Positions 1-64,000 of a DNA stretch of 64,000 nucleotides are shown piece by piece. Source of the DNA: Closterium sp. NIES-65 (Eukaryota; Streptophyta; Zygnematophyceae; Desmidiales; Closteriaceae). Position numbers and translations under genes: made by a program. The number at the start of each line of letters is the position of its first letter. Position 1 is the first letter of the stretch. The stretch is taken from NCBI GenBank assembly GCA_948144175.1, contig CANXME010002429.1, positions 1 to 64,000 of the forward strand, given 5' to 3'. The notes beneath the pieces were generated by a model. It ran no database searches and was not told the DNA's origin. It saw nothing but the letters and a program-made list of their open reading frames with translations.

Positions 1-137
1 TTAAATGCCATCAACAACCCCGTGGGTCGGGCTTTAAACCATCAACAACCCCGTGAGTCAGGCTTTAAACCATCAACAACCCCGTGAGCCGTGCTTTAAA
101 TGCCATCAACAACCCCGTGAGTCGGGCTTTAACATGA
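1..137. repeat. 31-33 bp tandem repeat, four copies
   Basis: Four copies of a unit containing CCATCAACAACCCCGTG, starting near 8, 39, 70 and 103, separated by a TTTAAA-containing spacer. It continues off the left edge. It lies upstream of the first kinase exon I recognise, so it is probably intronic. Confidence 0.85.
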
Positions 138-204
138 GCGTACAGCTAGCTAGCTAGCTGCATCAGCGGCGCATACTCTCGCAATTGTCATCCAGCCCCT
201 TCGT

Positions 205-218
205 TTGAGACGTCTCAA
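205..218. repeat. ACGT-core palindrome between direct repeats
   Basis: TTGAGACGTCTCAA is a perfect 14-bp palindrome. It is flanked by two identical 19-bp copies of ATTGTCATCCAGCCCCTTC at 184-202 and 221-239. It is the first member of the palindrome family described in the findings. Confidence 0.85.
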
Positions 219-363
219 CGATTGTCATCCAGCCCCTTCTCTCCTCTTTCTCCCCTTCCATCCCCTCGCTCCCGTTCCTCCCGCTCCCGTTCCTCACTCT
301 CCCTCCCATTCCCTTCCCTCCCATTTCTTCCCATCCCAATCCCTTTCCCCCTTGTGCTCTCAG

Positions 364-3300
364 GACACGGGCTACATGCCTCTCAAGCTCGGCAGCAGAG
401 TAGCTCTCATGGTGAACAGGTATGGTGAACAGGTGTGTTTTAGAGATTTTCAAAAAATCCCTGCAGCTCTCATGGTGAACAGGCATGTTTGTTCATGATA
501 ACATGTATGTTTGTTCATGAACAGTTGTGTTTGTTCATGAACAGTTGTGTTTATTCATGAACAGCTGTGTCTGTTCATGATTGCCGCATCGCCGTCCTCG
601 CTTGTGTTCCCCCATTTCCCCCCCCTCTAGTCTGAGCGCAGCGCTGCTTCAGCCAAGTGTACTCTCTCTGGTGTCCCCATTTCCTCCGCTCCCTCTTCTC
701 TCCACCTCCCCCGTCCTCGTCCCCCGCCCTCCCCCTTCCCCATTCCCCCAGCCTGGGCGCAACGCCAGCTATTGCAGCAGGCAAGGCTGTGCCACAGCTT
801 TCCCCCCACCTCCCCACCTCTCCCCCACCCCCACCCCATCCTCTCCCCCCTCACCACCATCCCCCCAGCCTGGGTAATATCAACCATGGAGGTTATGGTT
901 GCGGCAAGCAAGGCTGTAGCACAGCCACCTCCCCTTTTCTCCAACCCAACGTTCCGATCCCCCCACCCCCACCCCCCCCTCTCCCCTTCCCCTCGTGCTC
1001 CCTCCCCTTTCTCCCCAAGCCTGGGCGCAACACCAGCCATGGAGGTCATGATTGCGGCCGGCAAGGCTGTAGCGCAACTACAGGTGAGGATGATCTTTTT
1101 AGGTGCGTCAGAAGCAGGCAAGGCTGTAGCGCAACACTCGTTGTCCTAGAACACGAGTTGATGGAAGTAAGGCCTCCACAGCCCACCTGTCCGCTATTGA
1201 CAGCTCCTGCAAACAGTGCCGCTACCTCTCACTTACGAGCGATTTTGAGAATTCTCATAAGCGCCGCTACCACTCACTTACGAGTGATTTTGAGAATTCT
1301 CAAAAGCGCCGCTACCACTCACTCACTCTGACACTCTGTATGTAACTCTCTCTGTCCGCGTCTGCCTGCACAGCATGTCTCTGCACCCATCTACACCGAT
1401 AATCACGCCCATGTACACCTCTTCACTGCTCTGTACCCCACTGCACCCCTCTGCAACCCTCTGCAACCCTCTGCATCCCTCTGCACACCTTGCGCTTGCA
1501 TGCACCATGGAAGGTGGAGCATGGGCTGGCAGTGGAGCGAGTGTATGCAGGCCATTTCATGACTTCCCTCGACATGTCAGGTGCTGTCAGGTGGTGTCTG
1601 ATGCTGTCAGGTGGTGTCAGGTGGTGTCAGTTGGTGTCAGGTGCTGTCAGGTGACAGGCTCTGCCGCAGACACACAGGCACCTGAAAAGCCTTCCTTCAT
1701 ATTCGCTGACTTGGTTTGACTTTGGTTGACTCGCTTTGACTCTTCTGTCAACCCTGTCCAGTATGCTTGTTCTTTTGTTCTTCTTGCGCCTCTCCCACAG
1801 GCCTCTCCCTCTCAGTGCTTAAGGTGGACGATCAAGTGCTGCAGAGGCTAGACGCCCCAACCCAACCTGCACCCCTATGTTTGTTTTCTTGCATTTTTTC
1901 TTCCGTTGATTGCCTCTGTCCCTGCCACAGGCCTCTCCCTCTCAGTGCTCAAGGTGGACGATCAAGTGCTGCAGCGACTAGACGCCCCCACCCTCGCCCC
2001 TGCATGGCCCAACGCCTGCCAAGGTGGGCTCCCACGCATGCCTGAGTTGAATGCGCCAGCCTATACATTCCTCTTCACACCAAGAAGGGGTTTGAGACTC
2101 TGAGACTCCTGGAAATAACTCGGATGAGAGAGGAGAGAGTGCGCAAATTCCCAAGCTCCATATACATTTGCGTGAGAGAGGGTGTGAGGGAGTGCATGGG
2201 AGTGTGTAAGCCACCCTTCTCAAGACACCCTTCTTTCTCTCTCCACTCACTATCTCTCTCACCATTCCCCCCTTCCCCTCCTCCAGGTGCCCGTCCAGCT
2301 ACCAAGGTGCCAGTGCCACTCCCCCCAGCCCCACCAGGCTCTCAACCTGTACGTTTCCCTCCATCCATCCTGGCCTTCTGCTATGAACAAGTGCTTTGAG
2401 ACGTTTTTTATAAGACGTCTCACAAACGACTGCGATGCCCCCCGTACCTTCCGTACTACCTCCATGCTCCCCATGCCGCCATCCATCCCGCTTTCCCCCC
2501 CCCCCCCCCTCCCTTCCCCCTCCCTCTCCTCCCAATGCACTTGTGATCCCACCGTCTTACTACCACCCCACACCCTTATGCCTCACATGCCGCCCACATC
2601 CCGCATACCCCGTGCCCCACCCCTTCCGCACCCCCCACAACCCTCCAACACCCCCCCAGTCAACAGAGGAGCGGCGGGGCGGTGCCTGGGAGGCGCATTT
2701 GAGGGGGCGCTCAGGCTGTTCTGGCTCTGGCAGTAACGGCAAGCTCGGAATGATGTGACTTTTGAGTCGACTCAAAAGTCACCTCAATTTGAGGGGGGGC
2801 TCAGGCTCTAATGGCTCTGGCAGTAACGGCAAGCTCGGAATGATTGCTATAGAACACGTGTGCCCCACCCACTACCCACTCCGTTGTGCCCACATGCCCC
2901 CGCACCGACGCCCCTCCCCCCACCCCGGAGGCATCAGCATGTGAGCGTCCAAAAGGAATCAACAGAGGAGGGGCGGTGCCTGGAGCGGTGCATCCGAGGG
3001 GGCGCTCAGGCCGTGCTTGAGTGCATGGAATGACACACCTCTCCCCCATAACCCCCATGCTCCCAAAACCCCCTCGCAACCCCCAGGCATCAGCATGTGA
3101 GCGCCCCAAGGAGTTGACAGAGGAGGGGCGGTGCCTGGAGCGGTGCATCCGAGGGGGTGCCCAGGCCGTGCTGGCTCTGGCAGTAGACTTGAATGCGTGG
3201 GATGACACACCTCTCACCCATAACCCCCATGCCCCCACACCTCACCTCACCCCCCAGGCATCAGCATGTGCGCGTCCAAAGGAGTTGACAGAGGAGGGGC

Positions 3301-6300
3301 GGTGCTTGGAGCAGTGCATCCGAAGGGGCGCGCAGGCCGTGCTGGCAGCAGTGGCAATCTTGATTTGAATGCAGTCGAACACCTGTGCTCCACTCCCCTG
3401 TGTCCCACGCGTGCCTCCACACCTCCCGCTCCCCCCAGGCATCAGCATGTGAGCGCCCCAAGGAGTTGACAGAGGAGGGGCGGTGCTTGGAGCGGTGCAT
3501 CCGAGGGGGCGCCCAGGCCGTGCTGGCTCTGGCAGCAGACCTGAATGCATGGGATGCCAAGATTGGCGATGGGGACTGCGGCAGCACGGTGAGAGGAATG
3601 GGAGAAACTTGTTTTAGGAGGGAAACAGGGAGGGCTCTATGCGAGTGTAATAGCCTTCAATGAAGCAGAGGGGGGTGCCATGCCGGCTCTGGCACCAGCC
3701 AGACCTGCCTGCTGCACTGCCCTCAGGCCGTGCTGGCACTGAGTTTTTGAGAATTTCAAAAAACTGTCTGCACCGCCCTCAGGCCGTGCTGGCAGTGAGT
3801 TTTTGAGAATTCTCAAAAACTGCCTGCACCGCCCTCAGGCCGTGCTGGCAGTGGCAGCCGACCTGAATGCATGGGATGCTAAGATTGGCGATGGGAACTG
3901 TGGCAGCACGGTGCGGTGGGAGGGGATTGAGTGAGGGGTCTTGCTGTTGACTCACCAGTAGTTGAATCATATGCACATGGGTCGAGTCAATGGTGCTGGC
4001 TCTGGCAGCTGACCTGAATGCATGGGATGCTAAGATTGGCGATGGGAATTGCGGCAGCACGGAATAAGGGAGAGGCTTCGGAGGGGGAACTTTGAGCTCT
4101 TGGGGAGGGGCCTTGTTGTTGAGTTGGCCCATCGCTCAACGTTGGCCTCCCTGCTTCCATTCCAGGTAGTCTGCTCTGATGGATCGAACCTCAAGGCTTA
4201 GTGGGAATATATGCTTATTGCTTATATACGCTTATCGTATATACGCACTCTTATATACGCTATACGCTGTAGGGACGGGTTTGGAAATACGTTTTTTCGG
4301 GCAGAAAAAAAACTTCCCGGGCAGGGTCAAAAAAAGGCGCGCGGGGGGGGGGGGGGTATGGGGGTGGGGTATGGGGCCTGAAGTTTCAGAGATTTTTTTT
4401 TTCCACATTACACATATACCACGGCCTACACAACTACTGTCATCACTACTATCATCACTATCATCACTTACCATCATCACTTACCATCACTACTATCATC
4501 ACTACTCCATCAGGACCATCACTTCTCTCTAAGACAAGCTACGTACTACTACTCCTTAGGACTAGCCGCCCACAGCAAGCCACATTTGCCCCCTCTAGTT
4601 AGCGTACTCGTCTTCGAAGATGTCGTCTTCGCCTTCCTCCTCATCCTCTCCCTTCGTCTCGTCTTCCAGCCCATTGTATCCCGCCACTCGAGGGGCATTA
4701 GTCCCATTCCACTGCCACCACTTCACCATGCTATACTTTCCCTCTTTCACTAGCTTCCTCTGTGCCACGGCTTTCGGCATCCCAAAAGAACCCTTCATGT
4801 TAAGGAACGTCCTCAACCCGTCCCCCAGCTCAAGCAAGATGTCGCACGCGTCATCCCCCCCATCCCCGCGGCTCGCAAGGAACTCGGCCTGCTGGCTGAT
4901 GAACGCCTTGAAGACTTTCGTGCACTCGGGATCAGCGCCGAAAATATCTTCCTCCTGATTCGCGGGGTTGAGGATGCGGCCAGCGACATGCATGGCGCAT
5001 GCGAGGCTGCCGTCCCAGCGGTCTCTGAGGATGCGGCGGATCTTGTCCTTGTCCCCGTCGCTCAGCTGCTCCTCGTCCGCATCGAGTAAGCCCCCCACGT
5101 CCTCAGTCAAATGCAGCATCAAATTGTACAGCCTCCCCATCATCCCCACGGCATGCCCGTCCGTCTGCCTCATCACCTTAAAAGGCAAGCTTCAGCAGTG
5201 CGACGAAGAACTCGGCCGTCTTCCACCAGGCGGCATCATGGATCAGCGCACTGAACCCGTCACACGATTTCTTCCGGTCCCCTACCGCCTACTCCTTCCA
5301 ACCCTCGCTCGTCACCATGTTGGTAAGGCCGCCGCGCATCGCACATAGTCGGGATATGGCTATGTAGTTGGTCCCGAATCGGGTTCCAGCCGGCTTCAGC
5401 GCCTGCAGAACCTTCCCCTCCACCAATTCCGGCTTCCGCAGGTACCCTCGGGTCCAGTGGTGGTTGCGGACGAAGCTAGATATCTCCCTTCCTTGTCGAC
5501 CACCAGCTTAGCCCATCCCATCTTCCCGACATCTTCCATGAGAAGATCCAATACGTGAGTGGCGCACGGCACATCCTGAATGTGCGGCCACTCCTGTAAG
5601 AGTTGCTTCACCGCCACCGCATAGTTCGACCCCCCGTCCATGCAGAACGCAACAACGTTTTCTGGACCCACTTCCTCCACCACGGGCCTAAGAATCCCCG
5701 CCACGTATTCTCCGGTTTCCTCTCCATGTTGCAGTCAATACAGTCGGTGAAGACGGCGCCAGAATCGTTTACGAGAAGCACGTTGGCCTGCGGCCTGCCG
5801 TTGCGGTCTGTCATCATGTTGGACGAAACCGTCACGCCCGTCCTCTTCCAGCTCGCCTTAATGCCCACCAAACCCTGCTCGATTCCGTTGCGACACGAGA
5901 GAAGGCCAGCACCGCCGATGTATCTCCTCTTGGGAGGGACGTAGTCGATGCCGACGCGCTTGACGAGGTTCAATGCATTGACCATCAGAGGATGGTCAAT
6001 GTGGCGCTCGGGGATATGGAGGGCGGCCCAAGCAAGCGCAAGTGCCTCGTCCGCTTCTCTCTTTCTTGCGCATCGGATGGCAGCACCAGTGTATACGTTG
6101 CTGCAGAACTTGCACTCGTACTGCTGAGCTTTTCCCTCGACCCTCTTGATGATGCGGAAGTGCTTGAAGACGGCATGGTCAACGTCGGGGAGATACTCCC
6201 GTGCCTCGGTTAGAAGAGTTTGCGAACTGCCAACGGTGTTAACTGACGGTGGCGTTAGAGGAGAGGTAGTAGTCGTCGACATAGGCACCATGCGCTAGGG

Positions 6301-9300
6301 AATGCCTAGTGCTCTGCTGGTAGCGAGAGAAGACCTAATGAGTTGGATGTTGGGGGTGTGCTTGTTTTATGGCGAGTTGATTGTGGGAGTGGGAAGATGG
6401 CCAACAAAAATTGGAGAGGTGTTGGTTGCGAAGGGTTTGAATGCGGTACTGATAGTGAACACCAAAATGTGAGGGAACGTGCAGGCGCGACTCGACGAAC
6501 GTGACTTTCCATTTGCGACACGAACTTTCAACCCACGTCAACGCTAGCACACAGCGCGGGCGTGCCATCTGACCGCGCCAATGTCTTCGTCGTGCAATTC
6601 CGAAGCGAACCGTATAGGTTGAAATTTTCTGGCCGGGCTGCCCCAAAAAAAAATGGTGAGCGTATAGCGTATTCGATAGCGTTTAGCGTTTTGCGTATAC
6701 ACGCTAGCGTATACACGCTAAACGCAAACAGGTTTTTGCGTTTATTCCCACTTAGCCTCAAGGCAGCCCCACATGCCCTCTTCTACCTCTTCTTCTCACG
6801 CGCTCATTGCTGCCAGGCCAGGCTGCGTTGGTTTGACTTTTGAGACTTCTCAAAACTCAAACCAACATATCTGATGGATCGAACCTCAAGGCAGCCCCAC
6901 ATGCCCTCTTCTACCTCTTCTTCTCACGCGCGCATTGCTGCCAGACCAGGCTGTGTTGGTTTGACTTTTGAGAATTCTCAAAACTCAAACCAACATATCT
7001 GATGGATCGAACCTCAAGGCAGCCCCACATGCCCTCTTCAACCTCTTCTTCTCATGCGCTCATTGCTGCCAGGCCAGGCTGGCACCTACCTTCCACATCC
7101 TCGCTTGCTCACCCCATCCACCTTTCCCCCACCCCTTCCCCTCCTATCTCCACCCCACCTTGCCTGTCCCATCCCATCCCCCCCTTGCGTTCAGATGAGC
7201 CGTGGGGCCAAGGCAGTTCTTGAAGCTCTCGCCTCAAGGTCTGTACGCCTGTCTCCCCACGCCGCCTTTGTTCCTTCTCTGCCTTTGCCTTGTCTCACTC
7301 ACGCCGCCTTTGCTCGTCCTCTCTCCCCTTCTCTGTCGCCCTTCACCCTTCTGTCTTCCTACCCACTAACGGACCTCCTGGCTCCTGCCCCCCCACTCTG
7401 CAACCCCGACTCCCTGTCCTCTTTTGTCCTCCTCATTTGTTCCCTCCCCCTCCCCTTGCGCCCCAGATACCCCCTAAATGATGCACCAGCGACAATTAGG
7501 GAGATGGGCGCGAGTGTGCGGTGCTCCATGGGAGGGACGAGTGGAGTGATGTGAGTGTGCGAGGGTGTGGTGTGAAGGAGGGGAGGTATTTGAATGTGGT
7601 TGCTTGTGCTGCCATGTCCCGGTGACAGTGAGGGACATATGCGCGAGTGTGCGCTGCTCCATGGGAGGGACGAGTGGAGTGATGTGAGTGTGTGTGGTGT
7701 GTGTGAGGCTGGTGGGAGGAGAAAAAGAGGTGTGCTTCTGGCATGACTTGGGGACGAGTGGGTTGATGTGAGAGAAGAGAGGGAGATCTGCGCGAGGGTG
7801 TGGTGCTCCATGGGGGGAACAAGCGGAGTGATGTGAGTAGCGGGGGGGGTGGGGGAAAAATGTGCTGGCACTGCTTGCTTGCACTGCCATGTGCTGGCAC
7901 TGCTTGCTTGCACTGCCATGTGCTGGTGACAGTGAGGGAGATGGGCGCAAGGTGTGCTGCTCCAAGGGGGGAACAAGCGGAGTGATGTGAGTGGGAAGGG
8001 AAAGGGGTGGGAAGGGAAAGGGGAAAGGGGGTGAAGGGAGGGTGGGGATGTGACGGTTGTTATTTGCCCTCTTTCGATCACTGTTTGCCCTCTGCTTGCC
8101 TACTGCTTGTCCTACCATGCGAATGATGAAAGAACTTGTTCAAGAGTTGCACAAATCATCTACTAACTGTGCGGCTTTGCCCTTCTTTGTTCCACTCCTC
8201 TTTCTACACGACCTGTTTCCTACCCTCTCCGGCCCTACCCTGCTCACTTCTCTGGCTCACTCCTCCTGCTCACTCCTGCCCACCCCTGCCCACCCATACC
8301 CACCCATGCCCACTCCTCAATCTCTTGCCTGTGCACATCTCCCATACAGATACGACATCTTCTGTCGCTCTGCATACGTGAAGCTGAGGGAGCTCGCAGG
8401 CCCAGCGATGCACTTGCAGGCACTCGTTCACCCTTCCTACCCACACCTTCCCACACCTGTCTATCTTGCCTGTGCGCATCTCCCATACAGATACGACATC
8501 TTCTGTCGCTCTGCATACGTGAAGCTGAGGGAGCTCGCAGGGTCAGCAGCACAGCCCACCCCTGCCCACTGTTCGTCCTCTCCCTCCCTCCTCTCCCTCC
8601 CCTTTCTCCTCTCGCACCTGAACCCTTCAATTTCTCCTCTTCTCAGCTTCATGTATGCAGGGCGATTGGTCTGAACCCTTTCCAGCTTCATGTATGCAGG
8701 GCGATTGGTCTGAACCCTTTCCAGCTTCATGTATGCAGGGCGATTGGTCTGAACCCTTTCCAGCTTCATGTATGCAGGGCGATTGGTCTGAACCCTTTCC
8801 AGCTTCATGTATGCAGGGCGATTGGTCTGAACCCTTTCCAGCTTCATGTATGCAGGGCGATTGGTCCGAACCCTTTCCAGCTTCATGTATGCAGGGCGAT
8901 TGGTCTGAACCCTTTCCAGCGTCATGTATGCAGGGCGATTGGTCTGAACCCTTTCCAGTGTCATGTATGCAGGGCCGGTCTTCTTGTCCAAAACCAGCAA
9001 TCCAACCCCTTTGAGTCTTCGAGTCCCCTTTGAATCTCCTCTATCAGAACGCATCTTCAGGCGCCCTCCACTCAAATGCCATCCATCAATCTATCCTTCA
9101 GTTTATTCCGCTTCAGTTATTCTCCCAATTTCTCCTCCCTTCTTCCCCCCTCTGCCTCTCTTCCCCTGCCTCCCTATCATCACCAGGGGCGGCTGCATTT
9201 GAGGCGGCGGTGGCAGCGGTGAGTCTGTACGGCGGCACTCAAGCCGGCGACCGCACCATGCTGGATGCTCTGCTGCCACGCTCTTGCGCAGCATCCAGAC

Positions 9301-10103
9301 ATGCCGGGAGATCTGACACACGTCTCAACTTCTTCTCTTCCCTGCCTTCCCGAACCCTCTCCTCCTTCCCTCCCTGCTTCCCCAACCCCCTACCCACCCC
9401 CACCCCTGTATCTACATCCACCCTATCACCAGGGGCGGCTGCATTTGAGGCGGCGGTGGCAGCGGTGAGTCTGTACGGCGGTGCTCAAGCGGGCTACCGC
9501 ACCATGCTGGATGCTCTGCTGCCCGCCGCTGCCTCTCTCTCTCGCAGCATCACAGCAGGGGAGTCAGCAGCGGCCGCGCTGGCTGCTGCTGCTCAGGCTG
9601 CTGCTGCCGGAGCCGAATCAACCAAGTCAATGCCAGCTCTGGTGAGTCAACCAAGTCGATGCTAGCTCTTGTCTAATGTCATTTTTCTTTCGTCACTATA
9701 GATTAGCAGCTCCACCAACGTGTGGGAAATGGTGTTGGCACGGCATTGCTGCCCTGACCTAAGAAATCAATCTTATTGTGCAACCCATTATCCATGCACG
9801 GCATGATTGAATGACGAATCATTGAATTGAACAATCTGTGAATCTTTAAACACTGTTATTCAATCAACACTGCATGGTTATTGAATCCATCCATATGGTT
9901 CTCTTCTTCAGGCTGGCAGGTCCAGTTATGTACCAGCAGAGGTGTTGGCATCAGTGCCTGATCCCGGAGCCATGGCTGTAGCGGCATGGCTGCAAGGTGC
10001 CGCTACAGCCATGCAACCACCGCCGCCGCCTGTAGTGGAGTCCGTAGCAGAGCCTGCAGCGGCAGCAGCGGCAGCACCATCAGCACCACAAGAACAGTTG
10101 TAG
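364..10103 (+). CDS. Dihydroxyacetone kinase (DAK1 end plus DhaL domain), 5' end outside window
   Basis: Dihydroxyacetone kinase phosphorylates dihydroxyacetone (or glyceraldehyde) with ATP. Plant and algal forms fuse a substrate-binding DAK1 (DhaK) domain to an ATP-binding DhaL domain. Exons I chain are 364-419, 1020-1083, 1514-1580, 1931-2023, 2287-2348, 3439-3588, 7195-7238, 7467-7550, 8491-8540, 9433-9641 and 9912-10103. In order they give the DAK1 end (SLGATPAMEVMIAAGKAV, VERVYAGHFMTSLDMS, SVLKVDDQVLQRLDAPT), a Pro-rich linker, then DhaL with its metal-binding loop WDAKIGDGDCGST, YPLNDAPATIREMG, SMGGTSGV, YDIFCRSAYVKLREL and the C-terminal AGRSSYVPAEVL..VPDPGA. Phases agree at every junction but one. 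The 8491 exon has no GT in phase at its 3' end; the nearest GT is one base later and would shift the frame. The acceptor at 1514 is weak. The conserved Asp of GDRTMLDAL is Tyr in the only full copy of its exon (9495-9497). A functional gene is likely but not certain. Confidence 0.82.
752..1145 (+). repeat. Copies of the kinase LGATP exon
   Basis: The intact exon is 1020-1083 (SLGATPAMEVMIAAGKAVAQLQ, donor GTGAGG). Degenerate copies lie at 752-797, about 869-925 and 1108-1140. The first two keep an AG acceptor ahead of CCTGGG, and all keep GGCAAGGCTGT or a close variant. Between them is C-rich pyrimidine sequence, as in a multiplied polypyrimidine tract. Only the third copy keeps the full peptide. 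Confidence 0.75.
1216..1320. repeat. 45-bp repeat with AATT-core palindromes
   Basis: GCCGCTACC..CTCACTTACGAG recurs at 1216, 1261 and (partly) 1306. Between the copies lie TTTTGAGAATTCTCATAA (1243-1260) and the perfect palindrome TTTTGAGAATTCTCAAAA (1288-1305). Confidence 0.85.
1571..1665 (+). repeat. Multiplied splice-donor array after kinase exon
   Basis: The exon ends GACATGTCAG|GTGCTG at 1580. The next 85 bases repeat TGTCAGGTG(G/C)TG about seven times, so several donor-like CAG|GTG sites follow the true one in a row. Confidence 0.7.
1801..1870 (+). repeat. Upstream copy of kinase exon 1931-2023
   Basis: This has its own CCCACAG acceptor (ending 1800) and encodes GLSLSVLKVDDQVLQRLDAPT in the right phase. 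It then diverges without an evident donor. The downstream copy 1931-2023 continues to LAPAWPNACQ and a GTGGGC donor, so I use that one. Confidence 0.75.
2660..4066 (+). repeat. Seven to eight copies of the DhaL metal-loop exon
   Basis: The complete exon is 3439-3588. Copies of its first part begin near 2660, 2788, 2930, 3078 and 3256, most with CCCCAGGCATCAGC ahead of them. Copies of its second part, through GGCGATGGGAACTG, lie at about 3836-3910 and 3990-4062. The palindrome GTGACTTTTGAGTCGACTCA.. (2755-2782, 28 bp) separates two 57-bp copies at 2698-2754 and 2788-2844. AATT-type palindromes at 3744-3763 and 3798-3821 separate copies of CCGCCCTCAGGCCGTGCTGG. Confidence 0.85.
4189..4196. repeat. 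Target-site duplication of hAT element, left
   Basis: CCTCAAGG at 4189-4196 is repeated at 6756-6763 directly outside the two element ends. Eight bases is the usual hAT target-site duplication. Confidence 0.85.
4197..6755 (-). mobile_element. hAT-superfamily DNA transposon, 2,559 bp
   Basis: The ends are CTTAGTGGGAATA (4197-4209) and, reversed, CTAAGTGGGAATA (6743-6755): 13-bp terminal inverted repeats with one mismatch, flanked by the 8-bp duplication CCTCAAGG. Both subterminal regions are rich in TATACGC/GCGTATA motifs, as expected for transposase-binding repeats. It sits in an intron of the kinase gene, inside the first copy of a 128-bp repeat whose other copies are uninterrupted. Confidence 0.88.
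4595..6291 (-). pseudogene. Broken hAT transposase (BED-like and DUF659 remnants)
   Basis: Reading from 6291 down, the N-terminal part (6291 to about 5700) has a CxxC zinc-finger-like segment (YECKFCSNVY) and the DUF659-type stretch FALAWAALHIPERHI..PPKRRYIGG to the DG/TD region. A frameshift near 5705 moves the reading to EVGPENVVAFCMDGGSNY. A second frame change and an in-frame stop follow before 5188. The part 5188-4595 holds the hAT-like middle (W..RNxxLK replaced by MVKWWQWNGTN). No C-terminal dimerisation domain (ER.WS motif) is visible before the stop, so the protein is frameshifted and truncated. The element cannot make its own transposase. Confidence 0.75.
6756..7080. repeat. 128-bp tandem repeat with 40-bp palindromes
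   Basis: Three copies of CTCAAGGCAGCCCCACATGC.. start near 6758, 6886 and 7012. Between them lie two 40-bp inverted repeats (6827-6866 and 6955-6994), with arms GTTGGTTTGA/TCAAACCAAC around TTTTGAGACTTCTCAAAA and TTTTGAGAATTCTCAAAA. The hAT element interrupts the first copy. Confidence 0.88.
7467..7990 (+). repeat. Four copies of a kinase exon 3' end with donor
   Basis: The true exon 7467-7550 ends GGAGTGAT|GTGAGT. Partial copies at about 7620-7680, 7785-7832 and 7925-7985 keep the last 35-60 bases and the GTGAGT donor but have lost a clear acceptor. The unit GTGCTGGCACTGCTTGCTTG is additionally doubled at 7860-7920. Confidence 0.8.
8350..8399 (+). repeat. Upstream copy of kinase YDIFCRSAY exon
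   Basis: Identical in peptide to 8491-8540 (YDIFCRSAYVKLRELA) and preceded by the same CCCATACAG acceptor. The duplication is about 141 bp. Neither copy is followed by GT in the expected phase. Confidence 0.8.
8647..8981. repeat. 39-bp minisatellite, about 8.5 copies
   Basis: The unit begins CTTCATGTATGCAGGGCGAT and ends CCCTTTCCAG. The period is a multiple of three and has no stop in one frame on each strand, so it makes artificial open frames. Every unit carries two AG acceptor-like ends (TGCAG, TTCCAG). It is intronic in the kinase gene. Confidence 0.92.
9187..9281 (+). repeat. Upstream partial copy of kinase exon 9433-9641
   Basis: It has a CACCAG acceptor and encodes GAAAFEAAVAAVSLYGG..GDRTMLDALLP, then diverges. 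It keeps the conserved Asp (GAC 9249-9251) that the full copy has lost. Confidence 0.8.
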
Positions 10104-10210
10104 CCTGAACCTCTTCGCAATGGCGCACCACGCGTTTGCTCTAGGCTAGAGCGAGTCGTCCATTAGTCAGCAGAAATATATGGCTGGAAGCATATTTTGT
10201 TTCCACGTTC

Positions 10211-10216
10211 AATAAA
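10211..10216 (+). terminator. Probable polyadenylation signal of kinase gene
   Basis: AATAAA lies 108 bases after the kinase stop codon, in an AT-rich stretch. No other signal is nearer. Confidence 0.45.
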
Positions 10217-10897
10217 GATGTGATGCAAGCTTGCCCACACGTACCTGCAATTGGCAGGTTATTCATTGATGAGTAGGTGACTGAGAAACACATTAATCTT
10301 ATGGTATTACAAAATAATTGTATTCAGAACAGCATTGCGTAATATTGGCAGGAAAAGTTTGGCAGGCGCAGTTATCATGTTTTTGCGAATTAGCTTATGC
10401 GAAAGCATTGTGCGCATTCGCAAACCTCCGAACCTCCATCTTCGTCAGCCCCGAACCCACTCTCCAACCAATGATTAGTGTGTGAGCGACAATCCCGAAG
10501 CTCAAGGGAAGTGCCTCCGCCGCATTTAATATCTAGCTTAACGTTCCGGATCGTTTGTTACCGCTTTGAAACTCGCTAATCGAGCTAGCCTCAGCGCGCC
10601 CCACAGGCAGTGAGGGCCGTTGGGGAAACCGTGCTGGCGGTTGACTCGGAAGCTTAAGTGAGAAGCAGGGCTCACGCTAGCAGGGTGCACATCCGGAACA
10701 GGGCTGTCGTTTCGTTTTGGCCCCCCCGGACAAATCAGGGGGCCCGGCATGTACGACCCTGTATTTAGCAGGGTCGGGGCGAATCTCGGCCCTTTAGGCT
10801 TCAGGGCTGAAATTTATTCCTCCCTGTAAATCAGGTTTGCCGCGGAAAATTCTGCAGCCTCAGTTCTACCACAAAGCTGACAGCTGCACTCCGCTAG
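10217..10897. other. Intergenic, no gene seen
   Basis: Mixed-composition sequence without exon-like open frames, recognisable domains or long repeats. Confidence 0.5.
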
Positions 10898-10899
10898 TA

Positions 10900-11423
10900 C
10901 CGTCACCCCCCGGATATACCCCCATGGGGGGCAATAATAAAACAGGTTTTTTCAAGGGGGTGGGCTTATAATCGAGTAAATTTATAAGCGCCGGCGTTTA
11001 TAAAATGACATTCATATTTTTTATATTTTTGAACACCAAACTGTAGGTCTCGTGCTTGCCCTTTCAATCGAGTCGAAGTTACATGGGGTCGTCTGTGAAA
11101 TTCTCGCGCGCGCTGGGAGACACACCCAATCTGACTCACATCCAGCTCCTGGCAGCTCCTGACAGCTCCTGCTGACTGGACCCGCATCCAGTGCAGGGTC
11201 CGAATGTGAAGGGAACCGAATGTGCAACATATCTGCCTGCTAAAGTAAAAATCATTACAACGTTTTGTACACATTTCAAATTTTAAAGTTTACGTGCGCT
11301 TATAATAAAACTAGTTTTTTCAGGGGGTGCGCTTATAATCGAGGAGGGGATATAAGCGCCATATGCCAATTAGAAGCGCCAGGCGCTTATCCTAGGGTGG
11401 CGCTTATATCCGGGGGGTGACGG
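10900..11423. mobile_element. Short inverted-repeat (MITE-like) element, 524 bp
   Basis: TACCGTCACCCCCCGGATATA at 10898-10918 is repeated perfectly and inverted at 11405-11425. Taking TA as the duplicated target, the element is 10900-11423. The inner parts also hold a direct repeat, AATAAAAC(A/T)(A)G..TTTTTTCA(A)GGGGGTG.GCTTATAATCGAG, near 10931-10975 and 11298-11341, plus TATAAGCGCC motifs. There is no transposase-like frame, so it is non-autonomous. A TA target suggests Tc1/mariner, but the terminal sequence is not a family I recognise. Confidence 0.75.
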
Positions 11424-11425
11424 TA

Positions 11426-14400
11426 TCAAATTAGCTAGTTAGCAATAAAAAAAACTAGTTAGCGTCATTCACTACGCACGCGTAACAGACTTCCTCCTCT
11501 TCCAACTCTTAGCAAAGATCTGAGATGTGTTTTGCTGCTTGCTATTCCCATTCAGGCCTGAGGGTGCACAACATGACGGGGATCTGAGATGTGTTTTGCT
11601 GCTACATGTTGGTTCATGCTACTGTCTGTGTGTCATGGGATGGGAGCGGGTTGTAATTGGTACAAGTACCAGTTGTTGGTTGAGTTGAATCTGTGGTCCA
11701 GCCACGCAACTCCAAATTTGACAGGCTTGAATGCAATCAAAATAGAAACGGGGGGAGGGGGAATGGAGGAGTTTGGGGGGGGGGAGGGGGGGGGGGAGGA
11801 GTGGGAGGGAGTTCGAAAGACTTGTTCCAGGGCTCGCCTAAAATCTACCCTTAACACTCCAGACCTAAGGCCGAAATCAGCCCTGTAATGAATCAGGGCC
11901 ACAATTTTCTCAACCCATCAATTTCAGTTTTCAAGGGAAACCCAGCCCTGGAATTCAAGGTCCAGCAGGGCAAACGCCCTGCAAGCGACAGGCCTGATCC
12001 GGAATTTCCTCAACATTCCGGATGTTTTTGTCCGAGATCCGGATTTTGAGGGGAATGACTTCCAGATATTCCAGACATTCAAAGGGTATTTCTAGAAAAG
12101 TCCGGACGCTTAAGTGTGTTTCCCGAAAACCTTCGTGCCGGATTTGATAGGTCGCGTCCCTGGAGGATTAACATAACAGTGCAGTGCAAAACAAAAATCT
12201 GCAACTTAACATTACTCGTGGTTTTCGCACAAGTCTCATTATGAGGGATGTTTAGCCCTGTTTGAGTGTGAGATCTTTCAGGATGGATGAGGTGGCCCTG
12301 AGTGGATGGAAGTGCTTTCTTAGAGGACTTTTTCTTCACTTTACCTGTGTTCGTCACTTGTACTTCACAGCACTGACGAGTCGATAGACCGGAGGCTAGT
12401 TCTTAAAAACACACTGACTCAAGGTACCGCTTGTTGGAATCCGGCTCGGAAAGGTTAAAATTTCTACGGATCCGAATTTTTACGTACGTTTACGTGGGGG
12501 CCCCGGAGGCATCCGGCCGGATCTTCAAAAACGAAAAATTGGCCCTGGTGAGAAGGTATGGAAGCCGGGACAGGAGGGAATGGATGGATGTTCTGTCTCA
12601 TAAACCAGATGAATGGGATGGGATGGGATGCTGTAGGGTGCTGTGGGACAGCGTAGGGTGCTTGTACTAGTCGCAGCCTCAGGGTTGTGGTGACGCAAGG
12701 GCCTGTACTGCACCAGCAATAGGCTCCCTCCCGTCACGTGCTGCACGGCATGCTTCTTGTCGAAGCCTCAGGCGTTCCTTCCAATCCCAACGATCTTTCT
12801 GTGAGATGTGCAGGAGCCGATTTATTTTTGTAACCAACACTGCACATCTGGTTGGTTACGGTCAGTTCGCGAAATAGATTTTGTCCAAATGACTCGGTCT
12901 AGACTGATAGCCTCACCTCTGGAGGTTGTTTGCTTCAGTGAATGACATTTTCCATCTAAAAAAAGTCGTGGACGTTGTACAATATTGCAACAGCCTTCCA
13001 GGAATGCCAGTTTACTACGTGCCTAGGGTTCAGCTTGAGGGACTCAAGGGTCTGGCGATAGACTAGGCGATAGCGTCGAGCAAGGGGTACCCTAGTACTA
13101 GCGCGAGGGCAGAATCCACTATTTTCCCGCCACATGTGCCCTTGCTGAGTCAACGCGGTGTTGAATCATGTAACGTGGCCACGTCGAATGTCTGCCTTGG
13201 CCTCAGGAGGATCGCCGCTCTGACTTGCAACCCTGATTTTGTGAGGGCGTATTTCTAGCTTCGGGTCATCCATTGTTTGTGTCATCCGAAATTGTGGGAG
13301 CCAATCAAAAAGCCCGCGGTTCGATATTTGATTTTTTCGATTGGGTCCTTCAATTTCGTATGACATGAAGGCGGGATGACCAGTATATAAGAATACGCCT
13401 TAGATTGGTTGAAAATGCATGCACTGTACGCACGAGTGTACAGCAAGCCCATCGACTGTAGACCGTTCAACACACGAACGGCGACTGCGAGTGAGAAGAG
13501 GGCAGGCGGAGGAGGATGTGGAGGAGGAGGATGAGGAGGAGGAGAAGGACGACCACGAGCGCCCTTTTTCCAACAGAAAGCGCTTGGATCGTTAGAAAGC
13601 GTTCCGAGTTGTTCGCTTGTCGGATCGGACCATATCGTACTGTCGGACAGCTCACCTACGTGAAGTGCCTCCTATCACGTGGAGTGCTGACGTGAAGTGC
13701 AGTGCAGACTTTTGAGACCTGTCGCAGAATTCTATTTTGAGACGTCTCGACTCGAATGAAACCCTCTTGCGACGCCTCAACGACCTCTCGTGCTGTCCGG
13801 TCGACGGTCGAATGAAACCCTATGACACTCAGCGACAGTGTTCGATTTGACGCGGAGGTCGATTTTTGAGTCGAACAAAAAAAAATATAAAATAGGCGAA
13901 ATTGAGGGCTTCCTTTCACGTGAAGCGCGAATCGCAGCGATGATCCTGTGGATAAAAGCAACGCCATGCCAGCTATCGGAAAGGATACAGCCTCCCTGAC
14001 AGGTCATCCGTTCGCCACTTCTTCATCTCCAAGTTCAACTTGAACCGGATCTCAACGCTATTTGATCCAGCCCTGGATGGTACTGCAGTAGACGCCATGA
14101 TTGGTGCATCCACGGACAGCTCCGAGCTGAGTCAGCTGCCTTGAAGAGCTTGTCAGGCGCCTCGAAAGGGATCTAGTGATCTCAACGGGATTGGGATTGC
14201 CAGCCTTGGGATGGTACCGTCATGGATGGGGAATGCCGCTCATTTGAGCATCACTCCCCACCCCACCCTGATCGCAACACCATGACAGGGTGATGCTAGC
14301 TCTGGGACGCACGCCATTGGTGCATCCACGGATAGGGATACAGCTCAGATGAGCGTCGTTACGTCACTCTCTGACCACTACTCTCCCCACCCCACCCCGA

Positions 14401-15285
14401 TCTCAACACCATCACAGGGTGATGCTAGCTAAGGGACGCACGCCATTGCCATTGGTCGTCGCCTTCTGACCATCACGTGGAGCGAGAGAATGAGGTTGTG
14501 CTTTCCAGGCTCAAAAGCCAAGGGTCCTGCGCTCTAGACTAGATTCAAAAGCGCCGCCATTCCAGGAATGCCGCACCATGTCGCGCGCACTGCTATGGCC
14601 TGTTGCTAATCGCCTGTTGCTAATCTCCTGTTGCCATGCTCCTGTTGCCAGTCTCTGGGTAGTAGGCAGCTTCTGGTGGCTTGTGCGCGCCTCTGGTAGC
14701 CCCTAGCTGTGCTCGTCTTCTCCCATTTCTCTCACACTGTTTCTGTACTCAACACTGCTTTCACATATCTCTGTCTGATCCGCCTAGATTCGAGGAAACT
14801 TGGCCTGTTCTCTCGTATCTTAGAGTTGGGGGATGGATAGATCAATCAAGGGGCGCCTTCACGCACGAGCGGCGAGTGGCTTGAAACGGAGGTTTGTAAG
14901 CAGTCCCTCATGTTGCTCCTAGTAGTACCAAGGATGAACGCGAATCTTCCAACGAAGTTCCTATCATTTCCCAGGCCTCCCTTCCCGAGTCCTTCGCCTC
15001 AAGTCTTGAGCATCGCCGCTATCCCGCCCGGAGTTTGGATAAGGCTCGAGCAGTTCTCGAATTCGAACCAGTTTTGATAATCCGTGCTCTCCTTGGCTGA
15101 TTTACGCAAAGCCGCGTTCCTCCCTCCGCTGCAGATCAGCTCATGGTCGTTCAGATGGTCCTAGAGGCGCCTTGAAGCGTTATTGCTCCCTCCACTCCTT
15201 TGCTCGAATGCACCAAAGCCGCCGCTCCTCCCTCCACTGCAGCTCATCCCACTGCCATTCAGAGAGCCACCTCTAGGGGAATCCC
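11426..15285. other. Gene-poor interval
   Basis: No convincing coding exon. A G-rich tract lies at 11745-11805. Near 13735 GAGACGTCTC stands between two copies of TCGAATGAAACCCT (about 13752 and 13808). A tandem repeat of about 130 bp, with CTCCCCACCCCACCC.. and GGGTGATGCTAGCT, occupies about 14250-14450. The last few hundred bases may hold the promoter of the next gene. Confidence 0.5.
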
Positions 15286-17121
15286 ATGTTACCAAGCCTC
15301 TTTCTTACTACTGTGGAGAACTCGCCTTCTCATCAACTCTTGGAGAGTCCTCGGTTGGCCATGGCTCCATGCGAGCTCGGTTCCTATCATGCAAATCACC
15401 ATTGGCTGGAACCACCAGTGGCGCTGGCAGAATGCGGCATGGTGATGATGCCGCAAGGGAGCAGCAGCAGCGGGAGTGCCGCCGGCATGATGAGCGGCGG
15501 GCAGTGCGCCGTGGGCGGCGCACTCAACGAGCCTTCAAGATGTCAACCATGGGCGTTTCTTCACCAATCGCCGCCTTCTGGTTTTCAAGTATCGTCTGCT
15601 GCTTCTCAAGAAACTGCGGCTTCTCAAGAGCCATCTGTGGCTTCCCAGAAATCAATTGTTGCTTTTCAAGAACCCCTAAGATCCGTCCGCCGTGACTCCT
15701 GCTCCCAGCAATCACTGTCTAGCTCCCCTCCCTCCATTCACCCTCGCAGCCGCCGCTGCTATTCCCCCTGCACGTCCCCTTCTTGTTCCCTGGTCGTCCC
15801 TCACGCCCCGTCTGCCGTCTCCCCCACTCGATCCGCCCCTCACTCCCCACTCCTTAACACTCCCCCCGTCGCGCGCCCCACTCGCTCAACCACTCTCCCT
15901 CACACGCCCTCCCCCCGCTCCTCCTCTGCCGCGCCGCCAGCTCGCTCGCTCCGCGGAACCTTCCGGCGGCTGCTGCAGCGCTGCCAGCTGTCGGATGACG
16001 TGGCGCTGCAGGCGCTGGAGGGGCGGCTGCAGCTGCTGGACGCGCACAGGGCGCTCAGCAGCGTGCGATGCCAGCAGTTCGTGACGGCGTTTGAGGGGCC
16101 ACACAGAGGGGGTGCCGTGCTTGACTCATCTCAGGGAGCAACTGCGGCCGAGTCGACGCACAGGGCGCCCAGCAGCGTGCGGTGCCAGCAGTTCGTCACA
16201 GCGTTCAAGGGACCGCTGAGAGTGGCGGCATTTGAGGGGCCACACAGGGAGCTCAGCAGGACACGGTTGGCCACCTCAGAATCATGGGGTGATGATGCTG
16301 ATTGTGCTGCTGGAGCTCCGGGTGCTTACGGTGCTGATGGTGCTGGTGACGCTGATGGTCCTGTCATGGGAGCTGTGGCTCTTGAAGCACGAGAACCAAC
16401 TGGTGGGGGGCCGACTGAGGCGGATTTTGCCGACGAGAATTCCAGCGACGATGGGGGCTCCACTGGAGCGGGGCAGTGCACACCGCATGCGCGCTCCTGG
16501 ATGGCAGATCTGGCATATTATAATGAACCCAGAAGGTCCAATTCGTTCCACCTGACTCCTTCATTCACTTCCACCCGCTCTCTCGCCTCAACCCCGTCCT
16601 TTTCTTCCACTCCCTCCCGTGGCTTGTATCCCCTCGGCTCAACCCCGTCTCTGGACTCAACTCCCTCTTACACCTCCAACGGTCATTCCATCCCGCCAAG
16701 GAGGCGAAGCTTCTCTGGTACAGCAGAGAGGCTTCCGAGAAACATCTTGGGTGCCGGCCCCTGTTCAAGGAGACGAAGCTTCTCTGATGCTGTTTCCTAC
16801 ACGCCTCTGCCTCTGCACAAGCAGCAGCAGCAGCAGCAGAATCCGCAGCAGCAGTGGCAGCAGCTTTATCATCCGCAGCAGCAGGAGCACCATCGTTGTG
16901 CCAACAGTCAAGAGCAACAGACTCACTGTCAGCGGCACTCTCATCAACAGCATCATCAGCATCGGCAGCAACATCATCAGAATCAGCAGCAGCATCAACC
17001 CAGACCTGTGTCAAGAGCTGAGATTCGTGGCAGCAGGTCAGCCCGTTTCAACCACACACCATCTGCTTTCGACTCACAATCTCCTCACTCCCGCCGAGTC
17101 CCCTCCTGCCCTTCCATCTGA
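15286..17121 (+). CDS. Hypothetical low-complexity protein, 611 aa
   Basis: A single open frame from ATG 15286 to a stop at 17121. I do not recognise a family. The N-terminal 130 residues hold an imperfect repeat of ASQE/ASQK units. Residues about 135-220 are Ser/Pro-rich. Residues about 225-330 hold a more ordered stretch (RGTFRRLLQRCQLSDDVALQ) and two copies of a (S)SVRCQQFVTAF(E/K)GP module, itself an internal duplication. An acidic Gly/Ala segment follows, then (S/T)STPS repeats, two RRRSFS motifs that resemble basophilic kinase or 14-3-3 sites, and a long Gln/His-rich tail. Codons look coding through the central part. It could be a regulatory, mostly disordered protein. A spurious frame is possible because low-complexity DNA inflates open frames. 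Confidence 0.5.
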   Translation: MLPSLFLTTVENSPSHQLLESPRLAMAPCELGSYHANHHWLEPPVALAECGMVMMPQGSSSSGSAAGMMSGGQCAVGGALNEPSRCQPWAFLHQSPPSGFQVSSAASQETAASQEPSVASQKSIVAFQEPLRSVRRDSCSQQSLSSSPPSIHPRSRRCYSPCTSPSCSLVVPHAPSAVSPTRSAPHSPLLNTPPVARPTRSTTLPHTPSPRSSSAAPPARSLRGTFRRLLQRCQLSDDVALQALEGRLQLLDAHRALSSVRCQQFVTAFEGPHRGGAVLDSSQGATAAESTHRAPSSVRCQQFVTAFKGPLRVAAFEGPHRELSRTRLATSESWGDDADCAAGAPGAYGADGAGDADGPVMGAVALEAREPTGGGPTEADFADENSSDDGGSTGAGQCTPHARSWMADLAYYNEPRRSNSFHLTPSFTSTRSLASTPSFSSTPSRGLYPLGSTPSLDSTPSYTSNGHSIPPRRRSFSGTAERLPRNILGAGPCSRRRSFSDAVSYTPLPLHKQQQQQQNPQQQWQQLYHPQQQEHHRCANSQEQQTHCQRHSHQQHHQHRQQHHQNQQQHQPRPVSRAEIRGSRSARFNHTPSAFDSQSPHSRRVPSCPSI

Positions 17122-17869
17122 CCTGCCTTCTCCTATGACACTCAGCATGATCCTGCTTCCCGCTCTGGTCTGGTGTACCCATTGAGGCGATCATAGGTTG
17201 CAGGTGGCGCCGTATGGCTTTTGCTCCGGTATACCTCTATTGCAATAAGCCCACTGGTTTTTTCCCTTCCCACACCCCTAATCCTCCCCTCCCTCCTGTG
17301 TGTTGCAGTTAGGGGGTTGTAGTAGTGCCCCTGCTTGTATAAATGGTGCAGCTAGCACCAGGTAGCAATTCTGTTGCAGTATCATCTGCTAGTGTTGATA
17401 AATACATGTCGATATTCCAAGAGTTTGCCAGGTATGTGGCGCAACAATGGTCGGTAGGTAGATGGGTCGCGATTTTGGAGTTTCATCATGGTTGACTGCA
17501 AGGCAACTTGCATAAAGAATGCTAGATAAGTTCTATAACACTAGTTACTTATGACGGGTTCAATTATCATAGCTACTGTTTGTTGGGGATGAGAGTGATT
17601 GGTGTGTGGAAAGGTGCGTGGAGGTGAATCTGGGGGGCAAGGACGGGTGCGAAATCAATTTGTCACGGTTTTGGTTACCGCATTTGCAGAGAAAGTGTCG
17701 GAGCGAACATCAACGTGAGCCTTTTGTCAATGTTCGTCCACCTTGCTCTAACCCGTTCGTCTTCGACCCCTCATCAGCTTCTCCTTCAGATCCATTTTCC
17801 AACTTGAAATTACAGATTTCATCAGGAATTGAAATTAGCAACGAGCCGATCATCCGCTCTTTCTCCCTT
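17122..17869 (+). promoter_or_regulatory. Probable promoter/5' leader of F-box gene
   Basis: TATAAAT at about 17337-17343 lies about 530 bases before the ATG I chose. The interval is otherwise unremarkable. The reading frame stays open upstream of 17870 but has no ATG, only GTG at 17606, which is not used as a nuclear start. Confidence 0.3.
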
Positions 17870-19477
17870 ATGGAGCCAACAGCTTGTCCGTTCGACGATC
17901 TTTCCGACGACCTTCTTTCGCACCTCCTCTCGCGGCTCGGCCCGGACCTTTTTTCGTTTCGCCACGCCCTCGTCTGCAAGCGATGGCTCCGCGTCGCACG
18001 AGTCGCTCAAACCAACATTCGCGTCGCCAGTCGCAGGGAGATCTCGAGCGCGTCGCTGCTCCGCGCATTGTCAGCCATGCCGAACCTAACGTCCCTGCAG
18101 CTAGCGAATCGCAGCCTTGACGTGGTCAACGATCAGATTATCTCTGGCTTAGGCTCGGCATTGCCGAACCTCAAGCGATTCTCGCTAACGGCTACCAGGC
18201 GTGTGTCGTCAGCTGGAGGAGTCACGGAAATAGGTTTGGACGGATTCTTCCAAGCCTGTACGCGATTAGAGAGGCTCGGACTTCACACTATACCTAGCGT
18301 CAAATTCCTCCCTCCGTCCTTAACGTGTCTGACACAACTGGAGTTCCTCGACATCTCATTGGATGACCTTCGCAGCCTGCCCGAAGAAATCTCGCAGCTG
18401 CCCGCTTTACGAGTCCTACACCTCCAGGCCCCTCACCTCAGGGCTCTACCCGAAAGCCTGGGCAGACTGAAAAATCTCAGCGTTTTAGAGCTGGTGGAGT
18501 GCAATTCGTTGCCTGCCCTGCCCGAATCCTTCGGGGAGCTCTCCAGCCTCGTTCACTTCAGTGCCACCACCTGCTACAGCTTGACATCTCTGCCTGATAA
18601 CTTCGGTCAGCTGCAATCCCTCAAGACGCTCGAGCTCGCTCTTCCTTGCCTCACAAGCCTCCCAGAATCCCTCGGGCAGCTGCCAAAACTTTGGAACATG
18701 GTCCTCTGCTCCTGCCACTCCCTCCACTACCTCCCTTCCTCCATGAGCCGTCTATCCTCGTTAGAGGGTCTTGAGATAAGCGAATGCTTTCTCACTCTTC
18801 CAGACGACATTGGCTTTCTTCCCAACCTGTGGAGCCTTGAGATTCACAACTGCGAAAATCTTACAGAGCTGCCCGTTTCCCTCCCAAAGCTGGACCGCCT
18901 GACCGACCTCGTGATCACAGGGTGCCGAAACCTTTTCAGGCTGCCCGAAGATTTCGGGGATTTGCTGGCTTTGGAAAAGTTGGAGCTTTGCAACACGTAC
19001 CAGCTGTCGCAGTTGCCCGATTCGATCGGGCAGTTGAAAAATCTCCGGACCTTGAAGCTGCTTGCCTGCAACAGACTTACCACTCTTCCTCACACACTCT
19101 CCCAGCTATCATCTCTTGAAAGCCTCAAGCTCATCAATTGTGAACTTTTCTCTGCCCTGCCTGAAGAATTCTCTCTGCTGCCCAACCTCCAAGAGCTGTC
19201 CATCAGTTGGTGCCCTGAGTTTCGACACATCCCATCTTCCTTCACTCAACTTTCATCTTTAACGCATTTCACGGTCACTTGCTGCAGGAATTTCTCGGAA
19301 CTTCCTGAAGGCGTTGGCCTGATGTCAAATCTGAAGTCGTTTGAGCTGACGGGCTGTGACCGGTTGACAAGGCTACCTCCATCCTTGGCTCTTCTTTGTG
19401 AGATAGAGAGGTTGGAGATTAGTGGTTGTTCAAACATTATAGATGCACCACTGTTTCTGTGCCATCTTATAGGTTGA
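17870..19477 (+). CDS. F-box leucine-rich-repeat protein, 535 aa
   Basis: Likely substrate receptor of an SCF (Skp1-Cullin-F-box) ubiquitin ligase. The F-box would bind Skp1 and the repeats a target protein. Residues about 5-45 (FDDLSDDLLSHLLSRLG..FRHALVCKRWLRVA) match the F-box pattern. From about residue 60 there are some fifteen leucine-rich repeats, most of the LPESLGQLxxLxxLxLxxC type spaced 23-24 residues, like those of plant disease-resistance and PIRL-like proteins. The start is the first in-frame ATG (17870), immediately before the F-box. There are no introns and no internal stop. Unlike its intron-rich neighbours it shows no exon copies or palindromes. The substrate is unknown. Confidence 0.85.
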   Translation: MEPTACPFDDLSDDLLSHLLSRLGPDLFSFRHALVCKRWLRVARVAQTNIRVASRREISSASLLRALSAMPNLTSLQLANRSLDVVNDQIISGLGSALPNLKRFSLTATRRVSSAGGVTEIGLDGFFQACTRLERLGLHTIPSVKFLPPSLTCLTQLEFLDISLDDLRSLPEEISQLPALRVLHLQAPHLRALPESLGRLKNLSVLELVECNSLPALPESFGELSSLVHFSATTCYSLTSLPDNFGQLQSLKTLELALPCLTSLPESLGQLPKLWNMVLCSCHSLHYLPSSMSRLSSLEGLEISECFLTLPDDIGFLPNLWSLEIHNCENLTELPVSLPKLDRLTDLVITGCRNLFRLPEDFGDLLALEKLELCNTYQLSQLPDSIGQLKNLRTLKLLACNRLTTLPHTLSQLSSLESLKLINCELFSALPEEFSLLPNLQELSISWCPEFRHIPSSFTQLSSLTHFTVTCCRNFSELPEGVGLMSNLKSFELTGCDRLTRLPPSLALLCEIERLEISGCSNIIDAPLFLCHLIG

Positions 19478-21177
19478 GTTGGCTTAATAGTTCTGAAAAG
19501 AGTGTTTCCTTGGAAACTTGGGAACATTGAGCTAGTTGCCAAATTGTAGAACATCTGGTGTACATACATTAACGGGTCTTTCAATCCACAACGGTTCGGT
19601 GGCAGCTTTGGTCCAGTTGATACAGGCCAGAGGAAGCAAGCACTTGATCAAAGTTAGGGCTGACGTGGCTCCAGTTACTGTAAATGTCACGCTCCGAGAG
19701 CCTATCAGGCGGAGGCAAGTGCTCTGGTGGGGCACTTGACGACACGTTTGCGTGCCCATCGACGGCACGATCGAACCACGAGAAATGCCTTTCGTACACG
19801 GTGCAAGCCTCATACACATTGCCGAACCTCCCATCCCTGGCCGAGACCTGATTTTCGTACAGGCTGGGCGAATCCCCCAAACCACGCACTTGGGTTTGTA
19901 AAAGCTCTTCAGCTACACCCCTGGTTGGGCAAAAAGCGCTTTGGAACCAAACTCATGGGTCCAGCTGGTTTCCGTACCGCCGCAAGTCAACGTGGGCATT
20001 TGGTTCGGGAAGAATCAAAGCACGTTGGCGCCGGTACCCGGTGTACGCTGCTTCGATTGCCGTCAGTGGTCAAACTAGTTCCCTCGTACCCCTCCCGCCC
20101 ACCACCCACCCACCCGCCCCTCGCCCCTCCATCCTGTCCCCTCACCCACCTTGAGAATGACGCGCTTTGTGCTCGAGCATGGCGCGGTATTCTCGAGGGC
20201 GACACCCGACGGTTGTGACTTCACGGGCCAAGCAGTAGGTTACGCCGAGTAGAGAGGTAGCAAGGGCTTTTTGTTTGGCGCGAAATCGTCTGGTTCGCGA
20301 AGTCCGTAGCTTGACGAATGGTGACGCTAGGTACGCACTATTACGATGCGACGTTTCTATTCTGCTAATTTAGCTTCCCACCATAGTCCCGTGTGACGTA
20401 AGTGGTGCTGCATACGCAGTCTAGGCTCTGCCGTTCTTTCAATAGATTGATACATTGTCTTTCGAGACCTAAGCACTCTCAACCATACGCGATATTGAAC
20501 GTCGTCCTAGAAAAGGTAGTTCAAATCAGTGGCGCGCGAGAGAAACAGGCATGCTTCAAGGCAGCGTCAATCAGACCGCTAGCATAGACTGGCCGAGAAT
20601 CAGATACCGTTTTTCGTCCGCCATTCAGCGGCACTGGATAGACTCGTGACGCCGCGGCTTCGGCGCCGTATGCCCCGGGAATGGCGGAAGAGTTGGCAGA
20701 CGACGAGGAGAACGACGGGGATAAGAACGGAATACGACGAAACGAGATTAGAGGCACCTCAATGATAGTAACGGAATACGACAGGATTACGTTGACAGGT
20801 CCTGCTGGGTGAAACCTTCGATATAGGCTCGTCTAATTCCACTAACGCGATATTGATTCCTATCAGGTCTTACTACTTTTTACAGCTGAAGTGCGACGCC
20901 GGCGACTGAGGGAAAGGGGCTGGAAATAAGAAGCTGAACTCTTGCGCGACTAGAAGGACCCGCAGCGAGCGATTGCACAGGGAAACAGGCGAGCGGCGAG
21001 GGCGAAAGCAAGAAGATAACAGGGAAAGAGGGGATACGAAGCTGATTGCGTGTCGCGTACAGATTGCGAATTGCACATTGCGGCTTGGCGAGAGGCAGCC
21101 TGGGAGGAGCCAGAAGAGCTGGGGTGCACCAGTGGGAAGCGGGCGCAAGAGAGGGTGTGCCTATACGGGCGCAAGAG
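19478..21177. other. Intergenic / 5' region of DUF21 gene
   Basis: There is an open minus-strand frame at 19581-19889 with ordinary amino-acid composition, but I cannot connect it to any exon or family. The rest shows no recognisable feature. From about 20880 it is probably promoter and leader of the next gene. Confidence 0.4.
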
Positions 21178-21208
<31 letters not shown>

Positions 21209-21351
21209 GCAGCAGGAGGAGGAGGAGGAGGAGGAGGAGGAGGAGGAGGAGGAGGAAGAGGAAGAGGAGGAACAGCAGCAGCAGCAGGAGTAAGGAAGGA
21301 GTAGATACAGTGGCAGTAGCAGGGAGAGGAACGGAGGGATCACAACAACAG

Positions 21352-21391
<40 letters not shown>
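21178..21391 (+). repeat. CAG and GAG triplet repeats in 5' leader
   Basis: (CAG)n at 21178-21220, (GAG)n at about 21212-21275 and a second (CAG/CAA)n at about 21343-21390. The last ends one base before the ATG of the DUF21 gene. If transcribed, the leader would carry a long CAG hairpin next to the start codon. Confidence 0.85.
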
Positions 21392-21392
<1 letters not shown>

Positions 21393-24300
21393 TGAGTTGC
21401 TGGGCGCCGTTGGCGCGGCTGGGGGCGTGCGCGCCGAGCAACGGCATTGTGGCGTGTCTGAACGCGTGCGACGGGCCCACCATCGACTGCTACGACTCCT
21501 GCTACGCCGACTCCGGCTGGCTCCCACCGCTCTCCACCGCTGAGCTCATCGCGTTCCCCATCTCCGCGTGCTGCCTGCTGGGCATGTCGCTCGTGATCTC
21601 CTGCATGATGTCGTCTACCCTCGGGCTTGACATGGCCACGTTGCAGGTAACCCCCGCTACTGGTAACCAGACCCCTCCCCTTCCCCCCCCCCCCCAACCC
21701 CACAAACAACCCCCCCCTCGCCCTCCCCCCCTCCCCACCTTTTGGAGCAGGCGGCAATGGATGGCGTGGACGAGCGGCTGGGGTGGCTGCTGAGCCGACC
21801 CCGCCCACCTTCCCTCTCCCTCCCCCCCACACCCACCTCCCCCAACTTTCCCCCCACCTCCTCTCCCCCCCCTCCCTCCCTCCCAAACCCCCCCCCCCCC
21901 CCCCTCTCTTTAGAGCAGGCGGCAATGGATGGCGTGGACGAGCGGCTGGGGTGGCTGCTGAGTCGACCCTAAAAGCACCTCCCACCCACCCCACCCGCTT
22001 CTCCCCCACCCACCTTCCCCAACCTCCCCCCTCTCCCCCTCCGCGAGCAGGCGGCAATGGATGGCGTGGACGAGCGGCTGAGGTGGCAGGCTGCCAAGGT
22101 GGCAGCGCTGCGCACACGTGGCAGCCTGCTGCTCACCACGCTATTGGTCGCCAGCACCAGTGTCAACGTCAGCTTCACGCTCTTTGTCTCAGGTGGGTCT
22201 CGATGGGTCTCAGATGGGTCTCAGGTGGGACCTTGGTGGGGCTGAGGTGGCATCAGGTGGGGTCAGGTGGCGTCAGGTGGGACGCTGGTGGGGTCAGATG
22301 GGTCTCAGGTGGGCTCAGGTGGGCTCAGGTCGGGTCAGGTCGGGTCAGGTGGGTTCAGGTGGGGTCATCCTCCTCTTCACATGCATCTCACCCCGGTCCA
22401 CTGCTCCCCACCCCTCCCTACCACACTCCTCCCCTGCTCCACTCTCCACCCTCTGCGTGCTGCTCATCCTGCTCGTCGTGGAGACCAGCTATTTCATCCC
22501 TCCCACCCTCTTCCACCGCTCTCCACCCCACTACTCCCTCCCATCCCCTGCTCCATCCTGTTGTTCCTCCCAGGTGTGTTGGGCATGGTGATGGGATTCG
22601 TCCTCTGCGTGCTCCTCATCCTCCTCTTTGTGGGAATCGCTCCTCTCATTCATTTCACCCCACTTCACCCCTCCCTACTCCTCTCCACCCAACCCTTCCC
22701 GTTCCTCCCAGGTGTGTTGGGCATGGTGATGGGATTCGTCCTCTGCGTGCTCCTCATCCTCCTCTTCGTCGAAATCGCTCCCCCCGCCATCTGTGCGCGC
22801 CACTCCCTGCGCATCGCCTCCGCCACCGCGTGGCTCGCCCGCCTGCTGCTGCTGCTGCTCTCTCCAGTGGCTTACCCGGTCAGCCTGCTGCTGGACCGGT
22901 ACTTGAACAATCAAGAAGATGAGGAAGAGAGCAGCTTGCGACGCGGGCTCCTGTGCGGGTGAGTGTGTGTGCTTCTGTGTGATTGGAAGAGGGCCTAATA
23001 CAAAGGATCGTTCGAAAGAGAGGAATCAGTAAGTGCCACACTCCCTGCGCATCGCCTCCGCCACCGCATGGCTCGCCCGCCTGCTGCTGCTCCTACTGTC
23101 CCCGGTGGCTTACCTGGTCAGCCTGCTGCTGGTCCGGTATTTGAACAATCAAGAAGATGAGGAGGAGAGCAGCCTGAGACGCGGGCTCCTGTGCGGGTAA
23201 GTTTTCTTGTGTGTGGGTGTGAGTGTGTGGGAGTGAGTGAGAGGGAGAGGGAGTGGGAGAGGGAGAAGGAAAAGGAGAGGGAGAGGGAGTGGGAGAGGGA
23301 GGAGGGAGTGGGAGAGGGAGAAGGAAAAGGAGAGGGAGAAGGAAAAGGAGAGGGAGAAGGAGTGGGAGAGGGAGAGGGAGTGGGAGAGGGAGAGGGAGTG
23401 GGAGAGGGAGAGGGAGTGGGAGAGGGAGAAGGAGGGTCAGCCACACACCCTCCGTATCGCCTCTGCCACCGCATGGCCCGCCCGCCTGCTGCTGCTCCTA
23501 CTGTCCCCGGTGGCATACCCGGTCAGCCTCCTGCTGGTTCGGTATTTGACTAATCAGGAGGACGAGGAGGAGAGCAGCTTGCGACGTGGGCTCCTGTGCG
23601 GGTGAGTGTGTGTGCGTGAGGGGGGTGTGAGCGAGTGAGTGTCTGAGGGAGAGAATGAGGGAGCGCATGGGTGAGTGAGGGTATGCGTTGACCTCCTTCC
23701 CATTATCCCTTCCCCCCCTCCTGTTTCCCCCCCTTTCTCCACCCCTCACCCCCTCCAACTTCGTTTCACCTACCGTTTCCGCTCCTCTCTCCCCCCCTTC
23801 TTCCCACCACAGAGGCTGCAGCTGCGCGGATCCCTACCGCATGAAGCACGGCGAGTCACAAAGCTGCTACCCTCCTTGACCCCACTCTCTGGCTGCTCCC
23901 CCCTCATTCTCTCTCCCCCACCACAGTGGCTCCAGCTGTGCGGATCCCTACTGCATGAAGCACGGCGGGTCAGCGGGCTCCTCCCCTCGCATCTACATCA
24001 CTAACCCCCTCGCCAACCCGCCCTCCCTCGAATTCCCCGACACCACTGCTTCTGCCCTCGACACTGGGAGTGCTGCCCCTGCCGCTCCTCCCGCTGCTTC
24101 TGCTGGTGGCGCTGCTGCGGGTGGCGCTGCTGCTGGTGGCGCTGCTGCTGGTGCTGCAGCCATAGCCGTCGGCACAGCAGCAGCAGCAGCAGCAGCAGCG
24201 GGTGGTTCTGCTGCAGCAGCGCAGCCTACCTCTGCGTCCTTCTCATCCCGAGAAGCAGGGGGGGCTGGGGGGGAAACAGGCGAGCAGACGGAACAGACGG

Positions 24301-27300
24301 AGGAGAGGGACGAGGAGGAGGAGGAAGAGGAGGAGAGTGCGGCGTTGTATTCAGAGGAGATGGATTCCAACACCCGCATGCACATGGCTGGATTCGGCGC
24401 CATGCCTCCCAGGTCAGTTCCTCCTCCTTGCCACCAGCCAGGTCAGCTCTTCCCTGCCTCCTCCTCCTCCTCCTCCTCCTCCTCCTCCTTGCCCCCAGCC
24501 AGGTCAGCTCTTTCTTGGTGTTGGAATTTCTCAGGAGCGACTCAGGTTCGGAAGTGGAGGAGGAGAGAGAGTGCAGGGTTGTGAGGCGTCTCATAGTTGT
24601 ATTCAGAGGAGATGGATTCCAACACTCGCATGCACATGGCTGGATTCGGCGCCATGCCTCCCAGGTCAGTTCCTCCCTGCCATGCCACCCAGGTCAGTTC
24701 CTCCTTCTCGGGCTGCTGCTGCTGCTGCTGGTGGTGTCCCCCCTTCCACCCCTGCTGCTGCCAGCACTGCTGGTGTTGGCCCCTCTACCCCCACTTCAGC
24801 TCCTTTCCTCACGTCTTCTCTACCCTCCCCTTTTTCCAGGTCTGGCCAGTATAATTCGAGTCGCTCCAAGCCCATCAGTGGCGGCACCGACTCTCCCCTC
24901 ACTTCCACCTCTCTCCTTCTCCCCTCGCATCTTCCCTTACCCACCACCCATCCTCCAGGTCCGGCCCGTACGATTCAAGTCGCTCCAAGCCTGTCAGTGG
25001 CGGCAGCGACTCGCCCCTGCGACGCCGCATCGAGCAGGCAGCTGATCGGGCTGCTGCTGCTGCTGGTGCCGGTCCCTCCACGCCTGCTGGTGCCAGCACT
25101 GGTGGGGGGGAGAGGGGGAGGAAAACGGAGAGCGGTGCAGTAGGAGAGAGCGGGGAGGAGGTGGTGATGGCGCTGCCTGTGGGGGAGAGTCAGGAGTATA
25201 CGAGTGTGGAGGTCGGGGAGGAAGGGGAGGGGTACAGCACTCGGGAGGAGGAGAGTAGTGAGAAGGTGGGGAGGGGTGGGAGGAGTGGGAGAGGAGGGAG
25301 TGGGAGAGGAGGAGGGGAGGAGACGGCGGAGGAGTCGGATGAAGTGCCGATGGCACTGCCAACGTCTTCTGATGATGTTGATACGGAGTCAGACGACCAG
25401 AGGAGGAACCTTGGACGGGTGAGTTCAAGGTCTTGGACGGGTGAGTTTAAGGTCTTGGACGGGTGAGTTTAAGGTCTTGGACGGGTGAGTTACACTCATG
25501 TGGTTTTGAGTCGACTCGAACAACGGCAGAGGAGTCGGACGAAGTGCCGATGGCGCTGCCAACATCTGATGATGTTGATGTTGATACGGAGTCAGATGAC
25601 CAGAGGAGGGAGGAACCTTGGACGGGTGAGTTCAAGGTCTTGGACGGGTGAGTTTAAGGTCTTGGACGGGTGAGTTTAAGGTCTTGGACGGGTGAGTTAC
25701 ACTCATGTGGTTTTGAGTCGACTCGAACAACGGCAGAGGAGTCGGACGAAGTGCCGATGGCGCTGCCAACATCTGATGATGTTGATGTTGATACGGAGTC
25801 AGATGACCAGAGGAGGGAGGAACCTTGGACGGGTGAGTGACAGGCCTTGGAGGCTTGAGTTATAGAGAAGTGTTTAAGAACCATATGAGAGAGCAATGAC
25901 AGTTGCTGGCTCCTCCAAAACTTGGAGGGGTGAGTTATAGGCGTTTTGTGACGATAACGACAATGCTTCACGCAAGTCACTCAGCTACTGCTTCAGTCAT
26001 TCTCATTCTCATTCTCATCTCCCTGCCTCCTTTGTTTCCCTACCAACAGACTCCGCCCCAGCTTCCTCCCCCTCCACCCACGCCCGCCACTCCTGCTGCT
26101 GATTCCCCTGCTGCTGCTGGTGTAGCAGCAGGGGTTGCAGTGGGAGCGGCAGCAGGAGCAGCAGCAGGGGGGTTGAGAAGCCGACCGGTGATGCATGAAA
26201 CGATAGTTGAGATAGGGTCTGAAGGGGAGGGCGAGGAGGAGAGTGAGGATGAGAGGAGCGAGGGTGATGATGATGATGTTGTAGAAGCAGAGGCTTATAG
26301 CGGGGATAGTGGTGCTGTGCAATCAGGGGCAGCGGGAGGGGTAGCACCAGGAGCGGCAGGAGCACCAGCAGGAGGAGCAGGAGCCGCAGCAGCAGGAGGG
26401 GCAGCAGCAGGAGGAGCAGCAGTGGGGGGGGCAGTGGGTGGTTTTGCTGCCAGTGGTGCTGCTGCTTCCACTTCAGCAGCGTTGACCCCACCACCTGCCA
26501 TGGCAGCAGGAGCAGCGGAAGGAGCAGGCACAGCAGGAGCAGCAGAAGCAGGAGGAGGAGCGGCAGGAGCGGGAGGGATGAGTGTGGCTGAGGGATTCGC
26601 AGCAGCAGCCGCAGCTGTGGGTGCTTTCGCGCTCATGCCTTTCCGATGGGGACAGAAGCAGCCACAGCAAGAGCAGGAGCAGGAGAAGCAGCAGCAGCAG
26701 GAGAAGCAGCAGCAGCAGCAGCAGCAGCAGCAGGGCGAGAAGAAGGAACCGTCACCACCAGCATCCCCATCAGGGCGGATACAAGTGGTTGTGCACGGTA
26801 CAGGGGGGCCAGGAGGGGTAGGAGGACCCAGCAGCAGCAGCGGTGGCAGCTGGAGAGACAACAGCAAGGATGCTGATAGCAAGGGGGACTCTTTGCCAGG
26901 AGGACCTATGGGTCCATCCCCCCTCCCTCCCCCACCCATTGACCCCCGCCTCTCCGCCCTTCCCCCTACCGCCCTCCCCCCTCCCCCTGGCCCCTCCGCC
27001 TCCCCCTCCTTCCCCCTCCGACCCACACCCGCGCCCGCTCCTGCTGCTGCCTTCCCAATGTCCTCTGAAGCACCCTCCTTTCCCCTCCGGCCGATTCCTG
27101 CTGGTGCTGGTGCCGCTGCTGGTGCTGCTATAGCCAGTGGCAGCGGTATTGGGGGTGGGGGAGAAGGGGCGGAGGAGGGGAGGAGCATGGGGTTTGAGAG
27201 GGACGAGTCTTGGGCCACAGCGCCTGAAGGGGGGAGGAGTGTGAGGTTTGGGAGGGATGAGTCATATGCAACAGCATATGATAGTGAAGGGGGTGATGGT

Positions 27301-27956
27301 GGTGGAGAGGGGGGTGAGGGTACCGGTGCTTCTGCCAGTGCTGCTGCAGCAGCAGGGGTGGCAGGAGCGGCAGGGGCGGCAGGAGGAGGGGCAGGTTCGG
27401 CAAGTGGTTGGGGTTCGCGCCGTCCGCCGCTAGGCCCGGGAGCCGTAGGTTCGGCAGGCACGCCTGCGGCCTTGGCTCGGGGCCGGCCGACCAGTGCTAG
27501 CACCACTGCATCCCGGAGCTCTGCTGATTGGTCGAGCCCGGACGAGTCAGAGGTTGAGTCGAGAAATACCGACACTTTGTTAAGTGCTGAGAGGAGTGTT
27601 ACTCCTAGCGGGGATAGGATGATGGGGGGTGCGGATGGAGGGGAAAGAGGCATGGGGGCAAATGATGCTTTGACTAGTGCAATCATGGCTTCGTCTATAT
27701 CAGCTGCGGCTGCTGTTGAGATGGCACGGCAACGGCAGCAGCAGCAACGGCAGGAGGAGGAGGAGAGGCGGAAGCAGGAGGAGCAGGCAGGAGGCGGTTT
27801 GCGACAGGAAGGAGGGAGAGGCAGAGGAGGGGAGGGGGAGAGGGAGGGGAGTGAGAGAGAATGGTCGTTTGCATCGAGTGAGGAGGAGGAGGAGGAGGAG
27901 GATGATGTTCCTGTAGGTGAAGTGTTGACGTCAGGGGAGCAAACGAGTGGTCAAAT

Positions 27957-27987
<31 letters not shown>

Positions 27988-30900
27988 ATGGGAGTTGCTG
28001 CAGCGGGTGGTGGTAGGAGGAGGAAGGAAGTGAGTTTTGACGAGGGGGTGTCGTCTGGCTCTGCTGTTTCGGCTGCGGTGGTTTCGTCGTCTGCTTCGGG
28101 TGTTTATGGTGGCGCGGGATGGGGGGATGGTGAGGGGAATAGCGGCGTTGTGACTGCTGAGGTTATTGAGGAGGAGACTGAAGAGGAGGAGGATGAAGAG
28201 GAGGAGGATGAGGAGGAGGATGAAGAGGAGGATGAGGAGGAGGAGGAGGATGAGGAGGAGGATGAGGAGGAGGAGGAAGAAGAGGAGGAGGATGAGGAGG
28301 AAGAGGAGGAAGAAGAGGAGGATGAGGATGAGGAGGAGGAAGAGGAAGAAGAGGAGGATGAGGAGGAAGAGGAGGAAGAAGAGGAGGATGAGGAGGAGGA
28401 AGAGGAAGAACAGGAGGAAGAGGATGAGGAGTATACAGAGACAGAGGAGGGTACAGAAGAAGTTACGGAGGAGGTAACTGGGACAGAGGAGGTTACAGGG
28501 ACCGAAGAAGTGACAGGGACGGAGGAGGTCACAGGGACAGAAGAGGTCACAGGGACAGAAGAAACGACGAAGGATTACGAGGAGGAAGAAGAGGAGGAGG
28601 AGGAGGAGGAGGAAGAGGAGGAGGAAGAGGAGGAGGGAACAGAAGTCACTGAAATGACAGAGGATTATGAGGAGGAAGGCGAGGGAGAGGATGAGGAGGA
28701 GGAGGAAGAGGAAGAGGAAGGGGAGGAGGAGGAGGAGGAGGAGGAGGAGGAGGGAACAGAAGTCACTGAAGTGACAGAGGATTATGAGGAGGAAGGCGAG
28801 GGAGAGGAGGAAGAGGAGGAGGAGGGGACTGAGGAAACGGAAATGACTGAGGAATATGAGGAGGAAGAGGAAGAGGAGGAAGAAGAGGGGACGGAAGTGA
28901 CTGAGGATTATGAGGAGGAAGAGGAAGAGGAGGAAGAGACAGTGGAGGGAACAGAGGAGGAAATAACCCAAGAGACAGAAGAGGAGGAATATGAGGAGGA
29001 GGAGGAGGAGGAGGAGGAGGAGGAGGAGGAGGAGGAGGAGGAGGAGGAGGAGGAGGAGGAGGAGGAGGAGGAGGAGGAGGAGGAGGAGGAGGAGGAGGAA
29101 GAGGAGGAGGGAGAGGAGGAAGGGTATGGGACCGAAGAAGCAACAGAGGAAGGAACGGAGGTGACAGAAGAAGAGGTGACAGGGGAAGAGGTAACAGAAG
29201 AGGAGGTGACAGGGGAGGAGGTGACAGAAGAGGAGGTGACAGAAGAGGAGGTGACAGAAGAAGTGACAGGGGAAGAGGTGACTGAAGGGGAAGTGACTGA
29301 AGATACTGAAGAGACAGAAGTGACTGAAGGAACAGGGGAGGGGGAGGAGGAGGAGGAAGAAGAGGAGGAGGAGGAAGAGGAGGAGGAGGAGGAGGAGGAG
29401 GAGGAAGAGGAGGAGGACGAAGAAGAGGAGGAGGAAGGGACAGAAGAGGATCAAGGGGCGTCATACTATGGTGGGGAGGAGGAAGGGGGCGAGGGGGAGG
29501 TGACGGTTCACACTATAGGCGAGGAGCAAACGATTGATGATGATGTTACCTCTATGACTGAATCCCAACTTGCCTTGTATGATGAAGTGGGTCAGATGGT
29601 AACGGAGACAGAAGGAGAGACGGAGGAGAGTGAGGGGAGCTATGATGGGGTTCCAGGTGCTGGGGAGGGTGGGGAGGGGTGGGTGGGAGAGGGAGAGGAA
29701 GAGACGGAGGAGGAGACGGAGGGAGAGGAGGAAGAGGAAGAAACAGAGGAGGGGACAGAGGGGGAAGGGGAGGAAGAGGAGGAGGAGGAGGAGGAAGAAA
29801 CAGAGGAGGGGACAGAAGGGGAAGGGGGGGAAGAGGAGGAAGAGGAAGAAACAGAGGGAACAGAGGGGGAAGGGGAGGAAGAGGAGGGGGAAGAAGAGGA
29901 AGAAACAGAGGAGGGAACAGAGGGGGAAGGGGAGGAAGAGGAAGAAACAGAGGAGGGAACAGAAGGTGAAGGGGAGGAAGAGGAAGAAGAGGAGGAAGTG
30001 ACAGAGGAGGAAGGGGAGGAAGAGGAAGAAGAGGAGGAAGTGACAGAGGAGGAAGAGGAGGAAGAGGAGGAGGAGGAGGAGGAGGAGGAGGAGGAGGAGG
30101 AGGAGGAGGAGGAGGAGGAGGAGGAGGAGGAGGAGGAGGAGGAGGAGGAGGAGGAGGAGGAGGAGGAGGAGGAGGAAGAGGAGGAAGAGGAGGAAGAGGA
30201 AGAGGACGAGGAAGAAGAGGAGGACGAGGAGGAGGATGGATCGATCAGTGTGGTGCCCCTGAAGGAAGAGAGTAGCAGAGAGCAGGACACAGGCGAGGGA
30301 GGAGAACAGGGCTCGTCACAAGAAGAGACCGAGGGAGAGACGGAGGGAGAGACGGAGGCAGAGGGAAGCAGCACAGAGGGAGAGGAGGGAGGAGGGAGAG
30401 AGGCGGGGTACGCTGCGATCGCAGCAGCAGCAGCGGTGGTGGCGGCGGCAGGCGGTGGGGCCTCTGCTGCTGCTATTCGCATGCAGCAAGCAGGGAGTTT
30501 CAACCGCGAGATGGGAGCTGGCGGTGCTGCTGGTGATGGCGGGGGTATGTGGGGTGGGAGCAGGCGGGGCAGCAGGCAGAACACAAACGAATGGCCTGCC
30601 CCTCAGTCAGTCCAACAGCAGCAGGGGAGCAGAGCAGGCAGTAGGCAGAACACAAACGAATGGCCTGCCCCTCAGTCAGTCCAACAGCAGCAGGGGAGCA
30701 GAGCAGGCAGTAGGCAGAACACCCAAGAGTGGCCCACTCCTCAGTCGGTCCAACAGCAGCAACAGCAGCAGGGGAGCAGAGCAGGCAGCAGGCAAAACAC
30801 TCAAGAATGGCCAGCTCCTGTGCCGGCTCAGCCGCAGCCGCAGGGGAGCAGGCAGGGCAGCAGGCAGAACACTCAAGAGTGGCCCACACCCGCTTCAATC

Positions 30901-33900
30901 CAGAAGCAGCAGCAGGCGGGAAGCAGACCCAGCAGCCGACCAGGCAGCAGGCAGAACACCCAAGAATGGCCGTCTTTGCACCAAACAGGAGGCGCAGGAG
31001 CAGGAGGAGGGGCGGTGGTTATGCCACTAGAAGCCCCGTCCGTGCCTCTGAGACACATTGACTCTTCCGCGCGGCTGGCCACTGGGAGCACGGAGCAGAG
31101 CGATCCGAACTGGCGCGCGCACCTGCGGCCGGCAGGCCCGCCGGCTAGCAGTCAGCCGGAGAGCAACAGCCGGCAGAACACAGTTGACTGGAAGGCAGCG
31201 CTAAGACCCGCTGGGGAGAGAGGGGTTGGGCCTAGCCCGCGGGCCAGCCCACATGTTAGTCCCCACCCGAGCAGACATGCGAGTCCCCACCCTAGCCGGC
31301 ATGCTAGTCCGCATACCAGTAGGGTTAATACTAAGGAGTGGCCGGGAGGGAGTGGGGTGAATGGTCATAGTAGTAGCAGAGCTGAGCCTGATCCTGAGGG
31401 TGTTGCCGCCGCTGCTGCAGGTGTGGGTGTTGCTGCGGGTGCTGGTAATGGTGCAGACGGTGCGGGGGGGTTGAATGCGATACAGCAGCGGATTCTGGAG
31501 TGGCAGCAAGCTGCAGGTTCGTCCACTCCCCACACGCCCCGCAGTTCAGGGGGCTCGCAGGGGAATTCCCAAGGCAACTCCCAAGGCGACTCCCGAGGCA
31601 ATTCCCGAGGCAACTCGCCAGGTTTGGAAGGGCTGGATCGGGGTAGCAGCGGGAGGCTGAGCAGGAGCGGCAGCAGTGCGAGTGGGTACACTGAAGGGGA
31701 TAACGAGGAAGATAATGAAGAGGATAATGGTGGGGACGGGGATGGGGCGAGTGTTGCAAGTGGGGCCAGTATCGGCAGCAGCGGCAGGGGCAGCAGCAAA
31801 AGGAGTGGCTTCAGTGGGAGGTATGAGGGGAGTTATTTGGATTTGAGTGACCACAGCTCAGGATACCTGCCTTACCGATCCTCTCCTTTGCCTCGGGTAA
31901 AAGCCGAGCCTCAAAAGTTGGCTCCAGGTCCGGCGTTGTACGGTGGGTTTTCTTGGCTCGACGCCGGGTCGAGGAGCCAAAAAGGAGGGACAAGTTCTGC
32001 GAGCGGTGCAGGTCCGGCGGCAGGTTCGGGTGCAGGCGCTGCAGATTCGGGAAATGCAGGTTCGGGTGAGGGGCGAGAAGGGAGCGCGGGAGTGGGGGGT
32101 GGTGGACACAGGGAGGCTGAAGGGGGAAAGGGAGATGGAGTGAGAGGGGGGGAAGGGCACAACAGGCATGGGCGCCCGGACCTTGTTCCGGAGCTGAGCC
32201 TCGAGCCGAGGCTAGAGGCTCGGGAGGAGCAAGAAGGGGGTAGAGGGATTGGGGAAGGAGGTGTGCAAGGAGAGAGCTGGAGAAGCCATGGAACAGAAGT
32301 AACTGGTGAGACTGGTGAGGGGGAAGAGGAGGAGAGTGAGGAGGGGAGTGAGGAGGGGAGTGAGGAGGGAACAGAGGAAGTGACAGAAGAAGTGACAGAG
32401 GAAGGGAGTGAGGAGGGGAGTGAGGAGGAGGGAACAGAGGAAGTGACAGAGGAAGTGACAGAGGAAGGAAGTGAGGAGGGAAGTGAGGAGGAGGGAACAG
32501 AGGAAGTGACAGAGGAAGGGAGTGAGGAGGTGACTGGGGAGGCAGAAGAGACAGAGGGAGAGACAGAAGGAGAAACAGAGGGAGAAACAGAGGGAGAAAC
32601 AGAAGAGGAAACCGAGGAAACGGAAGGCTCTGGGGAAACAGAGGAAACAGGTATGACTGGCGAGACAGAAGAAACTGGGGAAGAGGAGGAAGAGGAAGAG
32701 GAGGAAGAGGAGGAGGAAGAGGAGGAGGAAGAGGAAGAGGAGGAGGAGGATGAGGAGGAAGAGGAGGAGGATGAGGAGGACGAGGAGGAGGAGGAAGAAG
32801 AGGAAGAGGAAGAAGAGGAAGAAACAGAGGAGGGAACCGAGGGGGAAGGGGAGGAAGAGGAAGAGGAAGAGGAGGAAGAGGAAGAGGAGGGAGAGGAGGA
32901 GGAAGAAGAGGAGGACAGCGTAGATCAGTTCAACACACACAGCGCCCTCCCACCCTTATACAGACACCAGCAGCAGCAGCAGCATCACCAGCAGCAGCAG
33001 TCCCACCACCCTCCTCTGCACCCCAGTCTCAAGACCCACACCAGCACTGCCACTGGCCCCTCTGCCTTCCCTCCCCGCACCTCCGGCCGCAGCAGCCGGC
33101 AGGTTTCCTTCCAGGAGGACGTTCAGCCGGCAGCTAGCCGGCTAGCCGGCAGTTCTGGCGCCACTGGGAGTGGGGCGTATGGGAGCGGGAGCTTCGGAGG
33201 GAGGTTAGGGAGCGGGAACTACGGGGGCGGTGGTGTGGGAGGGGGAGGGGATTATGGGGGGAGGCTGGGGAGGAGTAATCTTGGGGGGGAGCAAGGGAAT
33301 GGGAATTATAGGGGAGAGGAGGCGTATGGGAGTGGGAATTACGGGAGTGAAGCGTATGGGAGTGGGAATTATGCCAAGGGGCATGCGTTGGGTAGTGGGA
33401 ACTATGGGAGTGAGGGGTACGGCAGCAGTGCATATGGCGGGAGTGGTAACCATGGCGCGATGTTACATGGCGCTGGGGGGAGTGGGCTGGGCGGCAGACT
33501 AGGAAGTGGGGGCGGCTTGGGAAGCAGGCTAGGAAGTGGGGGGATGAGTGGAGGGCTTGGGAGTGGGAATATGGGGAGTGGGAATATGGGGAGTCAGGTC
33601 AGTGGGAGTGGGAATTACGGGGGGAAATTAGCCCCTGTGCGGTCTCCTAGTGACAGCGGCCAGAGTGAAGGGCAAAGGGAGAGAGAGAGCGGAGGAGAGG
33701 GAGGAGGAGGAGTGGGAGGAGGAGGAGTGGGAGGAGGAGTGGGGGGAGAGAGAGGAGGGACGGGAGTGGGAGGGCCAGTTTGGGAGACGGACGAGGAGCG
33801 GAGTCAACCAGCTAGCATGGAGAGACGAGAGGAGGGGCAAAGTATGAGACAAGAGGAGGATCGAAGCATGGGTGAGTGGCATGACTGGATAGTGGTGGTG

Positions 33901-34575
33901 GTGTGATGGGGTGGGGTGGGTGCAGTATAGATGGGTGGCATGTGGGTGAGTGACATGACTGGGGGATGGTGATGGTGTGGTGGGGTGAGGTGGGTGGGTG
34001 GGTGCAGTATGGATGGATGTGCATGACAGCTGAAGGTAACATGCTGGCTCATGGATGGCTCATGAGATGGTCATGGCTGATGGGAGGGTGATGGTAGCTC
34101 TAGGTGTGTGGATATTATCCTCCCATGGCTGGATAGTGGCATGGCTCATGTGGGGGAAGGGGCATGGCTCATGTGGGGGGAACGGGCAATGGCTCATGGG
34201 GAGGGTCATAGTGCTGACTTCAACGCGTGTTTTTTTCCGCACTTGTCCATCTAGGCGACATGTGGCCACCAGCTGTATGTATAAAGTGAATTTTAGAGAC
34301 GTCTCAAAAATTCACTTGTCCATCTAGGCGACATGTGGCCACCAGCTGTCGCTCTCTCTTCCTCGTCCTCACATCCCTTTTGAGACGTCTCTGATTTCTC
34401 TCTCTCCCCTCCTCCCTCCCTCCCCCCCTGTTCCTGTCTCCCATGCCCAGAGGCAGCAGAGGCCCGAGCACCACCGCCAGCAGCACAGGAACCAACGAGT
34501 GCAGCTGACGCATCTGCATCGCCCCCCAAGTCAGCAAAGAAAGGAGGATGGCTGGAGAACCTCTGGGGCAAGTAG
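21392..34575 (+). CDS. CNNM/DUF21-type membrane protein with giant acidic tail (about 3,178 aa)
   Basis: CNNM/ACDP proteins are divalent-metal (mainly Mg2+) transport-related membrane proteins with a DUF21 domain. My exon chain is 21392-21646, 22051-22192, 22712-22958, 23927-24412, 24959-25418, 26050-33871 and 34451-34575. Every junction has GT/AG and the phases (0,1,2,2,0,1) agree throughout, giving 9,537 coding bases. Residues 1-50 are Cys-rich (possibly luminal). Hydrophobic segments lie at about 51-73, 110-131, 134-156 and 168-196. [11 protein letters not shown] and [12 protein letters not shown] match the DUF21 signature (GEIIPQAICSR, P.SYP..K.LD). The CBS pair usual after DUF21 is not visible. 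Instead the tail holds Ala/Gly-rich segments, two long Glu-rich blocks, eight SRQNTxEWP-like motifs, a Gly/Ser/Tyr/Asn-rich block and a basic-aromatic end ([15 protein letters not shown]). A break between a short DUF21 gene and a separate tail gene is possible, though the phase-perfect chain argues against it. Confidence 0.75.
21744..21970 (+). repeat. Two partial copies of DUF21 exon 2 upstream of the real one
   Basis: GAGCAG|GCGGCAATGGATGG.. occurs at 21744 and near 21912, as well as at the true exon start 22051. Each copy encodes [17 protein letters not shown] and then runs into C-rich tract. All three have a polypyrimidine tract and AG acceptor. No donor follows the partial copies. Confidence 0.85.
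22193..22372 (+). repeat. Array of donor-like CAGGTGGG repeats
   Basis: Exon 2 ends CTCAG|GTGGGT at 22192. The next 180 bases are degenerate repeats of (T)CAGGTGGG(N), giving at least ten further CAG|GTGGG or CAG|GTCGGG donor-like sites. Any of the in-frame ones would lengthen the exon. Confidence 0.8.
22432..22640 (+). repeat. Partial upstream copies of DUF21 exon 3
   Basis: 22432-22495 repeats the [11 protein letters not shown] part. 22574-22640 repeats the whole exon start (TCCCAG|GTGTGTTGGG..) up to LFVGIAPL, then diverges. The real exon is 22712-22958. Confidence 0.8.
23036..23198 (+). repeat. Second copy of DUF21 exon 3, 3' two thirds
   Basis: Encodes [45 protein letters not shown] and ends CTGTGCGG|GTAAGT, an intact donor in the same phase as the true exon. 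Upstream is GAATCAG, a weak acceptor. Synonymous and conservative differences suggest the copy has been kept open. Confidence 0.8.
23220..23440 (+). repeat. Purine-only minisatellite between exon 3 copies
   Basis: About 220 bases of GGGAGAGGGAGTGGGAGA and GGGAGAAGGAAAAGGAGA units with almost no pyrimidine except T in GAGTG. It could form triplex DNA. It lies immediately upstream of the third exon copy. Confidence 0.85.
23448..23602 (+). repeat. Third copy of DUF21 exon 3, 3' two thirds
   Basis: Encodes [45 protein letters not shown] with donor GTGAGT at 23603. GGTCAG just upstream could act as acceptor. It is in phase with the next exon, so it could be an alternative exon for the fourth hydrophobic segment. 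Confidence 0.8.
23813..23875 (+). repeat. Upstream copy of DUF21 exon 4 start
   Basis: CCACCACAG|AGGCTGCAGCTGCG encodes [15 protein letters not shown]. The true exon 23927 has [15 protein letters not shown] with the same acceptor. The spacing is about 114 bp. Confidence 0.8.
24334..24960 (+). repeat. Duplications around DUF21 exon 4/5 boundary
   Basis: The end of exon 4 (GTATTCAGAGGAGATGGATT.. to the donor CCCAG|GTCAGT) is repeated at 24597-24675, with TGAGGCGTCTCA (24582-24593) at the junction. CCAG|GTCAG donors recur at about 24440, 24497 and 24690. A first copy of the exon 5 start (TTCCAG|GTCTGGCCAGTA..) lies at 24839-24900, before the true start at 24959. Confidence 0.75.
25419..25855 (+). 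repeat. 207-bp repeat with 22-bp donor array and TCGA palindromes
   Basis: After exon 5 (donor GACGG|GTGAGT at 25419) the unit CTTGGACGGGTGAGTTTAAG recurs every 22 bases, so 3-4 perfect donors stand in series. This block, TTTTGAGTCGACTCGAA (25504-25520 and 25711-25727) and a copy of the exon 5 end ([17 protein letters not shown]) are together duplicated with a 207-bp period. Confidence 0.85.
28160..30240 (+). repeat. Glu-rich (GAG/GAA)n coding tracts
   Basis: Part of the giant tail exon. The sense strand is nearly all purine, with pure GAG runs at about 28990-29105 and 30055-30185. Short TEEVTG, EVTEE(E) and [11 protein letters not shown] units are interspersed. The antisense and shifted frames are open too (poly-Ser, poly-Leu, poly-Arg), which is a by-product of the repeat. 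Confidence 0.95.
30570..31350 (+). repeat. SRQNTxEWP peptide repeats in tail
   Basis: Six near-identical SRQNT(N/Q)EWP motifs joined by Gln-rich linkers ([12 protein letters not shown]), then one SRQNTVDWK and one SRVNTKEWP. Nucleotide similarity between the first units shows recent duplication. The last two are diverged but keep the motif. Confidence 0.85.
33160..33660 (+). repeat. Gly/Ser/Tyr/Asn-rich block of tail
   Basis: Repeats of (Y/F)[13 protein letters not shown] and GSGNMGS, similar in composition to prion-like low-complexity domains of RNA-binding proteins. Encoded within exon 6. Confidence 0.85.
34284..34317. repeat. 34-bp ACGT-core inverted repeat between 37-bp direct repeats
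   Basis: Arms AAGTGAA/TTCACTT enclose TTTT-AGAGACGTCTC-AAAA. CACTTGTCCATCTAGGCGAC.. is present at 34240-34276 and again at 34313-34349, 37 identical bases. It lies in the last intron of the DUF21 gene. A further lone TTTTGAGACGTCTC lies at 34379-34392. Confidence 0.88.
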
Positions 34576-35268
34576 CATTAGCAGTGCTAGAAGCTGCAAG
34601 GTGGGGGGGAGCAGGAGGGGGAGGGGGGTGGGGGAAGGGGGAGAGAGCAGGGAATAATGGGCTGCTTTTTGGCCAGCCTGCCAGCCTGCCGGCCTACCAC
34701 GGCTGAAGCACATCGCCATTCGTGAAGCAACATGGGAGTACCCACTACAACAACCACCAGCATCACCACCACCGCCACTACCACCAGCAGCCGCACCGGC
34801 AGCATTCTGGTTTGAAGCATGATGATGTGATGACGCATCAATCATGAATGAGTTCAGCAGCCCTGTTAGCTCTTCAGCGCTGCTAAAAACGCATTCAATG
34901 CAACTAACTCTTTTGTTTACGTGCTGGCTGGGGTGACAGCAGTTTCACCTAGGATACTGTAGGAACTAACTAACTCGTGCTCTAATTTCTTATCGTTTGT
35001 ATCCTTTGTGTGATAATGACTTAACCCAAGTAGGGTCCTTCACCCAGAAAAAAAGGGACCATTTTTAGCTGATGGCGAAGCCTAGCCAGATGAAGTGTTT
35101 CGGGAGAGGATGGGAGTCCTGAATACTCTACACCTAATGTCATGTTGTGGTACTGTACTGAACTGTGTGCACTGCCAGCAACATTGACTTTATTAGGGAA
35201 GGGATCCTTTCCAGAAACAAATTGAATTGTAACCATACTTAGCAAGAAATATTGAAAGAATGTAGCGA
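34576..35268. other. Convergent 3' intergenic region
   Basis: Lies between the stop codons of the DUF21 gene (+) and the SET gene (-). It contains a G-rich tract at 34600-34650 and short AT-rich stretches. No gene is seen. Confidence 0.6.
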
Positions 35269-38200
35269 TCACGTTACGAGGTGGTGTAGTAGCCACTGCT
35301 GCTGGTGCTGCTGCCACCAGGGGGGAGACAGATGCGTCAACATACGTCTTGATCTCGCACCCCTTGTGCCCCAAAGCAACCCCTTTGTTCTTGTCCCTGC
35401 CCCTTCCCCTGCCGCTTTATTCCAGGGCTTTGCCCTAGGTACGGTCCCAGCCTGCCCCTCTGGTTTGGCAGGCGCAGGTGCGGCAGGAGTGGCTGTTGCT
35501 GTGGTTGGAGGGTTGGCCCCGATAACTCCGCGGCACCGCTCTGCACCGCACTGACAAGCTTTGTTCGGGCCGAAGCTCACAAATCTGTGTGAACAGCGCA
35601 AGAGTGTTCGATGAGGAATGGGGTGGTGAGAAAAGGTGTGAACTTTTGAGTCGAATCAAAAGTCGACTTAAAAGAAGCTCACAAATCTGTGTGAACCCCG
35701 CAAGAGTGCTCAAGGGGGAATGGGGTGAGAGAGGTGAGAAAAGGTGTGAATGACTCCTCATGAAAACATTGACCTTGGAGGATTCTCAGATTCTCATGCA
35801 AACATTGACCTTTGAGGATTCTCAGATTCTCATGCAAACATTGACCTTTGAGGATTCTCAGATTCTCATGCAAACATTGACCTTTGAGGATTCTCAGATT
35901 CTCATGGAAACATTGACCTTTGAGGATTCTCAGATTCTCATGAAAACATTGACCTTTGAGGATTCTCAAATTCTCATGGAAACATTGACCTTCGAGGATT
36001 CTCAGATTCTCATGGAAACATTGACCTTTGAGGATTCTCAAATTCTCATGGAAACATTGACCTTTGAGGATTCTCGAATTCTCATGGAAACATTGACCTT
36101 TGAGGATTCTCAAATTCTCATGGAAACATTGACCTTTGAGGATTCTCAAATTCTCATGGAAACATTGACCTTTGAGGATTCTCAGATTCTCATGGAAACA
36201 TTGACCTTTGAGGATTCTCAGATTCTCATGGAAACATTGACCTTTGAGGATTCTCAGATTCTCATGGAAACATTGACCTTTGAGGATTCTCAGATTCTCA
36301 TGGAAACATTGACCTTCGAGGATTCTCGAATTCTCATGGAAACATTGACCTTTGAGGATTCTCAAATTCTCATGGAAACATTGACCTTTGAGGATTCTCA
36401 AATTCTCATGGAAACATTGACCTTTGAGGATTCTCAAATTCTCATGGAAACATTGACCTTTGAGGATTCTCGAATTCTCATGGAAACATTGACCTTTGAG
36501 GATTCTCGAATTCTCATGGAAACATTGACTTTTGAGGATTCTCAAATTCTCATGGAAACATTGACTTTAGAGGATTCTCACAAGTGATGCCCAAAAAGCT
36601 GTGCGAGCACTGTTAGAGTGCTCAAGGGGGAATGCATTTGAGTGTCGACTCAAAAGCACTGTTAGAGTGCTCAAGGGGGAATGCATTTGAGTGTCGACTC
36701 AAAAGCACTGTTAGAGTGCTCAAGGGGGAATGCATTGGAGTGTCGACTCAAAAGCACTGTTAGAGTGCTCAAGGGGGAATGGGATGAGAGGCAGGAACAT
36801 TCTGTATGAAGGTGTGAGCATGGCTTCTCACAGATTGATGTTTGAATACCAGCATCCCAACCACCCGCCCACCAACCCACCCAGCCACCCAATCACAGCA
36901 CCTGTAATCATACACCACTTCTGTGCCCACCTGTGCCCACTGCAATGTCCTTGATGGCGAAAATGCCCACCCGCACATGCCCCTCCACTCACTCGCACCC
37001 ACTCACTCGCACGCACCCACCTACCTGCCCACCCACCTGCCCACCCAAACAGCCAGCCAGCCAGCCAGCCACCCACCCACCCACCCAGCCACCCAATCAC
37101 AGCACCTGTAATCATACGCCACTTCTGTGCCCACTGCAATGTCCTTGATGGCGAAAATGCCCACCCGCACATGCCCCTCCACTAGCCTGGATGGGAGAGG
37201 TAGAGACGGGAAACATGCCTAGTTTTGAGTCGACTCAAAAAATGCCCACCCGCACATGCCCCTCCACTAGCCTGGACGGGGAAGACACGTGCAAACATGC
37301 ATGCAGACGTGAAAGTAGGCAGAGTTGCTTCTAAATGGCAGAAATTGCCCGCTTGTACATGCCCTGGAGATGGGTGGGCAGTATGCAGGGTTGGTCCTGG
37401 CTGGCAAAAATGCCCACTCTCGCATGCCCCGTTACCAGCCAGAACAGGGGAGACCAAGAGGACAGAAGCCAAGAGGACAGAAGCCAAGAGGACAGAGGGC
37501 TTATGAATTCTCTCACCACTCGTCTGTATCTCACTCTGCCTATTCTCCACCATTCTCCTCTCTCTCACCATTTCTGCAGCTCGGCGATGGGAGCGCAGCT
37601 GTGGTTGACAATGCTTTCCAGTGAACTCAAGGCACTCCATCACACCAGTATTCTGGATTCTCTCATCACAAGTCTGCTCTCTCTCTCTCTCTCACCACTT
37701 CTGCAGCTCGGCGTTGGGAGCGCAGCTGTGGTTGACGAAGCGGCCGTGCCCCCCACGGAAGGTGGCATCAATGACCACGTCGCGGCTCACTTCACACATG
37801 TAGAAATCCGTCGCTCCCCCTGCCCGCATGGCCCATAGTCGTGCCTCACACATCGCATCGTCAATCACTGTGGGAGGAGGAAGAACAGGAAGGTTCTTAG
37901 ATGCCTAAGAAAATGGCGTCTCACACATAAGTGTGGGAGGGAGGGAGGAGGGGGGCTGAGAAGAGAAGGGAGTGTGGGTGCATGTTCACACAGGTGGCTT
38001 TTGAGTCGACTCAAAAGGGTGCATGTTCACACAGGTGGCTTTTGAGTCGACTCAAAAGGGTGCATGTTCACACAGGTGGCTTTTGAGTCGACTCAAAAGG
38101 GTGCATGTTCACACAGGTGGCTTTTGAGTCGACTCAAAAGGGTGCATGTTCACACAGGTGGCTTTTGAGTCGACTCAAAAGGGTGCATGTTCACACAGGT

Positions 38201-41200
38201 GGCTTTTGAGTCGACTCAAAAGGGTGCATGTTCACACAGGTGGCTTTTGAGTCGACTCAAAAGGGTGCATGTTCACACAGGTGGCTTTTGAGTCGACTCA
38301 AAAGGGTGCATGTTCACACAGGTGGCTTTTGAGTCGACTCAAAAGGGTGCATGTTCACACAGGTGGCTTTTGAGTCGACTCAAAAGGGTGCATGTTCACA
38401 CAGGTGGCTTTTGAGTCGACTCAAAAGGGTGCATGTTCACACAGGTGGCTTTTGAGTCGACTCAAAAGGGTGCATGTTCACACAGGTGGAGGACCATAAT
38501 ATGCTTTAACAAGGTGGGACCCATCTTTCCCAAACCATCCGAAACACCTTCACCCCTCTCAACCCACCTTCACCAGCTCTTGACCCATCTTCACCCCCCT
38601 CAACCCACCTTCACCGGCGTATTCAACGATGAACTCGCCCGCCTTGATGGGCTCTACTGCCATGGCTCCCCACCCACAGCGCTGCGTCTGGCGTGCGGTG
38701 GAGGCGCGGTTTATTGCATGGGGGGATGACGGAAGAGCGGGGGAGGAGGGGGGGGGTGGGGAGGGGAGAGCGAGGGTGGGGAGTGGGGGGGTGGGAGAAT
38801 GGGTGTAGGAGGGGGGCTGGGACGTTTGGGATGGTGAAGGGGTGGTGGGGTATGCAACTCAATGGTGGGACGCAGTTGAAGGGGGTGGTGGGGCATAGAG
38901 AGCACCATTTTCCGAAACGCCCAGGATAGAACATGTCTGAAAACGAAGGAGTTGAAGAGAAAGGAGCTGCCACTCACTTGCACGATATCAAGCCTCTTTG
39001 GGCGACTCTCAAAAGTCGCACTCATATAGCTGCCACTCACTTGCACGATATCAAGCCTCTTTGGGCGACTGAAGGGCCTGTTGCAGCACCCCCCGTGGCA
39101 CCCACAGCGATTGGTGCAGCTCAGGTATTGCGCCCTGCCATGGCCAGACAAGGCAAGGCTCACCCAGCCGAAGTGGAATAGAACGAAGCGAAGTGGAATG
39201 GAACGAAGCGAAATCAAATGAAGCGAGACGCGACAAAGTGCAACGAAATTAATTGAGATGAGTGAACTGGAAAATGACTGAAATGAGACGCATAAGAGAC
39301 GGAGTTGGACTCACCGGCACATGCAGTCGTCCCCACACGCGGTGTTGCTCCCCCCTTTACAATCGCACCCCATGTCCTCGTCATCCATCACTGGCGGAGG
39401 CCGCAGGTGTATGTCTATATGGGAAGGGGGCGGGGAAAACTTCGTAAGATGGAAAGATGGCAGCAGGGAAGAGCGGAGGGCGCATGCGCATTTTTTTGTC
39501 TGCATGGCAGGGAGGGAGATGAACGGATGATTTTTGGGAGGTAAGGCGTGTGATCACAGCATGTGTCACGTCATGGTCCTCCCTCGACCACTTGTGTCAC
39601 TTTAAGAGTTTTCAAGATTCCTCCATAGAACTTGTCACTTGAGAGTTGATGTGTAATGTCACATGCCACGCGTCATGCCACGCGTCATGCCACTCTCAAA
39701 AAGATGCACAACTTCCTGTTGCAGTGCTCACTAGAGTTGATGTGTATGTATCGCGGCATTACCTGCTGAACTGCAGGGAGTGCAGAGCCCTCGTCCCTCT
39801 CCTCCAGATCCACCGAGAGGGGAATGGTAGGGGGTCATTCTCTCACTCACTCTCCTCACTCACTCCCCTCACTCACTCGAGTTGATGTGTATGTATCGCG
39901 GCTTCAGCTGCTGGTTTGCAGCTGGTAGGGTCCCATCGTCCCGCTCCTCCATATCCACAGAGAGGGGAATAGCGGGGGGCAGGCGAAAATCCACTGCCAC
40001 GTGGGGCAGGGGCAGCGCGCACATGCCTTGCTGCAGACAGGGGAAGCGGGGAAAGAGAGGGGGAGAGGAATGGGGAGAGGAAGGGGGGAGAGAGAGGGGG
40101 ATATGGCGGGAGGCAGGCGGAAGTCCACTGCAACGTGGGGCAGGGGCAGCGCGCACATGCCTTGCTGCAGACAGGGGAAGCGGGGAAAGAGAGGGGGGGG
40201 GGGGGGGGGGGGGGGGGGGGAGGGGGACGGGGGGAGAAGATTGACCTACACACACACATATGTATGTAAACATCTACATGCAGACAGGGGGATAAGAAGG
40301 GATACAGAGAAGCATGGAAGGAGGGAACCAGGGGTAGAGGAAACGCAGATTGGCAAGGGGATGGAGGAGCAAGGCGGATGCGGCTCACCTGTGCAGTTTG
40401 CACGGGCTCACAGTACTGTTGGCAGGGCAGGGGACATGCACACATCCGCAATGCACATGCAGCAGGAGGAACAACACGCATACATGCATGCATGCAGACA
40501 TGCACACTCGCACAGGCACACACATATGCACACAAATGCACGTGCAGAGAAACAAGGGAAAGAGCAAAGAGGGAGAGTGGGTGGTGAGTGAGGCTGCATG
40601 GGCGTGTGAGAGGAAGGGGCGCTGGATATGCTGGGAAAGGCATGTGACACGCACGGCATTTGAGTTGAGAGGCATTGGCAGCAGCAGCATTCTGCTGACA
40701 AGAACTTGAGAGAGGGAGGACAGAACACGATGTAGCACGGGCTGGCAAGCAGAACGACCGCAATTGCAACGAATAATGGACGGCCCACTGCCTGGGACGC
40801 ACGAATAATGGACGGCCCACAGCCTGAGACGCACCCAGTTGAGAATTGAAGGAGTGGGCAGGCAGGGCAGCGTGGATCTCTCTTCCAGCAGGCTGCAGAA
40901 ATGACACGAGTCCTTGCTGCTGCAACTGCTGCTGCCATGAATGTCACCACCACCACCACCGCCGCCACCACCACCACCACTCTTGCCGCCAGTGCTGCCA
41001 TTGGTAGTACCACCAGCATCACCATACTCAGTATCTTTACCACTAACCTTACCACCTTCTTTACTACCACCAGCATTGCCACCGGCGCTGCCGCCACCAC
41101 CGCTGCTGCTATTGCTGCTACTGAAGTTGCTGGTGATCGCTTGCTCCTTCTGGTTGCCAACCTTGCTGCCGCTGTCCAACCCACCATCGCTCCCACCAAC

Positions 41201-42993
41201 CCCGTTGTCGTTTCCACCACCACCGTCGCCGTTACCACTGCCACCGCCCCCACTACTACCGCCACCACCCCCACCACTACCGCTACCGCCGATTTCATTG
41301 CCAATGGTGGCAGCAGTGGCTGCAGCGGCTGTGATGGGAACAGTGGCAGCAGTGGCGGCGGTGGCAGTGGCGGCTGCGTCAACAGCTGTAACGGCAGCAG
41401 CGGCTGTGTTGGACAGGGAGGAGGACGAGGAAGAAGAGGAGGGCGAGGGGAAGAGCTTGTGGTGCATGCAGTGCAGCCCGTAGGAGGTCCAGGAGAGCCC
41501 CATCTGTGGCTTGGCACAGCGGTGGTGCAGCAGGTTCACACACCCCGGCTCACAGCACCTCTCCACGTCTTCATAGACTCGGCACAGACACAGGCACACC
41601 ATGCAGCGCGCCTGCCGTGCAAAGGACAAGCAAGGGGTATGGGGGGGAGGCAGGCATGGAGTGAGGAGGGTAGTGAGGAGTGGGAACGGAGGGGAAGAGC
41701 TTGTGGTGCATGCATTGCAGCCCGTGGGAGGTCCATGAGAGCCCCATCTGTGGCTTTGCGCAGCGGTGGTGCAGCAGGTTCACAGCACCTCTCCACGTCT
41801 TCATAGACTCGGCACAGACACAGGCACACCATGCAGCGCGCCTGGAAACACAAAGATGGTGTGGGAAACAGAATGTATGGCTTGAGGGTTCAGAGCACCG
41901 CTTTACGTCCTCGTACACACGGCAGAGGCACGGACACACCATGCAACGCGCCTGGGGTGGAAGCATACGCACGAGGGATGGGGTGGGGGGAACGTATGGC
42001 CTTGAGGGTTCAGGTCACCACGTCCTCATAGACTCGGCACAGGCACAGACACACCATGCAGCGCGCCTGAGGTGCAAGCACACGGATGGGGGAGATGGGG
42101 AGGATGATGTTATTGAGAGTTCAGTTCAGCTCATCCCGATCTGTTACATGCGGCAGCGATAAGCCATGTGGAGCGCCTGAGATCCAAGCACAGGGGATGG
42201 GAAGGACATCTTTCAGAAATCACTTCACCACATCCTAGGTGAATCGATTATACGGCACAGGGGGTGAAAAGGATACTATAGAGAGTTCAGTTCACCACAA
42301 CCTCATTCATATACGAGGAATCTACAATGCCAGAGACATGGCGTATGTTTCCTGAGTAGCTGCAGATACGTGCTCTGTAAAATCCAGGGATTGGTCCAAT
42401 GTTTCACCCCAGGCGTTGCTTAATGCTACATTGCATCACTGCGCTGTCTAATTCGCCATAAAACGTGAAAGTTCACCAATGCTGCACTGAATGAATAATG
42501 CCCGAAGCCCTGGATTCATTGCTGATCCATAATGAAATCCTTCCTGATTTTGTACCGCAAAACCGTTGCGCCTTTTCCTTTTCTTTTCTTTTCGTTCACA
42601 TTCGATATTGTCGATGTGCCATAAGTCACGTACTGAGTGAATGGTGCAGTCGCGGCATCGCATTATTCGTCGATCCATCGGCGGTCCCGACTCCAAGCAC
42701 GCGCGGCAGCTGCACCGACGTTTCAGCAACACGCGCCGTCCGCACCACCGGCACTCCGCGCGGTCCCTCTGCGCGGACGGCGGCTCCCGCCGCTTCTGCG
42801 GAAGACCCGCGGAAGATCCCCCGCGCGCGGAAGGACCTGCGCCTGCGCCACTCCCCGCTTCGCGCAGATTCCACTCGCCGTCCGGCGAGGCAGCTTCCGT
42901 GCACGCGGAGGAGCTTAGGCATGAGGAATGGCCGCTACTGTGACGATCTGGATGGCTGGCCGCGCAGCACGGCGTGGAAGGCGGCACGTCCAT
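35269..42993 (-). CDS. ASHR3/SDG4-like SET-domain histone methyltransferase
   Basis: Class II (ASH1/SET2-like) lysine methyltransferase, expected to act in the nucleus on histone H3, probably K36. Plant ASHR3 has a PHD finger, then AWS, SET and post-SET. Visible exons in gene order are: N-terminal 42993 to about 42633 (ECRWCGRRVLLKRRCSCRAC, Cys-rich); PHD-like exon from about 41613 (ARCMVCLCLCR..CCEPGCVNLLHHRC..CMHHK), followed by a long Gly/Ala insert; a short exon ending 40389; 40030-39877; 39414-39315 (AWS, CDCKGGSNTACGDDCMCR); 39134-39041 (SCTNRCGCHGGCCNRPF); 38687-38609 (CGWGAMAVEPIKAGEFIVEY); 37867-37696 (DFYMCEVSRDVVIDATF, RFVNHSCAPN); 37186-37106 (VGIFAIKDIAVGTEVAYDYR); and 35584-35269 (FVSFGPNKACQCGAERCRG, post-SET). 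The phases agree from 40030 to the stop. The catalytic motifs GWG, RFVNHSC and YDY are present. The joins between the first three exons are uncertain. Confidence 0.85.
35641..35674. repeat. TCGA-type inverted repeat at duplication junction
   Basis: GAACTTTTGAGTCGAATCAA.. with a second GTCGACTT. It stands between copies of GAAGCTCACAAATCTGTGTG at about 35571 and 35674. The duplicated segment contains the acceptor of the last SET-gene exon (CACACAG|ATTTGTGAGC on the minus strand). Confidence 0.75.
35760..36587. repeat. 36-bp minisatellite, 23 copies
   Basis: The unit begins ATGGAAACATTGACCTTTGA and ends TCTCAGATTCTC, with few variants. The period is divisible by three and one frame on each strand is open throughout (METLTFEDSQIL on plus). 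It lies in an intron of the SET gene, so I regard these frames as non-coding. Each unit holds GAGGATTCTC and GAATTCTC, close to the AATT palindrome half-sites. Confidence 0.95.
36607..36800. repeat. 49-bp repeat with TCGA palindrome, four copies
   Basis: GCACTGTTAGAGTGCTCAAG.. starts at 36607, 36656, 36705 and 36754. Each unit but the last ends in TTTGAGTGTCGACTCAAAA, or TTGGAGTGTCGACTCAAAA in the third. Confidence 0.92.
36902..37440 (-). repeat. Copies of the SET-gene VGIFA exon
   Basis: The working exon is 37186-37106. A 3' copy at about 36985-36902 lacks the acceptor and carries a 10-bp tandem duplication (CTGTGCCCAC at 36921-36930 and 36931-36940) that shifts its frame. Partial 5' copies lie at about 37276-37240 and 37440-37395. 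The palindrome TTTTGAGTCGACTCAAAA (37223-37240) stands exactly between two copies of AATGCCCACCCGCACATGCC... Confidence 0.85.
37566..37612 (-). repeat. Copy of the SET-core exon 3' end
   Basis: Repeats the NHSCAP.AELQKW end of exon 37867-37696, including its GTGAGAG donor, with Asn to Ile in the copy (CAPIAELQ). It lies downstream in gene order. Confidence 0.75.
37976..38489. repeat. 41-bp palindrome-bearing array, 12.5 copies
   Basis: Twelve essentially identical units (GGGTGCATGTTCACACAGGT.. ending TTTTGAGTCGACTCAAAA) followed by a partial one. It puts twelve perfect 18-bp palindromes at a regular 41-base spacing. It is intronic in the SET gene. Confidence 0.97.
38965..39075. repeat. Duplicated SET-gene exon end with palindromic junction
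   Basis: GCTGCCACTCACTTGCACGA.. through GGGCGACT occurs twice (about 38968-39008 and 39029-39070). It contains the donor of exon 39134-39041. GCGACTCTCAAAAGTCGC stands at the junction. Confidence 0.8.
39725..40165 (-). repeat. Partial copies flanking the pre-AWS exon 40030-39877
   Basis: About 40165-40100 repeats its first half (QGMCALPLPHVAVDFRLPP, with the CTGTCTGCAG acceptor). About 39835-39725 repeats its second half (IPLSVDLEERDEG..RYIHIN). A run of about 30 G lies at 40194-40220. Confidence 0.8.
41536..42075 (-). repeat. Four copies of the PHD-like exon start
   Basis: CAGGCGCGCTGCATGGTGTG-like sequence encoding ARCMVC(L/P)CLCRVYEDV recurs at about 41613-41536, 41843-41780, 41952-41893 and 42068-42015. 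Only the first leads into the complete zinc-binding sequence. The second also retains HHRCAKPQMGLSWTSHGLQC downstream in another frame. Confidence 0.82.
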
Positions 42994-45270
42994 GGGTAAC
43001 GTGATAACGCTGATGAGGATCGAGACTAGAATAGGACCTAGGGTTTCAGATCGCGGATTTCTCCTTTTGGAACAATGCTGGGAAGCGCGGGGGGAATCTG
43101 CATTCTAGGGTACGACGATCGATCCTCGTCTAGGACTTCACCATCACACGCAAGCCGAGAATCAATGCGGGACCACACGACCTAACACTCAGCCGACCTA
43201 AAATTACCAGGAAACTTAACAGGACATTGAAGGATCCTAAAACTGGACAAAACTGGTTCAACTACACAGTCTGAATGAACTGATCTCAATGAAGGCGCTG
43301 GTTTGAGTTCCCAAGAAAACAAGGAAATCTCAGTGGTGGGTCCTCCTGAATCCTGATGAGCAAGGTTGATGAGGTTGGTTGGGAACTTGGGTTTGGGCTT
43401 GGATAAGTTGGGCTGCTGGAAAAAGGCGTGGGGAGGAGGTCAGGTCATTGAGGACGCGGCACATGTTCTCATTTTGCCAGGATCGGGTGGGATCGAGACC
43501 TCACATCGATCCTGGCAAATCGATCGGCACACCGATGTGCCCGCACTGCAAATTTGCAGTGGGGTAGACACATCGAACTATAAGTGCCAGGTTCGAAATT
43601 GCAGGCTCGGGCAGGTTGGATCTGCGTCAGAACAGCAACACATTGAAACGCACAGCCAATCGGGGCAGAGCGTGGCTGGTCGCCCAGCAATTTCATTCGC
43701 AGCGACTCAAGAATTTTTTGCTTGCGACCGTGGGCGACGCCGATTGATCGCGGCTGTCACCTGTGGCGCGATGTGCTCTCCCGCCAATCCAAACGCACGA
43801 TCGATGTGTGCACCACGGCACATCGATCGTGCGAGCTGCAGGTGCCACCATTTTGGGTACCCGTTTACTGTACACTCTCGACGTCCTGCGAAAAACGGAT
43901 ACCAGGCATTGGCGACGTCGCCAATACACTGTACAAGCGGCACATCGATCCCCTTTCACGATCGATCCTGGCAAATTGAAAACAGGTGCCGCGTCCTCTT
44001 CCTCAGGTAAGGAGAGCCGAACCGGGCGGGGCCGAACCGAGCCGAGATTTACGTCCGGAAGGCAAGTCCAGATCATATGTTCAGGCGAATCAGCAGCAGC
44101 AGGGTACAAGTGTTCTCGTTTATAGTCCAACGGATCAACATCGCCGCGCGCGGACTATGTGGCACCTCCTTTAATAGTCCCGCTCAGGAAAATTGCATGA
44201 GGAGTGGTTGTTTTACTACTAGTTTCTGGAGCTCAGCATTTACGTAGATTTGGACCGCGCTTGCTTCAACTTCCAGTCGCACGGTTTTCCACGCTGATCA
44301 ATGTCGCTTGACTAACGGTCAAAACTAAACAAAATCAAAAATGGTTTTTTGGTCGAATAGTAACCCAAAAACTTCGTTTCTACCCTGTAAGCGAGATAAA
44401 TGAGATGTCATCGTCGATCGCGCTGGAGACAGCGCGACAGGATTGAGAATCATGCGCGGTCAAGAGAAAAATATTTACAATAAAAAGATTAAAATATCGA
44501 ATCGATGATCCCTTTTTCATCGTTCTCTTTGAATGTTGGGCTGGTTTGATCTGGAGCCTCTGATTGGCTGCGGAGCTGATTCGTGCAATGATTCGGTCAA
44601 GCTGCAAACTTTCCCGCCAAAAAACGGGACTATAGGGTTCGGACCAACCCTAGGCGATATCCGAAAATTCTACTCAGGGGGGAAAAGGGACTCTCTCAAC
44701 GAGAGCCTCTAACCATGAACACTTGTACGATACAGCGCCTTTCTGTGGCTCAGATCAGACGGTTCGTCAAGCCCTTGCAGTGACTGGTTCGGACTCTACC
44801 TGTGGTCTTCCCTGCCAAGTGACTGTGGTCAGGGGACGGACGGAGCGGACGAAACGGGGCGGGATTTGTTCAAATACGACATGACACGCCTCCTTCGTCC
44901 GAAGCAGACGCTGAGGTACGGATATGCTGTTCCGCCGCCCTTCGGCAATTTCGGGGGCCAATGGACTTCCACGTCTGTACTTCGACTGTCTCCAGAGAAC
45001 GGCTGAAAACTTTTTTCGAGAACCCCGTTTTCTACGCAACGGCCACGATGAGCGAGGCTGTAAGCCATCAAGGGTTGCGATAGAGCCACCGCGCAGCCCT
45101 CTTTGTAGATACCCCTTTCCCACTTCGAGATAGTCGTAAAACTTCCACATTGTTCTCAAAATCACACAAACCTTCGAACGTGCAAGAATGAGTGGAGCAC
45201 CTCAATTAGATCCCATTTACAAGCTCTACTCAAACCATAATAAGGATAGCGCATTGCCCAAGCTTTTAGT
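42994..45270. other. Intergenic region, probable promoter of SET gene
   Basis: Contains several copies of CGATCCTGGCAAA in both orientations (about 43472-43484 inverted, 43506-43518, 43964-43976) and a palindrome ATTGGCGACGTCGCCAAT (about 43906-43923). No convincing exon. A plus-strand stretch near 44885-45005 is open for about 40 codons but ends in stops. Confidence 0.5.
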
Positions 45271-48200
45271 CTACTGCATAACCACCTTACCATCCAGGTC
45301 TCCTGCATTTAATTCTTCATCAGCGGATTTGTTAGTGTTACTGTTAGTTGCCTTGGCTTGCCTTCCTTGCTTCCTCTGAGTGCGAGTGCTCACCGCACGA
45401 GCAGCAGCAACGGCTACATGTTGTGTCAGCGCGGGTTTCAATAACTCCTCCTCCACATGACGCTTGGCCCATGATTTGTCCGCCCCCATCTTGACCATAT
45501 CCTGCAATGGAAAAAAAATGCATGGATGAGACATAACCAGACATGACAAAATGCATGCATCACATACAGTAGACGTGCAGTATTATCCACGAATGGGATA
45601 TCATGCATGCATGGGATAACGTGGGGTACTATACATACCCGGAGCACTACATGCATGAAGTACTGTACATGCATTAAGTTTCATACCTGCATACACGCAC
45701 TACCACCATACCATGACAGCCGTACCTGCACCATGGCTGTCATGCCTCGGCTCTGCTCCATGATAGACGCGTCGAGTGACACATACGCAGGGAAGATGGC
45801 CCTTGCATACACCTGATGACAGCATTGGGATTGGGAGGAGGGTGATGGCGATAAGGAGGTTAGGGTGTTGAGACATCTCATAACTGCATGATAGTCGCGT
45901 CAAGTGTCACATACACAGGGAAGATGGCTCACGCATACACCTGATGACAGCGTTGGGATTGGGAGGAGGGTGATGGCCATACGGAGGTTAGGGTGTTGAG
46001 ACATCTCATAACTGCATGATAGTCGTGTCAAGTGTCACATACACAGGGAAGATGGCCCGCGCATACACCTGATGACAGCATTGGTGGGAAGGAGGGTGAT
46101 GGCAAAGACAAGGAGAGGGGACAGTGGGACAGACAGACAGACAGACAGGCAGACAGGAAAGAACAACCTTAGAAGGACTTTAGAGGAGCCTTAAAAGTCA
46201 GCAATGATAGAAGGAGCTGGGGGATGGTAGACCAATGAGCTGGGAAGATGGCCTGCGCATACACGCCATACAGGGTGGCACGCCATGCAGAATGGCATGC
46301 CATGAGAGGTGGCACGCCATGCAGAATGGCATGTCATGAGAGGTGGCACGCCATGCATGTGCAACCAGCGACCTTATCCAGTAGCAGCCAGAATGGCACG
46401 CCATGCAGGGTGGCACGCCATGCAGGGTGGCTGGCATGCCATGAATGTGCAATCAGCGACCTTATCCAGTACTCCCTTGATGTGACCTTCACACATCCCC
46501 TTCCCATTCAAGTACCGCACCTTCAAGTCATTTTCGTTCGGCGTGCCAAGAGCCTCGTTCGGCGTTCCACGAGCTGACACCTCTGCACCAACAGTTGCAC
46601 CAGCAGTTGGCCCAGCCGCACTTCCTTCAACGTCAGCACCGATCACATCAGCTCCTTCCTCCTCCCCACGCACCGTTGCTGCAGAAGTGGCATCCACAGC
46701 AACAACATCCTCCTCACCATTGCCATCACCCTGAGCACCGATAGGAACAGCACCATCAGCAGCAAGCTCAGCGCCCACAGCAACAGCAGACGTTTCAGCC
46801 ACAGCCTCAGCTTCGGCTTCAGCCTCAGCAGCAGCGTTGCTCTTGCCAGTAGCAGCAAGCTCAGCGTCTGCAGCAACAGCAGAAGGTTCAGCCACAGCAG
46901 AAGGTTCAGCCACAGCCTCAGCCACAGCAGAAGGTTCAGCCACAGCAGAAGGTTCAGCCACAGCCTCAGCCACAGCTTCGGCTTCAGCCTCAGCAGCAGA
47001 GTTGCTCGTGCGCATGCCTCCAGCTCTTTCCTTCGTGCTGCTCTCCTCGCCTGCTCCCAGCGCCTCTTCATTGCTCTCCTCGCCTGCTCCCAGCACCTCT
47101 TCATTGCTCGCCTCGCCTGCTTCCATCTCCTCACCTCTGCCTCCACCTGCCTTATTCTCCGCTACCTCTGCACTTCCCCCTTCACCCAATGCTGTCAAGT
47201 TTGCAGTTCTCCCTTCGCCCAGCGACCCTGCCTCTGAGCTTCCCTCTTGACCCAACGCTGTCCCCTCTACACTGGTCCTTTTGGCGAGCCCAGTCTCCTC
47301 CACGCTTCCGTCCATGCTCTCCTCCTTTTGGCTCCTGATCTTCTCCCCCTTTCTCCACCCTCTCCTGCCGCCACTGCTGCTGCTCACGCTGCCACTGCTC
47401 ATGCTGCTGCCAACTTCACTGCTATTGGGTGAGCCAGAGAGAGTATTGCTTTCGGTGTTTTCAATACTTGATCCAAAGCCTTCAAAGGACAGTAATGAGG
47501 CGTCTACTGGCGAGGCAGGGGTGGGCGGCAGGAGTGCTGACTTGGCAGTTGCTATCGCACTGTTCACTGTAGCAGCCAGTTTCAATTCCGTTTCGCTCAG
47601 TTTGGACTCTAGCGAGGAAACCTTTTCTTCAAGAAGCCTCGTCTCTCTGTCTGATGCCTCCTTTCTCTCTGCAAGCAACGCTTGCAGCTCATTGGCCCGT
47701 TCGGCTTCCTGCAATCAGGCAACGACACATGGAACACAACGCAGTGACACAGGTCAAACTCCAGACACGGACCACATACTACATCCCTCTTTTTCTCCTC
47801 CTGCGCCTGCTTCTCAGTGGCAGAGACAGCAGCTCTGAGCCGTGCTGTGTGCAGCTGCCCCTCTCCCCTCAAACTCTTACTCTCCCTACCTCTCCTCTCC
47901 CTTCCCCTCCCCTCTGCCTCACCTCTTGCGTCTGCTTCTCAGCAGCAGAGACAGCAGCTCTCAGCCATGCCGTGTGCAGCTGCCCCTCTTCCCGCAACAC
48001 GCTGTTGAAAAATACTCAATACACCCTGCAAACTCCCTCTCATCCCCCCACCCCTCTCCTGTCTCTCTCACCTCTTCTCAGCTGCAGCAACAGCAGCCCT
48101 CAGCCGTGCCGTGTGCAGCAGCCCCTCTTCCTCAAACTTTTACTCTCTTTACCGCTTCGCTCCATACCTCTCGTCTCTCGACCTTTCCTCTCCTCTCTCT

Positions 48201-51200
48201 CACCTCTTGTGCCCGCTTCTCAGCGGCAGCCACAGCAGCCCTCAGCCGTGTCGTGTGCAGCAGCCCCTCCTCCCGCATCGACTCCACCTGCTCCTCCAGC
48301 CACCTCACCGCCCCCTTGCTCTCCTCCACCTCCTCCTGCGCTGCTCTCTGTGCGTTCAAGCCAAACACAGGGGGTGCAAAAGGTGAGAACAAGTTAGGTA
48401 TACCCCACCTGCTCCTCCAGCAACCTCACCGCCCCCTTGCTCCCCACCACCTCCTATGCTGCTCACTCCAGTTTATGGTACTGAAATTTGAGTCGACTCA
48501 AAAGTCTCCCCCTTGCCTTCCTCCACATCCTGTGCTGCTCACTCCAGTCCAGTTTATGGTACTGAAATAGAGGTTGATCAGGGCGAGTAATGAGGGGAGC
48601 AGAGGAGAGGGAGGGAAAGGAACGAACACAACAATGTCTAAGAACAACTGTCTTTGGATATGCATTAAGAGTTGGAGAACCGCTTACCACTCTTGAAATT
48701 CTGTTGAGAATTCTGTTGAATTCTGTGGAGATTTCTGTTGAAATTTCTGTTGAGATTTCTGTTGAGAGTTCTCAAAAGGGAGTGCAAGAGCCGCTTACCA
48801 CTTTGGCTTCCAGGCTGGATGTCACTCGTGCCAGCTCAGCGGCTGCCTGCTGGCGGGAGGCTGCCAGCTCAGCATGGCGCTCCGCAAGGTGCTGCTTGAG
48901 CGTGCTCTCGCGGTCTCTGAAGGAGGCAGCAGAGTGGCGGCTGGTGCGCTGCAGCTGATCGACTCGCTGCTTTAGCAGCCTGTTCTCGCTCATTGCTGCT
49001 GTCAGACGCGTGTTCAACTGGGAAGGTTTTTTAGGGTAGTAGAGAGGGGTGAAACGTGGTAAACAGGGGTGAAAGGGGTTGAGAAGGGGCGAAAAAGAGA
49101 GTCCGCAGAGTTAATCCCCTCAGTGTCTTGGTTTCGCGGTCTCTGAAGGCGGCAGCGGAGAGGCGGCTGGTGCGCTGCAGCTGATCCACCCACTGCTGGA
49201 GGAGCCTGTTTTCGCTCACTGCGTCTGTCAGGCGGGTGTTCAACTGAGGGATGGAGGCGATTCGGGGGGATAGGCAGGGGTGAAAGGCGGTAAACAGAGG
49301 TGAACTGGGTTGAACAGGTTTGAAAATGGGTGCAAGCAGAGAGGATCTCGTCAGTGTCTTGGTCTCTGAAGGCGGCAGCGGAGAGGCGGCTGGTGCGCTG
49401 CAGCTGATCCACCCGCTGCTGTAGATTATTTCGCCTATTGCTGCTGTCAGCCGCGTGTTCAACTGTCACAGGGATGTTAACGGGTGAACAGTGATGAAAA
49501 GGGTGGAAACGGGGTGAAAGGTGGTGAACAGGGGTGAAAAGCGGAGAACAGGGGAGTAAGCAGAGATAACATTGTCAGTGCCTTTGCCTCATGGTCCACG
49601 TGTGCCCCATGCATGCCTCACGTGTGCACAATGCATGCCTCACGTGTGCCCAATGCATGCCTCACGTGTGCCCAATGCATGCCTCACGTGTGCCCAATGC
49701 ATGCCTCGCGTGTGCCCCACCCCACGTGTGGGCATGGTTGCCAGCAGCAGGGAAGCATACCTTGTGGTTGCCAGCAGCAGGGAAGCATACCTTGTGGTTG
49801 CCAGCAGCAGGGAAGCATACCTCGTGGTTGCCAGCAGCAGGGAAGCATACCTCGTGGTTGCCAGCAGCAGGGAAGCATACCTCGTGGTTGCCAGCAGCAG
49901 GGAAGCATACCTCGTGGTTGCCAGCAGCAGGGAAGCATACCTCGTGGTTGCCAGCAGCAGGGAAGCATACCTCGTGGTTGCCAGCAGCAGGGAAGCATAC
50001 CTCGTGGTTGCCAGCAGCAGGGAAGCATACCTCGTGGTTGCCAGCAGCAGGGAAGCATACCTCGTGGTTGCCAGCAGCAGGGAAGCATACCTCGTGGTTG
50101 CCAGCAGCAGGGAAGCATACCTCGTGGTTGCCAGCAGCAGGGAAGCATACCTCGTGGTTGCCAGCAGCAGGGAAGCATACCTCGTGGTTGCCAGCAGCAG
50201 GGAAGCATACCTCGTGGTTGCCAGCAGCAGGGAAGCATACCTCGTGGTTGCACGGCACGGAAGCGTTAACTCGTGGCTGGAAGGCAGGCAATGGATGTCC
50301 ACAAGCAGGCAATGGATGTCCACAAGCAGGCAATGGATGTCCACATGCAATCCCTAACTCATGGTTGGTGATGAAGAGGTGGTCACGAGAGCGGGTAACC
50401 TCCTTCAGCTGAGCTTCCGCGGCAGGTTTCACCATGCGCCATCGGACATTTCTGCCCCACCCATACGTGCTGTGCCCCACGCGTGGTTGCTATCCAAGCC
50501 AGCAGCGGTCAATCCCTACCTCATGGTTGGTGATGAAGAGGTGGTCACGAGAGCGGGTCACCTCCTTCAGCTGAGCTTCCGCAGCAGGTTTCACCATGCG
50601 CCATCGGACATTTCTGCCCCACCCACACGTGCTGTGCCCCACGCGTGGTTGCTAGCCAAGCCAGCAGCGGTCAATCCCTACCTCATGGTTGGTGATGAAG
50701 AGGTGGTCACGAGAGCGGGTGACTTCCTTCAGCTGAGCTTCCGCAGATGCCACTCGGCGCTCCAAGTCCCTTGCCTGCACCACTGCTGCGTTGCGCTCTG
50801 ACTGCAGGGGGGACGAAGAGGGAGCAAGGGCAAGGGAAACAGCCAGGGTATGAGGAGTCTACTGGAGAGGAAGCGCATGAAACACAGATTCCACCCGGTG
50901 CTGCAAGTCACTCGCCTGCACCACTGCTGCATTGCGCTCCGACTGGAAAGGGGTGGGGGAAAAAGGGGGGAGATATGGGGACAGGAAGAGGAAAGAGAGG
51001 ACACATGACCCACAGTTGCCACTGCCCGCAGCCGCCCTTCCACGTCCCTCCGATCAAAGGCTTCTGACATCCTTCCCAGCCAACGAGCAGCAGATTCTGT
51101 CAAAGGAACCTCAGCTCAAGTTGTCTACTGTACTTGCCCATAACGTACTCCTTGCCCCTCCACATCCCTCCACATCCCTTCACAACCCTCCGCACCCCTC

Positions 51201-54200
51201 CACATGCATTTCTTGCCCTTACATATCCCTCATCTCACCTTAATAGCAGCATGCTGGGACAGGTACGTCTGCAAGTTCACCTCCTCCTCTCTCCTCTGCT
51301 GCACCATTGCCCCCTCGCTCGCCCTCAGCTGTGCTCCCACCGCCCGCAGCCGCCCCTCCACGTCACTCGCCCGCTCGCTCTGCACGCGGTGCGCCGCCCG
51401 CAATGATTGCGCCAGCTGGCGCTTCTCCAGCAGTGCCTTGCGCAGGCGAGTGCGCAACTGGCAGGGGGGAGGGAAGGGGGAGGAGGGGGAGAAAGGAAAA
51501 AGGGGGAGAAATGGGGCTGGAAAGGGGTGCTGAAAGCAACTTGTCAGCGCTTACCACCATGTTAGACTGGGAAACAAAAGTTACTTCCCCTCTCTCCCAC
51601 GCCCCCACACAGGCACATTTACATGCGCACACACACCACACATCACTACTCACCACCACACGTTACTCTCTTCTCCCCCCCATTCCTCCCCACACATGCG
51701 CCCACACACACCACACATCACCGCTCACCACCGTGTTGGACTGGGATACAGAGTCCTGCTGCTTCGTCAGCACGTCCAGAGATGTGGTCAGCCCTGTGAT
51801 CTGATTGGTCAACGCAGACAGCTGACTCGTCACACTGTTGCGCTCCGCCTGCCGGCACACGGGCACGACGGGTGGGGTGTGGGAAGGGGCGAGGGCGGGT
51901 GCGAGGAAGAGGGTGAGGGAGGGTGCGAGGAAGGGGGTGTGGGAGGGGGTGTGGGAGGGGGTGTGGGAGGGGGCGAGGGCAGGGGCGAGGGAAGGGATGT
52001 GGGAGGGGGTGTGGGAGGGGGTGTGGGAGGGGGTGTGGGAGGGGGTGTGGGAGGGGGGTGTGGGAGGGGGTGTGGGAGGGGGCGAGGGCAGGGGCGAGGG
52101 AAGGGATGTGGGAGGGGGTGTGGGAGGGGGTGTGGGAGGGGGTGTGGGAGGGGGCGAGGGCAGGGGCGAGGGAAGGGATGTGGGAGGGGGTGTGGGAGGG
52201 GGTGTGGGAGGGGGTGTGGGAGGGGGCGAGGGCAGGGGCGAGGGAAGGGATGTGGGAGGGGATGTGGGAGGGGGTGTGGGAGGGGGTGTGGGAGGGGGTG
52301 TGGGAGGGGGTGTGGGAGGGGGTGTGGGAGGGGGTGTGGGAGGGGGCGAGGGCAGGGGCGAGGGAAGGGATGTGGGAGGGGATGTGGGAGGGGATGTGGG
52401 AGGGGATAAGCCGGAGGGGTACGTGTGGGCATGGTTCAAAACAGCTTTGGAGCATATATGTACACAGGTAGCATTCAAGGCGCATGGACAAACTAACTGG
52501 TGCCTCAAGCCGTGATCCCTAAAATGGTCATACAAACTGTGTACGTGGTTTACATGCCTTGGGGTGACTTTTGAGTCAACTCAAAAGTCAAATCCGTGAT
52601 CCCTAAAATGGCCATACCAACTGTGTACGTGGTTTACATGCCTTTGACTGTCACATCACATGCCCTTTACTGCCACGTGGCTGTCATCCCTTACTGCCCG
52701 GCCACTCATCCATTTCACCTGCAGCGAGTCACTAAGAGCCTGCAGGCAGGCCACGTTCTGTGATGCTGCCTGCCAGTGATTACCCCATGCAAGAGCCTGC
52801 AAGAGCCTGCAGTCAAACCCTCCTTTAGCCCCGATTGCTCCTACAGCCCTCTCAGCTCATCAGCAGCAAGCGAGCCACGTTCTGAGCTGCTGCGAGTGAT
52901 AAGCCCACCCACATAAAAGCCCCCTGCCATTACTGCCTCTACAGCCCCTACAGCCCCTACAGCCCCTACAGCCCCTACGGCCCCTTACTTGTTTCTCCTG
53001 CAGCACGTCGTCGAGTGCCTGCAGGCGAGCCACGTTCTGCGCTGCTACGAGTGATGCCCCCACATCCCCACATTCTCTCCACACTCTCACCATCTCTCCC
53101 TTGAAGAGTGGGCTAGCGCATGCACGCACACAGCCCGCCCATTTCACCTGCAGCGAGTCGTTGAGTGCCTGCAGGCGAGCCACGTTCTGCGCTGCTGCCA
53201 CGGACGCTAAAGTGCGCACTTCCAGAGCCTGTCAGCATTGTCAGATTCAACAGAGCAAGGCGAGCATGTGAATGAACAGGTGTGGCATGTCGTGTCATGG
53301 CATGGCATGACATTCTGCTGCTGCCACGGACGCTATAGTGCGCACTTCCAGAGCCTGTCAGCATGGCAGCATGGCAGCATGGCAGCATGGATAAGCAAAC
53401 CAGCATGGAAGCAAATCAGCATGACAACACGGCAGGTGCATGGCAAGGGTGGAATAGAGGGGGATCAGACAGAGAGGAGCACGCGAGCGATAATGTGAAT
53501 GGCAGGGCAATGCATGGCATGGCAGGGCAGGGCAGGGCGTGGAATGGTATAGTATGGGAGGGCGTAGCATATTATTCCCCAATTGCTGAGGTCCCCCAGT
53601 CATATGTCTCCTGCAAGCACCTTACTGAGGTCCCCCAGTCATATGTCTCCTGCAAGCACCTTACTGAGGTCCCCCAGTCATATGTCTCCTGCAAGCACCT
53701 TACTGAGGTCCCCCAGTCATATGTCTCCTGCAAGCACCTTACTGAGGTCCCCCAGTCATATGTCTCCTGCAAGCACCTTACTGAGGTCCCCCAGTCCCTC
53801 CTGCAGGCCCTTTCCCCCCATACTCCCCACTGGTATCCCGCCCACTGTCCCGACAGTCTCACCTTAGTAAGGTTCCCAAGTCGCCCCTCCAGCCCCCTGC
53901 CCGCCTGCACCTCCAGCTGCAGCACGCGGTTCCATCCCCTCGCCCTGCCCTTTTCACCCGATAGCCAGCACCCTGGTGAAACTAGTCACTCTCACTCACC
54001 TTAGTGAGGTCCCCCAGTCGCCCCTCCAGCCCCCTGCCTGCCTGCCTCCTGCTGCAGCGAGCAGTTCACGTACCTCGCCCTGCTCTTTTGCCCACATAGT
54101 CAGCACCTTAATGGCACTTCACACACTCTCCTGCAAGCTCCTCTCCCCTACCCACCCCATCCTCCCATTGCTATCATACTTGCACTCACCTTAGTAAGGT

Positions 54201-54667
54201 CCCCCAGTCGCCCCTCCAGTCCCCTGCCCGCCTGCACCTCCTGCTGCAGCATGCGGTTCACCCGCCTCGCCCTGCCCTCCCTCCTCTCCACAAACTCAGA
54301 TAACACCCGCACCAGCTCCGCCTTTCTCACCGCCACCACCGCTTCCTCCCCCTCCTCCCCATCAGCCTTTCTCTGAGGCACCTCAGGATCAGCCTCTGTA
54401 GCCTGCTTCCCTTCCCCGTCTTTCAGCTCCTCCCCCTCTGTCTCCTTTCCTGTGCTGTTTGCAGGCTTTGGACCAAGTCTCTCTGCGGCCTTCCGCAATA
54501 ACTCTGCTGCCTGCGTCTCCCTCTGCTGCTGGGTTTCTGTTGATGAGTCGCCTCCGAGGTGTGAAGGCCGCTGCTCGCTCTGCTGCACTGCTGCATCGGC
54601 TATAATCGCACTGCACTGCGACAGAAGGTCCTGAATCTGAGCCTGTATCACGCGCGCGCGCGCGTGT

Positions 54668-54700
<33 letters not shown>

Positions 54701-54818
54701 ATAAGGGGGAGGGAGGCATGCGTTGAGACGCTCGCTACTCGCTCTGCTGCAGTGCTGCGTCAGCTATAAGTGCACTGCACTGCGACAGCAACAGCTGCTG
54801 TATCTGAGCCTGTATTTT

Positions 54819-54888
<70 letters not shown>

Positions 54889-57816
54889 CGTGCATGTGTG
54901 TGTGGTGTGGGTGTTTTGCATGTTCAGATAACAACTCAGCCCACCTCGGGGTCATTGTCCCCATCCATCTCGTCAAACACCGGGTTGGAAGGAAAGCCCG
55001 TACGTGCCACTGCCTCAAGGTGCGCAGATACTTCACAAAACGCACTAGGTACCTGGCCCCTTCCATCTCGTCCAACACAGCGTCGGACAGCCCATACGTG
55101 CCACTCCCTCGATGCACAGCGGATACTCGAACCATCCACATGCACAAATCACCTCAACCCACCGTCACATTTGACGCACCTCGAGGTCTTTACCGCTCTC
55201 CATCTCATCAAAAGTCGGGTCCGACAGCCCATACGTGCCGCTGACTCGTTTCACGAACTCGTCCCACTGCTGCTCCAGGCGCTCGCGCGCTGATAGGGGG
55301 CGTGGGGGACGGACGGGAGCGTGGGGGTGCACGAGGAGAGCATGGGCGCACAAGTGGGGAAAGTTGGTCTTATGAGGGAGGGAGAGGAGGAGAGGGGGAG
55401 GGGACGAGGGAGGTCGACGGGTGGAGCAGGAGAGGAAATGCTTTGGGGAGGAATCAAAGCAAAGGGCAACTTCTTTTGAGTCGACTCAAAAACAGGCTCA
55501 AAGCAAAGGGCAAATTTTTCTTAGTCGACTCAAAAACAGGCTCAAAGTAATGGGCAACTTTTTTTTAGTCAACTCAAAAACAGGCTCAAAGCAAAGGGCA
55601 AAGAGTACCTGTGCTGCATGTTCTTTTGGCGTAACCCTCTGTCCATTCAGCTGCGCACTTTCCCCACATAATGTTTGCTCTTAACATTCACTTTCCCCCT
55701 TCCCTCACCTTTTCCCCCTCCAGTAATGGTGGTGGCGACGTTGGTGGTGACAGCAGCACCAACAAGGATTTCCAGAGATGCAAGCAGAGGAACGGACTCG
55801 ATGGCCTGGAGAAGAGGGGAGGGAGAGGAGGGGAGGGGAGGGGAGGAGGGGGATGGACTGCTGATTGGAAGGCGCGCGTTTCATCTCACCTGGATGACCT
55901 GAGCGTTTCAATTCACCTGAGCGACCTGCGTGTTTCATTTCACTCACCTGATAGACGTGCGCGTTTCATCTGAACCACGTACGCGTGTCATCTCAGCTGA
56001 ATGACGTGCGGTTTCATCTCACCTGAACAGCATGCGCGTTCCATCTCACCTGGATGATGTGTGCTGTGACCTGCACGCCCACTGCCGCCGTGGCAGCCCC
56101 CGCAATGAGCCATCCAGCTGTCTGCAGCTGATTGGCGGAGAGGAGAGGGGTTGAGCAGTGGAGCAAGGCGGTAGAGGAGGGGGTGGGGGAGGATGATATG
56201 AGTGGACGGGAGGGGTTGGAGCGGGGCGCGGGAGTGGAAGGTGGGAGGGAGAAACAACGGGGAACGAGAACGAGTGAGAGGGTAACTGTGGATGGAATAC
56301 AGTGGATGGAATACAGTGGATGGAATACGTTTGTGCATTTCCAGCTGTGGGCATCAAAGTCAGTGTGTGGCATCAAAGTCAGTGTGTGGCATCAAAGTCA
56401 GTGTGTGGCATCAAAGTCAGTGTGTGGCATCAAAGTCAGTGTGTGGCATCAAAGTCAGTGTGTGGCATCAAAGTCAGTGTGTGGCATCAAAGTCAGTGTG
56501 TGGCATCAAAGTCAGTGTGTGGCATCAAAGTCAGTGTGTGGCATCAAAGTCAGTGTGTGGCATCAAAGTCAGTGTGTGGCATCAAAGTCAGTGTGTGGCA
56601 TCAAAGTCAGTGTGTTGCATCAAAGTCAGTGTGTTGCATCAAAGTCAGTGTGTTGCATCAAAGTCAGTGTGTGGCATCAAAGTCAGTGTGTGGCATCAAA
56701 GTCAGTGTGTGGCATCAAAGTCTGTGTGTGGCATCAAAGTCAGTGTGTGGCATCAAAGTCAGTGTGTGGCATCAAAGTCAGTGTGTGGCATCAAAGTCAG
56801 TGTGTGGCATCAAAGTCAGTGTGTGGCATCAAAGTCAGTGTGTGGCATCAAAGTCAGTGTGTGGCATCAAAGTCAGTGTGTGGCATCAAAGTCAGTGTGT
56901 GGCATCAAAGTCAGTGTGTGCATCAAAGTCAGTGTGTTGGCATCAAAGTCAGTGTGTGGCATCAAAGTCAGTGTGTGGCATCAAAGTCAGTGTGTGGCAT
57001 CAAAGTCAGTGTGTGGCATCAAAGTCAGTGTGTGGCATCAAAGTCAGTGTGTGGCATCAAAGTCAGTGTGTGGCATCAAAGTCAGTGTGTGGCATCAAAG
57101 TCAGTGTGTGGCATCAAAGTCAGTGTGTGGCATCGAAGTCAGTGTGTGGCATCAAAGTCAGTGTTTGGCATTACACTCGCTGTGGAAATAGCCAGGCTGG
57201 TGCGTGCATATACTCGATGTGCTTATACTGCTCTGTGCTTACATTAAAGTACTTGGAATCAGTGCTGGTGTCAACCACCCGCTTCAAAAAGTAGTCAAAT
57301 GAAGCACCTCAAACCATGCCCTGTGCTCGCATCACCATGTGCTTACATTGAAGTACTTGGAATTGGTGATCGTGTCAACCACCCGCTTCAGAAAGCTCCT
57401 CTTCCAAGCCGCTGCCACTGCAGCCGAGTCCAGCCCACCCCACGCGGCAGCGTCGCCAGCCGTCGGATCAATCTGATCAACGTCCAGGATCGTGTGATGC
57501 GACTGGATCGGAAACTCTCCAGAAGCAGCCCCCCCAGCGGCAGCATTCGAATCTGGCGAAGCAGTTGAGGTGGCAGGCGAGGAAGGGGAGCGTGCGGTGG
57601 ACTGGGCAAAATCGGCGAAGGGAGGCGAGGAGGAAGCGAACGGGGAGGCGGACGAGGAGGCGGACGAGGAGGGGGAAGGGGAAGGGGAAGAGCCTGGAGA
57701 GGCGGGCCGTTCGGACCCACTCTGAGCGTACCCTCTAACGTCCCCTCTCCCATACCCTCTCCCATACCGCCCTTCGTACGGAGCCCCCTCAGACCGCCCC
57801 ACGGATCCCCTCTCAT
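45271..57816 (-). CDS. Large coiled-coil protein with two hydrophobic segments
   Basis: No family recognised with confidence. Exons in gene order: Ser/Pro/Gly-rich first exon ending 57347 (its start is unclear; the frame stays open upstream of 57816), then 56127-56050, 55805-55709, 55289-55180, 54642-54190, 53228-53148, 51848-51729, 51457-51239, 50801-50682, 49017-48799, 48347-48204, 47708-46461, 45812-45726 and 45501-45271. All junctions from 56127 on are GT/AG and in phase, about 1,068 codons. [16 protein letters not shown] is followed by two hydrophobic stretches ([40 protein letters not shown]), whose A-I-x-x-V-P-L-L spacing recalls the CAAD/CURT1 membrane domain, a weak resemblance. Then come heptad-rich exons typical of long coiled coils, a Glu/Ala-rich segment and a C-terminus [20 protein letters not shown]. 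Possibly a membrane-tethered scaffold; two adjacent genes remain possible. Confidence 0.65.
45869..46265 (-). repeat. Copies of penultimate coiled-coil-gene exon, 128-bp unit
   Basis: The exon 45812-45726 is followed (upstream in the gene) by partial copies at about 45940-45895 and 46070-46022, and a shorter one near 46250. They retain the TCATCAG|GTGTATGC acceptor or part of it. TGAGACATCTCA stands at the unit junctions (45869-45880 and 45997-46008). Confidence 0.8.
46260..46445. repeat. GGTGGCACGCCATGC repeats
   Basis: Repeated GGTGGCACGCCATGCAGAAT / GAATGGCATG(C/T)CATGAGA units, and a second block GTGCAA(C/T)CAGCGACCTTATC at about 46358 and 46448 that duplicates the donor of exon 47708-46461. 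Confidence 0.8.
46840..47010 (-). repeat. AEPSAVA coding repeats
   Basis: Within the long exon 47708-46461 of the coiled-coil gene. On the minus strand it reads (V)[17 protein letters not shown].., from 15-18 bp units. In frame and open. Confidence 0.85.
47810..48200 (-). repeat. Copies of coiled-coil exon 48347-48204
   Basis: Three partial copies of the [12 protein letters not shown](A)EK(Q/R)AQE segment, near 47870-47800, 48000-47925 and 48120-48070, most with a following GTGAG donor. Confidence 0.75.
48455..48570. repeat. TCGA palindrome between duplicated segments
   Basis: TTTGAGTCGACTCAAA (48487-48502) separates two copies of CCAGTTTATGGTACTGAAAT (about 48471 and 48549). Confidence 0.85.
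48670..48810. repeat. Duplicated donor segment with degenerate palindrome
   Basis: GAACCGCTTACCACTC (about 48678) and GAGCCGCTTACCACTT (about 48787) duplicate the donor of exon 49017-48799. Between them lie TTGAGAATTCTG repeats and TTGAGAGTTCTCAAAA. Confidence 0.75.
49040..49470 (-). repeat. Two further copies of the VDQLQRTSR exon
   Basis: Exon 49017-48799 encodes [37 protein letters not shown]. Copies at about 49245-49130 and 49462-49360 keep [19 protein letters not shown] and [20 protein letters not shown] respectively, the first with its acceptor. Confidence 0.82.
49735..50255. repeat. 30-bp minisatellite, 17 copies
   Basis: GTGGTTGCCAGCAGCAGGGA.. with almost no variation except CTTG/CTCG. 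On the minus strand each unit reads ..AACCACGAG|GTATGC, very like the end of the neighbouring exon 50801-50682 (ACCAACCATGAG|GTAGGG). It looks like an expanded exon end plus donor. All frames are open because the period is divisible by three. Confidence 0.95.
50350..50680 (-). repeat. Two copies of coiled-coil exon 50801-50682
   Basis: CTCATGGTTGGTGATGAAGA.. occurs at about 50358, 50520 and 50683 with 162-bp spacing. The extra copies keep [20 protein letters not shown] and the GTAGGG or GTTAGGG donor but not the exon's first half. Confidence 0.85.
51860..52410. repeat. 12-bp GTGTGGGAGGGG array with higher-order unit
   Basis: Runs of GTGTGGGAGGGG broken at regular intervals by GCGAGGGCAGGGGCGAGGGA, giving a higher-order unit of about 84 bp repeated four times. 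It is strongly G-rich on the plus strand and intronic in the coiled-coil gene. Confidence 0.92.
52510..52645. repeat. Inverted repeat between 51-bp direct repeats
   Basis: TGACTTTTGAGTCAACTCAA.. (52565-52590, arms TGACTTTTGAGT) lies between two copies of CCGTGATCCCTAAAATGG.. at 52510-52560 and 52594-52644. Confidence 0.88.
52722..53365 (-). repeat. Four extra copies of the QNVARLQAL exon
   Basis: The true exon 53228-53148 ([27 protein letters not shown]) has partial copies at about 53052-52990 ([20 protein letters not shown]), 52893-52858 and 52770-52722, and one of its first part at about 53362-53325. Confidence 0.85.
53583..54075 (-). repeat. 39-bp array derived from an exon end and donor
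   Basis: CTTACTGAGGTCCCCCAGTC.. repeats about 5.5 times to 53800, with isolated copies near 53870 and 53995. On the minus strand each unit reads CTTGCAG|GAGAC..GGGGGACCTCAGTAAG|GTG, a complete mini-exon with acceptor and donor. It matches the end of exon 54642-54190 (LGDLTK|). Confidence 0.88.
54650..54910. repeat. (GC/GT)n, poly-G and (GT)n microsatellites
   Basis: CGCGCGCGCG(TG)n at 54650-54680, a run of G to about 54698, and (GT)n of about 35 units at 54820-54905. Confidence 0.92.
54943..55140 (-). repeat. Two copies of the GTYGLSDP exon
   Basis: The true exon 55289-55180 has copies at about 55120-55045 ([16 protein letters not shown], with a GTACCT donor) and 55012-54943, which is frameshifted near FDEMDGD. 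Confidence 0.8.
55445..55610. repeat. 50-bp repeat with TCGA palindrome, three copies
   Basis: CAAAGCAAAGGGCAA.. followed by TTTTGAGTCGACTCAAAA (55474-55491), TTAGTCGACTCAAAAA (about 55530) and TTAGTCAACTCAAAAA (about 55567). The series shows decay of the palindrome. Confidence 0.88.
56340..57170. repeat. 19-bp minisatellite, about 43 copies
   Basis: GGCATCAAAGTCAGTGTGT in near-perfect head-to-tail order. Because 19 is not divisible by three and the unit has no stop in any plus frame, all three plus-strand frames are open for 300 or more codons. It lies in the first intron of the coiled-coil gene. Confidence 0.97.
57240..57300 (-). repeat. Copy of first coiled-coil-gene exon end
   Basis: Encodes [16 protein letters not shown] followed by GTAAGC, a copy of [16 protein letters not shown] at 57394-57347. 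It would be in phase as an alternative. Confidence 0.8.
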
Positions 57817-58124
57817 AACGCCGTGCTGCGTCGTGGTGACTCGCTCGGTCGGAGCCGGCCGTTGAAGGCCGTGAATCGGCTGACGGGTTGTGGGACCAGC
57901 AGGAGTTGCTGTTGCCGTGACCGTTTCGAAAGAAGTGGGACCTGCTTGGGTGGGCGCACGGGAAACGGGGAACGTGGGGTGAGAGAGGGGGAGGGAAGGC
58001 TTCTGAGAACTGAGGAGAGAGGATGACCCGGCCAGCGGGAGTAGCCGTTGCCAGGGGTGTTGCGAGAGACGTGGGATGGTGAGATAAGAAACGGGAAATT
58101 TGGAAAGTAGGGTCAGAGGTCGAA

Positions 58125-58345
58125 GTGGAAGCAGAGGGGAAAATGGAAACAGAGGGAGAAGTGGAAGCAGAGGAAGAAATGGAGCAGAGCAGAGGGGGAA
58201 GTGGAAGCAGAGGGGGAAATGGAAACAGAGGGAGAAGTGGAAGCAGAGGGGGAAATGGAAACAGAGGGAGAAGTGGAAGCAGAGGAAGAAATGGAGCAGA
58301 GCAGAGGGGGAAGTGGAAGCAGAGGGAGAAATGGAGCAGAGCAGA
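58125..58345. repeat. GGAAATGGAAACAGAGGGAG repeats
   Basis: Alternating GAAATGGAAACAGAGG and GAAGTGGAAGCAGAGG units of 18 bp with GAGCAGAGCAGAGGG inserts. No convincing gene; it may be upstream of the coiled-coil gene. Confidence 0.85.
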
Positions 58346-58714
58346 GGGGTGAAAGAGGCGGTCTTACTTTCCGTTGAACTCGGAGTGAGACGCGTGGCAT
58401 TTCTGGCCGCTACGCTTGAACGTTACTGGTTGCAGGAATGTGGGTATCAGGGAACAGCAAGGTAACAAATATTCAGGGGACAAGCAGGGATTGTTCGTTT
58501 AGGTAACTGAAAGCCGGGGGATAAGCAGGGGACGATGGGCTCGGCGAGGGGAACCTAGTCACGTAATGAGCCTGAAAATGTTGACTGGAAAAGCCTACAT
58601 TGCTGGCGTAAAGAAAGCAGCAATAATTTTATTTGGTAGACGAGGAATTCAATAAATTTTGACGATACAGAAACTGGCAAACTGTCAGGCAAACCGGACA
58701 ATTGAAACAGAAGA

Positions 58715-59040
58715 GCGGTTCATACCGCATCGCCATTTTGGCTTGCCGGTCCGAACTAGGAGCCGTTGGTGGCTGCTCTTGAGCTGACTGACACCTTTTG
58801 AGGCCCCTCAAAAGACGAAACATAAGCGCGGGTTAGGACCGTACCGTGTCGCCATTTTGGCTTGGCGGTCCGAACTAGGAACCGTCGCTGGCTGCTCTTG
58901 AGCTGACTGATACCTTTTCAGATGCCTCACAAGAGTTGAAACAGAAGAGTGACTATGTTCCGTACCGTGTCGCCATTTTGGCTTGGCGGTCAGAACAAGG
59001 AGCCGCCGCTGGCTGCCCTTGAGCTGACTGACTCCGCCCT
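58715..59040. repeat. About 115-bp tandem repeat, three copies, with palindromic junction
   Basis: GTCGCCATTTTGGCTTGGCG.. occurs near 58730, 58850 and 58970. CCTTTTGAGGCCCCTCAAAAG (58794-58814) and a decayed form CCTTTTCAGATGCCTCACAAG (about 58913) stand between the copies. Confidence 0.85.
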
Positions 59041-59971
59041 TCCGACACGCGGACGCGCGAATCACGGCGGGAAGAGGCCGAGCGACGCGCCAGCAATGGC
59101 GGGGAGGGTCCAAAGCGACCGATGCCATTTATGACGAATTCAGCTAATGTACTATCACTACAAGGAAAAGGAAATGACGTTTTTGAGGATTCACCGTACG
59201 GGTGAATACTGGAAATCCGTTATCTAAAAATTATAAGCAACGCGAGTATCAACAGAGGGGAGGTAAATGCTGGTCAGGATAGAGTCAGATAAAAGCGGTC
59301 AATGCTGGACGACAGGATTCATCGAACGGTTGAATGCTGGAGAAATAATCGTTGTCTAGAAGAAGTCTAACACTGCAGGATAAGGGACTGGATGGATATA
59401 GAAACTTCACAGCTTTATTGTGGAGCGCAGTCCGTGTGCAAGGTTCTAGTGAACTAGACGAGACTGCCACTGCAACTGTCGGAACGTCCCTTACTCATTG
59501 GTCACTAGCTTGACTGAATGCTCATCTCTTCACTAAAAGGTGCTGCGTCGTGAACAGAACGCACAACCCCGAAAACAGATCTGCCTGTTCTCTAGGCGCT
59601 AACTGCCCACAGCCGTCGATGCGGAAATCCTGGACGACAAAGGTGGACTGGAAGAAACCACATGTGGATGGATCGGTCCAGAAAGATGAATGGGACTCAC
59701 AGCTCAGAGATCTCGCACGCACCCTAGGCCGTCCAACACGCCTCAGATTAGAACGAACGGCAGGATCGCGAAGACAGCAGCAACACGACGGTGGAATTTG
59801 ATTGGTGGGTTGTGCCTTCGCGCTCCTTTTCAAGTCCACGATCAAACCAGATATTCCTTGGGGAGTGTTCGATATTGTACAAGCCCACCCATCAATTCAT
59901 ATAGAGAAGGTAAAGCGAATTTAAGATACCTACACAAAAACTTCATATTTATGTCACGAAACCTAGCCCTG
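59041..59971. other. Intergenic, no gene seen
   Basis: Ordinary-composition sequence downstream of the esterase stop codon. I find no exon-like frame or repeat. Confidence 0.5.
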
Positions 59972-62900
59972 TTATGTTTTAGACCCTCCTTGAGCCAGCG
60001 AAACTGGTCCTTTGCTATCAAGGATGAGGAGGTAGTTGTAAAGAAGGCGCATGAAGTGGTCAACAGGACCAGGCAAGCAGTAGTAGTAGCAATCTGTGAG
60101 GCCATTCAGTTGCCGTAGGTGCCCATCTGGTCGCATTGACAAGGAGAAATCCAGATTCATGTACACGCCACCAAATTCCTGCACGATAAGGAAGGGAAAC
60201 AGCGGACAGGAGAGGGATAACAGCAGACAGGAGAAGAATCACCTCACATGTAATTTTTTTAGAATATGCATCAACTTTCCAAAATGCAACCCTGAATCTA
60301 GGAGCAAAAAGCGAATATCTTACCCGTAGCATCCAACTCACCCGGATCAAATCTCGCACTGCTTCGTTCTGCTCCAGTACGAATGCCCATGGACCAGCCC
60401 GGGTAGCATTATCGGGCGGCGCTGCCAGCGGCTCTGTGGCATTCTCACAACCCTCGTGGCCACGCCACGTGGATCGCCATATCAGCAGGGTGTCAGGCGC
60501 CACCTGTCGGAATTTCGTGAGGGTCTGACGGAGCGTCTTCAGGTACACCGGTGCTGGGAAGGGAAGACGGGGGGAAGTTAGCCACGCCACGGGGATGGTT
60601 GGGATAAGCAATTAGAGATGGCGGGATTGGTAAGGAAGTTATAGATAATCAAACTTCTGTTTTAAAAGATCATCAAGCCGATTCTCGAACATTCAGCTGA
60701 GAATTTAACGTGAACACGTTCCGCAATGTCCAGTCCAGGTACCCCAGCTGAAGCTGCTTAGACACAACCTGAACCACGCTCCACCACCTCCACAACACAG
60801 TCCAATCAGCCACTTCATCTGCCTGTGAAGCAGCAGCACTCACTGGGGTGGCGCTCGAAGCCTTTGTTGTGAAGTGGCACGATAGACACGTTCCACTGCT
60901 GCAGGTGCCAAAGCCACTGCTGGTTGAACGCCCCTTACCCAGGCAAGTCAGTCCCTAGCCACTGTCCCCCAACCACTGGCCCCCGAGCCAAGCACAGGCA
61001 CTCACTGGGGCGGTGCTCGAAGCCCTTGTTGAGAACCACAATCGATACGTTCCATTTCCTCAGGTGTCCCAGCCAACGTTGGTTGAACGCTCCCCCCCCC
61101 GGCGAGTCGGGCGTGAGCAGGTTGTTGTGGGCGACACGGAAGGTGAATCCCCCTGGGACGATGTCGGAGCACACCACGTGGGGGTTGTTGATTGCACACG
61201 CCGGCTGGTTGTTGGGCGCCGTCCTGTGATTGAGAGGGATGGGGAGTGTGGAGGCGAGGGAGGGTGAATCCCCCCCGCACAATGTCCGACCACACCAGGT
61301 GGGGGTTGGTGGTTGCACACGCCGGCTGGTTGTTGGGTTGGGCGCCGTCCTGTCACTGGGAGGGAGAGAGGGCATTGTGATTAAGACTGACCAGGGGCAA
61401 TGTGGAAGGTGAAGCCCCCCGGCACAATGTCGGAGCACACAATGTGGGGATTGTTCGTTGCGCATGCCGGCTGGTGTTGGGTGCGGTCCTGCAGAGGGAA
61501 AGGCACGGGGCACCACTCATCAGGTGCAATACGGAAGGTGAAGGCCCCCCGGTAAAATGTTGGAGCACAGCACGTGGGTGGTGCTGGTGGCGCATACTGG
61601 CTGGATGTTGGGCGCCGTTTTGCAATGAAAGTAGGAGAGAGACGAGGGCTTTGGGACCACATGCTATTCTGCTTGCGCTGATGAAGGTTTGACTTGGGGC
61701 CTGTAGTGGAATAAGAGTTCAGTTTTCAGATTCTCGGTTTTTAACAGGGTCAATTTTTACTACTGACTATCATTTGCTTAAGATTTTTTCTAGACTGCAG
61801 CTCGCCTAAACAAGCTTCTATGGCTTCGGGCACAAAGGCGGTTCGAGTCGCCCCAAGCAAATGATTTGGTTGGCATTTGGGAGTTGCCAGAAAGCCAAGA
61901 AGAAAGGGGGGACGGAGAAACAGAGGGCAGGAGCAGCGTGGCAAATCCCAACGTCAAGCCACACAGCAAAAGTACATTACACCCACCCTCACACTTACAT
62001 CCCAACCCCACCAACACCGAACCCCTCACCAGGCGTCAGCGATGTCCCCAATCTTCTTCTGAGTGGCGATGGTAGTCACGTGGTTGAGGAACACGTCGTG
62101 CAGCGCCAGCTGAGTGGTGTCCCCCACAAACAGCACGTTGCGCTGCCCCACCGCCAGGCATCCCAAACCCCCACTAGCAGGCACCCCAGCCCAGCCCCCA
62201 CCGCATGGACAGCACCTCACTCTCTCACCAGGCGTCAGCGATGTCTCCGATTTCCTTCTGAGTGGCGATGGTAGTGACGTGGTTGAGAAACACATCGTGC
62301 AGCGCCAGCTGAGTGGTGTCCCCCACAAACAGCACGTTGCGCTGCCCCACCGCCGCACAGAACTTGTGCCGGTTGAACCCCATGAACGGCGGGCAGAAGC
62401 GGTTGGCCTTCCACTGGTACTTGAGCTCCGCCCGCACGTGCCACTCCCGGTCTCCTGGATTCTTCCGAAACTTGTCCGCTGCAAAGCCGTACATGCCCTT
62501 GCCCCCAGTCCTGCCAGCAGGGTAGGGAAGGGGGTTAGGGGGTGTGGGGTTGGGGAGGCAGGGACATGGGAGGAGAAACGGAAGGGGAGAAGGAAGAGGG
62601 CGATGGGAGAGGAGTAGGAAGAGTCGGTTGAACCCCAGGGGAGGGCGATGGGAAGGGAGGGCAGAAACGGTTGGCCTACTTCCGTGGGCACTAAAGCTCC
62701 ACGAGCAGACATCAACGACGAATCAATAATACAAATTGTGCCGTGCCGTAGTGCGGGGCACGAGGGTTGGTGTGGGGGCCGCGGGACCAGGGCAGCCAGC
62801 GGGGCGTGTTGAAGCGCACCCACTTGCCGTCCTCCGCCACACATGACACCTCCTGCTGTGCCTCCGTCACTCCGTCACTCACTCACACCCCACTATCTCG

Positions 62901-63999
62901 TTGATATGCGGCAAACCGCACGCTCCATAATGCACAAACCAAGGCATACCCACATACTCACTCGTTCACGTGTAGCAGGTCACAAGTGCCGTAGTGCGGC
63001 GCGCGTGGGTTGGTGTGCGGGTCGCGGGACCACGGCAGCCAGCGGGGCGTGTTGAAGCGCACCCACTTGCCGTCCTCCGCCACACACGACACCTCCTGCT
63101 GTGCCTCCGTCACTCCCTCACTCACTCACACCCCACTCTCTCGTTGATATGCGGCAAACCGCACGCTCCATAATGCACAAACCAAGGCATACCCACATAC
63201 TCACTCGTTCACGTGTAGCAGGTCACAAGTGCCGTAGTGCGGCGCGCGTGGGTTGGTGTGCGGGTCGCGGGACCACGGCAGCCAGCGGGGCGTGTTGAAG
63301 CGCACCCACTTGCCGTCCTCCGCCACACACGACACCTCCTGCTGTGCTTCGGCCACTGCTTCTTCGCCGCGAATGCGCGTCCCTGGGATGCACGCCGAGA
63401 AGTTGGTGCAGGCTGGGATAGGTGGAGGAAGGGGAGGGAACAGGGTGAAGGTGGGAGAGAGGGGTGAAGAGGGGGGAAGAGCGGTGAAGAGCAGTGACGT
63501 GGGAGTAAGAGGGGTGAACTGGAGAGAAGAGGGGTGTGTGAGGAGGACGTGAAGGGTGCAACGTAACAAGTTGGCACATGAAAAGCAACAAGACACGGGG
63601 GCGGGGGGGGGGGGTGACTCAAGGAATCACTTACGCTCCAAAACAGGGGCAGCAGTGGCCGGAGTAGCAGCTGCAGCCGCAGCGGCAGCGGCAGCGGCAG
63701 TGGCTGCTTCTTTACCCGCTCCAGCTCCAACACTTGCACCTTCGCCACCACTGACTGTGCCAGTCCCAGCAGCAGGAGTGACAGTGCCAGCAGCAGTGGC
63801 AGAGCCAGCAGCACCAGCATCAGCAGAAGCTGTTGCCTCTGTGTCTGTAACACCTGCAGCTGTTGTCCGTTCTCCCGCCCCTACAACCCCTCCTGCTGCT
63901 TCACCACTCCCAGACACCCCCAAACCAGCATCAGCAGCACCATCAGCGGTGCCAGCACCAGCACCAGCAGCAGCAGCACCATCAGCACCAGTAGCAGCA
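59972..63999 (-). CDS. PMR5/Cas1p-type GDSL acyl-esterase family protein, 5' end outside window
   Basis: The family O-acetylates or deacetylates glycans in the Golgi or wall. Exons in gene order: Ala-rich exon from the right edge to about 63636, 63412-63205, 62510-62229, 61223-61006, 60553-60342 and 60178-59972. All junctions are GT/AG and in phase, ending at TAA 59972. The Ala-rich stretch looks like the stem of a type II membrane protein. Then follow CTNFSACIPGTRI..WVRFNTPRWLPW, CDLLHVNE, the block NVLFVGDTTQLALHDVFLNH (motif I position), WNVSIVVLNKGFEHRP, LLIWRSTWRGHEGC and RPDGH..DCYYYCLPGPVD. The usual motif I Ser (GDS) is Thr (62315-62317) and the usual catalytic His of DxxH is Tyr (60083-60085). 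It may be catalytically inactive or use another mechanism. The substrate is unknown. Confidence 0.75.
60850..61620 (-). repeat. Copies of esterase exon 61223-61006
   Basis: The start of the exon (NQPAC..NNPHVVCSDIVPGGFTF) is repeated at about 61345-61260, 61480-61395 and 61610-61520, each with a CAG acceptor-like end. The end (KWNVSIV.L..NKGFE, donor CCCA|GTGAGT) is repeated at about 60935-60845. Confidence 0.82.
62036..62165 (-). repeat. Copy of esterase motif I exon end
   Basis: Repeats VGQRNVLFVGDTTQLALHDV..IGDIADAW with its GTGAGG donor from exon 62510-62229. It retains the Thr in place of Ser. No usable acceptor is evident except GCAG upstream. Confidence 0.85.
62735..63100 (-). repeat. 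242-bp tandem copies of esterase exon 63412-63205
   Basis: The second half of the exon (CVAEDGKWVRFNTPRWLPWS.. to the donor) is repeated at about 63090-62963 and 62850-62735. The unit including intron is 242 bp (63201 versus 62959). The first copy keeps the donor GA|GTGAGT. The second is cut after HYGT. Confidence 0.88.
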
Positions 64000-64000
64000 C

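Follow-up and report, generated by a model that had tools for sequence, protein, structure and literature searches.

MITEs and foldback transposons are non-autonomous, high-copy elements built on inverted repeats, with conserved tips and a short target duplication of nearly fixed length. LINE, SINE and Penelope-like insertions have variable target duplications and ragged ends, and they are asymmetric, truncated at one end and tailed. Tandem duplications in rice and Arabidopsis reportedly arise from staggered breaks. To our knowledge no known class of element has tips that vary freely around a common centre together with a long duplication of variable length.

In a 64,000-nucleotide stretch of Closterium sp. 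NIES-65 DNA (in the following, the window) we analysed palindromes, here called P, that lie between two copies of a local sequence X. With MITEs and foldback transposons P shares the inverted-repeat form, the non-autonomous nature and the high copy number but not the conserved tips, since the agreement of its arms (5-14 nt) fades outward. Neither is the duplication of nearly fixed length, the aligned length of X being 19-147 with a median of 64 (34 sites). Ragged ends and a variable duplication are found in P as in LINE, SINE and Penelope-like insertions, provided that X is a target duplication, as we infer; P, however, is short and symmetric and carries no 3' tail. A satellite would present one unit of X and P at many loci, whereas among the listed loci P is shared and X is unlike at each.

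Other short palindromes are described from organelles. Yeast mitochondrial GC clusters, e.g. GC42, are likewise dispersed and putatively mobile, with target duplication and merging, but they are mitochondrial and flanked by direct repeats of 2-3 bp (AG or ACT), whereas X measures 19 to >100 bp and P is by all signs nuclear (PMC4478555). The organelle palindromes of Volvox carteri, a green alga too, have loops of 3-5 nt, many copies and nested insertion; their nuclear copies are inert transfers according to the authors, and the word stem 'duplicat' has no occurrence in the main text of that paper (PMC2670323). P is thus a short palindrome with many dispersed copies like these, but does not reside in an organelle. 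In tandem duplications at staggered breaks the overhang between breaks in opposite strands is duplicated, giving direct repeats of tens of bp as found for X, but the available part of the source mentions no palindrome of constant sequence separating the copies (PMC8355091).

Abundance and layout of the palindrome

When the whole assembly (874 Mb) was scanned, as the sequence-only reading had proposed, TTTTGAG-NNNN-CTCAAAA had 30,327 occurrences, counting array members, compared to 4 for the reversed pattern. The window holds 43 matches with at most 2 mismatches, where 0.31 are expected; two tandem arrays hold 21 of the 43. The core was self-complementary in 75 of 95 sites, and 8 of the 20 other sites belong to one array. 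P measures ~18-32 bp when its core is TCGA and reaches 52 bp when it is ACGT. Among 36 cluster-first sites, 25 had an insert of 16-36 bp that contained the palindrome. Three typed P sequences fold into a hairpin with a 4-nt loop. P-bearing contigs of the assembly are 153 kb to 2.0 Mb long, the sampled stretches have 54-57% G+C, and by all signs P is nuclear and not organelle DNA. The C6, C9 and C10 stretches were sampled for sites already known there, such that the regions are not a random sample; 50 kb from the contig that carries the window, not selected for sites, contained only two relaxed P sites. An 18-mer of P had no exact match in viral contigs, nor had a 24-mer in prokaryotes.

The loci have the layout X-P-X (Table 1), in which X is local and direct, P is shared between loci and both copies of X adjoin P at most tested sites. 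Flanking repeats were detected with a gapped dovetail test, which compares the suffix of the left flank with the prefix of the right flank and is passed at a score of at least 12. Counting only the first site of each cluster (the first array unit was kept, later array members were left out), 34 of 42 exact P sites passed; the pass rate was 4 of 59 for other palindromes and 572 of 3000 for random positions (314 kb). The main claim of the sequence-only reading, that palindromes stand between local direct duplications, is therefore real, and the repeats are enriched over random sites. The background of the test is high, with 19% of random positions passing, and 8 of the 42 exact sites fail. An earlier random control gave 264 dovetails in 1500 draws, in which draws near the motif were skipped yet counted, so that the set of 3000 is the better control. 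With a stricter ungapped test 22 of 51 P sites, 3 of 65 other palindromes and 45 of 600 random positions were positive. When 264 kb were scanned without reference to the motif, TTGAGNNNNCTCAA was present in all 40 close-repeat pairs having a perfect palindrome arm of at least 7 in the spacer, with some loci contributing more than one pair.

Between the copies of X the median identity is 0.92. The copies diverge along with the decay of P, an observation that is weakly tested: identity drops with decay (Spearman -0.44, p 0.008, n=35 of 95 isolated candidates), but at sites with 3-4 mismatches the dovetail rate (11/62) is about that of the background, such that chance matches may feed part of the correlation. 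Paralogous stretches that might show a site lacking P are few in the 264 kb, and the single one overlapping a P locus sits in a minisatellite and is uninformative. Splice-site-like words occurred in 12 of 40 X compared to a fraction of 0.1855 of random stretches, which is a weak difference, and none of the open frames listed around X resembled a clear conserved exon.

Among the 16 loci previously listed as clear, 15 passed the dovetail test while 55474-55491 stayed below threshold with a score of 11.0. Of those listed as decayed, 24585, 35645 and 39005 passed and 440 scored 11.0; near 48765 the score was 0.5, and a decayed palindrome with flanking copies is not supported there. The listed loci are real, but in the pairs 6827/6955, 25508/25715 and 45869/45997 both members are repeat units of one tandem array, which lowers the number of independent loci. 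Two motif arrays, at 35757-36580 and 37976-38489, come in addition to that list.

Table 1. P and X features in the window (core sequences in brackets).
Position	Strand	Feature	Repeats and remarks
184..239	+	X-P-X	X 184-202 and 221-239, 19 bp identical
205..218	.	P (ACGT)	Dovetail score 19.0
1210..1326	+	Array, 45-bp unit	P (AATT) 1243-1260 (one mismatch) and 1288-1305
2755..2782	.	P GTGACTTTTGAGTCGACTCAAAAGTCAC	X 2697-2754 and 2787-2844, 93% identical
3798..3821	.	P (AATT)	X both sides; decayed P at 3745 in preceding 56-bp unit
6756..7081	+	Array, 128-bp unit	P 6827-6866 and 6955-6994, non-palindromic filler after each right arm, including 6867-6883
25323..25838	+	Array, 207-bp unit	P (TCGA) 25504-25521 and 25711-25728
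34284..34317	.	P (ACGT), long arms	X 34240-34276 and 34313-34349
35644..35661	.	Decayed P (TCGA)	X 35572-35625, copy 102 bp downstream
35757..36580	+	Array, 36-bp unit	Some units with P-like CTTTGAGGATTCTCAAAT
37223..37240	.	P (TCGA)	X ~63 bp both sides
37976..38489	+	X(PX)12	X 22 bp, P 19 bp, identical units; X at both ends
39005..39020	.	Half P (right arm only)	X 39 bp both sides
45866..46011	+	Array, 128-bp unit	P-like TGAGACATCTCA at 45869-45880 and 45997-46008
48487..48502	.	P (TCGA)	X ~55 bp both sides
52565..52590	.	P (TCAA)	X ~54 bp both sides, 94% identical
55474..55579	+	P (TCGA), then decayed P copies in ~44-bp units	X weak
58795..58814	.	P (GCCC, one change from GCGC)	X ~95 bp; decayed second P at 58915

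Outside the window, an array in L011 starting at 7972 has the form X(PX)5 with X at each end. At 4111-4290 of L011 nearly the same X surrounds two P with unlike cores (GCGC and ACGT), a locus that the copying of one unit does not yield. A half unit is iterated at L019 4020, which suits repeated templated extension.

Arms and junctions

Retained arms were 5-14 nt long with peaks at 7-8 and 13-14 (48 arms from 24 TCGA-type sites). The arm consensus weakens outward from the core, whereby the innermost five positions were set by the site search (TTGAG...CTCAA) and the inner conservation is partly by construction. The claim that outer arms differ by locus holds in part. Further locus-specific differences, again mirrored, exist, but some arms recur between loci: AGGTGAC is repeatedly combined with core TCGA, and the start CCACGTG is common to two ACGT-core loci.

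Within a locus 4.11 of 8 outer-arm positions were mirrored, compared to 2.99 when right arms were permuted within the core class (57 sites), and none of 2000 permutations was as high as the observed value. The 8 GCGC sites showed no mirror effect beyond position -8. Bases of X at the junction were mirrored inside the insert to a mean depth of 1.29 bases, compared to 0.53 after permutation (28 usable of 40 sites), a value that is inflated by array members in which X runs into the next P and that becomes ~0.9 without these (~18 sites). Microhomology of the X ends with the arm template was slight. The mirror symmetry between the arms of one locus suggests a hairpin or fold-back step in arm formation. 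Mirrored arms could also stem from the spread of source copies that were already symmetric. At 34284-34317 the right arm overlaps X by its final five bases, which the left arm mirrors; the mirrored arms there and at 39005-39020 were spotted by eye and post hoc. The junctions have a weak purine-A-A preference, both in a set of 33 sites that contains array members and in 19 sites that have no neighbours; this preference may be produced by the A run of P itself.

Possible origins of the loci

We favour, with slightly better than even confidence, an explanation that sees in P a palindromic insert, dispersed and non-autonomous, at widely staggered breaks, with the overhang being duplicated and the arms arising via hairpin copying. 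The first alternative of the sequence-only reading, in which a palindrome inserts and a long target of variable length is duplicated, is the best-supported one, though not proven, owing to the single palindrome family, the unlike X at each locus shown, the two arrays with X at both ends and the divergence of X with the decay of P. The cuts in the two strands would lie ~20-100 nt from each other and depend little on sequence, and the P sequence would be attached to these staggered ends or synthesised there. Once the single-stranded parts are filled in, the overhang would be present as two copies of X, and duplication and insertion would occur in one event. For cutting and fill-in a host counterpart is known from mammalian cells, in which CST-Pol alpha fills in breaks with 3' overhangs and tandem duplications result (PMC8355091). 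A hairpin step would make or restore one arm from the other, such that diverged arms would still be mirrored; probably the arms are made or kept by such copying. Alternatively, identical tails on both 3' ends may anneal via the self-complementary 4-nt core. Some X-P-X loci would later expand to X(PX)n. As a tentative and rather doubtful proposal, P may be a new kind of selfish or repair-borne element whose entire heritable signal is the mostly self-complementary 18-bp centre, copied onto both staggered ends with the tails annealing via the 4-nt core, so that each insertion would rebuild the mirror-symmetric palindrome between two target copies.

Dispersed copies, a recurring TCGA arm and direct repeats at both ends would also be expected if P were a MITE consisting only of terminal inverted repeats and moved in trans by an unseen transposase making long target duplications. 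The ragged tips of P and an X of 19 to >100 bp make this unlikely, and inspection of 264 kb revealed no copy with internal sequence. With respect to longer elements with P ends, most of the 33 half-motif sites listed looked like decayed palindromes or arrays, and a few had no visible partner; neither a source element nor an enzyme for P was found. Target-primed reverse transcription, in which a LINE or Penelope-like enzyme copies a small hairpin RNA into DNA at staggered nicks, would fit the variable duplications, the ragged ends and the weak A preference at the junctions. P, however, has neither 3' tail nor asymmetry and measures only ~18-52 bp, and the A preference may derive from its A run, such that we consider this route decidedly unlikely.

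Local repeats are common also without P, as seen from the random positions passing the dovetail test (572/3000) and from 87 of 114 clean two-copy pairs that lack the motif and its half. P could have inserted at the junctions of such pre-existing tandem duplications, if these were fragile or hairpin-prone. We give this little credence, since the required targets, two X with a spacer of at most 2 bp, make up only 5 of the 114 pairs and the divergence of X climbs with the decay of P, as weakly tested above. That many P loci are arrays would agree with ordinary two-unit minisatellites containing the palindrome by chance, but P is common to the loci shown while X is not, and two arrays read X(PX)n with X first and last, which renders this reading very improbable. 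Purely local fold-back template switching, the second alternative of the sequence-only reading, would account for mirrored arms but cannot alone give the same centre at 30,327 places; what stands of it is the suggested hairpin step in the arms. An adaptor or assembly artefact would show neither diverged X (median identity 0.92) nor decayed P. Local fold-back or an assembly or library artefact as the origin of P is thus barely credible.

Novelty and meaning

Provisionally, we regard P as a categorically new kind of element, given that it falls outside the classes compared above and that the literature contained no such element among the matches listed (titles and abstract openings). Among the listed matches for Closterium literature mentioning palindromes, no title concerned a nuclear element.

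The Closterium psl complex is described as comprising several sequenced strains and one of hybrid origin (PMC10407611), and if the host belongs to this complex the insertion reading can be tested by strain comparison. Should the insertion reading be true, an 18-bp sequence would be able to spread, and the origin of the X(PX)n minisatellites of this genome would be explained. The ~30,000 exact copies, together with the decayed ones, would then be a record of staggered-break repair in an alga whose group is sister to land plants.

Occurrence and cores of the palindrome

The palindrome TTTTGAG-NNNN-CTCAAAA (P) was counted in the window, which comprises bases 1-64000 of contig C2131 (235,727 bases), and in the whole assembly of 874,075,685 bases. 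Allowing two mismatches at most, TTTTGAGNNNNCTCAAAA matched the window 43 times where 0.31 matches were expected; two arrays account for 21 of the matches. The assembly-wide scan suggested by the sequence-only reading found exact matches at 30,327 places, whereas the reversed pattern matched at 4. On the same contig, 74001-124000 held two relaxed sites in 50 kb, so that P is much rarer there than in the window and its density is patchy.

Relaxed sites, defined by TTGAGNNNNCTCAA, numbered 95 in 264 kb (the window plus twenty further sampled stretches, L005-L024). Their central four bases were TCGA in 45, ACGT in 13, GCGC in 11 and AATT in 6; GATT occurred 8 times in a single array, and each of the 12 other cores is one change away from a self-complementary one. 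Overall the core was self-complementary at 75 of the 95 sites.

Direct repeats around the palindrome

Local direct duplications lacking P are very common in this genome: 572 of 3000 random positions in a 314 kb sample passed the dovetail test, in which the end of the left flank is aligned, with gaps, to the start of the right flank (score at least 12). Controls therefore matter for any test of flanking repeats. Among exact P sites of this sample, taking the first of each cluster, 34 of 42 passed, compared with 4 of 59 other perfect palindromes (arm at least 6) and the random positions (Fisher, 6e-15 and 2e-17, respectively). The enrichment over randomly placed sites that the sequence-only reading called for was thereby found. 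A first version of the test had given 40/45 against 28/120, and a strict ungapped version 22/51 P sites against 3/65 and 45/600. Of the places initially proposed to carry P between repeats, 15 of the 16 clear examples passed and one failed; among the five decayed examples three passed and two failed.

A scan blind to the motif (spacers of 8-90 bp), to which certain loci contribute two pairs, yielded 532 candidate repeat pairs with P in 43 spacers. All 40 pairs whose spacer held a perfect palindrome with an arm of at least 7 carried the P motif. The motif or its half was present in 27 of 114 clean two-copy pairs, and 15 of these fell among the 27 clean pairs with a 16-50 bp spacer.

The loci are laid out as u-X-P-X-d, with the X copies in direct orientation. 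At the 34 passing sites X had an aligned length of 19-147 (median 64) and an identity of 0.80-1.00 (median 0.92). For 36 cluster-first sites the ungapped X cores measured 19-84 bp, one array excepted, and the insert was 16-36 bp long in 25.

Palindrome loci and other features of the window. Positions without a handle refer to the window; L011, L012, L013 and L022 are further stretches sampled from the assembly.
Position	Feature	Details
L011 9301	Clean young case	X 60 bp, identical; insert ACTTTTGAGTCGACTCAAAAGTC
L011 6807	Clean young case	X 28 bp, identical
L013 3339	Clean young case	X 23 bp, identical
L012 8973	Clean young case	X 20 bp, 95%
37976-38489	Array X(PX)12	Units identical; X at both ends
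from L011 7972	Array X(PX)5	X at both ends
L022 8136	Array	Terminal X present only as its first bases
17573-19477	LRR/F-box-like ORF	13 of best 14 protein matches Closterium (30-47% identity); top match a conifer protein; points to a zygnematophycean host near Closterium
25900-33906 (+)	2668-codon open stretch	Acidic and low-complexity repeats
5608-6294 (-)	Weak DUF659 match	E 6e-8, just below curated cut-off; presumably as in hAT-like transposase remnants
8644-8975, ~49.7-50.3 kb, ~56.3-57.2 kb	Open-frame tandem arrays	No P match

Arrays with X at both ends are as expected if X-P-X preceded a later expansion. The end of the L022 array is either an X copy cut short or a short X whose remainder forms a long left arm. 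At L011 4111-4290 two P of different core lie within nearly the same X, suggesting that one target underwent more than one event.

Symmetry of the arms and of the insert

The half unit of TCGA-core sites is AGGTGACTTTTGAG. Outside TTGAG, which the search itself fixes, agreement among 66 distinct halves was 0.91-0.92 for the next two T, 0.80 for C(-8), 0.59 for A(-9) and 0.55 for A(-14), then background. Retained arms (48 arms, 24 TCGA-type sites) were 5-14 nt long with peaks at 7-8 and 13-14. Longer arms occur with the ACGT core. Two of these begin with CCACGTG inside the insert, at L014 5293 and at L023 2605; the latter is the largest P, a perfect 52-bp palindrome, to which a composite insert in the sampled stretch L030 is similar. 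Similar sequence left of P at L005 3846, L017 7617 and L022 8136 either belongs to X, in part or entirely, or is not assignable, such that the ACGT arm consensus is tentative.

Arms of the same locus matched at 4.11 of 8 outer positions, compared with 2.99 (sd 0.18) when right arms were shuffled between loci within each core class (57 sites; 0/2000 permutations as high). For TCGA sites alone the values were 3.93 and 3.21 (p 0.001). The arms thus diversify while their two sides tend to change together, partly in line with the early impression of locus-specific, complementary arms; in 8 GCGC sites the effect was absent past position -8.

X bases beside the insert were also mirrored within it, to a mean depth of 1.29 bases against 0.53 when each insert was paired with X of another locus (40 sites, 28 of them usable; 0/5000 permutations as high), a value inflated by array members whose X extends into the next P; a hand count of the other 18 sites gave ~0.9. 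Two clear cases stood out by eye: the left arm AAGTG at 34284-34317 mirrors the start of X over five bases, and the right arm at 39005-39020 mirrors the end of X, likewise over five. Ordinary microhomology would give an excess of the same sign. Read from outside into X, both junctions show a weak purine-A-A preference (19 sites without neighbours), which may be caused by the A run of P itself.

Possible origin of the loci

X identity fell with increasing decay of P (Spearman -0.44, p 0.008, for 35 of the 95 isolated sites), a trend that a single event behind both would predict and that mutation rates common to a locus would equally produce. Sites with 3-4 mismatches dovetailed at about the background rate (11/62), and certain of them may therefore be chance matches.

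P or its loci differ in at least one tested defining feature from each of the following: MITEs, palindromic GC clusters (PMC4478555) and organelle palindromes (PMC2670323), retroposons, and satellites; staggered-break duplication lacks the constant insert. Among the matches listed in a literature search that left most subscription journals outside, no described element of this form was found; the main text of a paper on Closterium genome size (PMC10407611) contains 'palindrom' 0 times. A classical transposase is disfavoured by the long, variable duplication and the ragged tips. The sequence-only reading had offered a palindromic insert with target duplication or a fold-back repair footprint. 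A purely local fold-back is excluded, as the centre of P is shared across loci; the mirrored arms suggest that one arm is copied from the other within a molecule, or that source copies kept symmetric have spread.

CST-guided Pol alpha fill-in at breaks with 3' overhangs is reported to produce tandem duplications in mammalian cells (PMC8355091). In this genome, P sequence might be added at the ends of staggered breaks whose overhang gets duplicated. Either a hairpin P would be joined to the break ends, or both 3' ends would receive an identical tail and anneal via the 4-nt core. Annealing tails would account for the predominance of self-complementary cores. On the lower strand at L019 4020 the half unit AGGTGACTTTTGAGTCGA is followed by most of AGGTGACTTTTGAGTCGA again, an iteration that fits annealing tails and, coming from a single locus, is a lead, not proof. 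On this reading P insertion and X duplication would form one event, carried out by a putative enzyme in a process that may be active at present.
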